Positions 1-64,000 of a stretch of 64,000 bases of DNA are shown here, one piece after another. The position numbers and the translations under genes were made by a program. The stretch lies in the NCBI RefSeq assembly GCF_038024855.1, contig NZ_CP139089.1:3845518-3909517 (forward strand), written 5' to 3'. Every line of letters begins with the position of its first letter. Within the stretch, counting starts at the first letter, position 1. Under the pieces are notes generated by a model. It saw only the letters and a program-made list of their open reading frames with translations. It ran no database searches and had not been told where the DNA came from. Origin of the DNA: Methylocella tundrae (GTDB taxonomy: Bacteria > Pseudomonadota > Alphaproteobacteria > Rhizobiales > Beijerinckiaceae).

Positions 1-1389
1 AAGCGCATTTTTCATCTCGTCATCGGAGATGATGCGGCCCTGCTCGAGATCGACGAGCAGCATCTTGCCGGGCTGCAGGCGCCATTTGGCGATAATGCGC
101 TCTTCCGGGATCGGCAGCACGCCGACTTCCGAGGCGAGCACCACCAGCCCGTCGTCGGTGACGATGTAGCGCGCCGGCCGCAGGCCGTTGCGATCGAGCG
201 TCGCGCCGATCTGCCGCCCGTCCGTGAAGGCGACGGCGGCGGGGCCGTCCCACGGCTCCATCATGGTGGCGTGATATTCGTAAAAGGCGCGCCGCGCCTC
301 GTTCATCAGAGGATTGCCGGTCCAGGCTTCCGGAATCAGCATCATCATCGCATGGGCGAGCGAATAGCCCCCCTGCACGAGGAATTCGAGCGCATTATCG
401 AAACAGGCCGTATCGGACTGGCCCTCATAGGAAATCGGCCAGAGCTTTGAAATGTCATTGCCGAATAGGCCGGACGCGACCGAGGCCTGGCGCGCGGCCA
501 TCCAGTTGACGTTGCCGCGCAGGGTGTTGATCTCGCCATTGTGGGCGACCATCCGGTAGGGATGCGACAGCGACCAGGTCGGGAAGGTGTTGGTCGAAAA
601 GCGCTGATGCACCAATGCGAGCGCCGAGACGAAGCTTGGGTCGGCGAGATCCTTGTAATAATGGCCGAGCTGTCCGGCCAGCAGCAATCCCTTATAGACT
701 ACGGTCCGCGACGACAGCGAAACCGGATAAAAGCCCGAGACCCGCGGGTCGCCGAGCTCATGCACGGTATTCGAGATGACTTTGCGCAGGATGAAAAGCC
801 GCCTCTCGAAGGCTGTCTGGTCTTCGACGTGAGGGCCCCGCTGGATGAAAATCTGCCGGCTCACCGGCTCGGTCGGCTTGACGCTCTCGCCGAGGTCCGA
901 AGAATCGATTGGCGTGTCGCGCCAGCCGAGAAAAATCTGGCCCTCATCGGCGATCACTTTCTCGATGATGGTCTCGACGATTTTGCGCCCTTCGGGATCG
1001 CGCGGAAGAAATAGCGCGCCGATGGCGTATTCGCCGGGCGCGGGCAGTTCGAACCCGAGCTCGCGCGCTTTCCCCGCGAAGAATTCGTGCGGAATCTGCA
1101 CCAGCATGCCGCAGCCGTCGCCGGCCTTGGGGTCGGCCCCGACCGCGCCGCGATGATCGATGTTGAGCAGGATCTGAAGTCCCATCTCAATGATCTCGTG
1201 CGACTTCCGGTTATTCATATTCGCGACGAAACCAACGCCGCAGGCGTCGTGCTCTCGCATGGGCGAATAAAGACCTTGCTCTGGCGGCAGTCCCGGATCG
1301 CGCGCGCTCAAGGCCACAGCGCTCGTAGCAAGGCCGCTCGACGCGAGAGAGGAGTGACGGGAGGCGGCCGGGTCAATGGAATCGGTCAT
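1..1389 (-). CDS. gltB: Glutamate synthase large subunit, N-terminal part (runs off window)
   Basis: This is the first 463 codons of the NADPH-dependent glutamate synthase large chain, which transfers the glutamine amide to 2-oxoglutarate in ammonia assimilation. The glutamine amidotransferase class II domain is visible. It begins after a propeptide of about 49 residues with a Cys in the context DACGVGF (residue 50), the expected N-terminal nucleophile after processing. Further conserved stretches are HQRFSTNTFPTW, HNGEINTLRGN and GMLVQIPHEF. The ATG at 1387-1389 is preceded on the minus strand by an AGAGAGG ribosome site. The FMN/FeS synthase part and the small subunit lie outside the window to the left. 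The leader before it holds a GC-rich hairpin. Confidence 0.95.
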   Translation of the reverse strand, partial: MTDSIDPAASRHSSLASSGLATSAVALSARDPGLPPEQGLYSPMREHDACGVGFVANMNNRKSHEIIEMGLQILLNIDHRGAVGADPKAGDGCGMLVQIPHEFFAGKARELGFELPAPGEYAIGALFLPRDPEGRKIVETIIEKVIADEGQIFLGWRDTPIDSSDLGESVKPTEPVSRQIFIQRGPHVEDQTAFERRLFILRKVISNTVHELGDPRVSGFYPVSLSSRTVVYKGLLLAGQLGHYYKDLADPSFVSALALVHQRFSTNTFPTWSLSHPYRMVAHNGEINTLRGNVNWMAARQASVASGLFGNDISKLWPISYEGQSDTACFDNALEFLVQGGYSLAHAMMMLIPEAWTGNPLMNEARRAFYEYHATMMEPWDGPAAVAFTDGRQIGATLDRNGLRPARYIVTDDGLVVLASEVGVLPIPEERIIAKWRLQPGKMLLVDLEQGRIISDDEMKNAL

Positions 1390-1993
1390 ATCTTACCTCT
1401 CTCAGGAATTGTGAAGCGCCCGCCGACGGCCCTTCGCGAAGCGGGCCGGCGTCGGCGAAACAGCGAGCAGCCGGTTGAACTGTCAGCGCGCAGCATCGCT
1501 TCGGCATTGGATCGCCCTCGGTCATGGTCTCTTTGGCGCGCATGGTTCCTCTCGCGCGGTCTTTCGCCGCTGTCGCATCGCCCGCGGACGATAGCCCTTA
1601 TTATTTCGACCCTCAACGAGCGTGCGTCCGCGACAAGACCGGAAGCAGGCGAGAAGAATGCTCAGCCTGCGCCGAGCCGCCAGACGGAGATGTTTCCATG
1701 GAGAACATGGCCAGGCCGGCGCGCCGCGGATAGCGGAAACACGTCAGTATCACTGTCCTATCCGGAATGGGAAAATAGGTCATTTGATCGGCGTTAACAA
1801 GAGGGCTGCGCCGCGATGGGCGTCGTTTCCTCAGTATGGCGGCGCAATAGAGTTTGATTTTCTCAAATCCTGGCCAATCTTAGCAAATTGGATGCCATAA
1901 CTTGCGCCCGCGACGCCGCGCCAGCTTGACCGATAACCGCCGCAGCGTTCTGCTGTTGGTCGGCGAGCCGTCTTGCCAGAATTATGAGGCCCA
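1390..1993. other. Intergenic leader region of gltB and ltaE, with hairpin at 1422-1456
   Basis: This divergent gap of about 600 bp has no convincing gene. A strong imperfect inverted repeat lies at 1422-1456 (arms GCCGACGGCCC and GGGCC-GGC-GTCGGC), so a gltB transcript starting upstream would carry it in its 5' UTR. A weak TTGA-N6-TTAA match occurs at 1784-1797. The rest shows no recognisable element. Promoter positions cannot be fixed by eye. Confidence 0.5.
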
Positions 1994-3043
1994 ATGGATT
2001 TTACGAGCGACAATGCCGCCGGCGTCAGTCAGCCGATCTTCAACGCGATGATGGCGGCGAATCAGGGGGCCTCTCCCGCTTATGGCGCGGATCCGTTCAC
2101 GGCCAAAGCCGTCGCCCTCCTGAGCGCCGTCTTCGAAACCGATGTCGCCGTCTTTCTCGTTGCGACGGGCACCGCCGCGAACGCGCTCGCGCTCGGCGCT
2201 CTTTGCCCGCCCTGGGGAGCCGTCTTCTGTCACGAGACGGCGCATGTCATGGAGGATGAATGCGGCGCGCCGGAAATGTTCACGGGAGGCGCGAAGCTGA
2301 TCGGCGTCAAGGGACGCGCGGGCAAGATCGCGGCGAAGGATCTCTCGGCGGCTCTCAAAGCCTTTCCGCGCGGACTCGTGAAACAGGTCCAGCCCGCGGC
2401 TTTGTCGCTGTCTCAGGCGACAGAGTGCGGCGCCGTCTATAGCTGCGGCGAGCTGGGCGAGCTTTCGGCGATCGCGCATGCAGCCGGCCTTGGCGTGCAC
2501 ATGGATGGCGCGCGTTTCGCCAACGCATTGACGACTCTTGACTGCGCGCCTGCTGAAATGAGCTGGAAAGCCGGGATCGACGTGCTTTCCTTCGGGGCGA
2601 CGAAGAACGGCGCGCTGGCCTGCGAGGCGGTGCTCGTTTTCGATCCAGCCAAGGCGCACACGCTGCCCTTTCAGCGCAAACGGAGCGGCCATACGGTCTC
2701 GAAGGGGCGTTTTCTCGGCGCGCAGATGGCGGCTTATCTCGAGGATGGCCATTGGCTCGTCAACGCCCGCACAGCCAATGAGCATGCGGCCCGTCTGGCG
2801 GCGGGTCTCGCCAGGGCGCCAGGCGCGCGACTGCCCTGGCCGAGGCAGGCGAATGAGGTCTTTGCATTTCTGCCGGGGAAGACCGACGCGGCCCTGCGAG
2901 CGGCGGGCGTTCGCTATTATGACTGGACCATGCGCGATTTCGGCGAGCAGCGCGCGGAAGACGAAGTCTTCGTCCGGCTGGTGACGTCCTTTGCAACCTC
3001 GGCGTCGGATGTCGAAAAGCTGATCGCACTCGCAGGAGGCTGA
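1994..3043 (+). CDS. ltaE: Low-specificity L-threonine aldolase
   Basis: This is a PLP-dependent fold-type I enzyme that cleaves L-threonine/allo-threonine to glycine and acetaldehyde. The protein has 349 residues, normal for the family, and starts with the typical MDFTSDNAAG. The PLP-lysine context is SFGATKNGA (about residues 200-208), and the HMDGARFANAL segment carries the aspartate that contacts the PLP ring nitrogen. It stands alone on the plus strand, convergent with hsp20. The A-tract/hairpin after its stop functions as a terminator on the opposite strand. Family assignment is firm; substrate stereospecificity cannot be read. Confidence 0.9.
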   Translation: MDFTSDNAAGVSQPIFNAMMAANQGASPAYGADPFTAKAVALLSAVFETDVAVFLVATGTAANALALGALCPPWGAVFCHETAHVMEDECGAPEMFTGGAKLIGVKGRAGKIAAKDLSAALKAFPRGLVKQVQPAALSLSQATECGAVYSCGELGELSAIAHAAGLGVHMDGARFANALTTLDCAPAEMSWKAGIDVLSFGATKNGALACEAVLVFDPAKAHTLPFQRKRSGHTVSKGRFLGAQMAAYLEDGHWLVNARTANEHAARLAAGLARAPGARLPWPRQANEVFAFLPGKTDAALRAAGVRYYDWTMRDFGEQRAEDEVFVRLVTSFATSASDVEKLIALAGG

Positions 3044-3054
3044 GCTTTGAATCC

Positions 3055-3086
3055 AAAAAAAAAAAGGCGCCTCGAATGAGGCGCCT
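3055..3086 (-). terminator. Rho-independent terminator of hsp20
   Basis: Perfect 9-bp inverted repeat AGGCGCCTC-GAAT-GAGGCGCCT at 3065-3086. On the minus strand it is followed by a run of about 11 T. It lies about 110 bp downstream of the hsp20 stop and faces that gene. Confidence 0.85.
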
Positions 3087-3194
3087 CGAATCGCTCCCGG
3101 CGGGAACTCTTCTTTCGGAACAGAGAGCTGATCCAGCTTCGGTTCGGCTGAATTCAATCTTCCTCCAGCCCGATTGACTCCAATCTTGCGGAAA

Positions 3195-3674
3195 TCAGGC
3201 GGCTTGCTGCGCTGAGACGATCTGAGGGCCGGCTTCCGCCTTGGCCGCGCCGATCGGGATTTGACGCGGTTTGCGCGCTTCCGGAACTTCCCGCAGCAGG
3301 TCGATGTGAAGCAGGCCGTTTTCGAGGCTGGCGTTGGTTACGTGAACATGCTCCGCGAGCTGGAACCGGCGCTCGAAGGAGCGGGACGCAATGCCGCGAT
3401 AGAGCACCTCGGCCTTGGGAGCTTCCCCTTCAGCCTGCGCGCCACGCGCGCCGCGAACGCTCAGAGTATTATCCCGGGTCTCGACCGAGAGATCCTTTTC
3501 GGCAAAGCCCGCGACGGCGATGGAAATCCGATAGGAATCTTCGCCCGTGCGTTCGATGTCATAGGGCGGGTAGCTCGGCGCGGCGTCATAGCCGGCGGCC
3601 TGGTCGATCATGTTGAACAGGCGGTCGAACCCAATCGTCGAGCGATAAAGGGGAGAAAGATCAAACTGGCGCAT
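3195..3674 (-). CDS. Small heat shock protein, Hsp20/IbpA family
   Basis: ATP-independent cytoplasmic holdase that binds unfolding proteins. The 159-residue protein begins MRQFDLSPLYRSTIGFDRLF, the class A rhizobial sHSP start. An alpha-crystallin domain follows with YRISIAVAGF, the loop region and the LLHIDL strand. A start at 3674 is chosen because AGGAGG sits 8 nt before it; the ATG at 3680 is only 2 nt from the same site. Longer upstream reading is out because that stretch forms a structured leader. Expression is probably heat-controlled through the ROSE-like element immediately upstream. Confidence 0.93.
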   Translation of the reverse strand: MRQFDLSPLYRSTIGFDRLFNMIDQAAGYDAAPSYPPYDIERTGEDSYRISIAVAGFAEKDLSVETRDNTLSVRGARGAQAEGEAPKAEVLYRGIASRSFERRFQLAEHVHVTNASLENGLLHIDLLREVPEARKPRQIPIGAAKAEAGPQIVSAQQAA

Positions 3675-3680
3675 CTGCAT

Positions 3681-3780
3681 ATCCTCCTTGAATTGAAGCG
3701 ACACGTTCTCAAGGCGGCCACCGTGGAGTTTCTTGCTCCAAACCTGGCCGGCTTTGCGCGTCCGTAAGCGGCCCGCGCAA
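3681..3780 (-). promoter_or_regulatory. ROSE-like RNA thermometer in hsp20 5' UTR
   Basis: Three stacked hairpins can be drawn in the hsp20 leader. Hairpin 1 (3754-3780) has arms UUGCGCG/CGCGCAA plus CCG/CGG. Hairpin 2 (3716-3749) has an outer GGCCA/UGGCC and inner GGAG/CUCC. Near the start codon, UCGCUU (minus strand of 3696-3701) can pair with AAGGA of the Shine-Dalgarno (3685-3689), leaving one G bulged. That is the U(U/C)GCU anti-SD signature of ROSE elements known from rhizobial hsp genes. Pairing was done by eye; no energy calculation. Confidence 0.65.
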
Positions 3781-4003
3781 AAATGATGTAAGAAATGGGC
3801 TGCCCGTTGCAAGAGGGACGAAGCCTTGCTTCAAAAATTGGCGGGGAGCGCGCGCTCACCGAAGCCGGATTGCGTTGGCGCGCCAACTCAATCTTGCCTG
3901 GGACTCTTTGATTTCGCATTATTTTCATTCGCGGAACCGGCATCTGCTTTTCGGAAATGATGCCTGGCTTCAGCCAATTGCGAAGATTGACACGGATTGG
4001 ACG

Positions 4004-5002
4004 ATGAACCTTTGCATCACCGAGGCGAACCCCATCCCGCCTGGCGCCGTCGTGTCCCGGATCCGGACGAAGGACGGTATCGCTCTGCGCGTCGCGCGGT
4101 GGAGTTGCGGCGAGACATGCGCCGGCACCGTGACGATCCTTCCCGGCCGGGCCGAATTCATCGAAAAATATGCTGAGGTCGTCGCGGAATTGCTCGCCCG
4201 GAACTTCGACGTCGTCGTCATGGACTGGCGCGGGCAAGGCGGCTCGGATCGCCTGACTTCGCACCCCGGGAAGGGCCATGTCGGGCATTTTTCCGCTTAT
4301 CAACATGATCTCGAAGCCTTGCGTAGCGAAATCCTCGAACCGTTCGGACGGCTGCCGTTTTTTGCGCTCGGCCATTCGATGGCCGGCGCCATTCTGCTCG
4401 ATCAGGCGCGCGCCGGGCGCTCGGCCTTCGAGCGCATTGTGCTCACCGCTCCGATGATCGATCTCTATCAGCTTCGCTTCGCCCGACTTGCACATGGGCT
4501 TGCGCGCGGCCTTGCCGGGCTCGGCCTTGGCCGCGCTTTCGCGCCGGGGGCGGGCGGCGCAACGCCGTATCTGGCGCGATCCTTTAGCGGAAATGTCCTG
4601 ACCTCGGACCATCTTCGCTTCGGCCGTGTCGCATCGGTCGTCGCGGCCTGGCCGGAGATTGCAATTGGCGCCCCGACGATCGGTTGGGCCAATGCGGCGT
4701 TTCGCCTGATGGGGCGTTTCAGGGACGCGGAATATCCCCGCCGGGTTTTGACGCCGGTCCTGATCATCGGCGCCGGCGCGGACGCCGTTGTCGACACGCG
4801 GGCGACGGAAGCATTCGCCAGCCGGTTGAAGGCCGGCCGCTGCATTACGCTGCGCCACGCGCAACACGAGATCATGCTCGAAAGGGACGCCATACGCGAA
4901 CAGTTCTGGGCGGCGTTCGACGCCTTTGTTCCAGGTTCGCTCAAAGGCGTCGATCCCTTTGCGACAAGTCTCGCATCAGCGTCGGCGCGCGACGACGCAT
5001 GA
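4004..5002 (+). CDS. Alpha/beta hydrolase, lysophospholipase-like
   Basis: Serine hydrolase of the PldB/monoacylglycerol-lipase group. The nucleophile elbow GHSMAG is near residue 125, and an acid/His pair is plausible in IGAGADAVVD and HAQHEIMLE near the C-terminus. The VVMDWRGQGGSDR segment is the usual oxyanion-side motif. The reading frame is open from 3875, but homology-like sequence begins only around MNLCITEAN, so the ATG at 4004 is preferred; its ribosome site is weak. It is followed by a GNAT gene on the same strand, possibly co-transcribed. The true substrate (lysophospholipid, ester) is unknown. Confidence 0.8.
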   Translation: MNLCITEANPIPPGAVVSRIRTKDGIALRVARWSCGETCAGTVTILPGRAEFIEKYAEVVAELLARNFDVVVMDWRGQGGSDRLTSHPGKGHVGHFSAYQHDLEALRSEILEPFGRLPFFALGHSMAGAILLDQARAGRSAFERIVLTAPMIDLYQLRFARLAHGLARGLAGLGLGRAFAPGAGGATPYLARSFSGNVLTSDHLRFGRVASVVAAWPEIAIGAPTIGWANAAFRLMGRFRDAEYPRRVLTPVLIIGAGADAVVDTRATEAFASRLKAGRCITLRHAQHEIMLERDAIREQFWAAFDAFVPGSLKGVDPFATSLASASARDDA

Positions 5003-5102
5003 GGCTAAGACGCGGCCGAGGAGAAAATTCGATGGTTCCGCGTCGCCGTGATGGGACCTGCGCCGTCCCGGTCGCCGGGGCGCGGCGCGCTGGAGGATGA
5101 GC

Positions 5103-5645
5103 GTGGAGCAGCTACGAAACTATCTCGCCGAAAGGACCCTGAAGGATGGAACGATCGTCGCCGTCCGGGCGGTCCGCCCTGACGACGGGCCTAAAATTCA
5201 CAAGGCATTCAAGGGTCTTAGTCCCGATACGGTCTATAGCCGGTTCTTCGGGCACAAGAGCGACGTCAGCGACGCCGAACTCTCCCATATAACGGGGGTC
5301 GACTTTGATCGCGATGTCGCTTTGCTGGTCACGACCGGCAAAGGCGAAGACGAGATGGTTATCGGCGGAGCGAGTTACTTCGCGATCGATCCGGCCCATC
5401 CGCTGAATAGCGCCGACCTCGCCTTTACGGTGGAAGAGGAATATCAGGGGCTTGGCCTCGCGAGCGACCTCTTGCGGCGGCTCATTGAGATTGCGCGGCA
5501 AAAAGGCGTCGCGCGGCTGGAAGCCGATGTGCTGGCTGACAACCAGCCGATGCTCGCCGTCTTCCGCCATGCCGACGCGCCGGTGAGGCTGCGTCGCGAA
5601 GACGATATCATTCATGTGACGCTCGCCTTAGATGCGGCGAAATGA
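5103..5645 (+). CDS. GNAT-family N-acetyltransferase
   Basis: Single GNAT domain of about 180 residues. The acetyl-CoA binding core is EEEYQGLGLASDLLRRLIEIARQKG (cited as EEYQGLGLAS then LLRRLIEIA), near residues 115-140. The N-terminal part resembles the acetyltransferase domain of Pat-type proteins (PDDGPKIHKAFKGLSPDTVY). A GTG at 5103 is chosen because GGAGG at 5092-5096 is spaced 6 nt from it but abuts the alternative ATG at 5097. A 22-codon open frame (5032-5100) with an AGGAGA site just before it ends in TGA overlapping that ATG, so a leader peptide is possible. The acyl acceptor is unknown. Confidence 0.82.
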   Translation: MEQLRNYLAERTLKDGTIVAVRAVRPDDGPKIHKAFKGLSPDTVYSRFFGHKSDVSDAELSHITGVDFDRDVALLVTTGKGEDEMVIGGASYFAIDPAHPLNSADLAFTVEEEYQGLGLASDLLRRLIEIARQKGVARLEADVLADNQPMLAVFRHADAPVRLRREDDIIHVTLALDAAK

Positions 5646-5728
5646 CCGCGTTTTTCACGCCTCAAAGCGCGCGTCCGGCAAGCTAACAGCGGCCAGGAGG
5701 GCCGCTGCGCTCAGGTAATGTGGGTTGT

Positions 5729-6349
5729 TCAGAGAACGACGACCGGAGCGCCGACTTTGACGCGCTCGTAAAGGTCGACGACGTCGTCGTTGAGCAGCCG
5801 GATGCAGCCCGACGAGACCGCCTGGCCGATCGTATCCGGCTCGTTGGTGCCGTGGATGCGATACATCGTGTCGCCGTGGCCATTGTAAAGATACATCGCG
5901 CGCGCGCCGAGGGGATTGGCGATGCCGCCAACCATCGTTCTCGGCAGCTCGGGGCGGCGCTTCAGCATGGCGGCGGGCGGCGTCCACGTCGGCCATTCGG
6001 CGCGGCGTCCGATATAGGCGCGTCCTTGCCAGCCAAAGCCATCGCGGCCGACGCCGACGTCATAGCGCATCGCCTGACCGCCTTCGAGCGAGAGATAAAG
6101 ATAGCGATTCTTGGTGTCGATCGTGATCGTGCCGGGCTTTTCCTCGGTTGGATCTGGCACCAGCGCGCGCGTCGGCGCGACCTCGCGGTTGAGCTCGGTT
6201 GGAAGACTGGCTTGCTGCGTCTGCGCCGCCGGCTGCCCCTGTCCCCGCACGAGGCTGGAGGAGGACCCAGAGTCAAAAGCCTGCGCGCCCGTCGCCATCA
6301 GCACGGCGGCTGCGGCCGCGGAAAAAAGAACGTTCTTTATCATGACCAT
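5729..6349 (-). CDS. L,D-transpeptidase (YkuD/ErfK family)
   Basis: Periplasmic enzyme that forms 3-3 peptidoglycan cross-links or anchors proteins to meso-diaminopimelate. An N-terminal Sec signal peptide (MIKNVLFSAAAAAVLMATGAQA, about residues 3-24) is followed by a linker. The YkuD catalytic domain ends with HGTNEP...SSGCIRLLN, where the histidine and cysteine are the catalytic pair. The length of about 206 residues suits the compact class common in Hyphomicrobiales, which often have many paralogs. Starts at 6349 or 6343 are both possible; a GGGGG run sits 9 nt before 6349. It appears monocistronic. Confidence 0.9.
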   Translation of the reverse strand: MVMIKNVLFSAAAAAVLMATGAQAFDSGSSSSLVRGQGQPAAQTQQASLPTELNREVAPTRALVPDPTEEKPGTITIDTKNRYLYLSLEGGQAMRYDVGVGRDGFGWQGRAYIGRRAEWPTWTPPAAMLKRRPELPRTMVGGIANPLGARAMYLYNGHGDTMYRIHGTNEPDTIGQAVSSGCIRLLNDDVVDLYERVKVGAPVVVL

Positions 6350-6509
6350 TGCCAAAAACCCCCGTCCAACAGCATCGAGGACATAAGACTGCCAATCCAA
6401 CGCCCAAGCTGTGCGGTTTGTTCCAGATCAATGGCAAAGATTTCGCATTCCAGCCATCAAATCGACGTCGTTTCGACGAATGCGGCGACATCCGCGCCGC
6501 CGATTTAGC

Positions 6510-7769
6510 TCACGGCCTCGGCCAGCTGAAATCGTCGGCGCGCCCTGGCTTCGGATCGGTTTGCTGCTCTTGCCGCAGAGTCTGCCTCGCGGGCGCCTGT
6601 GGGCTCGCCGCGCGAGAGGCGAGTTCGCCGCCTGGCGCGCGCACGGGTCCCGTCAGCGGCAGCACCGGGCCGGCGATGGGTTTTGGCGGGGGAGGCGGCG
6701 CGGGCGCGCCGGCCGGTTCGCTCGAAGACGCCCCCGGCGCGCCGTTTGGAGACGCGTCCGCGGGCGGCAGGCTCGCCTCCGCGGGAGCCGAGATCGCCGG
6801 ACTTTCAGGGTTTGGCGGCGCCGTCTCGTCGAGATTGCGGCGGATATCCGGCTCGACGAAATGCGCCAGCTTGCGAGCGCCAGCCTTGGTGAAATGGATG
6901 CCGTCGGCCGCCCGCAGCTTCACGATCTGTCCGTTGAGATCCGGCCCCATGGCGCTGTATTCGCCGGCGTCATTGGCGAAGGCTTCCCAAACGTCGACAT
7001 AGGTCGCTCCGGCCTTGCTGGCGTATTCGCGATAAAGGTCGTTGAAGGCGGAGGCGTCGGCGGACAGACGCTCGCTTTTCAGGACGGGCAGTCCCACCCA
7101 GACCAGCGGAATTTTCTTGTCGCGGAACATTGAAGCGATCGTTTCGATGCGATGCGCATAAGCCTCGACCCATTGCGGCGAACGCGGCTCGAACGCGCCG
7201 CCCTTGCCGTCCCGCAGGGTCTGACGGTCGTTGCTGCCAATCATCATGACGGCGAAATTGATCTTTTCGCCGCTCGCAAGAAGGTCCTGCGCGGCCTTCG
7301 TCCAATCATAGAAATCGTCGCGCACGAGCCCGCTGTTTTCTTTTGCCTTGCGCAGGATCGCGACCTCTGGCCGATCCGCGAAGGCTTCCGTCAGGCCCTG
7401 CTCAAGCATTTGCCCGAGGCTGTCGCCGAGCACGGCGACGAAATAGGTCGGCGCGACGGCCGGCGCCGCAGGTTTCGCCGTGGCGCTGTCGGCCGGTCGC
7501 TCGTCGCGCCGACCACTGGGCCTTGTCCGCTCCGAGGCGCGTCTTGGCGCGGCGCGATGAAATTCAGGCCTTGGCTTGATCACGCGGCTCGGCGGCGGGG
7601 CGGGCTGAAACAAATGCGTGAACCAGGCGAACGGATCTGCCTGCGCATGGGCGGGCGACGCGCCGACGCAGGGCAGGAGGAGCGCGACGATCGTGAGCGC
7701 CAGCGCATGAAGCCGGAGAAGGCCGAGCCGGGACGTTCTCGATCGACGATCGCAAGATGGTCTGATCAT
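6510..7769 (-). CDS. Exported SGNH-hydrolase-like protein (DUF459)
   Basis: Protein of 419 residues with an N-terminal hydrophobic segment (LHALALTIVALLLPC, about residues 20-35) that is a signal peptide or anchor. A proline/arginine-rich linker follows, then an SGNH domain: block I VLGDSLGQML, an Asn in MMIGSNDRQ, and block V DGIHFTKAGARKLA carrying the Asp/His pair. The C-terminal 90 residues are low-complexity Pro/Ala. In Rhizobiales, DUF459 proteins lie near cell-envelope genes, and this one neighbours an L,D-transpeptidase. A role in deacylating or deacetylating envelope polymers is inference. The start is taken at the first Met before the hydrophobic segment. Confidence 0.82.
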   Translation of the reverse strand: MIRPSCDRRSRTSRLGLLRLHALALTIVALLLPCVGASPAHAQADPFAWFTHLFQPAPPPSRVIKPRPEFHRAAPRRASERTRPSGRRDERPADSATAKPAAPAVAPTYFVAVLGDSLGQMLEQGLTEAFADRPEVAILRKAKENSGLVRDDFYDWTKAAQDLLASGEKINFAVMMIGSNDRQTLRDGKGGAFEPRSPQWVEAYAHRIETIASMFRDKKIPLVWVGLPVLKSERLSADASAFNDLYREYASKAGATYVDVWEAFANDAGEYSAMGPDLNGQIVKLRAADGIHFTKAGARKLAHFVEPDIRRNLDETAPPNPESPAISAPAEASLPPADASPNGAPGASSSEPAGAPAPPPPPKPIAGPVLPLTGPVRAPGGELASRAASPQAPARQTLRQEQQTDPKPGRADDFSWPRP

Positions 7770-8069
7770 CGCGCCATTATAGACAGGTTCCGTTGAAGCC
7801 GCACCCCCCTCCGCGTCCGGAGAGGTTGTGAAATTCCTCCGGCTCAGGCTCCGCCTGATTGCGCGCCCCACCGATTTTCCGCCCTTGCCGAGGGCGGGCG
7901 CCGACATCGCGCGCAGTTGATGCGTCACCCCTCCTGCTACGCTTTGAGGCCGCCCTTTCGCGGCATATACCTTCGCCCCGTTCGCATACACCGGCGGCCC
8001 GTTCCAGAAGCCGCCTCCGCTGTGCTCACCCGCGGCGTCATCGCCGTGAGCAAAAAGGGAGAAACATGC

Positions 8070-9593
8070 ATGAACGTCCGCGCCAACATCACAGTGACCA
8101 GGGCGGTGGTTCCGCCCGCTATCAAGGCATGGCTGTCGACGGCCCGTCCGATGCTGATCGACGGCAAATGGGTCAAGGCTCAGTCCGGCAAAACGTTCGA
8201 TGTGTTTGATCCCGCGACGGGCGAACCGATCGCCAGCGTCGCGGAAGGCGATAAGGCCGATATCGACCTCGCGGTGAAGGCGGCGCGCCGCGCTTTTGCA
8301 TCGGGGCCATGGTCGCGCATGACTCCGTCCGAGCGGGGCCGCATCATTCATCGGATCGGCGATCTGATTCTTGAGAACGCCGATGAACTCGCAAGCCTCG
8401 AGGCGCTCGACAATGGCAAGCCGAAAGCCGTCGCCAAGGCGGCAGACGTGACCCTTGCAGCCGATATGTTCCATTACATGTCCGGCTGGGCGACGAAGAT
8501 CGAGGGCAAGACCATCCCGATCTCGGCGCTCGCCGCTCCTGGGGCCGAGTTCGTCTCAATGACCCGCATGGAGCCAATCGGCGTCGTCGGGCAGATCATT
8601 CCGTGGAACTTCCCGCTTCTGATGGCGGCCTGGAAACTCGGGCCGGCGCTGACGGCGGGCTGCACGGTCGTGCTCAAGGTGGCCGAGGAAACCCCTCTCT
8701 CCGCCCTCCGTCTCGGCGAGCTTATACTCGAAGCCGGCGTTCCGGCCGGCGTCGTCAACATCGTGCCCGGCTTCGGCGAGACGGCGGGCGCGGCTCTTGC
8801 GGAGCATCCGGACGTCGATAAGGTCGCTTTCACCGGCTCGACGGAGGTTGGCCGGCTGATCGTCCAGGCGGCGTCCCGCGACCTCAAGAAAGTCTCGCTC
8901 GAGCTCGGCGGGAAATCGCCAAATATCATTCTCGGCGACGCCGATCTCGAACTTGCGATCGCCGGCGCGACCGCGGCGATTTTCTTCAATCATGGACAGT
9001 GCTGCAACGCCGGCTCGCGTCTGTTCGTGCAAAGGAACATTTTCGACAAGGTGGTCGAGGGCGTCGCCGCGCAGGCCGACAAGATCAAGCTCGGCCACGG
9101 CCTTAGCGACGACACGGAAATGGGTCCCCTGGTTTCCAAGGTGCAGTATGACCGCGTGACCGGCTATCTGGCGTCTGGCCGCCGGGAGGGCGCCCGTGCG
9201 CTTTGCGGCGGCGAAGGTCTTGGCGGGGCTGGCTACTTCGTGCCGCCGACTGTGCTCGTCGACACCAAACCGAACATGAAAGTCGTGCGGGAGGAAATTT
9301 TCGGGCCGGTGCTCGTCGCCACTCCCTTCGACGAAGTTGACGACGCGCTCATCGCGGAAGCGAACAACACCATCTACGGCCTCGCCGCCGGCGTGTGGTC
9401 AGGCAATACCGGAAGAGCCCACCAGATCGCCAACAGGTTGCGCACGGGAACGGTGTGGATCAACTGCTACCACGTCTTCGACGCGGCGCTGCCCTTTGGC
9501 GGCTACAAGCAATCCGGCTGGGGCCGCGAAATGGGACAGGCCGTGTTGTCGAATTATCTTGAGACAAAGGCCATCACGACGCGCCTTGGCTAA
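8070..9593 (+). CDS. NAD(P)-dependent aldehyde dehydrogenase
   Basis: Protein of 507 residues with full ALDH architecture: Rossmann contacts at GQIIPWNFP, FTGSTEVGR, the general-base Glu in LELGGKSPN, and the catalytic Cys in GQCCNAGSR (Cys doublet). The C-terminal EEIFGPV and PFGGYKQSG are also present. It is closest in style to betaine-, phenylacetaldehyde- or medium-chain aldehyde dehydrogenases; the substrate cannot be assigned. The ATG at 8070 follows an AAAGGGAGAAA ribosome site. It is convergent with sulP. In a methylotroph-like background, aldehyde oxidation is plausible, but nothing here ties it to C1 metabolism. Confidence 0.92.
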   Translation: MNVRANITVTRAVVPPAIKAWLSTARPMLIDGKWVKAQSGKTFDVFDPATGEPIASVAEGDKADIDLAVKAARRAFASGPWSRMTPSERGRIIHRIGDLILENADELASLEALDNGKPKAVAKAADVTLAADMFHYMSGWATKIEGKTIPISALAAPGAEFVSMTRMEPIGVVGQIIPWNFPLLMAAWKLGPALTAGCTVVLKVAEETPLSALRLGELILEAGVPAGVVNIVPGFGETAGAALAEHPDVDKVAFTGSTEVGRLIVQAASRDLKKVSLELGGKSPNIILGDADLELAIAGATAAIFFNHGQCCNAGSRLFVQRNIFDKVVEGVAAQADKIKLGHGLSDDTEMGPLVSKVQYDRVTGYLASGRREGARALCGGEGLGGAGYFVPPTVLVDTKPNMKVVREEIFGPVLVATPFDEVDDALIAEANNTIYGLAAGVWSGNTGRAHQIANRLRTGTVWINCYHVFDAALPFGGYKQSGWGREMGQAVLSNYLETKAITTRLG

Positions 9594-9624
9594 ACGCGTC
9601 GGATCAGGCGTTGCAATGATAATG

Positions 9625-9656
9625 GGCATGAGGGTTCGTTATGGAACGCTCATGCC
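9625..9656. terminator. Hairpin at convergent ALDH/sulP junction
   Basis: Arms GGCATGAG and CTCATGCC with inner GTTC/GAAC and a 6-nt loop. It lies 32 bp after the aldehyde dehydrogenase stop and overlaps the sulP stop, so it may act in both directions. There is no clear U-tract on either side. Confidence 0.45.
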
Positions 9657-11366
9657 TTCATGTGCAACGGGCGCCCGCGCAATCGCCGCGCGGGCGGCTG
9701 AGACGGCGCTTTTCACATCGTCCTTGAAATGCACGCGCCTGACGCCGTCGCTGTGCAGCAGCAGAGCGCGGCGCACGGCTTTGCTCGCGCCCGAAACATA
9801 AACGAGGGCGCCGGCGCGGCGCGCCTTGCGCGCGAATTCTCCAATCGTCACCGCCGCGGTCGAATCGAAAAACTGCACGGCCGAGAGGTCGATGACATAG
9901 GCTTTCGGCTGTTCGGCGATCTCGTCGAGAACGGCGCTGACGCCGGCGGCCGCCCCGAAGAAGAAGGCGCCCGAGATCCGGAACGCGACGATGTCGCGGT
10001 CCGTCGTCAGCGTCGCGTCATAGGCCTCGCCCGCCTCGCTGCGATCGGATTGGTCCTCGTCCATCGGGCCCAGAGTTTCGACTTCCAGCGATTGCGACAT
10101 GCGGCGCAATATGATCAGCGATGCGAGGCTGAAGCCCACCAGGATTCCGGTGGCAAGATCACGGAAGATGGTCAACAGGAATGTCGCGAGCAACACGATG
10201 GCGGCGCCGCGCGAAGCGCGCAGCAGGGTCGCAAAGGCGTGTTTTTCCGCCATGTTCCAGGCGACGATGGTGAGGACGCCGGCAAGGGCCGCGAGCGGGA
10301 TGTAAGAGGCGAGCGGCGCCGCGACCATCATGAAGATCAGGAGAAACAGCGAATGGAGCATGCCGGCGATCGGGCCGCGCGCGCCCGCGCGCACATTGGT
10401 CGCCGTGCGGGCGATGGTTCCCGTCACGCAGATCCCGCCAAACAACGCCGACGCCATGTTGGCGACGCCTTGCGCGACCAGTTCACAGTTCGAGCGATGG
10501 CGCCGCCCGGACATGCTGTCAGCGACGACAGCCGACAACAGGCTCTCGATGCTGCCGAGCAGAGCGAAGGAGAATGCGGCCGGGAGCACGGCGGTGATCT
10601 TGTCGTATGACATCGCGGGCAGATAGGGCGCCGGCAGGCTTCTCGGAATGCCGCCGAAATGCGTGCCGATGGTCTCGATCGGGAGGCCAAGCGCAAAACC
10701 GGCGGCGGAGGCGATGGTCACGGCGATGAGAAGGCCCGGCCAATGCGGGCGATAGCGCCGGATGAGTAGAATGACGGCGATGGTCGCCGCCGCGACGCCG
10801 ACCGCCGACGGGCTGGTCGTCGGCAGGGCTTTGCCGAGAGTGCTGAGCTTTTCAAGCAGAGGGCCGGGTTCTGGCCCCGACAGGGTGAGGCCGAACAGAT
10901 CCTTGATCTGGCTCGCGAAAATGATCGTCGCGATGCCGGCGCTAAAGCCGACCGTCACCGGATAGGGGATATATTTGATGAAGGCGCCAAGACGCAGGAA
11001 CCCGATCGCCACCAGGATCAGCCCGGATAGCAGCGTCGCCAGGATCAAACCGTCGACGCCGTGCTCCGCGACCGTCGCCGCCACGAGAACGATGAAGGCG
11101 CCGGCGGGACCGCCGATCTGGAAGCGGCTGCCGCCGAGCGCCGAGACGAAAAATCCGCCGATGATCGCGGTATAGAGCCCACGGTCCGGCGTCACGCCCG
11201 AAGCAATGGCGATCGCCATCGACAGAGGCAGGGCGACGATCGCGACGGTGAGGCCGGCGACGGCGTCGGCGCGCAAATCGGAGAGGCCGTAGCGCTCGCG
11301 CAGGACGGTGATGAGCTTGGGCGTAAAGAGCTCGACGAAACTCGGGTTCAAAATGCCGGCGGCCAT
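9639..11366 (-). CDS. SulP-family inorganic anion transporter with STAS domain
   Basis: Inner-membrane transporter of the SLC26/SulP family (sulfate, bicarbonate or other anions) with 10 or more hydrophobic segments from about residue 30 to 420. The family signature region PLSMAIAIASGVTPDRGLY lies in the first helices. A C-terminal STAS domain contains VIDLSAVQFFDSTAA. An ATG at 11366 is chosen over one at 11387 because GGGAGAA lies 7 nt before it. A small XRE regulator gene precedes it by about 80 bp on the same strand and is its likely regulator. The transported anion cannot be told. Confidence 0.92.
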   Translation of the reverse strand: MAAGILNPSFVELFTPKLITVLRERYGLSDLRADAVAGLTVAIVALPLSMAIAIASGVTPDRGLYTAIIGGFFVSALGGSRFQIGGPAGAFIVLVAATVAEHGVDGLILATLLSGLILVAIGFLRLGAFIKYIPYPVTVGFSAGIATIIFASQIKDLFGLTLSGPEPGPLLEKLSTLGKALPTTSPSAVGVAAATIAVILLIRRYRPHWPGLLIAVTIASAAGFALGLPIETIGTHFGGIPRSLPAPYLPAMSYDKITAVLPAAFSFALLGSIESLLSAVVADSMSGRRHRSNCELVAQGVANMASALFGGICVTGTIARTATNVRAGARGPIAGMLHSLFLLIFMMVAAPLASYIPLAALAGVLTIVAWNMAEKHAFATLLRASRGAAIVLLATFLLTIFRDLATGILVGFSLASLIILRRMSQSLEVETLGPMDEDQSDRSEAGEAYDATLTTDRDIVAFRISGAFFFGAAAGVSAVLDEIAEQPKAYVIDLSAVQFFDSTAAVTIGEFARKARRAGALVYVSGASKAVRRALLLHSDGVRRVHFKDDVKSAVSAARAAIARAPVAHEGMSVP

Positions 11367-11447
11367 GCCGATTTTCTCCCAATCCAATATCGCGGGATCG
11401 TCTGGCTCAGGCCCTGGCGGTCTCCGTCATATGCGTTTCAAAAAAAG

Positions 11448-11723
11448 TCAGTCCGGGCGCGGCGCCGACTCCTTGAATCGAACGCCCCGGCCGCCGCCGT
11501 AACTTGCCGCATCTTCCGCGATAAGTTCGACGCCGGCGCGATTGAACGCCTCGATCACCTTGGTCAGGGTCTCCACCACGCCCCGTACATTGCCCTCGCT
11601 GGCTTCCATGCGCTGGATCGTCGGCAGCGACATGCCGGAGAGCTCGGCAAGCTGGCGCTGGTCGATCCCGAGCAGGGCGCGGGCGGCCCGCATCTGGGCG
11701 GCAGTGATCAAGAGCGGCCCCAT
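11448..11723 (-). CDS. Small XRE-type helix-turn-helix regulator
   Basis: A 91-residue protein with one HTH_3-like domain. Helix 2/3 is QRQLAELSGMSLPTIQRME (about residues 22-40), followed by VVETLTKVIEAFNRAGVELI, typical of short Cro/C1-like regulators beside sulP genes in alphaproteobacteria. There is no clear Shine-Dalgarno. The start codon lies only 7 bp from an inverted repeat, so the message may be nearly leaderless. Autoregulation and control of the downstream sulP are inferred. Confidence 0.82.
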   Translation of the reverse strand: MGPLLITAAQMRAARALLGIDQRQLAELSGMSLPTIQRMEASEGNVRGVVETLTKVIEAFNRAGVELIAEDAASYGGGRGVRFKESAPRPD

Positions 11724-11730
11724 GTTTATT

Positions 11731-11749
11731 TGCTATTACGCATATAGCA
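11731..11749. promoter_or_regulatory. Candidate operator of the XRE regulator
   Basis: Inverted repeat TGCTAT-N7-ATAGCA in an AT-rich patch 8 bp upstream of the regulator start codon. The position suits an autoregulatory operator overlapping the -10 region. Inferred from position and symmetry only. Confidence 0.5.
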
Positions 11750-12081
11750 TCATGATTGATGGTTTCAACATGAATCTAGGGAGATTTAACATGAGTCTCC
11801 CCCGGCCGCCTGACGGCAGCGGGCCAATCGGACCGCCGCGGTCGTAACAAACCAGACGTCGCCTATTGGCAAGCCTGCGGGAGCGCGGCTTTAAGCGAAA
11901 AGAATCGATCTTCGGGATTGCCGGGATCAGCAGCGCCTGCGTCCAATCCTCTGGAGATTGACCGTTTGGCGTAGCGAGGATGAGGCTCGCGGCTCCGAGC
12001 CTTGGCGCGCCCGGCGCGCTGCGCCGTCCGGGTTCATGACTCGCCAGATGGAGACGAACGGTGAGCGGGCCGAGACATAGT

Positions 12082-12117
12082 GGAAAGGCGGTAGCGGAGG
12101 AGCGCTACCGCCTTTCC
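12082..12117. repeat. Perfect inverted repeat sharing 13 bp with tRNA-Met 3' end
   Basis: The arms GGAAAGGCGGTAGCG and CGCTACCGCCTTTCC are exact complements around a 6-nt loop. The segment GGTAGCGGAGGAG (12090-12102) is identical and co-oriented with 41397-41409, the 3' end of the tRNA-Met gene. On the other strand, an AGTGTGGGGAA block beside the palindrome also matches sequence next to that tRNA. It could be an att remnant, a terminator, or both. Confidence 0.6.
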
Positions 12118-12366
12118 CCACACTTGCCAAATGTGCGCTATCACCTCCAATCCTGCGCATGAGACTTGGTAGGTGCATCCGAGAAATCCGCTCCGACGCC
12201 GTCTAGACTCTCGCCAGGCTCGCGCCTGACAGGAGGTTGGCTTCTATTCTGGCCGCGTGGTCTGTTAGCGGACTCCGATCAATTTCCAACCGCTCATAAT
12301 CCACCAAGCTCAGATCAAGGTTGCTTAGGCGCATCGACGCAAAAAGGGCAATTTCCAATAAAGCGA

Positions 12367-12380
12367 TTGATGTGAATCAT
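12367..12380. promoter_or_regulatory. FNR/FixK-type box before the CBS-acs-pdh operon
   Basis: TTGAT-GTGA-ATCAT matches the FNR/FixK consensus TTGAT-N4-ATCAA at 9 of 10 positions. Its centre is about 130 bp upstream of the first start codon of the operon. Confidence 0.6.
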
Positions 12381-12517
12381 AGCCCTCGAACATTGAAGAG
12401 ACTATCAGCAATGCCCCTGCGCGCGTTCCGCAAGGCAGGCTGGGCAGCGGGCGAGACGGCCATTGCCGCGACGCGGCCATGACCAGGTGGAAAGAGGTCC
12501 GCCATGAAAGTAAAAAA

Positions 12518-12955
12518 ATGATGCACAATGGTGTTTCTCCGGACACAGCCGTCACGGCGCTGGCAAAAAAAATGCAACAATCTGATATCGGCGCTATTCC
12601 TGTCGGTGAAAACGATCGGCTCATTGGTATGGTGACCGACCGCGACATCACGGTGCGTGGCGCCATGAGCGGGAAGGATCTCGATAAGCTCACCGCTGGG
12701 GACGTGATGACTGCCGGCGTAATCTACTGCCGCGACAGCGAAACAGTGGATGAGGCGGCGCGGATAATGGAAAGCAAGCAGGTAAGACGGTTGCCCGTCA
12801 TCGATGCGAACAAGAGAATGGTTGGGATGATCAGCCTCGGTGATGTTTCGCATGCGGCCTCGCAGGAGCGACGAAGGCTGTCTCGGCCCATCACGCCTGA
12901 CCAAAAAGCTCCTGGCCAAGGGTCAATCGTGACCTTTATCTCAAGCGTATCCTGA
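12518..12955 (+). CDS. Two-CBS-domain protein
   Basis: Stand-alone pair of CBS domains (about residues 5-60 and 70-125), typical of small proteins that sense adenine nucleotides. Conserved motifs are [20 protein letters not shown] and [21 protein letters not shown]. The good ribosome site (AAAGAGG) serves an ATG at 12504 whose frame (MKVKK) stops after five codons. Its TGA overlaps the ATG at 12518, where this frame can start. One extra A in the A7 run (12512-12518) would join MKVKK directly to MMHNGVS, the usual N-terminus of the family. So the product may arise by re-initiation, by slippage, or the gene may be frameshifted. It is first in the acs-pdh-ACP operon. Confidence 0.85.
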
Positions 12956-12986
12956 AAACCAGAAAAACGCCGGCCTGGAGGAGCCA

Positions 12987-14744
12987 ATGGAATGGAAGGC
13001 TATTCGAAAGCGTTCAGAGGACTTTGCGGGCGCCAACCTTCAGGATTACGAAACTTCGGTTGCAACCTTCTCATGGTCGCAAGAACAAACGCTGCTTGGC
13101 GGGTTACCGCAGGGCGGTCTTAATATCGCTCATGAGGCGGTTGATCGGCATGTATTGGCCGGGCGCGGCGGAAAGCTCGCGCTACGCTGCATTGGCCGCG
13201 ACGATCGGGTTCAAGACTTCTCCTACGCTGATCTCCAGGCTGCGGCCAATCGATTCGCTAATGTCTTGGCGCGGTGGGGCGTGGGGAAAGGCGAGCGGGT
13301 CTTTTCGCTGCTTGGCCGGACGCCGGAGCTTTACATCGCCGCCCTCGGCACGCTCAAGAACGGCAGCGTGTTCTCGCCGCTGTTCTCGGCCTTCGGACCG
13401 GAGCCGATCAAAGCGCGCATGACGATCGGCGCCGCCAAGGCCCTTATCGTTTCCGAAACGTTCTACCGGCGCAAAATCGAGCCTATTCGCCACGAATTGA
13501 CGAGCCTCGGGCATGTCTTTCTGACCGATTGCCTGGACGATCCGCCCGCGGGCGCGACCGATCTTGCGGCCGACATGGCGGCGGCGTCGGATTCGTTTGA
13601 AACGGTTTTGACGGGCCCCGAGGACATGGCCCTCCTGCATTTCACCAGCGGAACAACCGGGCGACCAAAAGGCGCCGTGCACGTGCACCAATCCGTCGTC
13701 GCCCATCATGTGACGGGCAAGCTCGCGCTTGATCTCCATCCCGGCGACATCTTTTGGTGCACGGCTGATCCCGGCTGGGTGACGGGCACGTCTTACGGCA
13801 TCATTTCTCCGCTCACGAATGGCGCCACGCTGATCGTCGACCAGGCCGAATTCGAAGCCGAACGCTGGTACAGAATTCTTGAGAAGCAGAAAATCAATGT
13901 CTGGTACACAGCGCCGACCGCGATCCGCATGCTCATGAAAGCTGGCGCCGGCGTCGCTAAGCGGTTCGATTTGTCGAACTTGCGTTTCATGGCCAGCGTC
14001 GGCGAACCGCTCAACCCTGAGGCTGTCGTTTGGGGACTCGAAGCATTCGGGATGCCGTTCCACGACAATTGGTGGCAGACTGAGACCGGCGGCATCATGA
14101 TCGCCAATTACCGGTCCATGGACGTCAAGCCGGGATCGATGGGCAGGCCATTGCCTGGTGTGACGGCTTCGATCGTCGAACGGAAGCAAGGCGGGGAGAT
14201 CCAGGAGAGCGCGAAGCCAATGATCATGGGAGAGCTTGCGCTGCGTCCGGGCTGGCCCTCGATGATGCGCGCCTATCTGAACGAGGAGGAGCGTTACCGC
14301 AAATGTTTCGCCGGCGGCTGGTACCTAACCGGCGATCTCGCGATGCGCGACGACGAAGGCTATTATTGGTTTGTTGGCCGGGCCGATGACGTCATCAAGA
14401 GCGCAGGCCATCTCGTCGGCCCATTCGAGGTGGAAAGCGCCCTCATGGAACACGAGGCGGTCGCCGAGGCTGGCGTGATTGGAATCCCGGACGAGATTGC
14501 GGGGGAGGTCGTGAAAGCCTTTATCGCCTTGAAGGAAGGGGTTGAACCGACCGAGGGGTTGCGCAAGGAGCTGCTCGGCCACGCGCGCAAGCGCCTTGGT
14601 CCCGCGATCGCGCCAAAGGACATCGCTTTCCGCAAGAACCTGCCGAAGACGCGCAGCGGCAAGATCATGCGCCGGCTCTTGAAAGCGCGTGAATTGGGGC
14701 TGCCGGAGGGCGATCTGTCGACGCTTGAGAGCGAGGAGCAATGA
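12987..14744 (+). CDS. acsA: Acetate--CoA ligase (AMP-forming)
   Basis: ANL-superfamily enzyme of 585 residues converting acetate, ATP and CoA to acetyl-CoA. The P-loop is [15 protein letters not shown] (about residues 216-230). The acetyl-CoA-synthetase signature [10 protein letters not shown], the hinge YLTGD, and the C-terminal catalytic lysine context TRSGKIMRR are present. The length and N-terminus fit the Bacillus AcsA-type subgroup rather than the longer Acs. GGAGGA precedes the ATG. Its stop overlaps the next start by ATGA, so it is translationally coupled to the pyruvate-dehydrogenase-like genes. Together they give two acetyl-CoA-forming routes in one operon, probably under the upstream FNR-type box. 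Confidence 0.9.
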
Positions 14745-15724
14745 CCGATAAACCACGTTTGTCGCGGGCGCATGAGCTCGACCTCCTCAAGCACATGATC
14801 CGTATCCGCCGGTTTGAGGACAAATGCGCCGAGCTCTATACGCAGGAGAAGATTAGGGGCTTTCTCCATCTCTACGATGGAGAGGAGGCCGTCGCCGCCG
14901 GGGTCATTCCCGTGCTCGAGAAGCGCGATCGGGTTGTTTCTACCTATCGCGAGCATGGCCATGCGCTCGTGCGCGGCGTGTCGATGAAGGCTGCGCTCGC
15001 CGAGATGTACGGCAAGCAGGAGGGATGTAGCGGTGGCCGCGGAGGCTCAATGCACCTGTTCGACCGGGCGACTAATTTCTACGGAGGCAACGCCATTGTC
15101 GGGGGTGGGCTTCCAATGGCGGTCGGTCTCGCGCTGGCCGATCACATGCGCGGGGAGGACATTGTGACTGCCTGCTTCTTCGGCGACGGCGCCGTCGCGG
15201 AAGGCGAGTTTCATGAGAGCCTCAATTTAGCGATGCTCTGGACGCTCCCTGTGCTGTTCGTGTGCGAGAATAATCTCTACGCCATGGGAACGTCGCTGGC
15301 GCTCTCCGAATCGGAGACCGATCTGCACCTTAAGGCGGCAAGCTATCGGATCGCTGCCGAGGCGATCGATGGCATGGACGTGATCGCGGTCGAGGCCGCG
15401 GCGCGACGCGCGGTGGAGGCGGTGCGGCGAACAGGAAAGCCGTATTTTCTCGAATGCCACACCTACCGGTTCCGCGGCCATTCAATGTTCGACAGCCAAC
15501 TCTACCGCGACAAGACTGAGGTCGAGGCCTGGCGGCAAAAGGGGCCGATCGTGCGGTTCAGCGGCTGGCTCGAGGCAAATCACATGATCCACCCGGAGGA
15601 TATGGCGCTGATCGAAGCTGAGGTCGCCGCCGAAATCGCCGAAGCCATTGCTTTCGCAGAGGCGGGAACATGGGAGCCGGTCGAACGCCTCAAGCGATTC
15701 ACTTATGCGGAAGGGACAGCCTGA
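14741..15724 (+). CDS. Pyruvate/acetoin dehydrogenase-type E1 alpha subunit
   Basis: TPP-dependent E1 alpha, 327 residues. The TPP motif runs from [13 protein letters not shown] to CENN (about residues 147-180). The phosphorylation-loop region [15 protein letters not shown] and the N-terminal [13 protein letters not shown] are typical. This alpha2beta2 E1 decarboxylates a 2-oxo acid and acetylates the lipoyl group of E2. The four-base overlap with acsA and the following E1 beta and E2 genes show one complex. Sequence style suits pyruvate or acetoin dehydrogenase; which substrate cannot be settled. No E3 gene follows. Confidence 0.9.
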
Positions 15725-15743
15725 CAGGCTGGCGACGGGCCTC

Positions 15744-16754
15744 ATGCCACAAAACGCAGATCGATCCGAACCTGTCGAGATCAGCTATCGAGAGGCCGTG
15801 CGCGCTGCGATCCGCGATGCGCTCACGCGCGATCAGCGCGTCTTCCTGATGGGCGAAGACGTTGGCCGTTACGGAGGTTGTTATGCGGTCACCAAGGGAC
15901 TTCAGGCGGAGTTCGGACCGGAGAGAATCCGTGACGCGCCGCTGTCGGAGTCGGGGTTTACGGGCGCCGGAATCGGCGCCGCAATGGCGGGCATGCGCCC
16001 GATTGTCGAATTGATGACCGTGAATTTCAGCCTGCTCGCGCTCGACCAGATTCTCAACTCCGCCGCTACCATTCGTCATATGTCCGGCAATCAATTCGGC
16101 GTGCCGCTGGTGATCAGGATGGCGACCGGCGCGGGCCGTCAGCTCGCCGCTCAGCACTCGCACAGTCTCGAAGGGTGGTACGCCCACATTCCAGGCATTA
16201 AAGTGCTCGCGCCGGCAACGCTCGAGGATGCGCGAGGCATGCTATGGACGGCCCTTCAGGATCCGGATCCCGTGCTGATCTTCGAAAACATCGTGCTTTA
16301 CAATATGAGCGGAAAGCTCGCGGCCGATGCCGGCCCGGTCGAGATCGACAAAGCCGCGGTGCGCCGCGTGGGGCGAGATATCTCTCTCATCACCTACGGC
16401 GGATCGCTGTGGAAGTGTCTCGAAGCCGCCCGCATGCTCGCGGATGAAAATATCGAGGCGGAAGTCATCGATCTGCGCAGCTTGCGGCCGCTGGATGATG
16501 TGACGATCATCGCATCGGTGAGCAAAACGCGGCGCGCCATCGTAGTCGATGAAGGCTGGCGCAGCGGCAGCATTTCGGCGGAAATTTGTACACGCGTCAT
16601 CGAGCAGGCGTTCTGGGAGCTCGATGCGCCGCCAGGCCGCGTCTGCAGCGAGGAGGCGCCGATTCCCTATCCGCGCCATCTTGAGCAGGCTGCAATCCCC
16701 CAGGCGCCGAAAATTGTCGCGGCGGTGAAATCCGCGCTTGTGCGCGAAAGGTGA
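15744..16754 (+). CDS. Pyruvate/acetoin dehydrogenase-type E1 beta subunit
   Basis: E1 beta, about 336 residues, with the transketolase pyrimidine-binding domain ([46 protein letters not shown]) and C-terminal domain ([27 protein letters not shown]). The ATG at 15744 is preferred; the in-frame ATG at 15705 overlaps the E1 alpha end. It sits between E1 alpha and E2 in the operon and completes the heterotetramer. Ends 4 bp before the E2 GTG start. Confidence 0.9.
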
Positions 16755-16758
16755 CGCC

Positions 16759-17958
16759 GTGGCCGAATTTCGCATGCCCTCGCTTGGCGCCGATATGGAG
16801 GCCGGAACGCTCGTCGAGTGGATGGTGAAGCCAGGAGATCGCGTCAAACGCGGCGAAGTCGTCGCCGTAGTGGAGACTCAGAAAGGGGCGATCGAGGTCG
16901 AAATTTTTGAGACTGGCGAGGTTGAGCAGATTCTGGTCGATCTTGGCGCCAAAGTGCCAGTCGGGACGGCGCTAGCGAAAATTCGTACGGAGCAGGAAGC
17001 CAGAGCCGGTATCTACGCAAAGCCTGCCGAAGCGGCTTCAGCGATGGCGCCTCCTGTAGCCGCACCCGCTGCGCAGCATCTGATTTTGCCTTCGACGGCC
17101 CCAAGGCCGGCCCCTTTGGCGATCGATCGCATTCGCGCCTCACCTGCGGCGCGGCGGTTCGCTCAGACTCGCGATCTGGACCTTGCAGCGATCACCGGCA
17201 GCGGTCCGGCGGGCGCCATCGTTCTTCGAGACGTCGAACGCCATCTCACCGCCGTAGCGACGCCGGTGGAGAAGAAGTCCGCGCCGGGCCTCAACCTTGA
17301 CGCTATGCGGGCGGCGATCGCCTCCGCCATGGCGCGATCGAAGCGTGAAATTCCACATTATTATCTTGAGCATCGGGTTGACGTAACGCGATGCGAGGCG
17401 TGGCTTGCGCAGGTCAATGCGGTCCGTTCGCCCGACAAAAGAGTGTTGATGGCCGCACCTGTTCTGAAGGCCGTTGCTTTGGCCGCGCGCCGCTTTCCCG
17501 CCTTCAACGGATTTTACCGGGATGGAAAATTCGAGTCGGCCTCCGGCGTCCATGTGGGAGTGGCGATCGCCATTCGCGGCGGCGGATTGGCGGCGCCGGC
17601 GATTCATGACGTCGACCAGCTCTCGTGCGACGAACTTATGGCGCGCACGCACGATTTAGTCCAACGCATGCGGACCGGTCGCATCCGCAGTTCGGAAATT
17701 GCCGAATCTACCATTACCGTTTCAAGTCTCGGCGAACGCGGCGTCGAAGCGCTCTTTGGCGTGATTTATCCACCCCAGGTAGCCGTCGTGGGCGTTGGGA
17801 AGATCTTACCGCGTCCCTGGATCGTGGAAGGCGCCGTCGCGGCGCGCTCCATCGTCAGCATCACTCTTTCGGGCGATCACAGGGCCAATGACGGCCATGG
17901 CGGAGCTTTGTTCCTGGCCGAAATAGGTAAACTGCTGCAAGAGCCGGAGAAATTATGA
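16759..17958 (+). CDS. Dihydrolipoamide acetyltransferase-type E2 component
   Basis: E2 core of a 2-oxo acid dehydrogenase complex, 399 residues. It has one lipoyl domain with the lysine in ETQKGAIEVEI (about residue 43), a peripheral-subunit-binding domain (RASPAARRFAQTRDLDL, GPAGAIVLRDVE), and a catalytic domain ending LSGDHRANDGHGGALF, with the His and Asp of the active site. GTG at 16759 follows AAAGGTG. The last four bases overlap the start of an acyl carrier protein gene, which is unusual. The catalytic-site wording (HRANDG rather than HRVVDG) is slightly divergent. E3 must come from elsewhere. Confidence 0.9.
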   Translation: MAEFRMPSLGADMEAGTLVEWMVKPGDRVKRGEVVAVVETQKGAIEVEIFETGEVEQILVDLGAKVPVGTALAKIRTEQEARAGIYAKPAEAASAMAPPVAAPAAQHLILPSTAPRPAPLAIDRIRASPAARRFAQTRDLDLAAITGSGPAGAIVLRDVERHLTAVATPVEKKSAPGLNLDAMRAAIASAMARSKREIPHYYLEHRVDVTRCEAWLAQVNAVRSPDKRVLMAAPVLKAVALAARRFPAFNGFYRDGKFESASGVHVGVAIAIRGGGLAAPAIHDVDQLSCDELMARTHDLVQRMRTGRIRSSEIAESTITVSSLGERGVEALFGVIYPPQVAVVGVGKILPRPWIVEGAVAARSIVSITLSGDHRANDGHGGALFLAEIGKLLQEPEKL

Positions 17959-18200
17959 AAGATCTCGATATCCGCACGGCATTAAAGGAGGAACTCGGAA
18001 ACATTGCGCCTGAAATCGATATAAATTCGGTTGATCCCGCCGCAGACCTGCGGGATGCTCTTGATATTGATTCTATTGATTTCCTTAATTTTATAACTGC
18101 GATCCACCATCGCCTCGAGATCGAGATACCGGAGATCGACTATCCAAGGCTCAGGACGTTGGATGGGGCCGTCAGTTTTCTCAAAGAGAAGCTTGGGTGA
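17955..18200 (+). CDS. Stand-alone acyl carrier protein
   Basis: An 81-residue acidic protein with one PP-binding domain. The phosphopantetheine attachment serine is Ser40 in ALDIDSIDFLNF (DSID in place of the usual DSL). The gene overlaps the E2 stop by ATGA, so it is made together with the dehydrogenase subunits. It is not the housekeeping AcpP, which has a different signature and fab neighbours. A tempting role is acceptor of acyl groups made by the E2 or the acetate-CoA ligase, but nothing in the sequence proves this. The coding region is visibly richer in A/T than its neighbours. Confidence 0.87.
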   Translation: MKDLDIRTALKEELGNIAPEIDINSVDPAADLRDALDIDSIDFLNFITAIHHRLEIEIPEIDYPRLRTLDGAVSFLKEKLG

Positions 18201-18636
18201 CGTCAACGGTCATCCGATTAAGCTGAGGATGATGATGTCCTTGTAGGGGATGCCTTTGAATGCCAGTCCGCGAGTTCAGGGTAAACTGCACGCCGAAAGA
18301 CCACTCAGCGCACCGGGCGGCGGCAAGCCTACGCAAGGCCGCGAAAAAGCCGCGCCTCACATCAAGGCCGAGCTAGCGCGCGGACACCGGCCCGACCCTG
18401 CGGGGCTTCCTTTCAGACGATAGTCAGACGATCCTCGACCGAGCTGACGCCCGGCGCCGCCCAAGCCGCCTCTTCTATCGGCGCAAAGCGGCGCTCACCG
18501 CGCCTCATCTTCATCAACGAACTTGACGCTCTCGGTCGCTCATGCTCCGCCGGCTGCGTAGGCCGCCTCCATACGGCATGGCGGAATAAGTAGAGTCTGG
18601 CTCATAAGTTGGTCGCCATGGGCAGCGCCAAACGGA
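18201..18636. other. Gap after the ACP gene
   Basis: No intact gene. It contains only the short FtsH-like fragment described separately and ends at the convergent NUDIX gene. No clear terminator hairpin was recognised after the ACP gene. Confidence 0.5.
18429..18545 (+). pseudogene. Possible remnant of an FtsH-like AAA protease (Walker B fragment)
   Basis: One reading frame gives a short run whose core RRSPRLIFINELDALGRS strongly resembles the FtsH Walker B region (IIFIDELDALGRAR style, with D changed to N). About 35 codons are open and no other FtsH motif is seen on either side, so at most a scrap survives. The call rests on one motif and could be chance. Confidence 0.3.
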
Positions 18637-19113
18637 TCAATTGACGCCCCCATCGGGCCCAAAAAGCGCTTCGAGACGATCGAGCAGGATCTGCTGGCCG
18701 GGGAGGATCTTCTGGCGGGCCATCGGCAACGCAAACCAGGCGGCGCGATCGATTTCCGGAAAGGACTGCATGCGCCCGCTGCGAGGCGGCCACTCGATCT
18801 CAAACAAGTTGCTGCTGATGCAGGTCGCATCGAAATCGGCCTCCATGGTGAAGGCTTCGGTCTTTTTCCGCGCATTCTGCTGAACGCTGCCAAGCGGCCT
18901 TAGCGCGCCCGCCGGCATGGCGCCTAGTTCTTCCGCGAATTCGCGGCGAGCGGCGGTTTCGGCATCCTCGTTCTCAGCCACTTCGCCCTTGGGAATCGAC
19001 CATGCGCCAAGGTCCGTATTGCGCCAGAACGGACCGCCGGGATGCACGAGAAGTACAAAAAGCTGCCCATCCATGCGCTTATACATCAAGACGCCAGCGC
19101 TCCTGAGGCTCAT
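18637..19113 (-). CDS. NUDIX hydrolase
   Basis: Protein of 158 residues with a complete NUDIX box, G-x5-E-x7-REFAEELG (about residues 43-65, starting GEVAENE). It begins SAGVLMYKR and contains GAWSIPKGE, as in Ap4A/NTP-pyrophosphatase-like members of unknown substrate. The start overlaps the end of an upstream short frame by ATGA. It is convergent with the pdh-ACP operon. It probably clears damaged or signalling nucleotides; the exact substrate is not readable. Confidence 0.88.
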   Translation of the reverse strand: MSLRSAGVLMYKRMDGQLFVLLVHPGGPFWRNTDLGAWSIPKGEVAENEDAETAARREFAEELGAMPAGALRPLGSVQQNARKKTEAFTMEADFDATCISSNLFEIEWPPRSGRMQSFPEIDRAAWFALPMARQKILPGQQILLDRLEALFGPDGGVN

Positions 19114-19319
19114 CTCTTCGGATCCAAAAACTCTACCGCAAGGTCAATTCCAACGCCTTCGTGTGGCGCTCCGCCAAATGAGTTTCGAATTATCGCGCTG
19201 TCTTGAGGTCGATGGCCGAATGGTCCTAACCTTCTGATCGCAGTTTGATTTGTCGATTCAGAAGCGAAGCCGCGCGCGAAGGTGTCGATATAGCCCTTCA
19301 TGATCGCCGGCATCGACAT
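19110..19319 (-). pseudogene. Possible fragment of an NAD(P)H quinone oxidoreductase-like gene
   Basis: The first 18 codons read MSMPAIMKGYIDTFARGF, close to the conserved flavodoxin-fold motif of NQO/MdaB-type oxidoreductases (SMPAILKGWIDRVF style). The remaining 50 residues do not continue that family, and no upstream half is visible. It is best read as a recombined remnant whose stop now overlaps the NUDIX start. It could also be an unrelated small gene. Confidence 0.3.
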
Positions 19320-19363
19320 CCGTCACAGCGGGTAGCGGCCGGCCAGAAGCGCCGGAGGTGGCG

Positions 19364-19933
19364 TCAGCTCGCGATCGGGCTCGCTGCCTCAGCGTGGGAT
19401 ACAATGCCGCCGTATATGCCGTCAACGTGGCGCCCGTCCGACGATAGCGGAGCTGCAAGAACCTCGATCCACTGGCGACGGCCCGGCTTGACGCGAAGCT
19501 CGAACGCCGCGGCCAAAGGCTCGGCCGTTTCAGCGACCGTCTCAAAAAGCCGCCGCAGACGCGCGGTGATGCGCGGCGCGAGCATTTTCGAAAGCCTTTT
19601 TTCTTGGGACGCCAATCCCAGGAGACGACCTGCTTCAGGCCCGGTCCGACTCGCTTCCCATTCATTCGTCCCGTCAGATCGCTGGAACACGAAAATACCG
19701 GCCGCAATTTCGTCCGGTCCCTGAGCAAGATCGGCGGCGGTCGGCATGAGCCGGCTTCCACGCTTGTCGCGCCAGAATTCAAGCTCTAGCCTCAAAAGCG
19801 GGTCGCTCGCATCGGCGGCGTCAAGGCGATTGAAAAGGCGCGCGAGATGGGGCGGCGCCACGGCGAGCGTGGTCAAGTCATTCCCCCACGTGCTCGGTCT
19901 TCGGCAGCCATCCAACGAGCCACGGATCAACAT
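19364..19933 (-). CDS. PAS-domain-like protein
   Basis: Protein of 189 residues. The segment LEFWRDKRGSRLMPTAADL matches the entry motif of the alphaproteobacterial PAS_5-type family (YWxxKRGxRxxPxRxDI). It is followed by a PAS-like core with FVFQRSDGTNEWEASRTGPEAG and ending WIEVLAAPLSSDGRHVDGIYGGI. No output domain is attached. It is divergent from the COG2187/CapA pair across an 80-bp gap that holds a FixK-type box. A sensory or adaptor role is inferred; the ligand is unknown. Confidence 0.6.
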   Translation of the reverse strand: MLIRGSLDGCRRPSTWGNDLTTLAVAPPHLARLFNRLDAADASDPLLRLELEFWRDKRGSRLMPTAADLAQGPDEIAAGIFVFQRSDGTNEWEASRTGPEAGRLLGLASQEKRLSKMLAPRITARLRRLFETVAETAEPLAAAFELRVKPGRRQWIEVLAAPLSSDGRHVDGIYGGIVSHAEAASPIAS

Positions 19934-19956
19934 GAGGGCGCCGAAGACTCCTCTCC

Positions 19957-19970
19957 TTGATCTGCGTCAA
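19957..19970. promoter_or_regulatory. FixK/FNR-type box between PAS gene and COG2187 gene
   Basis: TTGAT-CTGC-GTCAA matches TTGA-N6-TCAA fully and TTGAT-N4-ATCAA at 9 of 10 positions. It lies about 30 bp from one start and 50 bp from the divergent other, so it could serve either. Confidence 0.6.
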
Positions 19971-20012
19971 CACTTTACGCATCGAATTTATGATGAGTAA
20001 ATAGTCAGTCAG

Positions 20013-21059
20013 ATGATCGAGCGCAACGTGACGGATATTCCCGAGACCTCCCTCGAGGAGAAGGTCTGTTTCCTCAAGAGCCCAGCGGCCTACCGCCCTC
20101 AGCCGGCGAAGGTTGAGGTTGAGGAAACCCATATGTCTTGGGTCTTTCTGGCGGGAGATCGCGTTTATAAGTTGAAGAAGCCGGTCCGCCATTCCTTCCT
20201 CGACTTCGGGTCTATCGAAGCGCGTGAGAAGAACTGTCGCGAGGAGCTTCGACTCAATCGTCGTCTGGCGCAGGATATCTATCTCGGCGTGGCGCCGTTG
20301 ACTCGGAACGATAGTGGACGCCTCTCGATAGACGGGGAAGGGCGTCCAGTTGACTGGCTGGTCGTCATGCGACGCCTGCCACGGGATCGCATGCTCGACA
20401 GCGCCATTATCGCCCACACTCTCAGCGGCGCGGAAATAGCGTCCGTCGCTGAGCGGCTCGTCGGCTTCTACAAGCACGCTCAGCCCGCGGATCTCGCGCC
20501 GGCGGCCTATGTGGCGCAATTCATTGAAGAGCACGCCCGGAACGAAGCCGTGCTGACCGCTCCGCAATTCGACCTCGATGGTGGGCGCATCGAACGGCTT
20601 TTGGGTCTTGTCGAGGATACTTTGCGCAGCGGCCTCCTGGAGACGCGCGCCGAAAGCGGCCGGATCGTCGAGGGACACGGCGACCTGAGGCCGGAGCATG
20701 TCTGCCTCAGCCAACCGCCGGTCATTATTGACTGCCTGGAGTTCAATCGGCGGCTCCGCCTTGTCGATCCGGTGGATGAGCTCACCTATCTCGGCCTCGA
20801 ATGCAGCCGTCTGGGGGCGGACTGGGTAGAGCCAGTCCTCTTGAGTGTCTACGTTAAGAGTTCAGGCGACGACACGCCGTCGCCGGAGCTCGTTTCATTC
20901 TATCGGACCTACCGCGCCTGTTTGCGCGCCCGATTATCGCTCGTCCACATTCTGGAGCATGACCAGCGCAAGCCGAAGAAATGGTTGCCCCTGGCCAAAC
21001 AATATTTGGACATTGCCGCGTCGGCTAGCCTTAGCCCCGACGTTCCAGCGGCGCAATGA
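20013..21059 (+). CDS. COG2187-type aminoglycoside-phosphotransferase-like protein
   Basis: Protein of 348 residues. It starts with an ETHMSWVFLAGDRVYKLKKP segment (kinase-like N-lobe, Lys) and carries the catalytic loop EGHGDLRPEHVCL and the metal-binding IIDCLEFN (about residues 222-250). These are signatures of COG2187 proteins, whose substrate is unknown and which often occur in stress-related clusters. Its stop overlaps the CapA start by ATGA, so the two are translationally coupled. A FixK-type box lies about 50 bp upstream. Confidence 0.82.
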   Translation: MIERNVTDIPETSLEEKVCFLKSPAAYRPQPAKVEVEETHMSWVFLAGDRVYKLKKPVRHSFLDFGSIEAREKNCREELRLNRRLAQDIYLGVAPLTRNDSGRLSIDGEGRPVDWLVVMRRLPRDRMLDSAIIAHTLSGAEIASVAERLVGFYKHAQPADLAPAAYVAQFIEEHARNEAVLTAPQFDLDGGRIERLLGLVEDTLRSGLLETRAESGRIVEGHGDLRPEHVCLSQPPVIIDCLEFNRRLRLVDPVDELTYLGLECSRLGADWVEPVLLSVYVKSSGDDTPSPELVSFYRTYRACLRARLSLVHILEHDQRKPKKWLPLAKQYLDIAASASLSPDVPAAQ

Positions 21060-22264
21060 TCCGATCGCCTTCGTCAAAGGCGATCGAAAGCAGGGTATTG
21101 AGCATGAGCCCCTCGGCTCGGTCCACATTCGACTCCCCGGCGCCGCGCCAAGTCATTCGCGTCTTTCTCTGCGGCGACGTGATGACGGGGCGCGGCATCG
21201 ATCAGATCTTGCCGCATCCATGCGACCCTAGTCTGCATGAAGATTATGTGCATTCGGCAAATAGATATGTTCGTCTCGCCGAGCAGGCGAACGGATCGAT
21301 TCCAGCGCCGGTTGCGCCGTCCTATATCTGGGGCGCCGCTTTGGACGAGCTGAACCGGAAGGCACCCGACGCTCGCATCATCAATCTCGAAACCAGCATT
21401 ACGCGTAGCGACGCCTATGCTGAAAAAGGCATCAACTATCGAATGAGCCCGGAAAACGCCGCGTGCCTGCCTGCCGCCGGCGTCGATTGCTGCGCCCTCG
21501 GCAACAACCATGTCCTCGACTGGGGGCGCGCCGGACTGCTCGAAACATTGGCCACGCTCGAACGTTTGGGGATCAGGACCGCCGGAGCTGGCCGCGATCT
21601 GGCGCAAGCGCGCGCGCCGGCGATCCTCGAGATCGCCGGCAAAGGACGCTTGCTGGTATTTTCTTTCGCGTCCCCGACGAGCGGCGTCCCACGGAATTGG
21701 GGAGCGACTCCGGTGGCCGCTGGCGTGAACCTTCTCTCCGACTTTGCCGATGAAAGCGTCGCGCGGATCGCGGAACAGGTGGAGAGCGTACGGCGGCCAG
21801 GCGATCTGGTCATCGCGTTCATTCATTGGGGAGCAAATTGGGGATATGAGGTTCCAGAAGAGCAACGACGATTTGCGCGCGGCCTCATCGATCAGGCCAA
21901 TGTTTCTCTTGTCCACGGCCATTCCTCGCACCACGCGAAAGCCATCGAAATTTACATGGATCGACTGATCCTCTATGGCTGCGGCGACTTCCTGAACGAT
22001 TATGAGGGCATTCGCGGCTACGAGGAATTTCGCGGCGATCTCGCCGTGATGTATTTCGCCGGTTTCGATGCCTTGACCGGACATCTTGCGAGTCTCGAAC
22101 TCTCGGTGCTTCAAATCCGGCGTTTTCAGCTTGTTCCAGCATCGAGAGCTGATGTCGAGTGGATGCGCCGGACGCTCGATCGCGAAAGCTCTCCGTTCGG
22201 CGCGCGGGTCCGCCTGACGCCACACGGGAGACTGACGCTGCGCTGGCGTGATGCGGTCGGTTGA
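21056..22264 (+). CDS. CapA-family metallophosphatase-like protein
   Basis: Protein of 402 residues of the PGA_cap/CapA family. Conserved motifs are VFLCGDVMTGRGID, INLETSIT, CALGNNHVLDWG, IAFIHWGANWGYE and VHGHSSHHAK, which provide the metal-site Asp, Asn and His residues. There is no clear signal peptide, so it may be cytoplasmic. CapA proteins are linked to poly-gamma-glutamate handling in Bacillus, but in proteobacteria the function is open; no capB/capC is nearby. It is coupled to the COG2187 kinase-like gene. The start could also be the in-frame ATG at 21104. Confidence 0.85.
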   Translation: MIRSPSSKAIESRVLSMSPSARSTFDSPAPRQVIRVFLCGDVMTGRGIDQILPHPCDPSLHEDYVHSANRYVRLAEQANGSIPAPVAPSYIWGAALDELNRKAPDARIINLETSITRSDAYAEKGINYRMSPENAACLPAAGVDCCALGNNHVLDWGRAGLLETLATLERLGIRTAGAGRDLAQARAPAILEIAGKGRLLVFSFASPTSGVPRNWGATPVAAGVNLLSDFADESVARIAEQVESVRRPGDLVIAFIHWGANWGYEVPEEQRRFARGLIDQANVSLVHGHSSHHAKAIEIYMDRLILYGCGDFLNDYEGIRGYEEFRGDLAVMYFAGFDALTGHLASLELSVLQIRRFQLVPASRADVEWMRRTLDRESSPFGARVRLTPHGRLTLRWRDAVG

Positions 22265-22467
22265 CGTGCTGACATGCATATGGCGCGTTCTTGTGCCCAG
22301 CGCCGATCTCATGATTAACGCTTCACCGAGGAGCGCGATCAACGCCGCCGCCCGCCTTGCGTGCGAGAGCTGGCGCACCTCATAGGCTAGACGCGTGCGA
22401 CCGAGCTCAAGTTTAGCCGCAGCCGCATGACGGACCATACCGCCGAGTCCTCCACGAGAGCCGCGAC

Positions 22468-23021
22468 TCAAAACACAAGGAGATCTGTGAGCGGCTGGTC
22501 GTGGAGCCGGGCGATCGCCTCGGCCAGCAGCGGCGCAGCCGACGCGATGGCGAGCTTGTCTCGGACGGGACCAGCCGGAAGCCGGAAGGGAGGAACCGTA
22601 TCGGTCGTGATGATGCGCTCGATGGCCGGGTCGGCCAGCGTCTTCTCGGCGCCCGGCATGAAGAGGCCGTGCGCGATGCAGGCGATGATCCACCGCGCGC
22701 CGCGATCCACGCGCGGCATGAGCCGCGCGTACGAGCGTTCCGCCCGTGCTGACGAGATCGTCGACGATTATGCAGACGGCCCCCGCGACGTCGCAAGCGA
22801 AAAGGTCGCCGGAGACAACGCCGGCGCTGCGATGCTTTTCCGCGAATGCTTTGCCGACCGGCCGGCCCGTGGACGCCTCCAGCGCTTCGCGGAGCAAGTC
22901 GCCCGAGGAGCCGGCTGATCGCTTGGCCAAGCCCTTCGGTTCCCTTCAACGCGAACAAGCTCAGCCGGCCGCCAGATATAGGCCGAACATGCGAGGGCGA
23001 CCAGATGCGAGGTTTCGCCAT
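22468..23021 (-). pseudogene. Ribose-phosphate pyrophosphokinase remnant (deleted and frameshifted)
   Basis: Three pieces of a PRPP-synthetase-like protein lie in order but in different frames: an N-terminal bit GRLSLFALKGTEGLGQAISRL, then LLREALEASTGRP...VVSGDLFACDV with the PRPP motif VDDLVSTGGT, then ACIAHGLFMPGAEKTL...LLAEAIARLHDQP. About 190 codons that should separate pieces 1 and 2 are missing. A single-base shift near 22700-22712 separates pieces 2 and 3. The gene is dead. Intact homologs of this type usually accompany stress-island genes like those around it. It is divergent from ppsA. Confidence 0.78.
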
Positions 23022-23299
23022 CAGCCGCGTCTCCGTTTGGCGGGACCAATGCTCGCCTCGCATAAGCTTTGGTTTGTTGTATCGGCGCGCCTTGAGCGGC
23101 ATCAAGCCGCGCGGCTGCATCCGTCTCGACGTTGGTCCCTTGAGGCGCCGCCAGTCATGCTTCGTAAATGGCTCGCGCGGCTTCGTGCCGAGGACGTCGC
23201 CAGGCCGCAGGATTGTTCGTTCAGGCGGCATCGACTAACGTTCCAGGCAGCTGCCTGCAATTAAATTGCGGGCGTCCCAACACGATTGTCCCGCCACCG

Positions 23300-23313
23300 T
23301 TGATCGTGATCAA
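23300..23313. promoter_or_regulatory. Perfect FNR/FixK box upstream of ppsA
   Basis: TTGAT-CGTG-ATCAA is an exact match to the FNR/FixK palindrome, centred about 63 bp before the ppsA ATG. Confidence 0.75.
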
Positions 23314-23369
23314 AGGGCTCGATCTCTGGTTGGAGCAGGCTCGCAACCTCAGCCAGGTAGAGGAAGCTA

Positions 23370-25790
23370 ATGACCAGCTCAAACTATATCCGCTGGTTTG
23401 AAGACCTCAGCGGCGCCGATGTCGCCATCGTCGGCGGCAAAACGGCCTCGCTCGGCGAGCTCTGCTCGGCGCTTTCGGGCCAGGGCGTCAAGGTTCCGCC
23501 GGGCTTCGCCGTCACCGCTGAGGCTTACCGCGACGCCCTCACGGCGGCGGGCGCCTCTGCGCCATTGCATCGCCTGCTCGACGGGCTGGACGTAAGCGAC
23601 GTCGATCTTTTGTCCGAAAGGGCGGCCGAGGCGCGCCGGATCGTCTACACAGCGACTGGAGGCGAGGAGCTTCGCCGTCAGATCGTCGCCGCCTACCGGG
23701 AGTTGAAGAAAAGATGCGGCGGGAGCCTCTCCGTCGCGGTGCGCAGTTCGGCGACGGCCGAGGATCTGCCGACGGCGAGCTTTGCCGGCCAGCATGAGAG
23801 CTATCTGAACGTGAGCGGCGAAGCCGCCGCGGTCGAGGCCTGCCGGCAGTGCTTCGCCTCGATCTTCACCGACCGCGCCATCACCTACCGCCTCGACAAT
23901 GGCTTCGATCATTTCAAGGTCGCCCTGTCCGTCGCCGTGATCAAAATGGTGCGTTCGGATGTCGGCTCGAGCGGCGTGATCTTCACCCTCGACACCGAGA
24001 CCGGATTCCGCGATGTGGTTTTCGTCACCGGCGGCTATGGCCTCGGTGAGAATATCGTCCAGGGCAGCATCGACCCGGATGAGTTTTATGTGCACAAGCC
24101 GACCTTCAAGAAAGGATTTCGGACGGTGCTCGCGCGCAGGATGGGCGCGAAGCAGCTCAGGATGATCTATGCGGAAAGCGCCGGCGCGGGCGCGAGAACC
24201 AGAAACAAGCCGACGTCGAAGGCGGAGCGGGAGCGTTTCTGCATTTCCGATGAGGACGTGCTCGCCCTGACCGGCTATGCGATCGCGATCGAGGATCACT
24301 ATTCGCTGAAAGCCGGCCGGCCTATGCCCATGGATATCGAATGGGCCAAGGATGGCAAGACCGGCGAGCTCTATATCGTTCAGGCCCGGCCGGAGACGGT
24401 GGCCTCGCGCCGCGCCGCCAATATTCTGCAGACTTATGCGATCAAGGGGTCGGGGCCGGTCATTGTCACCGGCCGCGCGGTCGGCGAGAAGATCGCGACC
24501 GGCATCGCCCGCGTCGTCTCCAGCGTTGAGGATCTCGACGCCTTCCGCCCTGGCGAGATTCTGGTGGCGGAAACCACGAGGCCCGACTGGCAGACGGTGA
24601 TGAAAACGGCCGCCGCCATCATCACCAACCGCGGCGGGCGCACCTGCCATGCGGCGATCGTGGCGCGCGAGGCCGGCGTGCCGGCCGTGGTCGGAACGGG
24701 CGATGCGACCTTGAAGCTCAAGACCGGCGCGACCGTGACAGTATCCTGCGCGGAAGGCGACGTCGGGCGGGTCTATGCGGGCGCCATTCCTTTCGAGGCC
24801 TCGGTTATCGACTTCAAGGACCTGCCGACGCCCAAGACGGAGGTCATGGTCAATCTGGGCGATCCCGACCTCGCCTTTCGCGCGGCCGAACTGCCATCGG
24901 CCGGCGTCGGTCTGGCGCGTATGGAATTCATCATCCAGCAGCACATTGGGATCCACCCCATGGCGCTTGCCGAGCCGGCCAAGGTCGTGTCGGCCAAGGC
25001 CAGGGCTGCGATCGCGCGCGCCGTCCGGGGTTATCCACGGCCGGCCGATTTCTTCATCGAACGCCTCTCCGAGGGCGTCGGGACCATCGCCGCGGCCTTT
25101 TATCCCCGCCCCGTGATTGTCCGCCTCTCGGACTTCAAGACGAATGAATACGCCGGGCTGATCGGCGGCGCCGGCTTTGAGCCGAAGGAAGACAATCCGA
25201 TGCTCGGCTTTCGAGGCGCCTCCCGCTACGATCATCCGGCCTATGCCGCGGGCTTTGCTCTTGAATGCGCGGCCTTGCGCCGCGTGCGCGAGGGAATGGG
25301 CCTCACAAATCTCAAGGTCATGGCGCCTTTCGTCCGGCGCGAGGAGGAAGCCAGACGGGTGCTGGCGGCATTGGAGCGCAATGGGCTGAAGCGCGGCGAG
25401 AACGGGCTCGAGGTCTTCGTCATGTGCGAGATCCCCAATAATGTCATCCGCATCGACGCCTTCGCCGAGCTGTTCGACGGTTTTTCCATCGGCTCCAATG
25501 ATTTGACGCAGCTCACCTTGGGCGTCGACCGGGACTCCGAGATCGTCGCCTTCGATTTCGACGAGCGCGACCCCGGCATGCTGGAGATGCTGCGTCTCGC
25601 CGTCACGGGCGCGAAGCGTAACGGGCGCCATGTCGGCATCTGCGGCGAGGCGCCTGCAAACTATCCCGAGATCGCCGCCGCTCTGGTCGGCTGGGGAATT
25701 GATTCCATCAGCGTCAATCCATCCAGCCTGATCGGCGCGCTGAAGGTGGTGGCGGATGCGGAACGCGCGGCGGCCGCAGCGCGGCCTTAG
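23370..25790 (+). CDS. ppsA: Phosphoenolpyruvate synthase
   Basis: Converts pyruvate, ATP and water to PEP, AMP and phosphate. The 806-residue protein has the ATP-grasp N-terminal domain (VRSSATAEDLPTASFAGQ, about residues 123-140), the phosphohistidine domain with catalytic His in GGRTCHAAIVARE (about residue 426), and the C-terminal PEP barrel (IGSNDLTQLTLGVDRD, with Cys in GICGEAP). The length is normal and no motif is lost. A GAGGAAG site precedes the ATG and a perfect FNR-type box lies upstream. It is followed at 18 bp by the PEBP gene. It links pyruvate to the TpiA/FBA/PfkB part of the island. Confidence 0.96.
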   Translation: MTSSNYIRWFEDLSGADVAIVGGKTASLGELCSALSGQGVKVPPGFAVTAEAYRDALTAAGASAPLHRLLDGLDVSDVDLLSERAAEARRIVYTATGGEELRRQIVAAYRELKKRCGGSLSVAVRSSATAEDLPTASFAGQHESYLNVSGEAAAVEACRQCFASIFTDRAITYRLDNGFDHFKVALSVAVIKMVRSDVGSSGVIFTLDTETGFRDVVFVTGGYGLGENIVQGSIDPDEFYVHKPTFKKGFRTVLARRMGAKQLRMIYAESAGAGARTRNKPTSKAERERFCISDEDVLALTGYAIAIEDHYSLKAGRPMPMDIEWAKDGKTGELYIVQARPETVASRRAANILQTYAIKGSGPVIVTGRAVGEKIATGIARVVSSVEDLDAFRPGEILVAETTRPDWQTVMKTAAAIITNRGGRTCHAAIVAREAGVPAVVGTGDATLKLKTGATVTVSCAEGDVGRVYAGAIPFEASVIDFKDLPTPKTEVMVNLGDPDLAFRAAELPSAGVGLARMEFIIQQHIGIHPMALAEPAKVVSAKARAAIARAVRGYPRPADFFIERLSEGVGTIAAAFYPRPVIVRLSDFKTNEYAGLIGGAGFEPKEDNPMLGFRGASRYDHPAYAAGFALECAALRRVREGMGLTNLKVMAPFVRREEEARRVLAALERNGLKRGENGLEVFVMCEIPNNVIRIDAFAELFDGFSIGSNDLTQLTLGVDRDSEIVAFDFDERDPGMLEMLRLAVTGAKRNGRHVGICGEAPANYPEIAAALVGWGIDSISVNPSSLIGALKVVADAERAAAAARP

Positions 25791-25808
25791 AGTGTGGGAG
25801 ACGAATCC

Positions 25809-26267
25809 ATGCAACTCAGATCGAGCGCCTTTTCCGACGGTAGCGCTATCCCGCGGCGTTTTACCTGTGCGGGCGAAGACGTGTCCCCGCCGCTCCATTG
25901 GACTGATGCGCCGGAAGGAACTCGCAGTTTTGTCCTTCTCTGCGACGACCCCGATGCTCCGGCAGGGATTTGGCGTCACTGGGCGGCTTACGATCTTCCT
26001 GCCGATCGTACAGCGCTCCCCGAGGGCGCTGGTCGGCCCGGAGGCGAGGATGGCTCAAAACAGGCGCTTAACGACTTCGGCCGATCGGATTACGGCGGCC
26101 CCTGCCCACCACGCGGCCATGGGCCGCATCATTACCATTTCCGGCTGCTTGCGCTCTCAATAGACCATCTGCCAGTGCGCAGGAATCCATCCTGCCGGGA
26201 TGTCGAACGAGAGGCGCGCAAACATCTTCTTGCGGAAACAATCCTCGTGGGAACGTACCAGCGATGA
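25809..26267 (+). CDS. YbhB/YbcL-family (PEBP) protein
   Basis: Phosphatidylethanolamine-binding-like protein of 152 residues. The anion-binding pocket motifs are LCDDPDAPAGIWRHWAAYDL and the GP-C-PPRGHGPHHYHFRLLAL stretch, as in bacterial YbhB. No signal peptide is seen, so it is likely cytoplasmic; the biological role of this group is unsettled. ATG at 25809 has GGGAGA upstream. It probably shares the ppsA transcript. Confidence 0.88.
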   Translation: MQLRSSAFSDGSAIPRRFTCAGEDVSPPLHWTDAPEGTRSFVLLCDDPDAPAGIWRHWAAYDLPADRTALPEGAGRPGGEDGSKQALNDFGRSDYGGPCPPRGHGPHHYHFRLLALSIDHLPVRRNPSCRDVEREARKHLLAETILVGTYQR

Positions 26268-26359
26268 TCAGTAAGATCGGTTTCGTTCACGAGGGTTTTC
26301 CAGGCTGTGTCGCCGGATTCGCTGCTTACGCGCCTTCCTGAAGATAGGGAACAGGATCG

Positions 26360-28075
26360 ATGCCGGTGCAGAATGCCGAGATTGCGGCGTTGTTCGACCA
26401 AGCGGCCGAGCTACTGGAGATCAAGGGCGATAACCCTTTTCGCAGCAGGGCATACCGCCGAGCGGCGCGCCTCATTGAAGGATTGCCTAAAAGCGTTACG
26501 AGTCTTCTGAAAGCAGGGGAAGATCTCTCGGAATTGCCCGGCATCGGCAAAGATTTGGCCGGTAAGATTGCGGCCATCGTCACAACCGGAAAATTCGATC
26601 TCCTCGAATCCTTGAAGGACGAGCTGCCCGGCGATCTGGGCGAGATAGCCGCCTTGCCCGGTCTCGGTCCGAAACGCGTCAAGCTTCTCTACGACAAGCT
26701 CGGCGTTCGCTCGATCGAAGATCTTTATCGCGCCGCCAAGGCGGGGCGTCTCCGCGAGCTCCGGGGCTTCGGCCCAAAGAGCGAGGCGAAGCTCCTTGCC
26801 GCGCTCGCCAAGCCCCCGAGCCAGAAGAGGTTTAAACTCGCAATGGCCGAGGCGGAGGCGGAAGCGCTTGTCAGCTTCCTGCGCCCGGGGTTGGACAAAG
26901 CTCGGGTCGTAGTGGCGGGCAGCTATCGCCGGCGTCGCGACACGGTCGGGGATCTGGATATTCTTGTCGCCGCGCACCGCAATGCGGCTGCCGGAGACAG
27001 GCTCTCAAAATATGAGAACGTGGCGAACGTCCTCGCCCACGGGCCGACGCGGACCACCGTCGTGCTTCGCTCCGGCCTCCAGGTCGACCTCCGCGTCGTT
27101 CCGGAGCAGAGTTACGGCGCGGCTCTGATGTATTTTACCGGCTCCAAGGCGCACAATATCGCGCTCCGCGCTCTCGCCAATGAGCGCGGTTGGAAACTCA
27201 ATGAATATGGTCTTTTCGACGGCGAGCGGCAGATCGCCGGTGCGACAGAGGAAGACGTCTATGGGAAGCTCGACCTCGCCTTCGTCCCACCGGAGCTGCG
27301 CGAGGACCGGGGCGAAGTCGTGCTGGCAAAGAAGAAACGGCTGCCCAAGCTCGTGTCGCTCTCCGACATTCGCGGCGATCTTCACGTCCATTCGGAGTGG
27401 AGCGACGGCACGGTTTCCATTGCCGACATGGCAGCAGCAGCCAGAGAGCGCGGCTACGCCTATATGGCGATCACGGACCACAGCCAGCGCGTAACCATCG
27501 CTCATGGCCTCGATCCTGCGCGGCTTTCGCGGCAAATTGACGAAGTTGATCGCCTCAACGACGAACTCGAGGGCTTCGTCGTGCTCAAAGGCGTCGAGGT
27601 CGATATTTTGGCGGATGGTCGCCTTGATCTTCCAAATAAAATCCTGTCTCGTCTTGATGTCGTTGTTGCCGCCGTCCATTATAAGTTCGATCTCTTCCGC
27701 CAGGCTCAGACGGAGCGGATCATCCGCGCGATGGACAACCGGAACATGTCGATCCTGGCGCATCCGACCGCCCGATTGATTGGAGAGCGGGAGCCCTATG
27801 ACGTCGATATGGAGCGCGTCATCGCTGCGGCGCATGAGCGCGGTTGCCACCTCGAGGTGAATGCTGAGCCGGAGCGGCTGGATCTGACAGATGTGCACGC
27901 TCAAGCCGCGAAATCGATGGGCGTCAAAGTCGCGATCTCGACCGACGCTCACACGACCGCGGCGCTCGGATATATGCGGTTTGGCGTCGACCAGGCGCGC
28001 CGCGGCTGGCTCGAGTCTGGCGACGTCATCAATACGCGGCCGCTTGGCGAACTAAAAAAGCTCCTCAAACACTGA
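26360..28075 (+). CDS. polX: DNA polymerase/3'-5' exonuclease PolX
   Basis: Family X DNA polymerase for short-gap base-excision repair, 571 residues. The order is an N-terminal 8-kDa-like domain with two helix-hairpin-helix motifs (LPGIGKDLAGKIA, LPGLGPKRVKLLY), a nucleotidyltransferase palm with AGSYRRRRDTVGDLDILV (about residues 188-205; the two catalytic Asp), and a C-terminal PHP phosphoesterase domain (DLHVHSEWSDG, ITDHS, AHPTARL, STDAHT). The metal-site histidines look intact. An AGGAT site precedes the ATG. Its place among stress genes is typical of related islands. Confidence 0.95.
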   Translation: MPVQNAEIAALFDQAAELLEIKGDNPFRSRAYRRAARLIEGLPKSVTSLLKAGEDLSELPGIGKDLAGKIAAIVTTGKFDLLESLKDELPGDLGEIAALPGLGPKRVKLLYDKLGVRSIEDLYRAAKAGRLRELRGFGPKSEAKLLAALAKPPSQKRFKLAMAEAEAEALVSFLRPGLDKARVVVAGSYRRRRDTVGDLDILVAAHRNAAAGDRLSKYENVANVLAHGPTRTTVVLRSGLQVDLRVVPEQSYGAALMYFTGSKAHNIALRALANERGWKLNEYGLFDGERQIAGATEEDVYGKLDLAFVPPELREDRGEVVLAKKKRLPKLVSLSDIRGDLHVHSEWSDGTVSIADMAAAARERGYAYMAITDHSQRVTIAHGLDPARLSRQIDEVDRLNDELEGFVVLKGVEVDILADGRLDLPNKILSRLDVVVAAVHYKFDLFRQAQTERIIRAMDNRNMSILAHPTARLIGEREPYDVDMERVIAAAHERGCHLEVNAEPERLDLTDVHAQAAKSMGVKVAISTDAHTTAALGYMRFGVDQARRGWLESGDVINTRPLGELKKLLKH

Positions 28076-28287
28076 CTGGTCGCACCACGGACGCGGCGGC
28101 AGCAAAGACAAGTCCTTCAGCGCTACGACCTCAGATCGCGACCCGAACAATAAACCGCAAGCGAACGCGATAGCTGAGTCTCACAAGCTGCGCTCAAGCG
28201 CCCTCGCGTGGGATCGGCGCAATCTGCAACGAAATGGCTCGAACTCAACCGCCGCCGCGCCTTGCGTCTGTGGCGTTGCGAAGCGAT

Positions 28288-28848
28288 CTAACTGATCCAA
28301 CGAACTTCGGGCGTTTTTCGTGGAACGGCCGGCGCGGGAGTCCTTGGGCGACCGACGATGATCGGGGCCACAGGGACATGGGGTTCTGGAACGCCAATTG
28401 TTTCCTTTCCCTTCGGCGTGCCGAACCAGGCCTGCGCGAGCCCGATCCAGCAAGAGCCGAAGCCGGCACCGTGAGCCGCGAGCATGAGGTTTTCAGCTGC
28501 CAGCGCACAGTCCTCGACAATCCATGGTCCCTGCGCGATGGCCGAGATCACGATCAGGGTCGGCGCGTGGTAGAAGATGTGGAAGTCCGGGTCTGCTAGT
28601 CTTTCATAGAGATGCGCCGGCATGGGGGCCGTGGACCGGATGCTCAGCAAGTGAGCCTTGGCGTCGCGCGATATCTGATCGAGCAGCGATCGCTCCTGGA
28701 CCACGGCGAAAGACCAAGGTTGCTGATTGATTGCGTTCGGCGCGTGGATCGCCGCATCGACCAAACGATTGATCGCCTCTTGCGGTACGGCGTCAGGTAG
28801 ATAATCTCGGACGGAGCGTCGTCCAAAAATCGCCTCCATGAGTTCCAT
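28288..28848 (-). CDS. Nitroreductase family protein
   Basis: FMN-dependent oxidoreductase of about 186 residues. It has the N-terminal IFGRRSVRDYLPDAVP (phosphate-binding Arg/Ser), NAINQQPWSFAVV and the C-terminal GFGSCWIGLAQAWFGTPKGKE, typical of the family. Substrates are not predictable. It follows the HicA-like gene on the same strand after 66 bp and could be co-transcribed. The start is taken at 28848; ATG at 28839 is also possible. Confidence 0.88.
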   Translation of the reverse strand: MELMEAIFGRRSVRDYLPDAVPQEAINRLVDAAIHAPNAINQQPWSFAVVQERSLLDQISRDAKAHLLSIRSTAPMPAHLYERLADPDFHIFYHAPTLIVISAIAQGPWIVEDCALAAENLMLAAHGAGFGSCWIGLAQAWFGTPKGKETIGVPEPHVPVAPIIVGRPRTPAPAVPRKTPEVRWIS

Positions 28849-28914
28849 GATCGAATCCCGCTTTTGATTGCCAAAGATCAAACTAACCCCGATCTTCCTC
28901 TTCGCTTCAAGGCG

Positions 28915-29151
28915 TCAAACGCGAGACGCGGGACCGGGCAATTCATTCCAGTCGAGACCCAATTCGTCGACGACTGGTCGCACAATTCTCGAATCAAGCC
29001 GCTTCTTGGACCCCACCTCAGGGAGAACCGACCTTCGGTCGCCTCGGCGCACGGTCACATAAGCATGACCGTGTGCTCCGGCCGAGTCCTTGCCAGCCTC
29101 GAAGGTACAGCCGCGCTCCGATAGCCATTGGCGAAAGGTTTCGCTTTCCAT
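28915..29151 (-). CDS. HicA-like small protein (putative mRNA interferase fold)
   Basis: A 78-residue protein with a HicA-type pattern: LSERGCTFEAGKDSAGAHGHAYVTV, with the glycine and histidine (GHAY) at the place of the HicA catalytic His, then a basic strand and KKRLDSRIVRPVVDELGLDW. It has a strong GGGAGG ribosome site. No HicB antitoxin is visible on either side, so it is orphan or has another role. A frameshifted paralog lies at 37204-37405, with an almost identical C-terminus (DE-GLDWNELP-PASRV). Toxin activity is unproven. Confidence 0.65.
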   Translation of the reverse strand: MESETFRQWLSERGCTFEAGKDSAGAHGHAYVTVRRGDRRSVLPEVGSKKRLDSRIVRPVVDELGLDWNELPGPASRV

Positions 29152-29204
29152 GACAGCCTCCCATTCTTCCTGGACGACTGATACCCGGAATGAATGCAGC
29201 GGCC

Positions 29205-29218
29205 ATGATTTGGGTCAA
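29205..29218. promoter_or_regulatory. Weak FNR/FixK-type box between hicA-like gene and tpiA
   Basis: ATGAT-TTGG-GTCAA, 8 of 10 to consensus (TTGA-N6-TCAT on the other strand). Centred about 60 bp before the HicA-like start and 217 bp before tpiA. Supported mainly by analogy to the better boxes in the same island. Confidence 0.4.
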
Positions 29219-29428
29219 TATGGCAAAGCGGTGCGGGAGATCGACTTTCTCTCGGCATTCTGAGGCCTCAAGCCAAAATTGCCGCTTGCGACGCCAAAAG
29301 GACGCCGCCTAAACTCAGGCGTCAGACGAGCCTCGTCGTCCATTAAGTCACGCCGCCTTCGGTCTTGAAAACCCAGGCGACGGACGGCGTCTCCGTTTTG
29401 CCGTTCGCACCGGAACCGTGAGTAGAAC

Positions 29429-30178
29429 ATGCGGCCTTTGATCGCCGGAAACTGGAAGATGAACGGTTTATCGTCGCAGCTTGGCGAGATCGAGGCGATT
29501 GCCGCCTCTGTGACTGCGACGCCACCGTTTACTGACGTTCTGATCTGCCCGCCCTCGACTCTGATCGCGCGCGCCGCGCAGAGGGCCGCTGGCCGCATCG
29601 CCATCGGAGGGCAGGATTGCCACAAGGAAGCTGCCGGCGCCTTCACGGGGGGCATCAGCGCGGAAATGCTGAAGGATGCGGGCGCCTCTGCGGTCATTGT
29701 CGGACACTCGGAACGCCGCCAACATCATTGCGAGACCGATGCAATGGTGGCGGCGAAGGCGAAAGCCGCTTGGCGGGTAGGCATTCAGGCAATCATCTGC
29801 ATCGGCGAGACGGAACCACAGCGGCGGGACGGCAAGGCGTTGTCCGTATGCAGCGATCAAATTGCAGGAAGTGTTCCCGAAGGCATGGTTTCGTCCGCCA
29901 ACGCGATCGCCTATGAGCCGCTGTGGGCGATCGGAGCCGAGGGCGCGGCGACTCCGGAGGAGATCGCGGAAATGCTTACCCATATCCGCCACTGCCTCGT
30001 GGGGCGTTTTGGGGCGAAAGGGAAGACGATGCGCATCCTCTACGGCGGATCCGTCAACCCGTCCAACGCGCGTGAGATCCTCGCGCTGCCTGAAGTTGGC
30101 GGCGTGCTGGTCGGTCGCTCAAGCCTGAGGGCCGCGGATTTCGAAGCAATTTTCAGGGCTGTTTCTCCAAAAGCTTAG
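29429..30178 (+). CDS. tpiA: Triosephosphate isomerase
   Basis: TIM-barrel enzyme interconverting DHAP and glyceraldehyde-3-phosphate, 249 residues. It has AGNWKMNG (substrate-binding Asn/Lys), VGHSERRQHH (catalytic His), AYEPLWAIG (catalytic Glu) and YGGSVNPSN (phosphate binding). It is a second, island-borne type rather than part of a gap-pgk operon. It is convergent with fbaB, so isomerase and aldolase genes meet tail to tail. The housekeeping copy, if any, lies outside the window. Confidence 0.95.
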   Translation: MRPLIAGNWKMNGLSSQLGEIEAIAASVTATPPFTDVLICPPSTLIARAAQRAAGRIAIGGQDCHKEAAGAFTGGISAEMLKDAGASAVIVGHSERRQHHCETDAMVAAKAKAAWRVGIQAIICIGETEPQRRDGKALSVCSDQIAGSVPEGMVSSANAIAYEPLWAIGAEGAATPEEIAEMLTHIRHCLVGRFGAKGKTMRILYGGSVNPSNAREILALPEVGGVLVGRSSLRAADFEAIFRAVSPKA

Positions 30179-30238
30179 CCGCGCTTGGCGAGCGAGCTGC
30201 AAACTTTTGAAGTCAAGGCGACGAAATGCTTGGGAACA

Positions 30239-31177
30239 TTACGCGGTTAACCGGTCAGGCGTGTCTGCATAGATATCCATGACCGCGCCCAGCAACCGGA
30301 GCGCATCTTTCTTTGGACGCTGAAACGAGTTGCGGCCAATGATGGAGCCAAACCCGCCGCCAGCATGGATTGCGCGAACCTCATCGAGCAGTTTATCCTG
30401 ATCGGAGACCGCAGGGCCTCCGGAGAAAATGACTATGCGCCGACCGGCGAAGGCGCATTCGACAACATGGCGCACCCGCTCGGCAAGGGTTGCAATTGGA
30501 ACATGCAGCTGATCGTATACATTGCGGGCGGACTCTTGTTCAATATATGCGGTCGGCAACTTCACCTTGATGATGTGCGCCCCGAGCTGAGCCGCGATGT
30601 GCGCGGCGTAACCGACCACGTCGATCGCGGTTTCGCCTTCCTTGTCTAAATCTGATCCGCGCGGGTAGGACCATATGACAACTGCGAGCCCATATCGCTT
30701 TGCCTCTTCAGCATAGGCGCGGATCTGCCCAAACATTTCAAGCTGATGGGCCGAGCCTGGATAAATCGTGAAGCCGATCGCGCAGCAGCCGAGACGGCGC
30801 GCATCCTGTACGCTGGCGGTCAGCGCCTGATTCGGATCCTTCTCGTCCAGAAGCGCATTATTGTCGTTGCATTTCAAGATGAGCGGAATCTCGCCCGCGA
30901 AATCGCGAGCGCCTGCCTCCAGGAAGCCCAAAGGAGCGGCGTAGGCATTACAGCCCGCCTCGATCGCAAGTTCGAAGTGGTAATGCGGATTGTAGGCGAG
31001 TGGGTTTGATGCAAATGAGCGCGCCGGCCCATGCTCGAAGCCCTGGTCGACCGGCAGGATCACAAGCTTCCCTGTCCCCGCCAACCGACCGTGGTTCAAT
31101 AGGCGGGCCACGTTGGTCAGCGTCCCGACGTTATCGGCTCCGTACCAACTCAGAATCTCTCTTACTCTCGGCGTCAC
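30239..31177 (-). CDS. fbaB: Class I fructose-bisphosphate aldolase
   Basis: Schiff-base aldolase of the DhnA/FbaB type, 312 residues. It cleaves or makes fructose-1,6-bisphosphate. Motifs are LVILPVDQGFEHGP, LKCNDNNALLDE, VVIWSYPRG, the Schiff-base lysine context IIKVKLPT, and IFSGGP. The frame is open to a TTG at 31228, but the family N-terminus (TPRVREILSWYGADN) and a GGGAG site point to GTG at 31177. An FNR-type box lies about 82 bp upstream. It is downstream of pfkB with a 470-bp gap. Confidence 0.93.
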   Translation of the reverse strand: MTPRVREILSWYGADNVGTLTNVARLLNHGRLAGTGKLVILPVDQGFEHGPARSFASNPLAYNPHYHFELAIEAGCNAYAAPLGFLEAGARDFAGEIPLILKCNDNNALLDEKDPNQALTASVQDARRLGCCAIGFTIYPGSAHQLEMFGQIRAYAEEAKRYGLAVVIWSYPRGSDLDKEGETAIDVVGYAAHIAAQLGAHIIKVKLPTAYIEQESARNVYDQLHVPIATLAERVRHVVECAFAGRRIVIFSGGPAVSDQDKLLDEVRAIHAGGGFGSIIGRNSFQRPKKDALRLLGAVMDIYADTPDRLTA

Positions 31178-31252
31178 TGCTGCCGCTCTCCCATTGATTG
31201 TCCGGCGAGTTGGATAAGGCTGATACAAAAAAATCCTTTGCTATGAAATGCC

Positions 31253-31266
31253 ATGATTTCAATCAA
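31253..31266. promoter_or_regulatory. FNR/FixK-type box upstream of fbaB
   Basis: ATGAT-TTCA-ATCAA (TTGAT-TGAA-ATCAT on the fbaB strand) matches 9 of 10 consensus positions, centred about 82 bp before the fbaB start. Confidence 0.6.
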
Positions 31267-31646
31267 TCTGCCTTCACGATTGCGATTTTCAAAGCGTATA
31301 TCTGCTGTTCGGCGGGTGCGATTAAGGCTGCATTCACCGGTGGGCTTCGGTTCGCCGCGGTGCGTAGCCACTGATGTAATGCGCCACGCGACCGTCGGCG
31401 AAGCGCCATTCCGACACGAAGTCTGCTATATGAAGCGTGGGCGTCGCCGTAGTGGCGGTTGGCAGATAACGATGGATGCAGCGTTAGAGCGCAGTCCCGC
31501 CGCATTTCGTCACGTCGGCGACGGTCTATCACAGCTTACAATGGCTCTCCAGTGTTCCGCTCAGCTATTCCAGTTTCCGTTCAGGCGCATCAGATCTTGA
31601 GAAAGAGACGGAGCAGTAGACAGCGCCGTGTTTAGGCGCCAGCCGG
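31267..31646. other. Gap between fbaB and pfkB
   Basis: No convincing gene. One minus-strand frame reads FVSEWRFADGRVAHYISGYAPR (positions about 31350-31420), reminiscent of the end of an NTF2/SnoaL-like fold, but it is too short to call. Confidence 0.4.
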
Positions 31647-32597
31647 CTATCCCGCGCATATGTTAAAGGGCCGACACATCTGAGCGAAAAGACGCTCTGT
31701 ATCCTGGCGGGCGCATAACTCGGTCCCCTGCCTCATGACCGCCGCCGCGCCCGCCGCCGTTCCGAAGCAAACCGATTCCTCGATCGACCGTCCACGCACG
31801 AGGCTAAGAACGATACCCGCCACCATACTGTCGCCAGCGCCGACCGTGCTCCTGACTGGCACCTTGATCGGACCAAAGCGCCGGAATCCTTCTGCGGTCG
31901 CGAGGAGCGCACCGGCGCCTCCAAGAGAGAGGACAACGATCTCGCTGCGCGCTTCCTTAATGAGTTCGCGCGCCGCGATCTCCTGCCGCCGCTCGTCGTC
32001 AATCTCCCTTCCCACCAGCTCCTGCAGTTCTCGGAGACTCAGCTTGAGGAGGTAGATGTTGCCATGACCAGCTTGGCGCAACGCCTCGCCAGATGTATCG
32101 ACAATCAGACGGGCGCCGAGTCTCTTGGCCCGCTCAGCGAGACGAGCATAGAAGTCAAAAGGTACTCCCGGAGGCAGGCTGCCGCTGCCCACAATGTAGG
32201 CGGGTTTTGGTTCAAGCGACGAGATCTGATCGAGACAGCGTTGCTGTTCAATCTCCGTCAGGGTCGGCCCGGCCATGATGAACCGAAACTGCTGGCCCGT
32301 TTGCCGCTCGTCGACTGTAAAGCTTTCGCGCGTCAGCCCTGCGATCGCTAGAGAACGATAGTCAATCTTTTCCTCTTTCAGAAGCTGCTCCAACCGGACT
32401 CCGGTTGGACCGCCGAGGGGAAACACGGCGATCGCGTCGCCGCCGAGCAATCGCACCGCGCGTGCGACGTTGATGCCGCCACCGCCAGGATCATATCGCG
32501 GCGCCGTGCAGCGGAGCTTCTCGCCAGGAATTACGCGCTCGGTCGCTGCATTGATGTCCAATGCCGGATTCATGGTCAATGTGGCGATTGCGTCCAT
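31647..32597 (-). CDS. pfkB: PfkB-family phosphofructokinase (1- or 6-phosphofructokinase)
   Basis: Ribokinase-fold sugar-phosphate kinase, 316 residues. It starts IATLTMNPALDI and carries the N-terminal GGGGINVARAVRLLGG motif and the C-terminal VRSTVGAGDSMVAG motif with the catalytic Asp. It is closest to the E. coli PfkB/FruK/LacC subgroup; 6-phosphofructokinase activity is most likely given FBA and TPI next door, but fructose-1-phosphate or tagatose-6-phosphate cannot be excluded. GGAGC precedes the ATG. A LacI-like palindrome sits 43-67 bp upstream of the start codon. Confidence 0.9.
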   Translation of the reverse strand: MDAIATLTMNPALDINAATERVIPGEKLRCTAPRYDPGGGGINVARAVRLLGGDAIAVFPLGGPTGVRLEQLLKEEKIDYRSLAIAGLTRESFTVDERQTGQQFRFIMAGPTLTEIEQQRCLDQISSLEPKPAYIVGSGSLPPGVPFDFYARLAERAKRLGARLIVDTSGEALRQAGHGNIYLLKLSLRELQELVGREIDDERRQEIAARELIKEARSEIVVLSLGGAGALLATAEGFRRFGPIKVPVRSTVGAGDSMVAGIVLSLVRGRSIEESVCFGTAAGAAAVMRQGTELCARQDTERLFAQMCRPFNICAG

Positions 32598-32630
32598 TGG
32601 AAGCTCCGTGGCCCCTAGCGGAGCAACTGT

Positions 32631-32653
32631 AACGTTTGCATCAAACGTTTGAT
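32631..32653. promoter_or_regulatory. Overlapping palindromes upstream of pfkB (LacI/Cra-like operator)
   Basis: Two nested palindromes share half-sites: AACGTTTG-CAT-CAAACGTT (32631-32649) and ATCAAACGTTTGAT (32640-32653). The AAACGTTT core with central CG is typical of LacI-family operators such as Cra. Located just before pfkB. Confidence 0.55.
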
Positions 32654-33369
32654 AGGTGTGAGCACCTGATCATAGTCGGTTGCCTAGACGCATGGATTCG
32701 CGTCAGTTAGCGCAGCCACAAAGTCTGCGGCGTCGCTTACCCTATCTTTGTCGAAGGCTCTCTCGATCGGTCAGAGCGAAGGATAATGACGCCGCGATGA
32801 CATGAAAGCAGATTTACCTTGGTCCCAATCATCCACATGCTCGCCATAATTGCAACGCTGACGGCGGCCTGCATGGGCCGCTACCTGGCCTGGTTCATGC
32901 GATGCTGCGGGCCTCAGGCGCTTCACCCACGGGTCGGCCGGCGCACTTAGCGCTCGTCCAAGTCATGCCGCAGACGGGGCTCAGGGGTCGGCGGGGGTGA
33001 CAGCGCTGCGGATCGCGGACGTCTGCCCTGCGCGACTGATCATGCAGCGTTCATGTCCCGTCACGGCAAGGGCTCAAGAACCCGCGAGGTCCCGTTCAAT
33101 CTGACCGCGCGAAGGGCCGTAAGTCCAGTGGACATGGTCAGAGGCGTACGGCCTCGCTCCCAAATGATTCCGATCTGTGGCGCGACTGGAAGCCCCCAAA
33201 ACGGCAATCTAAGCCTCGAAATCAAGGATGTCGGCTCAAAATGATGGCGCGGGACAATCCATTGGGTTAGGATTAATAGTTAGTACGGTATGCTCAAATA
33301 GCAATATCGAAAGCGGATGGCAAACCCACGCCAAACACAACTCGTGTTGGTAAAAAGAGGATATCGTGC
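32654..33369. other. Gene-poor stretch of about 700 bp
   Basis: No recognisable gene. Short open frames (for example 33053-33244) lack ribosome sites and family features. Composition becomes AT-rich from about 33250 toward the next gene, suggesting a junction with foreign DNA. Confidence 0.5.
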
Positions 33370-33822
33370 ATGTCTTCTATAGATGATTTGATGAAAGATT
33401 TGGTCGAATGGAATAAACAATTCAAGCCGCATTGGGACTATTGGGTAGATGTTGTGATTGCATCTAATCAAGCAGATGGAACGGTAAGCGTGTATCTTGG
33501 CAAGGCTAGCTATACCCATCCCTGGCTCGACAGCTCAACCGAATGGCTTTTTGGATCGCATGGCTCACTGTTCTTTCCAACGAAGTACGGCGAAGGAAAG
33601 GGGTATCACGCGAATTTTAACTGGGTCAATAGCCACTCACAGCCACCATATGGCAAGCTTGTTGTGTACGGCGATGATCAAAAGACAATTACAGAAACTG
33701 TCATTATTGGAAATTTGGTGCTGTCTAACGGTATGTTGTCTGGTATTGGCGCCCGCGCCAACCAAGTCACAGCAACTTACGTAATCAGTTTTCAGAAAGA
33801 TCAGGGCGAAATTATCTACTGA
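33370..33822 (+). CDS. Unrecognised AT-rich 150-residue protein
   Basis: A protein rich in aromatic residues (DYWVDVVIASN, YTHPWLDSSTEWLFGSHGSLFFP, GYHANFNWVN), with alternating hydrophobic strands toward the C-terminus (VIIGNLVLSNG, TATYVISFQKD), so probably an all-beta cytoplasmic domain. No signal peptide or known motif was found. Codon use and base composition are clearly more AT-rich than all neighbours, a sign of recent transfer. It has a clear AGAGGA ribosome site. The 14 bases before it (AAAAGAGGATATCG) recur before the GYD gene at 37417-37430. Confidence 0.65.
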   Translation: MSSIDDLMKDLVEWNKQFKPHWDYWVDVVIASNQADGTVSVYLGKASYTHPWLDSSTEWLFGSHGSLFFPTKYGEGKGYHANFNWVNSHSQPPYGKLVVYGDDQKTITETVIIGNLVLSNGMLSGIGARANQVTATYVISFQKDQGEIIY

Positions 33823-33981
33823 AGAAAGTTTCTCCCTGCAGATCCGGGGGGGCTTTTATCCATGTGAGCCGCCTAAAGCGGCTGGACGCGGACACCGGCG
33901 CGCCCGTACCCATCGGGCCTAAATTCCCCGAGAACGCCTTGCAGCTCAACCGCAGTCATTAACCCCGGCCTAGGAAAACCA

Positions 33982-35058
33982 ATGACCGTGACGCCAAGTT
34001 CTGTTCGGGATCTGCTAACTTACGCTGAACTCTCCGAGATCGAGAAAGCGCCCCTGATCCCGACAGGCCGATATCCGACTTGGTATCCTATCTTTTATGA
34101 TGAGCCGAAGACAGTCGAGTTTCTGACGAACCAATCTGTCGCGCTCGTGGCCAAAGCCGGGGGCATCGACTGGCTTCGCGCACTTCATGGGCGTCTCACG
34201 CGCCTTGAAGATCCTGAGGACGCGGCAGCGGCGTTGGCCGAACTTCGTGCGTACGGCGGGTTGCTGCATGCCGGTTTTGGCGTAAGTCCCATAGCGCAAT
34301 CGGAGGTGGCCGCACCCGAGTTTTCTGTTGATGCTGGAGACGAGTTAATTGTGGTCGAGGTGTTCACAAAGCACCAATGTGGCGCAGACAAGCACCTTCT
34401 GGGCGGAACGCCTCCGGGCGTCGAGCATTTCGCGACCAAAGGGGAACACGCGACCATTGAGACAACGGTTTCGGTGTTGCAGCCCGGCGGCGCTCCCGAT
34501 CCGACGAGGCCTCCTCATAGCGTTCGGGCTGACTTGATCAGCCGCGTGTGCGCAGCCAGGGGCGATGAGACGCAACTCTCTGACAAAGCCCCTTCATTGC
34601 TCTGGATTGACTTCAGAAGCTTCGGCCTCTGGCCCGAGGCCATGAAGCTAGAGCAGGCCGCTCCCCTCATTTCCGGACGTGACGGGCTCACTTCAGGCGC
34701 ATTATGGTATGCGTTCTATGGCTGGCGCGGCGCTCCTGTTTTCGAGGATTGCTTTTTTCCGCGCGATCGCGTGGCGCCCATGGAACATGATGGCCGCTTC
34801 CGGGTTACGGGAGAAAAAAAGACCAAGCTATCCGGAGCCATCTTGGTCGTGTCTGATGGCCTGATCTTGCTTGAAAATCCGTGGACCGCTCACCCGCTAT
34901 CCGATCGCGCGCGGGGTCTTTGTGAGCGCCTTCCATGTTTCGATCTCGGCAGAGCGGTGTGCAATTGGTCCCCAGGCGATGCCCTGGCCCTAACTGATCT
35001 TGGACGTCACCAGATTGAAGCGATGGAACATTGGCGAGAGGTGTTCGAAGGGGACTAA
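33982..35058 (+). CDS. Unrecognised 358-residue protein
   Basis: The protein is open and well formed, with an AGGAAAA ribosome site. A possible nuclease-like or beta-rich core lies around DELIVVEVFTKHQCGADKHL (about residues 120-140), LLWIDFRSFGLWPE and GALWYAFYGWRGAPVFEDCFFP, but I cannot assign a family. No transmembrane segment or signal peptide. It follows the AT-rich gene after 160 bp in the same orientation and ends 280 bp before the fadD stop. Both look like cargo unrelated to the metabolic genes around them. Confidence 0.65.
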   Translation: MTVTPSSVRDLLTYAELSEIEKAPLIPTGRYPTWYPIFYDEPKTVEFLTNQSVALVAKAGGIDWLRALHGRLTRLEDPEDAAAALAELRAYGGLLHAGFGVSPIAQSEVAAPEFSVDAGDELIVVEVFTKHQCGADKHLLGGTPPGVEHFATKGEHATIETTVSVLQPGGAPDPTRPPHSVRADLISRVCAARGDETQLSDKAPSLLWIDFRSFGLWPEAMKLEQAAPLISGRDGLTSGALWYAFYGWRGAPVFEDCFFPRDRVAPMEHDGRFRVTGEKKTKLSGAILVVSDGLILLENPWTAHPLSDRARGLCERLPCFDLGRAVCNWSPGDALALTDLGRHQIEAMEHWREVFEGD

Positions 35059-35334
35059 GCCTGTGCCAGGCATTGACGCGTAGGGGTCCTGTTCTAGCTC
35101 TGGCGATCTTTCCCGGCGCCATGCTGCCAATAATCTTGTCCTCCTTGCGCCATGAATAGACAGTGTTGGTGATCGCGCAAACATCGCTTACGTAGCCCTC
35201 ATAGTTGATTCTTGGTCATCATCGATGGTTACGGCTGAAGCCAATGAACGGCAAACGGGCCGGCGACGTGGCAATGCCTTATCAACGCTTGCCAAGGTGA
35301 GACCAACAGCAAGGCCAAAGATTTCGCGCGCCGA

Positions 35335-37005
35335 TCAAGGCTCGCCTTCACGAAGAACTCGCCGCAGGACTTTGCCGATGGCCGATTTAGGCAAGTCGTT
35401 GCGAAACTCGATGTGACGCGGAACCTTGTACGCGGCCAAACTCTTGCGGCAGTGGGCGACCAAATCCGCCGCTGTGAGATTGGCGTCTTTCTTCACGACG
35501 AAGATCTTTACGGCTTCACCGGAATTGGCGTCCGGTACGCCCACCGCGCCCACATCTAGGACGCCCCGGTGCATCACCACTACCTCTTCCACCTCGTTCG
35601 GATAGACTTTGAAGCCCGAGACCACAATCGTGTCCTTCTTGCGATCGACAATTCGGATAAATCCCTTCTCATCCATGACGGCGATGTCGCCGGTGCGCAG
35701 GAATCCATCCGGCATTATCGCCTTGGCGGTCTCGTCAGGACGTCTCCAATAGCCCTTCATGACTTGGGGACCGCGCACGCATAGTTCTCCGGCTTGGCCG
35801 ATGGGTAGATCGTGACCTTGATCGTCACGGATCGCGACCTCGGTCGAGGGCAGGGGGAGGCCGACGGAACCGTTGAATTGTCGAAGATTGAACGGGTTCA
35901 TCGTCACGCCGGGCGAGGCCTCCGTCAGGCCATAGGCCTCGATGAGCGTTGCACCGGTGATCTTTTTCCATTTCTCGGCGACCGCCTGATGCAACGCCAT
36001 TCCCCCGCTGAGGCAGTTGCGCAAGTGCGAGAAATCCAGCTTGCTAAAGTCCGGATGGCGAAGCAAGGCGTTGAATAGCGTATTCACGCCGGTGATGGCC
36101 GTGAATGGATGCTTCCTCAACTCCTTCAGCAATCCGGCGATATCGCGCGGATCTGTGATCAGGACATTGGCGCCGCCGAGCTTGACAAAGATCAGGCAGT
36201 TCGCCGTCATCGCAAAGATATGGTAGAGCGGCAACGCGGTGATTACGATTTCGTCGCCTTCTTTAAAAAAGGGCCTCATCCAGGCATGGGCCTGCTGAAG
36301 GTTCGCCAGGATGTTGCCGTGCGTGAGCATGGCGCCCTTGGGAACGCCCGTGATCCCGCCCGTGTATTGTAGGAAGGCGATATCGTCATGCCCTAGCTTC
36401 ACCGGCCTCCACTCCAGCGACTTGCCCTGCTTTAAGGCCGATCTGAAGGAAACCGCCCCGGGGATTCGCCACGCCGGGACCATTCTTCTCACGAACTTGA
36501 CGACGAAATTGACGATGACGTTCCTGGGGAGGCACAGCATATCGCCGATTTGCGTGGCGATCACATGCTTGATCTCGGTCCCGGCGATGACTTTCTCGAG
36601 AACCCAGGCGCGGTTCTCAAGGATAACGATGGCCTCAGCCCCCGAATCGTTCAGCTGGCGGGCCAACTCTCTGGGCGTATAAAGAGGATTGCAGTTCACC
36701 ACCGTGTAACCGGCCCTGAGGGCGCCGAACAGGGCAATCGGGTATTGCAGGATATTCGGCATCACAAAAGCGACTCGGGCGCCGGGTTGCAGTTTCAGCG
36801 CCCCTTGCAGGTAGGCGCCGAAATTGCGCGACAAGCGATCGAGCTCACGATAGGTGATGGCCTGGCCCATGTTGACGAAAGCTGCGCGCTGCCCGAAACT
36901 GGCCACGCTCCTGTCGAACAGTTCGCCGAGCGAATGGTACTCGTCGACATTCACTTCAGCAGCTACGCCGGCCGGATAGCTTTTCAGCCAGATCTTCTCC
37001 ATCAT
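35335..37005 (-). CDS. fadD: Long-chain fatty-acid--CoA ligase
   Basis: ANL enzyme of about 556 residues that activates fatty acids to acyl-CoA. It has the FadD linker/hinge TGDIAVMDEKGFIRIVDRKKD and the C-terminal PKSAIGKVLRR with the catalytic lysine. The second core motif is EAYGLTEASPG. The P-loop reads YTGGITGVPKGAML, with Ile where FadD proteins have Thr (GGTTG), which could weaken ATP binding. Start at the ATG pair 37005/37002. No beta-oxidation genes are near, so it may feed acyl groups to the FAAL/PlsC protein close by, which is inference. Confidence 0.88.
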   Translation of the reverse strand: MMEKIWLKSYPAGVAAEVNVDEYHSLGELFDRSVASFGQRAAFVNMGQAITYRELDRLSRNFGAYLQGALKLQPGARVAFVMPNILQYPIALFGALRAGYTVVNCNPLYTPRELARQLNDSGAEAIVILENRAWVLEKVIAGTEIKHVIATQIGDMLCLPRNVIVNFVVKFVRRMVPAWRIPGAVSFRSALKQGKSLEWRPVKLGHDDIAFLQYTGGITGVPKGAMLTHGNILANLQQAHAWMRPFFKEGDEIVITALPLYHIFAMTANCLIFVKLGGANVLITDPRDIAGLLKELRKHPFTAITGVNTLFNALLRHPDFSKLDFSHLRNCLSGGMALHQAVAEKWKKITGATLIEAYGLTEASPGVTMNPFNLRQFNGSVGLPLPSTEVAIRDDQGHDLPIGQAGELCVRGPQVMKGYWRRPDETAKAIMPDGFLRTGDIAVMDEKGFIRIVDRKKDTIVVSGFKVYPNEVEEVVVMHRGVLDVGAVGVPDANSGEAVKIFVVKKDANLTAADLVAHCRKSLAAYKVPRHIEFRNDLPKSAIGKVLRRVLREGEP

Positions 37006-37203
37006 CCTTACCGTTCTTGAAAACCCTCCCTGCAGGGAGCGGTCACAATAGCTCTGTCGCATCGCCAATGAGAGCACGTAAAAAATCAGTTAGCATATCA
37101 GGTTCAAATCTAGCGACGATTTCGCGCTACGGCTGCATCGCCGAGGCCTTGCAGGCTCCCGCGAGTTCTTGCTGGTAAGTTGGCGCTGGACGTTGAAGAT
37201 ATT

Positions 37204-37405
37204 ATGGATCGCTGCATGGGTGGAAACAGCAAGGGCACGGTCAGAACACATGGGCGTGCTCATGTGATTGTGCGCCCGAGCGACCGAAGCGTTATTCTTC
37301 GGCGTCGGGATGAAGAAGCAGCGTGATCCGAAAACTGTGAGAAAAATCGTCGACGAAGTCGGCCTTGACTGGAACGAATTGCCCAGTCCGGCGTCTCGCG
37401 TCTGA
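37204..37405 (+). pseudogene. Frameshifted HicA-like paralog
   Basis: The first frame gives THGRAHVIVRPSDRSVIL, and the next frame continues GVGMKKQRDPKTVRKIVDEV then GLDWNELPSPASRV. Together these align end to end with the intact HicA-like protein at 28915-29151. The frame breaks near 37299-37301, consistent with loss of one base. The N-terminal 20 residues are not recognisable. It is therefore a dead duplicate on the opposite strand, directly upstream of the GYD gene. Confidence 0.75.
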
Positions 37406-37432
37406 TGTCTGAACTGAAAAGAGGATATCGCC

Positions 37433-37729
37433 ATGCTGACTTTCGTCATGCTGACGCGCCTCAGCTCGGAGGCAGTGCGCTCGCCCGAGGCGCTTGAGGA
37501 CCTTGAACGCCAGGTCATGGAGCGCGTGCGGAAGGAGTGCCCCGATGTTGAGTGGGTCAACAGCTACGCAATACTAGGACCTTGCGATTATTTGGATATA
37601 TTCCGCGCCAAAGACATCGAGACAGCTAGCAAGGTGTCGACCCTGGTCCGCACCTTTGGCCATGCCCACACCGAAATTTGGACGGCGACCGAGTGGGGCC
37701 GCTTTAAAGAGATTGTTCGGACCCTTTAG
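37433..37729 (+). CDS. GYD-domain protein
   Basis: A 98-residue ferredoxin-fold-like protein. It has the pattern FVMLTRLSSEA...WVNSYAILGPCDYLDIFRAKDIETASKVS (cited in part: LGPCDYLDIF at the GYD motif place), ending FGHAHTEIWTATEW. The GYD family has no settled function and is common in stress- or one-carbon-related loci. It has a good AGAGGA site. It lies just after the dead HicA-like gene and is convergent with the Mth938-type gene. Confidence 0.82.
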   Translation: MLTFVMLTRLSSEAVRSPEALEDLERQVMERVRKECPDVEWVNSYAILGPCDYLDIFRAKDIETASKVSTLVRTFGHAHTEIWTATEWGRFKEIVRTL

Positions 37730-37769
37730 GGGCGCGCTTGAGCGCCGCCATCGCATTCGAAGGGCCAAT

Positions 37770-38126
37770 TTAACATGTGACATGCATGAGGCCGATCTTT
37801 TTCTCCCGTGAGTGGTTGAATGATTGAATGGCGTCGGGCGTCGGCTCCACTATGACGCGGCAACCCTTCTTTTCGAAATATGCGCTGGCCTCCGGAGACG
37901 GGCGCACATTCCCTTCTTGACCGGCGCCGATGATCAACAAATCGCAGCCTTCCTCGAAGATAGACTTCGCCTCCGCTTTCGATATGATGTGGGAAGTTCC
38001 ATACTGCTCTTTCGAGAGCGCCTTTTGCCGCTTTTTTACTTTGCCGGACAGACGAATGACCACATCGTGCTCATAGGTTTTCCCACCGATCGTGATGCTC
38101 CCGAATTGGGTTCTGTCGATATGCAT
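37770..38126 (-). CDS. Mth938-like domain protein (DUF498-type)
   Basis: A 118-residue protein with the Mth938 core: FGSITIGGKTYEHDVVI at the start, CDLLIIGAGQEGNVRPSPEA in the middle and CRVIVEPTPDAIQSFN near the end. The family fold is known but the function is not; members often sit beside redox or membrane genes. GGAGTG precedes the ATG at 38126. It follows the ACP-FAAL-PlsC gene with 49 bp between and probably shares its transcript. Confidence 0.85.
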   Translation of the reverse strand: MHIDRTQFGSITIGGKTYEHDVVIRLSGKVKKRQKALSKEQYGTSHIISKAEAKSIFEEGCDLLIIGAGQEGNVRPSPEASAYFEKKGCRVIVEPTPDAIQSFNHSREKKIGLMHVTC

Positions 38127-38175
38127 TTTTTCACTCCGGACAGGCTTTGCCTCCACCCTTTGCTTCCTCTGCAGC

Positions 38176-41067
38176 CTATGAGACAGAGGGCTTCATCAAC
38201 TCACCAAGGTCAGGTTCTCCACAACGAGACAATATGATTTTGCGCACCGCATCGCGCAACTGCACAACTGCCTTGAAATCCGTGCCCGACGGCATAACCG
38301 GCTGCCCAATCTCGACGGTGACCGCACCGCGCCGGGGAAACCATTGATCGCTGCGCAGTATCGATCGGGTGCCGCGGAGGATGCCCGGCAGGACAGGAAG
38401 GTTCGCCTCAGCCGCCGTCTTGAACGCCCCAAGATAGAACTCGGAAAGGCCTACCCTTCGGGTGAAAGTGCCCTCCGGGAAGAAGACCAGGATGCGGCCT
38501 TTATGCGCAAGAGCGATTAACTCCTCCGCATCTGCAAGACTGCCGGACATGTCATAGCGCTCGACGAATGGTATTTCGAGACGCCGCAGGAGTGGGCCTG
38601 CGATAAATTGCGTGAACAATTCTCTTTTCGCAACGATCGCTGGCTCGCCCGGGAGAACCGCAGCGAGGATGAGAGAATCCACATAACTGGAATGATTGAA
38701 CACAAGCATCGCGCCTCGGCTTGGAATACGGTCGATGCCGCTCGTCGAAAGCTGGACTCCCATCGTTGAAAGCGCCCTGCGTCCAATCCACCGGAGAGCG
38801 GACCAACGCCAGGCGAGGCGAGGCAGGATGAGCACGGCAAGCGATCCCAATAGGAATGCGCCGATAAGCACAGTCCACCACCAAGCTGCGTATATGGTTT
38901 CGCGCGACGCTCGCGCCAAGCGCCTAATCTGGGGGCCAACGCCGGACAGCGCCAAGCGAAGAAGCTGCCACCTTAGGGCTCGTTGTTGCGGACCGATATG
39001 GCCGCTCTCGTAAATCTCCTTGGCCGCGCTACGGCGGATCTTGCCGCTCGAGGTCTTCGGCACCGTGCGCGGCGGCGCGAGGATGATTTCATCGGGCGGC
39101 GTTCCCGCGATGTCGGTCGTGATCTCGTGCGCGCGCGCCTGCAGCCCCGCGCGCACCGCCGGGTCGGTCTCCCGAGTCTCCGCGAGGACAACGAGGCGCT
39201 CGGTGCCAGAGCTTCGATCGGTCGCGCCAAATACGGCGACCCCGCCCTTGCGAATTCCAGCGATCTCAGCCACGCCCTCCTCTATTTCCTGTGGGTAGAG
39301 GTGACGACCGGCGCGAATGATGATGTCTTTGATGCGACCGGTGATGTAAACGTCGCCTCCCGCCATATAAGCACGGTCAGCACTGTCGAGCCAACCATCG
39401 TGAAAAAGTTCGCGTGTCTTGGTTTCGTTGCGGAAGTAGCCACGCGTTGTCGAAGGTCCACGGAACTCGAGCCTTCCTTCCTGTCGTTCGCCGAGTTCGT
39501 AACCCGCCTCGTCGACGATGCGAATTTCGTGGTTGGGTAGCGGCTGGCCGCACGCTACAATTTCGAGTGGCCTAGAGTTTTCGGAGCTTGCCGGCTCGGC
39601 CAACCCTTCGGTGCTCAGCCGATTGCGGTTGACACGGTCGATAAGAGGCGGGCGGCCACGCGGCGGAAATGCGAGTCCCACTGAGCTTTCGGCAAGACCA
39701 TAAACCGGCGCCATGGCGCACGCGGGGAAACCATAGTGACCAAATCGATCGACGAACCGGCGTAACGTCTGGGCGCTTACTGGTTCTGCGCCATTCGGAA
39801 CCATGCGCAATGAGCTAAGGTCTAGTCCTTCAAGGTCAGCATCGGCAATCTTGTTCAGGCATAGCTCGAACCCGAAATTGGGAGACGCGGAAAGGGTGGC
39901 GCGAAAGCGGTGAATCGCCCACAGCCAACTTTCGGGCCGCACGAGGAAACTCAATGGCGACATGACATAAAGCGCCGCGGCAAAGTGCAGACATCCCAGC
40001 CACGCGCCTATCAGACCCATGTCGTGATAAAGCGGCAGCCAACTGACGAAGACATCGGCCGAGCTCGCGTCCATGACTCCGCCCATCGCTCGAATGTTGG
40101 CAAGCAGGTTGGCGTGACTGAGCACCACGCCTTTCGGATCGCCAGTGCTGCCGGATGTATACTGAATAAGCGCGACCGAATTGGGATCATTAATAGGAGG
40201 CAGATCGACCGGTGGCGGGGAAGCCTCCAGGTCCCCAACGCTCACGATAGCGGTTAAGCTCTCGACTTGCGGACGGAGCAGTGCGGCGAGCCGCCGCCCC
40301 TCCGGCATTGTTATCAGCATGCAACTGCCGGCATTACGCAGAATGCCGGTCTGGCGGCGTAGATGATCCTCGAGTTGCGACAGCCGCATGGGCGGATAGA
40401 TCGGCACTGGAATGGCGCCGGCGCAAAGGATGCCGAAGAATGCGATGAAAAAGTCGATGCTGGTCGGCAGCATCAAGGCAACGCGATCCGCGGGCGCGAT
40501 GTCGCGCCCGATCAAGCCGCGTGCGACGTTGTGTGCTCTGGCTGCGAGTTCGGCGTAAGTCAGTGCGCCAAGAACCGTCGCCTCGTCCTGTAGCACAGTA
40601 AGATGCAGACGGTTGGGATGTTGCGCTGCATGCCACTCAAGAACCTCGACCAGAGTTTGCGCCTGGTTCGCGGCCGGCACGGCCGGCAGGGCAGAAACCG
40701 GCACCGATTCTAGCGCCGTCCGCTGCCGCCTAGGTCCGGCTTGTTCCAGGGCTTGCTGAAGGTCACGGACGGTTTCCGCCTCGCCAATGGTCTGGGCAGG
40801 CAGGCGGACGCGAAACGCGCGCTCGATCCGTAGGATCAGCTCGGTTCGGCCCAGGCTATCGATCCCGAGATCGCGCTCGATCCGGCTTGACGGTACGATG
40901 TCGATGAATCTGACGCGCTGCGGATGCAGCTCGCGCACAAGCTGCGCAATGACCTCGATCAGGTCACGCTCGCGTATCTCCCGCTCGGTCACCGCGGTGA
41001 GAGAATTTGTTTGACTAGGCTGCTCCGGCATAAAAAAATGATTAAAATCTTTGAGGAACTCAGGCAT
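38176..41067 (-). CDS. ACP / fatty-acyl-AMP ligase / 1-acylglycerol-phosphate acyltransferase fusion
   Basis: A 963-residue multidomain protein. An acyl carrier domain is at about residues 30-110 (phosphopantetheine Ser71 in LGIDSLGRTE). An AMP-forming ligase of the FAAL/DltA-like group spans about 140-690 (QYTSGSTGDPKGVVLSHANL, SWLPLYHDMGL, VYGLAESSVG, VPKTSSGKIRRS). One or two membrane segments (WWWTVLIGAFLLGSLAVLIL) precede a PlsC acyltransferase domain with NHSSYVD (H-x4-D type) and FPEGTFTR. It probably loads fatty acid onto its own ACP and transfers it to a lysophospholipid-like acceptor at the inner membrane. Start may instead be 41031. Confidence 0.9.
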   Translation of the reverse strand: MPEFLKDFNHFFMPEQPSQTNSLTAVTEREIRERDLIEVIAQLVRELHPQRVRFIDIVPSSRIERDLGIDSLGRTELILRIERAFRVRLPAQTIGEAETVRDLQQALEQAGPRRQRTALESVPVSALPAVPAANQAQTLVEVLEWHAAQHPNRLHLTVLQDEATVLGALTYAELAARAHNVARGLIGRDIAPADRVALMLPTSIDFFIAFFGILCAGAIPVPIYPPMRLSQLEDHLRRQTGILRNAGSCMLITMPEGRRLAALLRPQVESLTAIVSVGDLEASPPPVDLPPINDPNSVALIQYTSGSTGDPKGVVLSHANLLANIRAMGGVMDASSADVFVSWLPLYHDMGLIGAWLGCLHFAAALYVMSPLSFLVRPESWLWAIHRFRATLSASPNFGFELCLNKIADADLEGLDLSSLRMVPNGAEPVSAQTLRRFVDRFGHYGFPACAMAPVYGLAESSVGLAFPPRGRPPLIDRVNRNRLSTEGLAEPASSENSRPLEIVACGQPLPNHEIRIVDEAGYELGERQEGRLEFRGPSTTRGYFRNETKTRELFHDGWLDSADRAYMAGGDVYITGRIKDIIIRAGRHLYPQEIEEGVAEIAGIRKGGVAVFGATDRSSGTERLVVLAETRETDPAVRAGLQARAHEITTDIAGTPPDEIILAPPRTVPKTSSGKIRRSAAKEIYESGHIGPQQRALRWQLLRLALSGVGPQIRRLARASRETIYAAWWWTVLIGAFLLGSLAVLILPRLAWRWSALRWIGRRALSTMGVQLSTSGIDRIPSRGAMLVFNHSSYVDSLILAAVLPGEPAIVAKRELFTQFIAGPLLRRLEIPFVERYDMSGSLADAEELIALAHKGRILVFFPEGTFTRRVGLSEFYLGAFKTAAEANLPVLPGILRGTRSILRSDQWFPRRGAVTVEIGQPVMPSGTDFKAVVQLRDAVRKIILSRCGEPDLGELMKPSVS

Positions 41068-41395
41068 TGACCTGAATTAAGCTTTCGATCGTAACTGACT
41101 TATAACTGAAAACGCGAAGAAAAAGATATCTTCCAGCATCCTTCCCGCCGTAGTGGCCGGTATTCAGAAATTGTGATGGACGGGCAACTGGCGCGGCTTC
41201 AGGACGCCTTGGCTGGCGGCATTGACGCTGGCGACTCGGAAGCGGCGGAGCCGATGCGCGGTTTGGGCGAGACTGTGACGGTCTCCCGCGACGCGTCCCG
41301 GCCCGGCGGCGTCCTAGTCGAGATTGCCGGATGGCTAACGGCGCTTCTCGGCGAGCAGGCCTACCCCAATCAGGTCAAAGGAGTGTGGGGAAGGA
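41068..41395. other. Gap between FAAL fusion gene and tRNA-Met (right island end)
   Basis: No integrase or other supported gene. An open frame at 41173-41439 has no family features and ends inside the antisense of the tRNA, so it is likely spurious. A weak FixK-like match TTGA-N6-TTAA lies at 41067-41080, at or just upstream of the FAAL start. Confidence 0.5.
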
Positions 41396-41472
41396 TGGTA
41401 GCGGAGGAGGGACTCGAACCCCCGACACAAGGATTATGATTCCTCTGCTCTAGCCGGCTGAGCTACTCCGCC
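41396..41472 (-). tRNA. tRNA-Met (CAT), elongator
   Basis: 77 nt including encoded CCA. The acceptor stem is GGCGGAG/CTCCGCT with G1-U72. The anticodon loop ATCATAA gives anticodon CAT with stem GAGGA/TCCTT. The T arm reads GGGGGTTCGAGTCCCTC. The G1-U72 end and overall pattern match alphaproteobacterial elongator tRNA-Met rather than initiator. A CAT anticodon modified to read Ile AUA is an alternative but fits less well. Its 3' end faces the candidate island. Confidence 0.95.
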
Positions 41473-41589
41473 CCGCGCGCTGCAATGAAGCGCGACGAGG
41501 CGTTGGCATAGGCATGCGGGCGAATTGTGTCAAGCAGGCAGTTCAGCGCCTCGCGCCGGCCGGTGTTTTGCCGCCGTCGCGAGCCCGGC

Positions 41590-42267
41590 CTATGCGCGTC
41601 CCGCCACCTCGTCGATGCGCTTCAGCATGTCGGCGGGGTCTTCATAGACGCGATAGGCGCCGGCGCGCTCCAGCTCTTCCTGGCCATAACCTCCCGAGAG
41701 AAGGCCAATGCCGAGGCAGCGCGCGCGCCGGCTCGCCAGCATGTCCCAGACGCTGTCGCCGACGACGGTCGCCGTAAGCGTTTCGACGCCAAGGCGCGCC
41801 GCGGCGGTGAGAAAAAGATCAGGGTCGGGTTTGGCGTATTTCACCTGATCGCGCGTGACCACGACGACGCGCTTTAAATCGACGCCAAGCGTTTCCAGAA
41901 CGGGAGCCGCCGTCTCCATGCGTCCGCTTGTCGCGATCGCCCACGGAACGCCGGCCTCGGTCAGATAGGCGAGCAGCTGACGCGCGCCGGGAAGAGGGCG
42001 GATGGCGTCCGCCCGGCTGCGATAGGCCTCGGCATGGCGCTTTTGCAGCCGTTCGATGCGCTCCGGGCTGATTTCGAGTTCAGTTTCGCGCAGGAGCATA
42101 TGCGTGAACAGGCCGCCGCTCATGCCGATCTTGCGGTGGATGCGCCAGATCGAAAGCTCGATCCCTTCCGCCTTCAAAGCCTCGTCCCAGGCCAGCACAT
42201 GCTGGTAGACGCTGTCGACCAGCGTGCCGTCGAGATCGAACAGAAACGAGCCTTGAGGGCTTTGCAT
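41590..42267 (-). CDS. HAD-superfamily phosphatase (PGP/beta-PGM-like)
   Basis: A 225-residue haloacid-dehalogenase-type hydrolase. Motif I is FDLDGTLVDS (about residues 10-19), motif II IATSGR, motif III lysine in KYAKPDPDLF, and motif IV VVGDSVWDM. A helical cap (subfamily IA) sits between motifs I and II. The substrate is a small phosphorylated metabolite, not predictable. It is the first chromosomal-backbone gene beyond the tRNA. Confidence 0.9.
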   Translation of the reverse strand: MQSPQGSFLFDLDGTLVDSVYQHVLAWDEALKAEGIELSIWRIHRKIGMSGGLFTHMLLRETELEISPERIERLQKRHAEAYRSRADAIRPLPGARQLLAYLTEAGVPWAIATSGRMETAAPVLETLGVDLKRVVVVTRDQVKYAKPDPDLFLTAAARLGVETLTATVVGDSVWDMLASRRARCLGIGLLSGGYGQEELERAGAYRVYEDPADMLKRIDEVAGRA

Positions 42268-42370
42268 GGCTTTCCGTCAGTCAGTTTCACCTAACCCGAA
42301 GGGGGGCGCCGTTCGAGAGGCGGAGCGAGCCCGATCGAATCACATGCATGAGTCGACCGGGCAAAGCCGC

Positions 42371-42805
42371 TCAGGCGGCCGATATGACCTGGACGATGCG
42401 GCGGCTGCGCGAATCAACCAGAACGATCTCGTTGTTCACGACCGAGAAGCTGTAGCGCCTGTCGACGCCATATTCCGGCGGCACGGCGTAAACGGTCAGC
42501 CCTCTCGGCAACCTTTCCCCGATCCTGACCGGACCGCGAATCGTCTGCGAAGGCACGTTCCCCTCGCGCACATAATCCTGAAGCGTCGGCCAGTGGGCCG
42601 CGCCGAAGACGGCGTTGCCGACGCCGCCGACGCCGCCGATGACGCCGCCAGCGACGCCGCCGAGAACTGCGCCGACCGGGCCGCCGGAGCGGGCGCCCTC
42701 AGCGGCCCCGCTCTGGATGCCGCTCGAGAGGCTCTGCGCCTCAGCCGCGAGCGGCGTCAGCAGCAGGGCGAACAGAACGCTGCGAAGAAGAAGTTTGGTT
42801 TTCAT
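42371..42805 (-). CDS. DUF1236-type exported protein
   Basis: About 144 residues. Signal peptide (LLLRSVLFALLLTPLAAEA), a glycine-rich stretch (GAVLGGVAGGVIGGVGGVG, about residues 45-65) like glycine-zipper proteins, then the DUF1236 domain with PSQTIRGPVRIGERLPRGLTVY (cited in two halves: PSQTIRGPV, GERLPRGL) and ending RRIVQVI. Periplasmic or envelope location is likely; the function is unknown. The GTG at 42808 has better spacing to AAGGGA than the ATG at 42805. Confidence 0.82.
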   Translation of the reverse strand: MKTKLLLRSVLFALLLTPLAAEAQSLSSGIQSGAAEGARSGGPVGAVLGGVAGGVIGGVGGVGNAVFGAAHWPTLQDYVREGNVPSQTIRGPVRIGERLPRGLTVYAVPPEYGVDRRYSFSVVNNEIVLVDSRSRRIVQVISAA

Positions 42806-43291
42806 CACGATTTTGTCCCTTGCGGATGGACGGACTCTGCAACGCTGTCGGTGTCGCGGGCACGCCGGTCACAACGGCCCCACTCCGGCTGCGCTACAGG
42901 TCCGGGCCGTGAGGCGTTTGGCGTCTTCCGACCTGCCAGAAGGCTCGAACGTCACAACATGCCTGCTTGGTCAAGCACGTTTGGCGCGCCTCTTCAAGCA
43001 TTTGGCGCTTCAGCGGAACGGCATCGCTCGCTTCGCGGTCAAAACCTTGTGAAGGGCTGTTTTTGGACCAAAATGTCAGGGGCGGCCGATCGGAAAGCCG
43101 GGCCTTGACCGACAGGGCCGGTTCGATCAACTAAGCGCAGGGCGGCGCGCCGGCATCGCCCGGCGCCGGAGGGCGTCGCTCAATCTATTGCTTAAACGCT
43201 TTTTGGCTGACACAGCCGCACTTGTTTCCGCCATCATGCTGGCCGCCGGCGGAAAAGCGCCGCGCTGCGACGAAAACTTCAAGGAGAAGCC
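42806..43291. other. Gap between DUF1236 gene and cbpA
   Basis: About 485 bp without a supported gene. It must hold divergent promoters for the DUF1236 gene and for cbpA. No clear repeat or box was recognised. Confidence 0.5.
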
Positions 43292-44194
43292 GTGAGCAGA
43301 GATCCATATGAGGTCCTCGGCGTCGAACGCAACGCATCAGCGGCGGATATTCAGAAGGCCTATCGCAAGCTGGCGAAAAAGCTCCACCCCGACCTCAATC
43401 CAGGCAATGTCAAAGCCGAAGAGGAATTCAAGGAGGTTGCCTCGGCCTATGGTCTGCTTGGCGACGCCGATAAGCGAAAGCGGTTCGACAATGGCGAAAT
43501 CGACGCCTCTGGCGCCGAGCGGGCGCCTCAGCAATACTATCGCGATTACGCTGGCGCGGGCCCTGGCGCCAATCCTTACGCCAATGAGTCGGCCTACGCT
43601 GACTTCATGGACGATGAGACGCTGGCGAGCATCCTGCGCGGCGCCCGCCGGCGCCAGGCGGCCGGCCGCGACATTCATTATCACTTGCCCGTCGATTTTC
43701 TGACGGCGGTCAATGGCGGAACGGCTCGCGTCGGATTGCCGGACGGCGCGACGCTCGACGTCAATATCCCGGCGGGGGCGCGGGAAGGGCAAATTCTTCG
43801 GCTGCGCGGAAAGGGCGAGCCGGGTTTCGGCGGCGGCCCGCCCGGTGACGGGCTTGTCGAACTGGAGGTGCGGCCCCACCCGTTTTTCGCGCGCGAGGGC
43901 GACGATGTTCACCTGACCTTGCCGATCAGCCTCGCAGAGGCCGTTCTCGGCGGCGAGGTCAAAGTCCCAACGCCGACCGGCGCCGTCAGCATGAAGGTGC
44001 CGAGGGGCGCGAACTCCGGCGGCAAGCTGCGCCTCAAAGGCAAAGGGGTCGCGCGCCCGGACGGAAGCCGCGGCGACGAATATGTCACCTTGAAAGTCAT
44101 GCTGCCTGAAAAGAGCGATCCGGAGCTTGAATCATTCGTGACGAACTGGGCCGCGGGGAAAGCTCAAAACCCGCGTGCCGGCATGGAGGCCTGA
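43292..44194 (+). CDS. cbpA: Curved-DNA-binding protein / DnaJ-class co-chaperone
   Basis: A 300-residue DnaJ homolog without zinc fingers. It has a J domain with the HPD triad in [10 protein letters not shown] (about residues 30-40), a linker, and two C-terminal substrate-binding beta domains ([49 protein letters not shown]). It stimulates DnaK ATPase and may bind DNA. GTG start with AAGGAGAA. The next gene encodes its modulator CbpM with no spacing, as in E. coli cbpAM. Confidence 0.93.
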
Positions 44195-44476
44195 ATGATT
44201 GACCGACAGCAGTTCCTGATGCGGGCGCGCCTCGAAGCGCACACGCTTGAAGCCTGGATCGAGGAGGAATGGCTGATCCCGCGACGCGAGGGCGAGGCCG
44301 AAGATTTTTCCGAAACGGACGTCGCGCGGGCGCAACTCATCCGCGATCTCAAGACGGATATCGGCGTCAACGATGAAGCCGTCGCGGTCATCCTCCATCT
44401 GATCGACCAGCTTCACGGCTTGAGGCGGACGCTTCAGGAGGTGCTGCGCCAGGATCGCGTTCAGACGGGCGAATGA
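44195..44476 (+). CDS. cbpM: Chaperone modulator CbpM
   Basis: A 93-residue helical protein with a MerR-like N-terminal part (LEAWIEEEWLIPRREG), the DVARAQLIRDLKTDIGVNDE helix and VILHLIDQLHGLRRTL. CbpM binds the CbpA J domain and inhibits it. The ATG directly follows the cbpA stop, so the pair is translated together. Confidence 0.88.
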   Translation: MIDRQQFLMRARLEAHTLEAWIEEEWLIPRREGEAEDFSETDVARAQLIRDLKTDIGVNDEAVAVILHLIDQLHGLRRTLQEVLRQDRVQTGE

Positions 44477-44484
44477 TGCAAGCC

Positions 44485-44508
44485 CGATCAAGGGCGCGCC
44501 CTTGATCG
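44485..44508. repeat. Perfect 24-bp palindrome after cbpM
   Basis: CGATCAAGGGCG followed by its exact complement, then an A8 run on the plus strand. Without a T-run on either downstream side it is not a classical intrinsic terminator, though it lies in the convergent end region of cbpM and the small minus-strand gene. Confidence 0.7.
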
Positions 44509-44530
44509 CAAAAAAAAGCCCATCGCGCCT

Positions 44531-44704
44531 TCAAACTCTTCCGAGAGGCCTCCCGTCCTGGCCAAAAATTTCGATAATGTATTTTCCAGCGTTCCGCTGG
44601 TCGCCTGAAATCACATAGATAAAATCATCGTTCGGATCGTTCGCCTTGACGATTGCGATAAATTGCGCGGCGTCGTCCTCAGAATCGAAGACTCGGTCTC
44701 TCAT
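44531..44704 (-). CDS. Small unrecognised protein
   Basis: A 57-residue frame, MRDRVFDSEDDAAQFIAIV, then NDDFIYVISGDQRNAGKY and ending EIFGQDGRPLGRV. The amphipathic alpha-beta pattern looks protein-like and the composition is less GC-rich than the surroundings. The ribosome site is weak. The frame stays open upstream to 44812, but that part looks noncoding. No family recognised. Confidence 0.5.
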   Translation of the reverse strand: MRDRVFDSEDDAAQFIAIVKANDPNDDFIYVISGDQRNAGKYIIEIFGQDGRPLGRV

Positions 44705-45069
44705 TAGGGGACGAAATCCTTGGCTGTGCGGGCGGATCCGCGCCGCGTTGTTGCGACAGTGCCTGACGCAGCTTGCGCCAGCATGGCGGATCGGTGATCC
44801 GCCTGGCGTCAATTCACAGCAGGCATCGCCTTAGCCGCGCCAGACCCAAATACGCCTCAAATGCGCGTGATCTGCCGGGGTCTGTCGCGGCCGCTCTCCC
44901 GCGTCTCCCGCGCGAGAAGGTCAGCGGCGCAATCCTTCGCCAACCGGGCGAGGAGGCGCGGGGCTCGATCCTTCAGGACGGCGCCAGCGGCGAAACGGCT
45001 TTGCGCGGGGAGGCGCTCATGCTAGAGCATTGTCGCCTCCTTATCTTTCTGTTTTCTCGTCTCCTTTTT
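44705..45069. other. Gap before the flavoprotein gene
   Basis: About 365 bp with no supported gene or clear regulatory element; a T-rich patch (45040-45070) directly precedes the tandem repeat. Confidence 0.4.
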
Positions 45070-45142
45070 TGAGGCGAAGGCACGTCTTGTCTTGAGGCGA
45101 AGGCATGTCTGAGGCGAAGGCATGTCTGAGGCAAGGCATGTC
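45070..45142 (+). repeat. 17-bp tandem repeat spanning the flavoprotein start
   Basis: Four copies of TGAGGCGAAGGCATGTC: 45070-45086 (ACG for ATG), then after 6 bp 45093-45109, 45110-45126 and 45127-45142 (one base shorter). Each of the last three copies carries GAAGGC/AAGGC-ATG, a potential start codon, in different frames. Confidence 0.85.
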
Positions 45143-46456
45143 CGCTTCGCCTCGAACGCCCTCGAGGCTTCAGGAAAGCTGTTTCCCGTGTCGCTCGCCG
45201 CTCGACCGAATGTGATCATTATCGGCGCCGGGCCGTCCGGTTTGATGGCGGCCGAGGTTATCGCCTCGGCGGGCGTCGGCGTTACGATATTCGATCGGAT
45301 GGCGGCGCCTGGACGCAAATTTCTGCTGGCCGGCCGCGGCGGCCTCAACATCACCCATAGCGAGGATTTCGAGATCTTGCTGACGCGCTATGGCGACGCC
45401 CTGCCGCGCCTGCGCGACGCGCTCGAACAGTTTTCGCCGAAGGTGCTGCGCGCCTGGTGCGAGGGCCTTGGCGAATCGACCTTCATCGGTTCGAGCGGGC
45501 GCGTCTTTCCGGCCAGATTCAAGGCCTCGCCATTGCTGCGGGCGTGGCTGAAGCGTCTCGCCTCGCTTGGCGTTGTCCTGAATTCCCGGCACGAATGGCG
45601 GGGATGGAGCGATGAAGGCGCCGCCATCCTCAAAGGTCCCGAGGGTCAGTTCGAGGTCGCCGCCGACGCGACCATTCTGGCGCTCGGTGGGGCGAGTTGG
45701 CCGCGTCTTGGCTCGGACGGCGGCTGGGTCGCGGCGCTGGAGCGCGCGGCCATCGCAACGGCGCCGCTGCGGCCCGCCAATTGCGGATTTGTGGTCAACT
45801 GGTCAGATCATTTCAGGGATCTTTTCGAGGGCGCTCCTTTGAAGGGCATCGCTTTGTCCTTTGGCGAAACCAGCGTGCGCGGAGAGGCGATCATCACCCA
45901 CGCCGGGCTCGAAGGCGGCGCGCTTTACGCCTTGTCCGCGGCGCTGCGCGAGTCCGTCGCCGCTTCGGGGGAGGCCGTTTTGCGCGTCGCGCTGCGGCCC
46001 GATCTTTCGGTTGCGGAGCTGGAGCGGCGCATAGAGGCGCGAGACCCGAAACAGTCGTTTTCGACCTTCGCCCGCAAATCGCTCAAGCTTGCGCCCGCCG
46101 CGATCGGCCTTTTGCACGAGAGCGCGAGACAGGGTCTGCTCCCCCTCTCGGCGATGGACCCCGCGCGACTTGCCGGGTTCATCAACGCCGCGCCGGTTCG
46201 CCTCAAGGGGGTCGCGCCGCTGGCGCGGGCGATCTCGACGGCGGGCGGCGTTCTCTTCGATGAAGTCGACAGCAATTTCATGCTGGTGCGGCGCCCTGGC
46301 GCCTTCGTCGCCGGAGAAATGCTCGACTGGGAAGCGCCGACGGGCGGCTATCTCCTCCAGGCCTGTTTCGCCACGGGCGCAGCCGCGGGACGCGGCGCGC
46401 TTCAGTGGCTCTCGAAGCAAACGGGCGCGCCGGAATCTTTCGTCTCAAGAACTTGA
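45122..46456 (+). CDS. BaiN/HI0933-like NAD(P)/FAD-dependent flavoprotein
   Basis: A 444-residue flavoprotein. It has the dinucleotide-binding VIIIGAGPSGLMAAEVIASAG (cited as IIIGAGPSGLMAAE), the AGRGGLNITHSE motif typical of the HI0933/BaiN group, ALGGASWPRLGSDG, and a C-terminal GEMLDWEAPTGGYLLQ FAD site. Its substrate is unknown; related proteins reduce bile-acid enones or are uncharacterised. The ATG at 45122 lies in a tandem repeat; a GTG at 45188, just before LAARPNVIIIG, may be the real start. It stands alone, convergent with the APC permease. Confidence 0.88.
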   Translation: MSEARHVRFASNALEASGKLFPVSLAARPNVIIIGAGPSGLMAAEVIASAGVGVTIFDRMAAPGRKFLLAGRGGLNITHSEDFEILLTRYGDALPRLRDALEQFSPKVLRAWCEGLGESTFIGSSGRVFPARFKASPLLRAWLKRLASLGVVLNSRHEWRGWSDEGAAILKGPEGQFEVAADATILALGGASWPRLGSDGGWVAALERAAIATAPLRPANCGFVVNWSDHFRDLFEGAPLKGIALSFGETSVRGEAIITHAGLEGGALYALSAALRESVAASGEAVLRVALRPDLSVAELERRIEARDPKQSFSTFARKSLKLAPAAIGLLHESARQGLLPLSAMDPARLAGFINAAPVRLKGVAPLARAISTAGGVLFDEVDSNFMLVRRPGAFVAGEMLDWEAPTGGYLLQACFATGAAAGRGALQWLSKQTGAPESFVSRT

Positions 46457-46599
46457 AGAGACAACGCAGGGGCGCCGCTCCGGGCGTCAAAACTCATCCA
46501 GCGGATCTGGCCGATGACCGGTTCCTGCCCTTCGCGGAAGCGCGGCCAAGAGTTCTCGATGATGGAGTTGAAACGAAGTGGACATTTGGGAACGAAGGC

Positions 46600-47955
46600 C
46601 TATGCGCGTGAGATCACGGTCTGCCGCCGCAATGAATAAAGGGTTCCCGTGGCGAGCAGGCCCACAAAGACCAATGGAAGCACATTCAGCGGCGCGGCCG
46701 GGATTGGATAGACCGAACCGAGCAGCACGTAGCCAAGCACAATGAGCGCCGCCGCGGAAAGGACCACATGGCCCACGCGCAATTGGCCCGCGCGGCGCAG
46801 GAAGATCGGCGTCGATACGCAGGCCAATCCATAGGCGATCACGCAACCGAAGGTGCCAAAGGTGCCGAGCCAGTCGTAGATGTCGAGCGGCTTGGCGAAT
46901 GTCGCCAGCGCCAATGCCGTCGCCATGATCAGGAAAGCGGACAGTCCGACCGCGCGCGTCGGCGCGGATCGACGGCCAAGCCGCGCTAGCGCGGCGGGTA
47001 TCGCGTTTTGCTGCGCGAGGGCGAAGGCGATGCGTGAGGAGGCGACCATCGTGGCGGTCGCGCAGGCAAAAAGGCTGATGGCCGTGCCTATCGAGACCAC
47101 GGCCCCCAGACCCGGCCGATCGAGAGCGCGGGCGAGATCATCCAGCGGCGCGTCGCTGGTGGCGACGGCGATGCCGTAATGATTGAACCCGAGCACAATC
47201 ACGTAAGCCGAAAATACGAAGAACACGCCGGCCAGCACAGGGGTCAGGATCAACACGCGCGGAATGTCGCGCAGCGGCTGCTCGGCCTCGTCCCCTAACG
47301 TCGCGGCCGCCTCGAAACCGACGAAGCTCAGCACGCCGATCAGCAGCGCGCTGCTCATGCCCGAACCACGAAGGCCGGTGAGACGCAGCTGCGCGAGATC
47401 GACGGCGACGCCAAGGCGAACGAGGATCGTTATGCCGAGGACGACGACGAGCAGGATGGAGATGATCTCGAGCGCCAGCATCAGGACGGTTGAAAGCCGA
47501 ATGTCGCGCAGCGCAAATAACACGGCCACGCCGCCTACGAGGGCTACCCAGAAAATCAACGGCAAGGAAATTCGCGCCGCTTCGAACAGCGTAGACACGT
47601 AAGCGGTGCAGCCCGCGAGCGTCGCCACTGAAAGTGCGAGGTAGACCAACAAGAGAATCCATGCCGTGATCAGCCGCCCGACGGGACCGAGGCCATGGCC
47701 GACGAACTCCGACAGCGATCCCGCCCCGGCAAACGTCCGGGCGAGCGGCGCCAGGTTCAGCGCCACCAGCAGGATGGCGAGCGTCGCGACCAGAAAAGCC
47801 AACCAGGTCCCGCTGCCCGCCGCGGCGAAGACGAGGGCGACGTTGATCGTCGGGGTCGTGGTCGGCGCAACGCCGGCCACGGACTGGCCAAGCACCCCGA
47901 GAAATCCGACCGATCGGCGAAGGCCAGCTTTCTTGGTGGTCGTTTGCAATTTCAT
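46600..47955 (-). CDS. APC-superfamily amino acid permease
   Basis: Inner-membrane transporter of 451 residues with about 12 hydrophobic segments. The N-terminal VGFLGVLGQSVAGVAPTTTP and FAAAGSGTWLAFL, and FVGFEAAATLGDEAEQPLRDIP in helix 6, are typical of amino-acid/polyamine antiporters. The substrate cannot be told. AAAGGTG precedes the ATG. No neighbours point to a pathway. Confidence 0.9.
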   Translation of the reverse strand: MKLQTTTKKAGLRRSVGFLGVLGQSVAGVAPTTTPTINVALVFAAAGSGTWLAFLVATLAILLVALNLAPLARTFAGAGSLSEFVGHGLGPVGRLITAWILLLVYLALSVATLAGCTAYVSTLFEAARISLPLIFWVALVGGVAVLFALRDIRLSTVLMLALEIISILLVVVLGITILVRLGVAVDLAQLRLTGLRGSGMSSALLIGVLSFVGFEAAATLGDEAEQPLRDIPRVLILTPVLAGVFFVFSAYVIVLGFNHYGIAVATSDAPLDDLARALDRPGLGAVVSIGTAISLFACATATMVASSRIAFALAQQNAIPAALARLGRRSAPTRAVGLSAFLIMATALALATFAKPLDIYDWLGTFGTFGCVIAYGLACVSTPIFLRRAGQLRVGHVVLSAAALIVLGYVLLGSVYPIPAAPLNVLPLVFVGLLATGTLYSLRRQTVISRA

Positions 47956-48177
47956 GGGCGCACCTTTGACGCCTCCGCGTTGCGCGGCGTGCGTTTGGAC
48001 CTTAGCGCCGAACCCTAACCAAAACGCTACAGGGCCGGCGGCCTGCGGCGGCCGTCGGCTTGGCAGAGTCTATTTTTTCAGTAAGCCGCCCTCTCGCGCA
48101 AAGCGACCGTCGCCACAAAGACGCGCCAATCATCGGGACGGCGACGCCCAACGCCGACGATCCGGCGCGTTTATACG

Positions 48178-49041
48178 CTAAAGGTCGGGATCAAGCGTCT
48201 GGCTCAGGATCCGGTAGGGATGGGCGCGATAGACGCCGAGAATTTTCAGTTCCTTGCAGAAAAAGGCGAGTTCTTCCAGCGCGCGCGCCAATGCCGGCTC
48301 GTCCGGATGGCCGTCGACGTCGGCCAGAAACTGCGTCGCCGTGAATTGTCCCTCGACCATATAGCTCTCGAGCTTCGTCATGTTGACGCCATTGGTCGCG
48401 AAGCCGCCGAGCGCCTTATAAAGCGCGGCCGGCACGTTGCGCACCCGAAAGACGAAACTCGTAACGGTCGGCTCGTCTGAGGGCTCCGCCCAGCGCGGCG
48501 TCTTGGACAGAATGACGAAACGCGTCGTATTATTCGGCTCGTCTTCAATGTCCCCGGCGAGAACCTCAAGCCCATAGATGTCGGCGGCGAGCGATGTCGC
48601 GATCGAGGCGCGCGCCGGATCGCCCCATTCGGCGACTTCCCGGGCGGAGCCCGCCGTATCGGCTGAAACATGCGGCGAAAGGCGCAGCTTGCGGATGATT
48701 TTGCGGCACTGGCCGAGCGCATGAACATGGCTGTGAACGGATTTGACGTCGCCAAGCTTCGCGCCCTTAAGGCCGAGCAGCTGAAAATGGATGGGGAGAA
48801 AATATTCGCCGACGACATGAAGGTTGGCGCTTGGCAGCAGGTGATGGATATCGGCGACGCGGCCGGCGATCGAATTTTCGATCGGAATCATGCCAAGACC
48901 CGCCTCGCCTTCAGCGATGGCGCTGAGCGCGTCCTCGAAGGTGTCGCAGGCAAGCGGCTCCCAATCCGGATAGACGTTTTGGCAGGCGATATGGGAATTC
49001 GCGCCGGGCTCGCCCTGATAGGCGATTTTTCGAACAGTCAT
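48178..49041 (-). CDS. pheA: Prephenate dehydratase
   Basis: Makes phenylpyruvate for phenylalanine synthesis. The 287-residue protein lacks a chorismate mutase domain, as is normal in alphaproteobacteria. The PDT domain shows IAYQGEPGANSH, MIPIENSIAGRVADIHHLL, and NNTTRFVILSK with the conserved Thr-Arg-Phe. The C-terminal ACT domain has NVPAALYKALGGFATNGVNMTKLESYM for phenylalanine feedback. Start MTVRKIAYQG at 49041; a longer frame upstream is not family-like. Confidence 0.94.
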   Translation of the reverse strand: MTVRKIAYQGEPGANSHIACQNVYPDWEPLACDTFEDALSAIAEGEAGLGMIPIENSIAGRVADIHHLLPSANLHVVGEYFLPIHFQLLGLKGAKLGDVKSVHSHVHALGQCRKIIRKLRLSPHVSADTAGSAREVAEWGDPARASIATSLAADIYGLEVLAGDIEDEPNNTTRFVILSKTPRWAEPSDEPTVTSFVFRVRNVPAALYKALGGFATNGVNMTKLESYMVEGQFTATQFLADVDGHPDEPALARALEELAFFCKELKILGVYRAHPYRILSQTLDPDL

Positions 49042-49342
49042 AATCTCGAAAACCTTGTCGCTACCTGAAAAACCGAAGCTGCCGCAGCCTATGGCATGTT
49101 CCGGCCGCTCGCGGGAAGCTCTTGTTGGAGCGGAGGCCGGAAAATGGGCGCCAGGGCGCGCCAAAACGCGTGTTTGCCCTTGCGCTCCAGATGGCGGCGG
49201 GACAAAAAGAAGTGCGTGGCGGAGCCTTGACGATATTGTTATGGAAGCCGTAACGCAGATAGACTATGCAGCGTCCAAGCTGATGGAATCATGATCAGCG
49301 TGACGGCCCGGCTCGCCCTTTCAGGTTCGAGCCTGGCCTAAA

Positions 49343-49912
49343 ATGGATGAAGGGTGGAGGGCGCAATTGTTTTCTTTCGAAACCAACAAGATCGCCGGAG
49401 CTATCCTTGGCTCGCTTCTCCTGGCCATGGGGCTCGGGGTCATCGGCCAGATGATTTTCTCCCATCCGCCGCTCGTCAAGCCCGGCTATGATCTGCCCGC
49501 GCCCGCCGAGGCTACCGAAGGCGCGGCGGCCACGCCCGCGGTTGCACCGCTGCCCGCGCGCCTCGCCAAGGCCGACGTCTCCAAGGGAGAGGCCAGCACC
49601 AAGGCCTGTCAGGCCTGCCACAATTTTGAAAAGGGTGCTGGCCCCAAGGTCGGTCCGCCGCTTTATGGCGTCGTCGGCCGCCCCAAAGGCTCGATCCCCG
49701 GCTTTGCCTATTCCGACGCGATGAAGGCCAAGGGCGGCGACTGGACCTATGACGATCTCGATCAGTTCATCGCCAATCCCAAGGGCTTCGTGAACGGCAC
49801 GAAAATGGCGTTCGCAGGCGAGCCCGATCCGCAAAAACGCGCCGACATCATTGATTATCTGCATACTTTGTCCGATAGCCCGGTTCCGCTTCCGGCGGCG
49901 GCGGCGAAATAG
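49343..49912 (+). CDS. cycM: Membrane-anchored c-type cytochrome (CycM-like)
   Basis: A 189-residue cytochrome with one N-terminal transmembrane anchor (IAGAILGSLLLAMGLGVIG), a Pro/Ala-rich periplasmic linker, and a class I heme domain: CQACH (about residues 89-93) and the Met ligand in GTKMAF. It transfers electrons in the respiratory chain, as in rhizobial CycM between bc1 and terminal oxidase. It is divergent from pheA and followed by a good terminator, so it is monocistronic. Confidence 0.92.
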   Translation: MDEGWRAQLFSFETNKIAGAILGSLLLAMGLGVIGQMIFSHPPLVKPGYDLPAPAEATEGAAATPAVAPLPARLAKADVSKGEASTKACQACHNFEKGAGPKVGPPLYGVVGRPKGSIPGFAYSDAMKAKGGDWTYDDLDQFIANPKGFVNGTKMAFAGEPDPQKRADIIDYLHTLSDSPVPLPAAAAK

Positions 49913-49978
49913 GACGCCGCGGCAAAGCTCTGGCTCTCTCCGGGGGCGAAGGCGGGGCGAACAGCCCCTGATTGATCC

Positions 49979-50010
49979 AACGCCGGGTTTGCGCCCGGCG
50001 TTTTGGTTTA
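49979..50010 (+). terminator. Rho-independent terminator of cycM
   Basis: AACGCCGGG-TTTGCG-CCCGGCGTT followed by TTGGTTTATTT, about 65 bp after the cytochrome stop and before yejA. Confidence 0.85.
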
Positions 50011-50170
50011 TTTGCCTTGGCGAGCGTCATCATAAAACCTAGATAGGGTGCTCGTTGAGTTCATGGCCGAGCCTCGCGCGGCTCTGAACCTTGGAGCTGA
50101 ACGCGCCACGGCGCCCGCCTCAGCGCGGAAAGCTTCGCAGGTTCAGCGCAGCCGGCGGCCGCATATCGGG

Positions 50171-52060
50171 ATGGTTTTATTGCCCAATCCTTTTTGCTTC
50201 TCTCGTCGCTCGTTTCTGCAACTCTCCGCCGGTGGTCTCCTCCTACCTCCATTCATGTCCGGCCGCGCCGGAGCGGCGACGGAAGCCGGCGAAGTTCACG
50301 GCCTCTCCGTCTTCGGCGATCTGGCGCTTCCCGCGGACTTTCCACATTTCGCGTATGTCAATCCCAACGCGCCGAAAGCCGGTCAGATGGTGCTGCAGGT
50401 CAGCTCGACCTCGGGCAACCAGAACTTCACCACCTTCAACACGTTGAACGCCTACATCCTGAAAGGCGACGGCGCGGCCGGCATGGGGCTGATTTTCGAT
50501 ACTCTGATGACCGGGAACGCCGACGAGCCGGATTCCCTCTATGGTCTCGCCGCCCGCGCCGTGAAAGTCTCGGCCGACAAGAGCGCCTATCGCTTCCTGT
50601 TGCGCAAGGAAGCGCGATTCCATGACGGTTCGCCGCTGAGCGCCGAGGATGTCGCTTTTTCCCTGAACGTGCTGCGGACCAAAGGCCACCCTTCGATCCG
50701 CCAGGCACTGCGCGACATCGACGCCGCCGAGGCCGAAGCCGACGACATCGTTCTCGTCAAGCTAAAGCCCCATCATAGCCGCGAAGCGGGTTTGATCGTG
50801 GCGGGACAGCCGATCTTCAGCGCGGCGTATTACAAGACGCGCGAATTCGACGCGACGACGCTCGAACCGCCGCTCGGCTCCGGAGCTTACAAGGTCGGGC
50901 GGTTCGATCAGGGCCATTTTATCAGCTTCGATCGCGTCCCCGATTATTGGGGCAGGGATCTGCCGGTCAATCTCGGCCAGGCGAATTTCGACCACATCCG
51001 GTTTGAGTATTTCGCCGACCGTAAAGTCGCGTTCGAGGCGTTCAAGGCCGGGATTTTCACCTTCCGCGAGGAGTTCACCTCCGCCGTCTGGGCGACCGGC
51101 TATGATTTTTCAGCCGTCAAGGAAGGACGCGTTCAGCGCGCCACGCTGCCGGACGAGTCGCCGATGGGAACGCAGGGCTGGTTCCTCAACATGCGGCGCG
51201 ACAAATTCAAGGATCCGCGCATAAGGCAGGCGGTCGGTCTTGCTTTCGATTTCGAATGGACCAACGCCAATATCATGTATGGCGTCTATTCGCGCACCAC
51301 CTCTTTCTTCCAGAATTCGCCGATGGCGGCGCAGGGAAAGCCTTCGCCGGAGGAACTCGCCCTGCTTGAGCCCTACCGCGGCGAGATCCCCGCTGAAGCC
51401 TTTGGCGAGGTCTATGCGCCGCCCGTGTCGGACGGCTCAGGGCAGGATCGCGAGTTGCTGCGCCGCGCCAATACTCTGCTGATGGACGCCGGATGCAAGC
51501 GGCAGGGCGCGGCGCTGATGCTGCCGGACGGAAAACCGTTTGAAATCGAATTTCTCGATTTTGACGGCGCTCTCGAGCCGCATACGGCGCCTTTCATCAA
51601 GAATTTGAAGCTGCTCGGAATCGAGGCGCGCTATCGCGTCGTTGACGCCGCGCAATATAAGCGCCGCACCGACGACTTCGATTATGACGTCGTGACCTCG
51701 CGCTTTGGGCTCGGCCTGACGCCGGGAGAAGGCATGCGCGCGACCTTTGGATCTGAAGCCGCCGATTTGCCCGGCTCACGCAATGTCTCAGGCATCAAGA
51801 ACAAGGCGGTGGACGCCCTGGTCGAGCAGGCGCTTGTCGCCGGAACGCGCGAGCAGCTGACTTTCATCTGCCGCGCCATCGACCGTATCCTGCGGGCCAG
51901 CTACCCTTGGGTTCCGATGTGGAACAAGCCTAATCACCTCGTCGCCTATTGGGACGTCTTCAGCCGCCCGGAGCGCAGTGGAAAGTATGATATCGGCGTC
52001 GTCAACACATGGTGGTACGATGACGAGAAAGCCAAACGCATCAATTTCGTCAGCCGCTGA
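50171..52060 (+). CDS. yejA: Peptide ABC transporter substrate-binding protein (YejA-like)
   Basis: Periplasmic binding protein of about 629 residues (SBP family 5). It has a twin-arginine-type signal (FSRRSFLQLSAGGLLLPP). Typical family features follow: VHGLSVFGDLALP, FDTLMTGNADEPDSLYGLAA, RFHDGSPLSAEDVAFS and PPLGSGAYKV. It delivers oligopeptides or peptide-like antibiotics such as microcin C to YejBEF. The frame is open from 50048; the ATG at 50171 is closer to the signal sequence. Permeases follow at 9 bp. Confidence 0.9.
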   Translation: MVLLPNPFCFSRRSFLQLSAGGLLLPPFMSGRAGAATEAGEVHGLSVFGDLALPADFPHFAYVNPNAPKAGQMVLQVSSTSGNQNFTTFNTLNAYILKGDGAAGMGLIFDTLMTGNADEPDSLYGLAARAVKVSADKSAYRFLLRKEARFHDGSPLSAEDVAFSLNVLRTKGHPSIRQALRDIDAAEAEADDIVLVKLKPHHSREAGLIVAGQPIFSAAYYKTREFDATTLEPPLGSGAYKVGRFDQGHFISFDRVPDYWGRDLPVNLGQANFDHIRFEYFADRKVAFEAFKAGIFTFREEFTSAVWATGYDFSAVKEGRVQRATLPDESPMGTQGWFLNMRRDKFKDPRIRQAVGLAFDFEWTNANIMYGVYSRTTSFFQNSPMAAQGKPSPEELALLEPYRGEIPAEAFGEVYAPPVSDGSGQDRELLRRANTLLMDAGCKRQGAALMLPDGKPFEIEFLDFDGALEPHTAPFIKNLKLLGIEARYRVVDAAQYKRRTDDFDYDVVTSRFGLGLTPGEGMRATFGSEAADLPGSRNVSGIKNKAVDALVEQALVAGTREQLTFICRAIDRILRASYPWVPMWNKPNHLVAYWDVFSRPERSGKYDIGVVNTWWYDDEKAKRINFVSR

Positions 52061-52069
52061 CGAGGCCTG

Positions 52070-53158
52070 ATGTTCGCTTATATCGCCCGCCGCCTTCTCC
52101 TGATGATTCCGACGATTTTTGGAATCCTCCTCATTTCATTCGTCATCGTGCAATTTGCGCCGGGCGGACCCGTCGAGCGCATCCTCGCTCAATTGCAGGG
52201 CACAGACACTGGCGCGACGGCCCATTTCGGCGGCGGCGGCGAGATCGGAGCGGGCAATACGGGCGATTTCGGCTCGAAATATCGCGGCGCGCAGGGCCTT
52301 GATCCGAAATTCATCGCCGAACTCGAAAAGCAGTTCGGCTTCGACAAGCCGGCCTATGAGCGCTTTTTCCTGATGATCAAAAATTATGCGACCTTCCAGT
52401 TCGGGCGCTCTTATTTTCGCGACGTGCCGGTGTTGCAGCTGATCAAGGAGAAGCTCCCGGTTTCAATCTCGCTCGGGCTGTGGATGACGCTGCTTTCTTA
52501 CGCGATCTCGATTCCGCTTGGCATCAAGAAGGCGGTCAGCGATGGCTCGCGCTTCGATATCTGGACCTCGGCGGTCATCATCACCGGCTACGCCATCCCG
52601 AGTTTTCTGTTCGCGATCCTGCTTATCGTGCTGTTTTGCGGCGGCTCCTTCTGGCAGATTTTTCCGCTGCGGGGCCTCACGTCCGAGAATTTCGATCAGC
52701 TTTCGCTGCCCGGCAAGGTGGCCGATTATTTGTGGCATATCACGCTGCCGGTGACGTCGATGACTTTGGGGGCCTTCGCGACCTCGACATTTCTGACGAA
52801 GAATTCCTTTCTCGACGAGATCCGCAAGCAATATGTGCTGACCGCCCGCATGAAGGGATTGAGCGAGCGCCGCGTGCTCTACGGCCACGTCTTTCGCAAC
52901 GCCATGATGATCGTGGTCGCTGGCTTTCCGGGCGCCTTCATCGCCGCCTTTCTTGGCGGCTCGCTCCTGATTGAAACGATCTTCTCCCTCGACGGGCTTG
53001 GCCTGCTATCGTTCGAATCTATCGTCAATCGTGATTATCCGGTTGTTTTTGCTAATCTTTACATCATGGCGCTGCTGGGGCTCGTGGTCAATTTGCTGGC
53101 GGATTTGACCTATATGTGGATCGATCCGCGCATCGATTTTTCCACGCGGGAGGTCTAG
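52070..53158 (+). CDS. yejB: Peptide ABC transporter permease (YejB-like)
   Basis: A 362-residue BPD_transp_1 permease with about six membrane segments. It starts MFAYIARRLLLMIPTIFGI, the usual N-terminus of the family. A large soluble loop follows helix 1 (about residues 35-100), and the EAA-type cytoplasmic loop is VLTARMKGLSERRVLYGHVFRNA. Pairs with YejE. Tightly spaced between yejA and yejE. Confidence 0.93.
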   Translation: MFAYIARRLLLMIPTIFGILLISFVIVQFAPGGPVERILAQLQGTDTGATAHFGGGGEIGAGNTGDFGSKYRGAQGLDPKFIAELEKQFGFDKPAYERFFLMIKNYATFQFGRSYFRDVPVLQLIKEKLPVSISLGLWMTLLSYAISIPLGIKKAVSDGSRFDIWTSAVIITGYAIPSFLFAILLIVLFCGGSFWQIFPLRGLTSENFDQLSLPGKVADYLWHITLPVTSMTLGAFATSTFLTKNSFLDEIRKQYVLTARMKGLSERRVLYGHVFRNAMMIVVAGFPGAFIAAFLGGSLLIETIFSLDGLGLLSFESIVNRDYPVVFANLYIMALLGLVVNLLADLTYMWIDPRIDFSTREV

Positions 53159-53161
53159 CCC

Positions 53162-54322
53162 GTGAACGCCCCCGCTCTGGAGACGGCATTGAAGCCGGCG
53201 GCGCCACCAAGGCGCGGGCTTGGCCTCAGCCCGATCAATCAGCGCAGGCTCTCCAATTTCAAAGCGCATAAGCGCGGATACTGGTCGTTCTGGGTCTTTA
53301 CTGTCTTGTTCGTTCTCTCGCTCTTCGCCGAGTTCATCGCCAACGACCGGCCGATTCTCGTCGTCTACAAAGGTGAAATGCTGTTTCCGATCTTCCGCGA
53401 CTATCCGGAGGAGAAATTCGGCGGCTTTCTCGCTCGCACCGATTATCGGGACGAGGTGATCGCCAAGGAAATCGACGCGAACGGCTTCATGGTCTGGCCG
53501 CCGGTCCATTTTTCCTATCGCACCATCAACCGGCAATTGCCGACGCCCGCGCCTTCGCCGCCGACATGGATGCTCAGCAAGGCGCAATGCACCGCCGCGG
53601 CCAAACGTTTCAATAAATCGGACCCGGGTGGCGGTTGCCGCGCGATAGAATGGAACTGGCTCGGCACCGATGACCAGGGGCGCGACGTCCTCGCGAGACT
53701 CATCTATGGGTTCCGGCTCTCCCTTCTGTTCGGCCTGACTCTGGCCGGCGTTTCATCGGTGATCGGCATCGCCGCCGGCGCGGTGCAAGGCTATTTCGGC
53801 GGCTGGACCGATCTCGTGTTCCAGCGCTTCATCGAAATCTGGTCGTCGCTGCCGCATCTTTACCTTTTGATCATCATCTCCTCGATCATCACGCCGAGCT
53901 TCTTTGTTCTGCTCGGCATTTTGCTGCTGTTTTCCTGGGTCAATCTCGTTCATGTCGTGCGCGCCGAATGCCTTCGCACGCGCAATTTCGAATATGTCAA
54001 CGCGGCCCGCGCGCTAGGGCTCGGCAACGCCGCCATCATCTGGAAACATGTGCTTCCCAACGCCACGGTCGCGACGCTGACCTTTCTGCCTTTCGTTCTC
54101 AATGGTTCGATCACAACCCTGACGGCGCTGGACTTTTTAGGCTTCGGGCTGCCGCCCGGCTCGCCCTCGCTCGGCGAACTTCTGCTGCAGGGCAAATCGA
54201 ACCTGCAGGCGCCCTGGCTTGGCCTCACCGGCTTCATCGTCATCGCCGCCATGCTCTCGCTTCTTGTGTTCATCGGCGAGGCGGTGCGCGACGCTTTCGA
54301 CCCGAGAAAGACGCTCCACTAG
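53162..54322 (+). CDS. yejE: Peptide ABC transporter permease (YejE-like)
   Basis: A 386-residue permease with the N-terminal OppC-type helix (SFWVFTVLFVLSLFAEFIAND style; seen as YWSFWVFTVLFVLSLF) and the long periplasmic insert characteristic of YejE. EAA loop: RNFEYVNAARALGLGNAAIIWKHVLPN (cited in part as NAARALGLGN). GTG start 4 bp after yejB. In the usual operon yejF follows directly; here two unrelated genes intervene. Confidence 0.93.
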   Translation: MNAPALETALKPAAPPRRGLGLSPINQRRLSNFKAHKRGYWSFWVFTVLFVLSLFAEFIANDRPILVVYKGEMLFPIFRDYPEEKFGGFLARTDYRDEVIAKEIDANGFMVWPPVHFSYRTINRQLPTPAPSPPTWMLSKAQCTAAAKRFNKSDPGGGCRAIEWNWLGTDDQGRDVLARLIYGFRLSLLFGLTLAGVSSVIGIAAGAVQGYFGGWTDLVFQRFIEIWSSLPHLYLLIIISSIITPSFFVLLGILLLFSWVNLVHVVRAECLRTRNFEYVNAARALGLGNAAIIWKHVLPNATVATLTFLPFVLNGSITTLTALDFLGFGLPPGSPSLGELLLQGKSNLQAPWLGLTGFIVIAAMLSLLVFIGEAVRDAFDPRKTLH

Positions 54323-54385
54323 GCGCTGCACAAGACGCTTCAGATGAGCGCGCATTTGTGACAGACTGCATGCGGATCGGAGGAA

Positions 54386-54775
54386 ATGGCCATGCCATTG
54401 CGTTCGCAGCTGTTCCGCGACGACGCCCGGCTGCAAGGCTGCCTCGTCGAAGATCGATGGCATGTGACGCCGGGTAGCGCGGGCGATTATGTGCACAGAA
54501 TACAGGTCGCGCTCATGCAGCTTGACGGGCTGCGCATAGACGCGGGGGAACTTGCGGCGAAGCGATACGGGACATCGACGGCGGCGGCGGTGCTTCAGTT
54601 CAAACAGAACCGCGATATCGTCAATCGCGCCTATCAGACGCAAGCCGATGACATAGTCGGGAAGATGACCATCGCCGCGCTCGACGAAGAAATGCTGGAA
54701 GCCGAGCGATCGAGAACGATTACGTCGGAAACCCATATTTGTTCATTTGATCAGAAATCAGACTTCGAGGTTTGA
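54386..54775 (+). CDS. Peptidoglycan-binding-domain-like protein inserted in yej operon
   Basis: A 129-residue protein without a signal peptide. The core HVTPGSAGDYVHRIQVALMQLDG...AAKRYGTSTAAAVLQFKQNRDIV...DDIVGKMTIAALDEEM has the PG_binding_1 layout (repeat helices with the G-x-x-t-ALD ending). A start at 54386 or 54392 follows GGAGGAAA. It lies between yejE and yejF on the same strand with the next gene 30 bp away. Similar small PG-binding proteins occur beside metalloprotease-like proteins elsewhere; the function is unknown. Confidence 0.72.
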   Translation: MAMPLRSQLFRDDARLQGCLVEDRWHVTPGSAGDYVHRIQVALMQLDGLRIDAGELAAKRYGTSTAAAVLQFKQNRDIVNRAYQTQADDIVGKMTIAALDEEMLEAERSRTITSETHICSFDQKSDFEV

Positions 54776-54805
54776 GCAATCGAGGTCAGCGGGGGCTGGA
54801 GCGCT

Positions 54806-55438
54806 ATGCCAACACCGTGGTCCGCGCCGATCAAGGCGGCGAAACAACTTTCGATATTCCCGACGTCAAAAGTCACTGGCGGCCCGTGGAAGTCCGTCTT
54901 CACCAAAGCGCTTGCCGAGTTCAATGCGCTTTCCGCCAAGCACTCGCTTGGGGTCACATTCGCCATCGCTTCGAGCGCGCCGGACCCAAGCGGCGTCGGC
55001 GGCGCGGACGTCCAATTCGACACCATCAACGGAACCGCGAACTTCACATGTTTCAATCAGGCTTTTTCGGACAAGCTGAGTGGAAACGCTATGGAGGGGC
55101 ACACCAAGGTCATTTCGCAAGTTTTCGGCTCCGCGAAATCTATCGCAAAGGCTTTCATCTTCGTGCCTGCAACGCCGAGAGTCGGCGCGGCTAGCAGCCG
55201 CGTGGTAGGCGATCCCGTGAAGCTTGTAATTGCAGCGCATGAAATGATTCACGCCTGTGGGCTGGATAATTCCGAACACACGGCGCTCAAGGATGCGGAT
55301 CTATTCTTTGACGTCCCATCCTTGCGCGATAAGGTTCACCCGGCCGATGACCGGATTGCTGTCGGCAACCCGATTGTAGAAATGCCGCCGCTTTTTCTCT
55401 CCGCCCCGACGATCAAGCTGATACAGACCAACTGGTAA
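54806..55438 (+). CDS. Putative zinc metallopeptidase inserted in yej operon
   Basis: A 210-residue protein. The key feature is AAHEMIHACGLDNSEH (about residues 143-158): HExxH (His145, Glu146, His149) with a further His158 that could be a third zinc ligand, though not at the metzincin position. No signal peptide is visible. The rest is unrecognised. It pairs with the PG-binding protein just upstream and ends 14 bp before yejF, so it is transcribed with the transporter. Proteolysis of peptides or wall-linked substrates is inference. Confidence 0.65.
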   Translation: MPTPWSAPIKAAKQLSIFPTSKVTGGPWKSVFTKALAEFNALSAKHSLGVTFAIASSAPDPSGVGGADVQFDTINGTANFTCFNQAFSDKLSGNAMEGHTKVISQVFGSAKSIAKAFIFVPATPRVGAASSRVVGDPVKLVIAAHEMIHACGLDNSEHTALKDADLFFDVPSLRDKVHPADDRIAVGNPIVEMPPLFLSAPTIKLIQTNW

Positions 55439-55452
55439 ATAACTTGCCCGAA

Positions 55453-57075
55453 ATGAACCTGGCCGGCCGACCCCTGCTCGACGTCCGCGATCTCTCTGTT
55501 TCGTTCAACCCCTCCGCCGCGGAAGCGCCCGCCGTTGCTGGCGTATCCTTCACGGTTGATCGCGGCCGCACGCTGGCGCTGGTCGGCGAATCCGGCTCTG
55601 GCAAATCGGTCACAGCGCTCTCGCTCGTGCGTCTGCTGCCGCCTGGAATTGCCCCGCTTGGAAAGGCTGTCTTTGAGGGCGAGGATCTGCTGACGGTCAG
55701 CGAGGAGCGTCTTCGCGCGATCCGGGGCGCCAAGATCACCATGGTGTTCCAGGAGCCGATGACCTCGCTCAATCCGCTCCATACGATCGAAAAGCAGATC
55801 AGCGAAATCCTCGAGCTGCATGGCGCGCGCGGCGCGGAAAAAATTCGGGCGCGCATCATCGAGCTTCTCGAGGAGGTCGGGATTCCAGACCCGGCGGAGC
55901 GGCTCGGCGCCTATCCGCATCAATTGTCGGGCGGCCAGCGCCAGCGCGTCATGATCGCGATGGCTCTCGCCAACCGGCCGGATCTCTTCATCGCCGACGA
56001 GCCGACGACGGCGCTCGACGTCACAGTTCAGGCCCAGATCCTGGATCTCCTGAAGCGCCTGCAAGAGCGGCACGGCATGGCGATGCTGTTCATCACCCAT
56101 GACCTCAACATTGTGCGCAAAATCGCCGACGACGTCGCAGTCATGCAGAAGGGCCGGATCGTCGAGGCAGGTCCCGTCGCCAGCATTTTCGCAGCGCCCA
56201 GCCATCCTTACACAAAGGCGCTCCTCGCCGCCGAACCGAAGGGCATGCCGCCCGCGATGAACGCGGAGGCGAAGCCCATTATCAGCTGCGAGAATATCCG
56301 CGTCTGGTTTCCGATCAAACGCGGCTTCTTTCGCCGCACCGTCGGCTTCGTCAAGGCCGTTGACGACGTCAGCGTGACCGTCCGCGAGGGCGAGACGGTC
56401 GGCGTCGTCGGCGAATCAGGGTCCGGGAAAACAACGCTCGGCCTCGCGCTTTTGCGGCTTATTCGCTCCGAAGGCGAAATCGTCTTCCTCGGCCAGCGCA
56501 CGGACGAACTCCGGTTCAAAGAGCTGCGCCCGCTGCGGCGCGATATGCAGATCGTCTTTCAGGACCCCTACGGCTCGCTCTCGCCAAGGCTTTCGGTCGC
56601 CGACATTGTGGCCGAAGGGCTTGGCGTTCAGCAGAAGGCGCTCTCGGCTTCGCAAAAGCGCGAGATCGTGGCGCGCGCGCTCTATGATACGGGCCTCGAT
56701 CCGGCGGCGATGGATCGCTACCCGCATGAATTTTCGGGCGGCCAGCGCCAGCGGGTCGCCATTGCCCGGGCGATGGTCCTCGAGCCCAAATTCATCGTGC
56801 TCGACGAGCCGACCTCCGCGCTCGACATGTCGGTCCAGGCGCAGATCGTCGATCTCCTGCGCGATCTGCAGAAGCGCCGAGGGCTCGCATTTCTTTTCAT
56901 CAGCCATGATTTGCGCGTCGTTCGCGCGCTGGCGAGCGAGATCATCGTCATGCGGCACGGAAAGGTCGTCGAGAAGGGGCCCGCGGCCGAACTGCTGAAC
57001 CATCCCAAAAGCGATTATACGCGCGCTCTTTTCGCCGCCGCCTTCGATATCAAGGTCGAGGCCGGGGCGGCTTAA
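55453..57075 (+). CDS. yejF: Peptide ABC transporter ATP-binding protein, duplicated (YejF-like)
   Basis: A 540-residue double ATPase. The first domain has Walker A GESGSGKS, signature LSGGQRQR and Walker [13 protein letters not shown]; the second has [17 protein letters not shown] and [11 protein letters not shown]. Both contain the Opp-type C-terminal extension ([24 protein letters not shown]). It energises YejBE. The ATG at 55453 is preferred over an in-frame TTG at 55444. The stop is at the edge of a large palindromic repeat. Confidence 0.94.
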
Positions 57076-57286
57076 CGCATGACGCCGAAAAGTCGGAGAC
57101 TTTTCGAACCCACATCATACGTTAAACAGAGGCTTAAAGAGGGGAATAGGATTGCGCTTACGCTTTCTGCCCTCGAGCATATTCCGATCAGATTGGTTCG
57201 ATCTGATCGACAAGGATATGCTCAAGTTTTTGAATCTGGAGCGATTTCTGATCGATCGAATGATTCCATTCGATCGGAAAGCGCTC
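57072..57286. repeat. Composite of three large palindromes between yejF and otsA
   Basis: Hairpin A (57072-57124) has TTAACG-CATGA outer arms and CGAAAAGTC-GGA-GACTTTTCG (57086-57106) inside. Hairpin B (57175-57223) has GAGCATAT/ATATGCTC outer and CGATCAGAT/ATCTGATCG inner arms. Hairpin C (57239-57286) has GAGCG/CGCTC outer and CGATCGAATG/CATTCGATCG inner arms. The layout looks like a dispersed intergenic mosaic repeat of the kind seen in Hyphomicrobiales genomes. No coding sequence; the remaining 57287-57475 presumably contains the otsA promoter. Confidence 0.8.
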
Positions 57287-57475
57287 TAGCCCGGCGTTTA
57301 TCGTTAACATTTCCTAAAAAATATCGCGCGCGCCCAGCGAGAGGCCAAGCTTGGCCGTAACTTCGCCACTGTTGGTCAGCACTATTAATCATAGTCGAAT
57401 GAAGACACAGCGCTCGTCATGCAACGATTTCTTGAATGAGGCGTTGCCTCTGCGAAGATCCGTCCAGTTGAGGAG

Positions 57476-59035
57476 ATGTTCGCGCTCATGGTTAACCTCG
57501 ACCTCCTTTATAAGCCGGTGTCCCTAAAGCCTGACCGGTCAAATGGTCGACTGATTGTTGTCTCCAATCGTGTCCCTGTTCCTACCGCTTCCGGCGCGCC
57601 CGCGGCCGGAGGGCTCGCCGTCGCTCTCCAATCCGCCCTGAGAAGCAAGGGCGGCATCTGGTTCGGCTGGTCGGGCAAAGCCTCCCAGGAGGCCGACCGG
57701 GAGCCTCAGTTGCGCACGCTGGGTTCGATCAGCTTCGCCGTTTGCGACCTGACGCGCCGCGATATAGAGGAATACTATCACGGCTTCGCCAATCAGGCGC
57801 TATGGCCCATCTGTCACTATCGGCTGGACCTTGCGCGTCTGTCGGAGCGCGACGCCGCGGGCTATTTCCGCGTCAATGAATTTTTCGCGCGCCGTCTGGC
57901 AAAAATGCTGCGCCCCGGCGACGTCATCTGGATTCACGATTATCATTTCATTCCGATGGCGGCCTTTCTGCGCCAGCTCGGGGTTCAGAACCGCATCGGC
58001 TATTTCCATCATATTCCCTGGCCTTCGCCGGACACGGCTTCGGCTATGCCGCATTATGATCGCATCCTGCGCTCGTTCAGTTCCTATGACGTCGTGGGAT
58101 TCCAGACAGAGCCGGACGCGGATAATTTTCGCGATTGCCTGATTGAATCTGGCGCCGGACGCGCCGTCGACGGCAACTGGTGCGAAGCTTATGGCCGCAA
58201 ATTCCAGGTCGACGCCTTTCCGATCAGCATAGACGCGGAGGCTTTTGCGCTGGAGGCGCGTCTTGCCGAACGCAATACGCTGGTCAGGAGGATGCGCGCG
58301 AGCCTTGAGGGCCGAGCCATGATCATCGGCGTCGACCGGCTTGATTATTCGAAGGGAATCAAGCACCGGATCGAGGCTTTCGGCGCTTTCCTGGAGCGAT
58401 ATCCGGAGGCCGCGAAAGCCCGCGTCACCATGCTTCAGATCACGCCGAAGTCACGCTCCGAAGTTCCTGAATACGCCAATATTCAGAACGAGGTCGCGGA
58501 GGAGGTCGGCCATCTTAACGGCAAATTGGGCGATATAGACTGGACGCCGCTGCGCTACATCAACAAGGCCATGAGCCAATCGGCTTTGGCGGGACTTTAT
58601 CGAATGGCCCGGATTGGCCTTGTGACGCCGCTGCGCGATGGCATGAACCTCGTCGCGAAAGAATATGTCGCCGCGCAATCGCCAGACGATCCCGGCGTTC
58701 TCGTGCTGTCGCAATTCGCGGGCGCGGCGCGTGAACTCAAAAGCGCTCTGATCGTCAATCCTTACGACATTGGAGCGACCGCGGCCGCCATCGCCCGGGC
58801 GATCGAGATGCCACTCGAAGAGCGTCAGGACCGTTGGCGCGACATGATGGCGACGTTGCGCGACAACAGCATCGATCACTGGACAGCCAACTGCCTGCAG
58901 GCGATCAGTGGCGAGAGCGAGGCGGATCTCGAGGGCTCGCTGCATCCGGCGGGCTCGATCATCCGCTCGGGCGCGATTGCTAAATCTGAGCCCTGGCTTG
59001 CGGCGTCCCCAATCTGGACAAGCCTCGGCTATTGA
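57476..59035 (+). CDS. otsA: Alpha,alpha-trehalose-phosphate synthase (UDP-forming)
   Basis: GT20 glycosyltransferase of 519 residues making trehalose-6-phosphate from UDP-glucose and glucose-6-phosphate. Motifs are [52 protein letters not shown] and [17 protein letters not shown]. The first ATG abuts GAGGAG, so the ATG at 57488 may be used. No otsB phosphatase gene is seen beside it. The trehalose synthase gene follows in the same orientation after about 285 bp, giving an osmoprotection locus. Confidence 0.95.
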
Positions 59036-59321
59036 CGTTTTCCAGCATGGCGCGGGGACGCCCGCGCGCCTATGACGGCGCCTGGATGGTCCGGCGCCGC
59101 TGAAGGTCAGCCAGATCGACAAGGCTCAGCTTGACCCTGTCCGCTGCAAGGCCGTTTACGCAAATTATCATTCCGATTTGATTTCAGACGTTGATTGAGC
59201 CCATGCTTTAACGTCAGCTCGAAACCGCTCCGCGCTTGAGCCGGTCCGTTGAAGCGGCTAAAAAGCTACGGAAGTCCGAGCCGCGTCCGCTTGCCGTCAT
59301 CTCCCCCAAGAGAGCATCATC

Positions 59322-62300
59322 ATGATCGATCGCAGCGATGTGCATTGGTATCGCGACGCCATTATCTACCAGCTGCACGTCAAATCGTTCTTTGATTGCA
59401 ACAATGACGGCATTGGCGATTTCAAGGGGCTCACGCAAAAGCTCGATTACGTCAAAGACATCGGCGCCAATGCGATCTGGTTGATGCCGTTCTACCCTTC
59501 GCCGCTGCGCGACGATGGCTACGACATCTCGAACTATCGCGACATCAATCCGGCGTATGGCTCATTGCGGGATTTCAAGATCTTCGTTCGCGAGGCGCAT
59601 GATCGGGGATTGCGCGTCATCATCGAACTCGTCGTCAATCACACCTCCGATCAGCATCCCTGGTTCCAGCGCGCCCGCTTGGCGAAGCGTGGCTCCTCAG
59701 CGCGCAATTTCTACGTCTGGGCTGATAATGATCAGGGCTACAAGGACGCTCCGATCATTTTCCTCGACATAGAAAAATCGAACTGGACCTATGACGAGAT
59801 CGCGGGAGCCTATTACTGGCATCGCTTTTATTCGCATCAGCCGGACCTCAATTACGATAATCCGCGCGTGCTCGAAGCCATTCTCGACGTCATGCGCTTC
59901 TGGCTCGATATGGGCGTCGACGGCTTGCGGCTCGACGCCATTCCCTATCTCGTGGAAAGGGAAGGCACGAGCTGCGAAAATCTTCCCGAGACGCATTCGA
60001 TCATCAAGAAGATCCGGGCCGCCGTCGACGCTGATTATCCAGATCGCATGCTGCTCGCCGAGGCCAATGTCTGGCCTGAGGAAGCGGCCGGCTATTTCGG
60101 CAACGGCGATGAATGCCATATGGCGTTTCATTTCCCGCTGATGCCGCGCATCTACATGGCGTTGGCGCAGGAGGACCGCCATCCGATCACCGACATCATG
60201 CGCCAGACGCCGGAGCTTCCAGACGGTTCGCAATGGGCGATCTTCCTGCGCAACCATGACGAGATGACGCTCGCCATGGTGACCGACAAGGAGCGCGATT
60301 ACCTTTGGTCCTTCTACGCCGCCGACCGGCGCGCGCGGATCAATCTCGGCATCCGCCGCCGTCTTGCGCCATTGCTCGAAAACGACCGGCGCAAGATTGA
60401 ACTTTTGAATTCGCTGCTACTGTCCATGCCAGGCACGCCGGTCCTTTATTACGGCGATGAGATCGGCATGGGCGACAATATCTATCTCGGCGATCGCGAT
60501 GGCGTGCGCACGCCGATGCAATGGTCCGTCGACCGCAACGGCGGCTTCAGCCGGGCCGATCCGGCCAAGCTTTTTCTGCCGGCCATTCAAGACCCGATCT
60601 ACGGCTATAGCGCGGTCAATGTCGAGGCCCAGCTTGCGACGCAATCGAGCCTCCTGACCTGGATGCGCCGCCTCATCGCGGTGCGGCGCTCGAACCTCGC
60701 CTTTGGGCGCGGCGGTTTGCGCTTCCTCTATCCAGCCAACCGCAAGGTCCTTGCTTATCTGCGTGAGACGGAAGCCGAGCGGATTCTCTGCGTCGTCAAC
60801 GTCTCTCGCGCGCCTCAGGCGGTCGAGCTCGACCTTGCCGAGTTCAAAGGCGCGGCGCCCGTCGAATTGACCGCCGGCAGTCAATTCCCGCAGATTGGCT
60901 CTGCGCCCTATGTTCTGACTTTGCCGTCCTATGGATTCTTCTGGTTCAGATTGGAGGCTGTGCTGGAGGAGGCGCCGGCCCCGCAGCCGGTTCCTGAACT
61001 TTTTACGCTGGTCGCCGTCGGCAAAATCGACAGCATCCTCTTGGGACGGGAACTCGTCGCTTTCGAGCGGAACGTCGCGCCCAAATTCTTGACCTCGCGG
61101 CGCTGGTTTTGCGGGCGAAACGTGCTGATCCCGAAGGTGTCGGTCAGGGATTTCGCGGTTCTTCGCAATGGCGGAGAGGAGCGCCGTTTCGTCCTGCCGC
61201 TTCTCGATGTTGTCGAGGGAGACGGCGCGATTGCAACCTACTTCACGCCTTTCGCGGCGGAGCGCGAGAGCGAACAGCTGACGGCCGCGTCGGTCGCCGT
61301 CGCCAAACTGCGTCGCGGCGCGCAGATGGGCGTGCTCTATGACGCCGACGCCTGCCCAGCATTTGGCGCAGCCATGCTGGCCGCCTTCCGGGAGGATCAA
61401 GCAGTGGCGACCACGAAAGGCGGAAAGGTCGTCTTCGCCGTCGCCGATCCGCACAACCCTGATCTCGCGATCGCAGCCGCCGAGATGCATCAGCTCGGCG
61501 TCGAACAGCATAATTCGACGCTGGTGCTCGACAATCTTCTGTCGCTGAAGATCTATCGCCGGTTGCAGACGGGCGAGAATCCCGAAGTCGAGATCAAGCG
61601 TTTCCTCACCGAAGTCGCGGGCTTTCCCAACACGCCGCCCCTGCTTGGCGTCGTCGATTACGTCGATCCCGTCGGCGCGCGCATGACGCTCGCCACCTTG
61701 CAGCCCTTTGTGCGCTGCCAGGGGGACGCCTGGACCTGGACGCTCGAGGCGCTGAAGCGCATTCTCGAGGCTTTGGCGATGGCGCCGCCGCAAACGGAGC
61801 AAAACGATCAGGGGGAGCCGGCCAGCTTTTCCACCTATGTGCCGCATATGCAGCGTCTTGGCCTGCGCACGGCCCAGATGCATCTGGCGCTGGCGACGCC
61901 GACGGATGACCCTGCCTTCAAGGCCGAGGTTTTAACGCATGCCGACCTGCGCCGTGGCGTCGCGAGGCTGAGAGAGGGCGCAAGGGGCGGCTTCGAGCGC
62001 TTTCAGGCGCTCGCCCGCCTCAGCGAAGCCGCGGGCCAGGAGGGCGGCGCCGACATTGAGAGGCTTATTGGCCGGCGCGATGAATGTTCCGCCCTCTTCA
62101 ATACGCTGGAGGAAGAGGAGCCTCGCGGGGCGATCAAGATCCGCATCCACGGCGACTATCATCTCGGCCGGGCGCTCGTCGTCAAAGACGACGTCATCAT
62201 CGTTGGCTTCGAAGGAGTCGCTGATGGCGGCGATCCACAGGCCAAAGCCTCGCCTCTGCGCGACGTCGCCTGCATGTTGCGCTCTTTTGCCTATGTCGCC

Positions 62301-62597
62301 GCCGCCGCCGAGCGCGGCATCGCGAAGTTGGTGCCAGACCCGGCGATGGCCGCGACCCGGCTGAGCGAACAGCTCGTCGAATTTTCAGAGATTTTTGTCG
62401 AAGCCTATATGAGCGCGACGCATGGAGGACCGATCTGGATCGAGGATCAGCCGACGCGGCGGCGGCTCCTTATCCTTTATCTGCTCTCCGCCGCCTTCGA
62501 GGAAGTCACGGATGAGAATCGCTGCGCGGAGGCGGACGTCGTCGCCGCGAAAGGAATCAACGCCATTCTCGACCGCGCGGCGAAACTTCTTCTTTAG
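59322..62597 (+). CDS. treS: Trehalose synthase / maltokinase fusion
   Basis: A 1091-residue bifunctional protein. The N-terminal GH13 domain (about residues 1-550) has DVHWYRDAIIYQLHVKSFFD, VVNHTSDQHPWF, GLRLDAIPYL (nucleophile Asp), LLAEANVWPE (acid/base Glu) and FLRNHDEM. It isomerises maltose and trehalose. The C-terminal part (about 560-1091) is a maltokinase-like aminoglycoside-kinase fold with the catalytic loop RIHGDYHLGRALV and VGFEGVADG. Together they would make maltose-1-phosphate for GlgE, so a glgE gene elsewhere is predicted. The fused form is common in alphaproteobacteria. Confidence 0.94.
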   Translation: MIDRSDVHWYRDAIIYQLHVKSFFDCNNDGIGDFKGLTQKLDYVKDIGANAIWLMPFYPSPLRDDGYDISNYRDINPAYGSLRDFKIFVREAHDRGLRVIIELVVNHTSDQHPWFQRARLAKRGSSARNFYVWADNDQGYKDAPIIFLDIEKSNWTYDEIAGAYYWHRFYSHQPDLNYDNPRVLEAILDVMRFWLDMGVDGLRLDAIPYLVEREGTSCENLPETHSIIKKIRAAVDADYPDRMLLAEANVWPEEAAGYFGNGDECHMAFHFPLMPRIYMALAQEDRHPITDIMRQTPELPDGSQWAIFLRNHDEMTLAMVTDKERDYLWSFYAADRRARINLGIRRRLAPLLENDRRKIELLNSLLLSMPGTPVLYYGDEIGMGDNIYLGDRDGVRTPMQWSVDRNGGFSRADPAKLFLPAIQDPIYGYSAVNVEAQLATQSSLLTWMRRLIAVRRSNLAFGRGGLRFLYPANRKVLAYLRETEAERILCVVNVSRAPQAVELDLAEFKGAAPVELTAGSQFPQIGSAPYVLTLPSYGFFWFRLEAVLEEAPAPQPVPELFTLVAVGKIDSILLGRELVAFERNVAPKFLTSRRWFCGRNVLIPKVSVRDFAVLRNGGEERRFVLPLLDVVEGDGAIATYFTPFAAERESEQLTAASVAVAKLRRGAQMGVLYDADACPAFGAAMLAAFREDQAVATTKGGKVVFAVADPHNPDLAIAAAEMHQLGVEQHNSTLVLDNLLSLKIYRRLQTGENPEVEIKRFLTEVAGFPNTPPLLGVVDYVDPVGARMTLATLQPFVRCQGDAWTWTLEALKRILEALAMAPPQTEQNDQGEPASFSTYVPHMQRLGLRTAQMHLALATPTDDPAFKAEVLTHADLRRGVARLREGARGGFERFQALARLSEAAGQEGGADIERLIGRRDECSALFNTLEEEEPRGAIKIRIHGDYHLGRALVVKDDVIIVGFEGVADGGDPQAKASPLRDVACMLRSFAYVAAAAERGIAKLVPDPAMAATRLSEQLVEFSEIFVEAYMSATHGGPIWIEDQPTRRRLLILYLLSAAFEEVTDENRCAEADVVAAKGINAILDRAAKLLL

Positions 62598-62827
62598 CGC
62601 GTGACCATTGCCCGCTTGCTCGCCGCAGCGCATAAGCCTGTCCGGCGATCAGCGAGCGGCCGGATGGCGCCAACGCCGCCGCCGACGCTGGAGCGGAACA
62701 GTTCCGGTTTTGACCGTTTGGCGTTGACGGGCCGGACCTATCGTGATTATAAGCACGGCTCCCGGCTATGCGCTGCCCGCCCGTTATGGCGCCGTGGCAA
62801 ATGATGGCCTCGTCCAGGACACAATAA

Positions 62828-63094
62828 ATGGCGAATACACCCTCGGCCAAGAAGGCCGTCCGTAAAATCGAGCGTCGCACAGCGGTCAACAAGTCGCGGC
62901 GCAGCCAAATGCGGACTTACGTTCGTAAAGTCGAGGAAGCAATCGCTTCAGGCGATGCAGAAGCGGCAAGCAAAGCTTTGCGCGTCGCAGAGCCCTTGGT
63001 TATGCGTGCAGCGCAAAAAGGTATCATTCACAAAAATACCGCATCGAGAAAGGTTTCTCGACTGAGCGCCCGCGTGAGCTCAATCGCGAAATAA
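62828..63094 (+). CDS. rpsT: 30S ribosomal protein S20
   Basis: An 88-residue basic three-helix protein that binds 16S rRNA. The [21 protein letters not shown] start, [19 protein letters not shown] and the C-terminal [20 protein letters not shown] are characteristic. Followed by a clear terminator. In Hyphomicrobiales rpsT commonly lies just upstream of dnaA. Confidence 0.97.
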
Positions 63095-63129
63095 TATCTC
63101 GGTTAGGCATTATTGCTTTTTCATTGCTG

Positions 63130-63157
63130 AGCCTGGCGCAAGCCGGGCTTTTTCTTT
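63130..63157 (+). terminator. Rho-independent terminator of rpsT
   Basis: AGCCTGGC-GCAA-GCCGGGCT followed by TTTTCTTT, 36 bp after the rpsT stop. Confidence 0.88.
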
Positions 63158-64000
63158 GCGCCTGTTTGTCTAGGCGGCCGAGGCATTTCCAGCCGCTCAA
63201 TTTTAATGAAGGGTTCTCCCCGCACATCTATTTTCCATGCATTCCAACAACTTGTGGCCAAAGGGCGTAGTTTCCGCCGAAATCGACCGCTGGGCCGGAA
63301 TTTTCCCCATCTTTCAAGACACTTTTTTGACTCTTTCTTTATAGGCGGAACTCTCCAGCCCGGCATTTTGGGAGCGCGCAGAATCAGGCGTTTAGTTGAG
63401 GCGACAGGTGCGAAGGGTAAAGGCGGGACGCCGGCACCGGCGTCTGACTCGAAATTTTGGCGGCCGACGCCTTGCGGAGGCCTTCGCCTATGCTAAAGTC
63501 TTATCGCGGTCGGGACGGAGCAGCGGAAGAGCTGAGGGCACGATCTAGCCGCAACCTCCGGTTTCGTTTTGCGTTAGCGCATGTAAAGGCGCTAGATTAG
63601 CTCGTAGGAAGATCTATTTTGACATATTATGTGAAGGTTATCGCGCAGCAGTGCTTGCTCGAAACTTTTCCTAATTGAGCTGATACGCCGAAAAATGGAG
63701 TTTCTTGCGCCACAGATACACAGCTATATTTGAGTTTTCGAGAATGGTATCCGCGGTTGATGATGCGGGGTAGGGGGAAATCCGTGGTCGTGAATCGAGT
63801 TATCCAACATCGGCTTCAGCGCAAGTTTGGATCACAGTTCTATCAGCCTGCGCTCATCCAGGACGCGCATTGGGCTTTGCACCGGCATCGCCGGCGCCCC
63901 CGCCCTTAGCCTCTGCTTTTTCCTAATTTTCACTCGACTGTTATTTGGCGCTGCGATTCACGCGGCCCGATAGCGCTGTCTCGATTTCAGAAGCAGGCCG
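63158..64000. other. Long gene-free region at window end, possibly preceding dnaA
   Basis: About 840 bp with no convincing gene. It contains an AT-rich patch (about 63605-63740), an inverted repeat ATCTAGC...GCTAGAT (63543-63597), and one near-match to a DnaA box (TTATCCAAC, about 63799). By gene order the next gene may be dnaA, but neither a start codon for it nor a cluster of DnaA boxes is visible. Confidence 0.45.

Follow-up and report, generated by a model that had tools for sequence, protein, structure and literature searches.

Putative FixK-type boxes upstream of acetate, pyruvate and phosphoenolpyruvate genes in Methylocella tundrae

Relation to described oxygen-responsive regulons

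The closest described counterpart of the system considered here is the FixLJ-FixK2 system of Bradyrhizobium diazoefficiens, which, in the available parts of PMC9104804 and PMC6515984, has the same box, the same activator class and FixL and FixJ proteins related to those of Methylocella tundrae. In the accessible portion of Table 2 of PMC9104804, ppsA, a nitroreductase gene, dnaJ and a CBS gene are down 14-, 95-, 17- and 91-fold, respectively, in a fixK2 mutant, a FixK2 box being present in the transcription unit of each. Judged from these excerpts, the two organisms have target types in common, namely ppsA, nitroreductase, dnaJ, CBS, USP, Hsp20, hemN, OmpW and acetate symporter genes, whereas the B. 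diazoefficiens table entries in the available parts of the same two papers do not include acs-PDH-ACP, COG2187/PGA_cap, fbaB or the FAAL fusion. In those parts blr1309, a propionyl-CoA synthetase gene named acs, rises 3-fold under microoxic conditions and carries no mark as a FixK2 target. Two loci of another genome (L299 and L300 of G153) carry boxes identical in every letter to the printed blr4652 and blr4655 boxes, together with relatives of window genes (ppsA, 69%; nitroreductase, 54%; DnaJ, 48%; pfkB-type kinase, 45%; MerR-like, 36%), and by this comparison the window nitroreductase is a predicted relative of a FixK2-dependent gene.

The core FnrL/FNR regulon of the Rhodobacterales is built on the same motif (PMC2908626). 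In the available part of that paper acs-PDH-ACP is not among the entries of Table 1. In many loci of this order, acs homologs carry boxes. In Rhodobacter capsulatus, FnrL has an indirect positive effect on pdhA and promotes gluconeogenesis (PMC9603517, available part), the direction expected from the pyruvate dehydrogenase (PDH) and PEP synthase found here. Regulators of the DNR/FtrB type are likewise encoded in M. tundrae. Their recognition residues match and exact boxes lie nearby, but they adjoin nitrogen-oxide genes rather than the island of operons described below. A search of the open-licence literature found nothing linking FixK with acs, PDH or ACP, no paper joining FixK with aldolase and triosephosphate isomerase, and none on FixK in methanotroph hypoxia or on FixL in Methylocella; for FnrL together with PDH and ACP it yielded a single paper, in which the effects are mostly indirect. 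The predicted control of the island is of an already known type, a FixLJ-FixK regulon; the conserved box before acs-PDH-ACP is the strongest new evidence, and the conserved control that it points to is the new part.

Boxes in the window and across the genome

The analysed stretch of M. tundrae DNA (64,000 nucleotides; hereafter the window) had been proposed, in a sequence-only reading, to carry four strong and two weaker FNR/FixK-type palindromes, all of which were recovered in place (Table 1). Under the strict definition (TTGAT-N4-ATCAA, at most one mismatch), the site at 23300-23313 is exact and those at 12367, 19957 and 31253 have one mismatch each, that at 19957 matching the FixK form (TTGAY-N4-RTCAA) exactly. 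The weaker sites, 29205 and 41067, differ from the strict form at two positions and from the FixK form at one. Further strict one-mismatch sites at 6418 and 23092, and FixK-form one-mismatch sites at 28868 (minus strand) and 1784, were missing from the earlier list. The proximity of the strong boxes to starts was borne out, with distances of 98 bp to the CBS gene (12479), 42 bp to COG2187, 56 bp to ppsA and 75 bp to fbaB (GTG at 31177), the last box lying only 24 bp from an alternative TTG start at 31228. An Rfam scan returned nothing except one tRNA.

Table 1. Genes and putative boxes in the window
Feature	Coordinates	Strand	Remarks
FixK/FNR-type box TTGATGTGAATCAT	12367..12380	+	98 bp upstream of CBS gene; TATCAG 22 nt downstream
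CBS-domain protein gene	12479..12955	+	Pfam CBS; true start may be further in
Acetate--CoA ligase (acs)	12987..14744	+	NCBIfam NF003313 above cut-off
Pyruvate dehydrogenase E1 alpha	14741..15724	+	TIGR03182 above cut-off; genome's second copy
Pyruvate dehydrogenase E1 beta	15705..16754	+	NF006667 above cut-off (longer frame 15648-16754)
2-oxoacid dehydrogenase E2	16759..17958	+	Pfam lipoyl, E3-binding and acyltransferase domains (longer frame 16738-17958)
Small acyl carrier protein (ACP)	17955..18200	+	Pfam PP-binding
PAS-domain protein	19364..19933	-	Pfam PAS_4; divergent from COG2187
Box TTGATCTGCGTCAA	19957..19970	+	Exact FixK form; 42 bp upstream of COG2187 gene
COG2187-type (APH-like) gene	20013..21059	+	Weak Pfam APH, below cut-off; COG number from the earlier reading
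PGA_cap-type gene	21104..22264	+	Pfam PGA_cap (longer frame from 21056)
Distal one-mismatch site	23092..23105	+	264 bp upstream of ppsA; doubtful
Box TTGATCGTGATCAA	23300..23313	+	Exact; 56 bp upstream of ppsA
Phosphoenolpyruvate synthase (ppsA)	23370..25790	+	TIGR01418 above cut-off
PEBP-family protein	25794..26267	+	Pfam PBP; 3' of ppsA
Nitroreductase	28288..28848	-	Pfam; 54% to gene behind TTGATCGACATCAA in L299
Weak box TTGATCTTTGGCAA	28868..28881	-	19 bp upstream of nitroreductase start
Small hicA-like ORF	28915..29151	-	Name from the earlier reading; Pfam: no match
Box TTGACCCAAATCAT	29205..29218	-	53 bp upstream of hicA-like ORF; TATCAG 21 nt downstream
Triosephosphate isomerase (tpiA)	29429..30178	+	Pfam TIM; genome's second copy; lacks a convincing box
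Class I fructose-bisphosphate aldolase (fbaB)	30239..31177	-	NF006704 above cut-off (longer frame to 31228)
Box TTGATTGAAATCAT	31253..31266	-	75 bp upstream of fbaB; orthologs without box
ACP/AMP-ligase/acyltransferase fusion	38176..41067	-	Pfam; "FAAL" name from the earlier reading
Weak box TTAATTCAGGTCAA	41067..41080	-	At start of the fusion gene

All six strict sites of the window are intergenic. Shuffled versions of the window held a mean of 1.59 strict sites and reached six in 1/100 shuffles, and twenty evenly spaced 20-kb control stretches, 400 kb of this chromosome in all, contained five strict sites within coding sequence and none between genes. With 13.9 kb of intergenic sequence in the window (own gene calls) and 82 kb in the controls, the conditional binomial p-value for the intergenic strict sites is 9e-6, and for FixK-form sites with at most one mismatch (window, 10 intergenic and 5 coding; controls, 4 intergenic and 34 coding) the intergenic p-value is 2e-6; both are post hoc, the window having been chosen because of its sites. 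Within coding sequence, the density of the FixK form is similar in window and controls, at ~0.1 per kb. A matrix trained solely on acs promoters of other species found five intergenic sites scoring 15 or more in the window (12367, 19957, 23300, 29205 and 31253) and none in the controls; at cut-offs of 12, 10 and 8 the intergenic counts are 8 vs 6, 9 vs 12 and 12 vs 18, the gap shrinking as the cut-off drops and the control sequence being ~6x that of the window. The proposal that the sites exceed chance expectation is upheld by the shuffles, and the control stretches do not equal the intergenic density of the window.

Exact FixK-form sites number 34 in the whole genome, 22 of them within 300 bp of a start. 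Twenty-three are intergenic, against an expectation of ~20% (p ~4e-9), and 11 fall inside genes. A wider count, of at least 165 sites but without the exact site C3:2911489, was not taken for density, its reversed-pattern control also being poor. Exact sites outside the window include those preceding hemN-like (L211), OmpW (L008), Hsp20, USP and second CBS genes, as well as a DUF485/sodium-solute symporter pair and genes for nitrate reductase alpha and a norC-like cytochrome c. The regulon spans the whole genome and is not a property of the island.

Encoded regulators and the predicted switch

A homolog of the FNR/FixK type, which the sequence-only reading had presumed, is encoded as FixK, and the FixL, FixJ and FixK genes occur in one cluster of the genome. 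FixK carries the recognition helix ETVSR (E-x-x-S-R) and has FixK2 as its best PDB match (4i2o; e-value: 1.5e-45), with 224 bits against NF050806, below the cut-off of 300. FixJ exceeds the cut-off of NF006900. FixL reaches 674 of the 850 bits of its model, below the cut-off, and its haem PAS domain matches solved FixL domains (e-value < 1e-51) with the H and R residues conserved. An alanine occupies the position of the redox cysteine of B. diazoefficiens FixK2, so that the redox layer is missing here.

The FnrL/FNR regulator of the Rhodobacterales is a [4Fe-4S] FNR. An FNR-type cysteine cluster, sought by eye, was not seen in the eight M. tundrae CRP-family proteins over the PF13545 cut-off, to which the genome adds four weaker matches; FNR proper was consequently set aside, pointing to FixK as the likely regulator. 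The earlier assignment of FNR/FixK-type boxes to island operons stands, above all for CBS-acs-PDH-ACP, ppsA and COG2187, with FixLJ-FixK encoded, and is not borne out for FNR itself.

We suggest, with a probability of about 0.8, that the boxes are FixK-type activator sites and that they place the island in a genome-wide low-oxygen regulon. FixL, a haem PAS kinase, would sense low oxygen and signal to FixJ, and FixJ would raise FixK as in the known FixLJ-FixK cascade. FixK would then bind TTGAY-N4-RTCAA centred near -41.5 and recruit RNA polymerase in the manner of a class II activator. Switching on the island in this manner would supply a second, low-oxygen set of enzymes comprising acetate--CoA ligase, PDH E1/E2, ACP and PEP synthase; the CBS and COG2187/PGA_cap genes would follow the same switch, as probably would the nitroreductase, hicA-like and FAAL-fusion genes. 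M. tundrae T4 is described, in the available part of PMC11102522, as respiring N2O, growing anaerobically on pyruvate and oxidizing methane under oxygen limitation. If the proposal is true, a second complement of acetate, pyruvate and PEP enzymes under FixK control would account for a switch in carbon flow when methane oxidation stalls.

Conservation of individual targets and competing explanations

A box lies upstream of acs in 46/55 alphaproteobacterial homologs, the other nine promoters having none, and a motif-blind palindrome search of these promoters ranked TTGAT-N4 first (30/55 vs 1.4 expected). Genes internal to the operon have a box in 0 or 1 of 13 to 48 cases at acs loci. In the pooled promoters a -10-like hexamer peaks 21 nt 3' of the box, a spacing that is the geometry of a class II activator, and the window box before CBS-acs is well spaced to its own TATCAG. 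Among four Beijerinckiaceae relatives with acs, a one-mismatch box is found in one (G020) and a two-mismatch form in another (G033), and none was found before acs in G010 and G017. An ACP homolog clusters at 69/80 loci, compared with 77/80 for acs. The conserved box marks acs-PDH-ACP as a candidate for control by oxygen regulators in many Alphaproteobacteria. A broader reading is offered tentatively, at somewhat less than even odds: acs, a PDH for which the operon has no E3, and a dedicated ACP may form a conserved low-oxygen module that belongs to the core of the alphaproteobacterial FNR/FixK regulon but has been overlooked; its ACP would accept acetyl groups when oxygen is low and channel them into storage or lipid formation instead of the TCA cycle. 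Its regulatory half draws on the 46/55 loci; the role given to the ACP is speculation.

Orthologs of ppsA carry a box in 10/29 cases (2/6 within the family) and none in 19/29, while the control gene, for prephenate dehydratase, has one in 0/29. No good -10 hexamer stands at the expected spacing in the window ppsA promoter (2/6 matches), and the COG2187 box also has a poor -10 match. COG2187 orthologs divide evenly, with an exact box in five of ten, and a paralog on C2 (47% identical) is likewise preceded by an exact box; the PGA_cap-type gene is probably co-transcribed with COG2187. The extension of low-oxygen control to upper glycolysis is not supported. None of seven fbaB orthologs has a box, and fbaB was rejected as a conserved target; the 29205 box fits the minus-strand hicA-like ORF better than tpiA, which was set aside as its target; and no box was found in the window for the pfkB-type kinase gene (31647-32597). 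The window DnaJ gene has none either.

That every box is a chance palindrome is very improbable: although about a third of the exact genomic sites lie inside genes, the intergenic excess, the conservation of the acs, ppsA and COG2187 boxes in relatives and the -10 spacing seen there all speak against it. The boxes are real, and chance is rejected for the main ones by the shuffles, the control stretches, the foreign-trained matrix and the control gene. It is an even bet, however, that the boxes work only in part, those of acs, ppsA and COG2187 being real and those at fbaB, 23092, 6418, 1784 and perhaps 29205 being chance occurrences or relics. The lack of fbaB conservation, the distance of 23092 from ppsA, the weak -10 matches (fbaB, 3/6; 23092 and 6418, 2/6 each) and the strict sites that arise in shuffles favour this partial reading, against which stand the absence of strict sites from the 82 kb of control intergenic sequence, the matrix scores of the fbaB (16.8) and 29205 (17.3) boxes, higher than those of all control intergenic sites, and the ideal spacing of 29205 to TATCAG in the hicA direction.

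A different regulator is less probable. FtrB/DNR-like proteins answering nitric oxide or other nitrogen oxides may use the boxes, making the island a denitrification/NO regulon, alone or in addition to oxygen. Three such genes (one split) encode E-x-x-S-R helices, with FtrB models below cut-off; exact boxes sit between them and the norC-like and nitrate reductase alpha genes, NnrS adjoins the plasmid copy, and alphaproteobacterial FNR, FixK and DNR recognise very similar sequences (PMC2908626, available part). With the same recognition residues, these proteins are possible co-owners of the boxes. As the governing regulators they are nevertheless unlikely, since the genes scanned in the island serve carbon metabolism or stress and include no nitrogen-oxide gene, FixK has FixL and FixJ as neighbours, genes from these families depend on FixK2 in B. 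diazoefficiens at 0.5% oxygen (in the available data), and the acs boxes are kept in many loci of the Rhodobacterales, an order whose predicted FNR regulon is well kept (PMC2908626, available part).

Boxes also accompany relatives of window genes in Methylocapsa aurea. None was found upstream of its ppsA (53%), but exact boxes precede its CBS gene (named by eye), its PEBP relative (67%; FixK form, 58 bp upstream; L117 site 15767) and, at 33 bp, its relative of the ACP/AMP-ligase/acyltransferase fusion, which is called there as two frames.

Candidate FixK boxes in the window and across the genome

The four strong and two weaker boxes proposed in the sequence-only reading are all present in the window (see table), and its claim that they exceed chance was borne out. 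With at most one mismatch, the strict form TTGAT-N4-ATCAA occurs six times in the 64-kb window, a number reached in only one of 100 shuffles (mean 1.59). Twenty evenly spaced 20-kb stretches of the same chromosome served as controls, with genes called by a codon-usage script which misses short genes (CBS, PEBP, hicA-like ORF). All six window sites are intergenic, while the controls hold no intergenic and five coding sites. For the FixK form, TTGAY-N4-RTCAA with at most one mismatch, ten intergenic sites in 13.9 kb of the window compare with four in 82 kb of the controls, and five coding sites in 50 kb with 34 in 318 kb. For the intergenic counts, p is 9e-6 (strict form) and 2e-6 (FixK form). 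Both values are post hoc, the sites themselves having prompted the choice of window, but are still small when ~70 window-sized stretches in the genome are allowed for. With a matrix built from acs boxes in other species, five intergenic window sites (12367, 19957, 23300, 29205 and 31253) scored ≥15, and none did in the intergenic regions of the 20 control stretches; at looser cut-offs the controls draw level in site number, not in density.

Genome-wide, 34 exact FixK-form sites were identified, of which 23 are intergenic, as against an intergenic share of ~20% in the control sequence, and 22 lie ≤300 bp from a called start. Genes 3′ of these sites include those for a hemN-like protein, OmpW, USP, Hsp20, a second CBS protein, a COG2187 paralogue, a truncated second ppsA, ATP synthase beta, a norC-like cytochrome, nitrate reductase alpha and a DUF485/sodium-solute symporter pair. 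The exact sites, mostly intergenic and near starts, therefore mark a regulon that is a property of the whole genome, with the island, the window gene group containing acs, PDH, ppsA, tpiA and fbaB, enriched in them. The truncated ppsA shares 99% identity with the window ppsA over its first 217 residues and is itself preceded, at 54 bp, by an exact box. The symporter is ActP-like by arrangement, and the FixK-form box 294 bp before the DUF485 gene would bring acetate uptake into the regulon.

The window lies at the end of the chromosome contig, as its final 64 kb. Of 119 family genomes, five, including this one, have an acs match at E ≤ 1e-150; the three further listed genomes of the genus have none, so the operon is accessory. 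A tRNA gene just past the FAAL fusion is possibly the edge of an accessory island. Fragments between PGA_cap and ppsA resemble a decayed ribose-phosphate pyrophosphokinase gene (named by eye only).

Features discussed in the text (window positions unless a locus, L, or other contig handle of the genome, C, is prefixed)
Feature	Position	Remark
Box, CBS-acs-PDH-ACP operon	12367	
acs-PDH-ACP	12987-18200	
Box, COG2187	19957	
Decayed gene fragments	22400-23240	
Box, ppsA	23300	exact
Box, hicA-like/tpiA	29205	
Box, fbaB	31253	
Box, FAAL fusion	41067	
tRNA gene	41399-41472	minus strand
Prephenate dehydratase	48178-49041	control gene
Truncated second ppsA	L085:11525-12303 (C3:2826525)	
DUF485/symporter pair	L210:2001-4302 (C2)	
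Other PDH E1 alpha copy	C3:940684	over cut-off
Other triosephosphate isomerase copy	C3:931219	over cut-off
FtrB/DNR-like gene beside nitrate reductase alpha	L009, L086 ~10111	
Divergent ppsA and acs	L118:7394-11758	Hyphomicrobiaceae MAG

Conservation and assignment of the boxes

Relatives of acs numbered 282 in named genomes; the best 80 loci were retained, of which, judged by record title, 55 are alphaproteobacterial and 25 are not. A FixK-form box with at most one mismatch lies within 250 bp before acs in 46 of the 55 (median distance 66 bp). A gene-clustering route (300 bp) placed one before acs in 44/52 alphaproteobacterial loci, 16 of them exact, and before other genes within the same operon in none or one of 13 to 48. 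Among the 25 other loci, an exact site within 300 bp was observed in two (L122 and L137) and an edge site (299 bp) in L190, while L158 has too short an upstream sequence to score. The 900 bp upstream of all 80 acs loci hold 68 sites in 70.5 kb, compared to 277 in 1,367 kb elsewhere. A motif-blind search, which tried every 5-base palindrome at spacers of 0-12, returned as its top results ATTGA-N6 (31/55, 1.15 expected) and TTGAT-N4 (30/55, 1.4 expected), the same motif in another register. Furthermore, matches to a -10-like hexamer peak 21 nt past the box (mean 2.26, against ~1.2 at most other spacings; ≥4 matches in 8/46), which would place the box centre near -41.5. Within the family, by contrast with this wider pattern, a one-mismatch box precedes acs in only one of four relatives (G020); the box in G033 has two mismatches, and none was found before acs in G010 and G017.

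The acs-PDH-ACP homologues (L117-L196) extend past the Alphaproteobacteria to Arthrobacter, Photobacterium, Chloroflexi and others. The ACP cluster is represented in 69/80 loci (48 alphaproteobacterial); another cluster, of a longer E1 that appears to be fused, is represented in 39. In one Hyphomicrobiaceae MAG, ppsA and acs diverge from a common intergenic region that carries an exact box and a second box with a mismatch.

Conservation lends support to the proposed control of PEP synthesis, not to that of fbaB. Of 29 further ppsA copies found in the order, 10 have a box (seven exact), as do 2/6 in the family, although most of the 29 are only 50-55% identical and some may be non-orthologous. 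The fbaB box, although among the top matrix scores and so a good match in sequence, is found before none of seven orthologues. COG2187 orthologues have a box in 5/10, all exact, and the control gene in none of the best 29 of its matches. Methylocapsa aurea harbors exact FixK-form boxes before a CBS-like gene, a FAAL-type fusion and a 67% identical PEBP relative, and none upstream of its 53% identical ppsA.

The assignment of the box at 29205 to the hicA-like/tpiA pair did not hold up for tpiA. In the minus direction TATCAG lies exactly 21 nt downstream, with the hicA-like ORF (unrecognised by Pfam) 53 bp away, while in the plus direction 210 bp separate the box from the tpiA start and no hexamer exceeds 3/6 matches; spacing and hexamer thus favour the minus-strand ORF. 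Where a hexamer would be expected after the exact ppsA box, the match is poor. A weak box missing from the sequence-only reading lies 19 bp upstream of the nitroreductase gene, and none was found for the pfkB-type kinase gene.

Precedent and candidate regulators

In Bradyrhizobium diazoefficiens, ppsA, nitroreductase, dnaJ, USP and CBS genes are likewise box-linked, having or sharing FixK2 boxes, and mutation of fixK2 lowers their expression 14- to 95-fold (PMC9104804, Table 2). Microoxia raises ppsA together with a pfkB-type kinase and an acetate symporter (PMC6515984, Table 2). In genome G153, presumably B. diazoefficiens or a near relative, the nitroreductase and ppsA genes are preceded by two boxes identical in every base to the published ones and surrounded by relatives of five window genes, so the published island and that of the window probably share descent. 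The acs-PDH-ACP genes are absent from the available parts of published FixK/FNR regulon lists (PMC2908626; PMC4999443), and no paper on their control was found in the open-licence literature.

Eight M. tundrae proteins pass the HTH_Crp_2 cut-off and form the set inspected; four further matches score below it. Of the two regulator types anticipated, FixK is encoded, while an FNR-type cysteine cluster was observed by eye in none of the eight. The FixK protein has FixK2 (4i2o) as its closest solved relative and ETVSR as its recognition helix, and its gene shares a cluster with a lone receiver ORF and the genes for FixJ (over cut-off) and FixL (model match below cut-off). The haem PAS domain of FixL aligns full length with solved FixL domains, which we take to be those of Bradyrhizobium, with conservation of a histidine and an arginine that presumably contact haem and oxygen. 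Unlike Bradyrhizobium FixK2, with its redox cysteine at chain position 183 (Ser in the crystallised variant), this FixK has Ala.

We consider it likely, at roughly 80%, that a FixLJ-FixK low-oxygen regulon includes the island, a figure lowered by the family relatives without an acs box. We infer each step from box to oxygen response in M. tundrae. For both PDH E1 alpha and triosephosphate isomerase the genome has another copy outside the island, and the island versions would represent low-oxygen isoenzymes.

Three more of the eight proteins are FtrB/DNR-like, with ETFSR helices; one was compared with solved structures and with profiles, the profile matches being below cut-off. Their genes adjoin those for a norC-like cytochrome c (norC by eye), nitrate reductase alpha and NnrS. 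The copy beside nitrate reductase alpha is split over two open frames.
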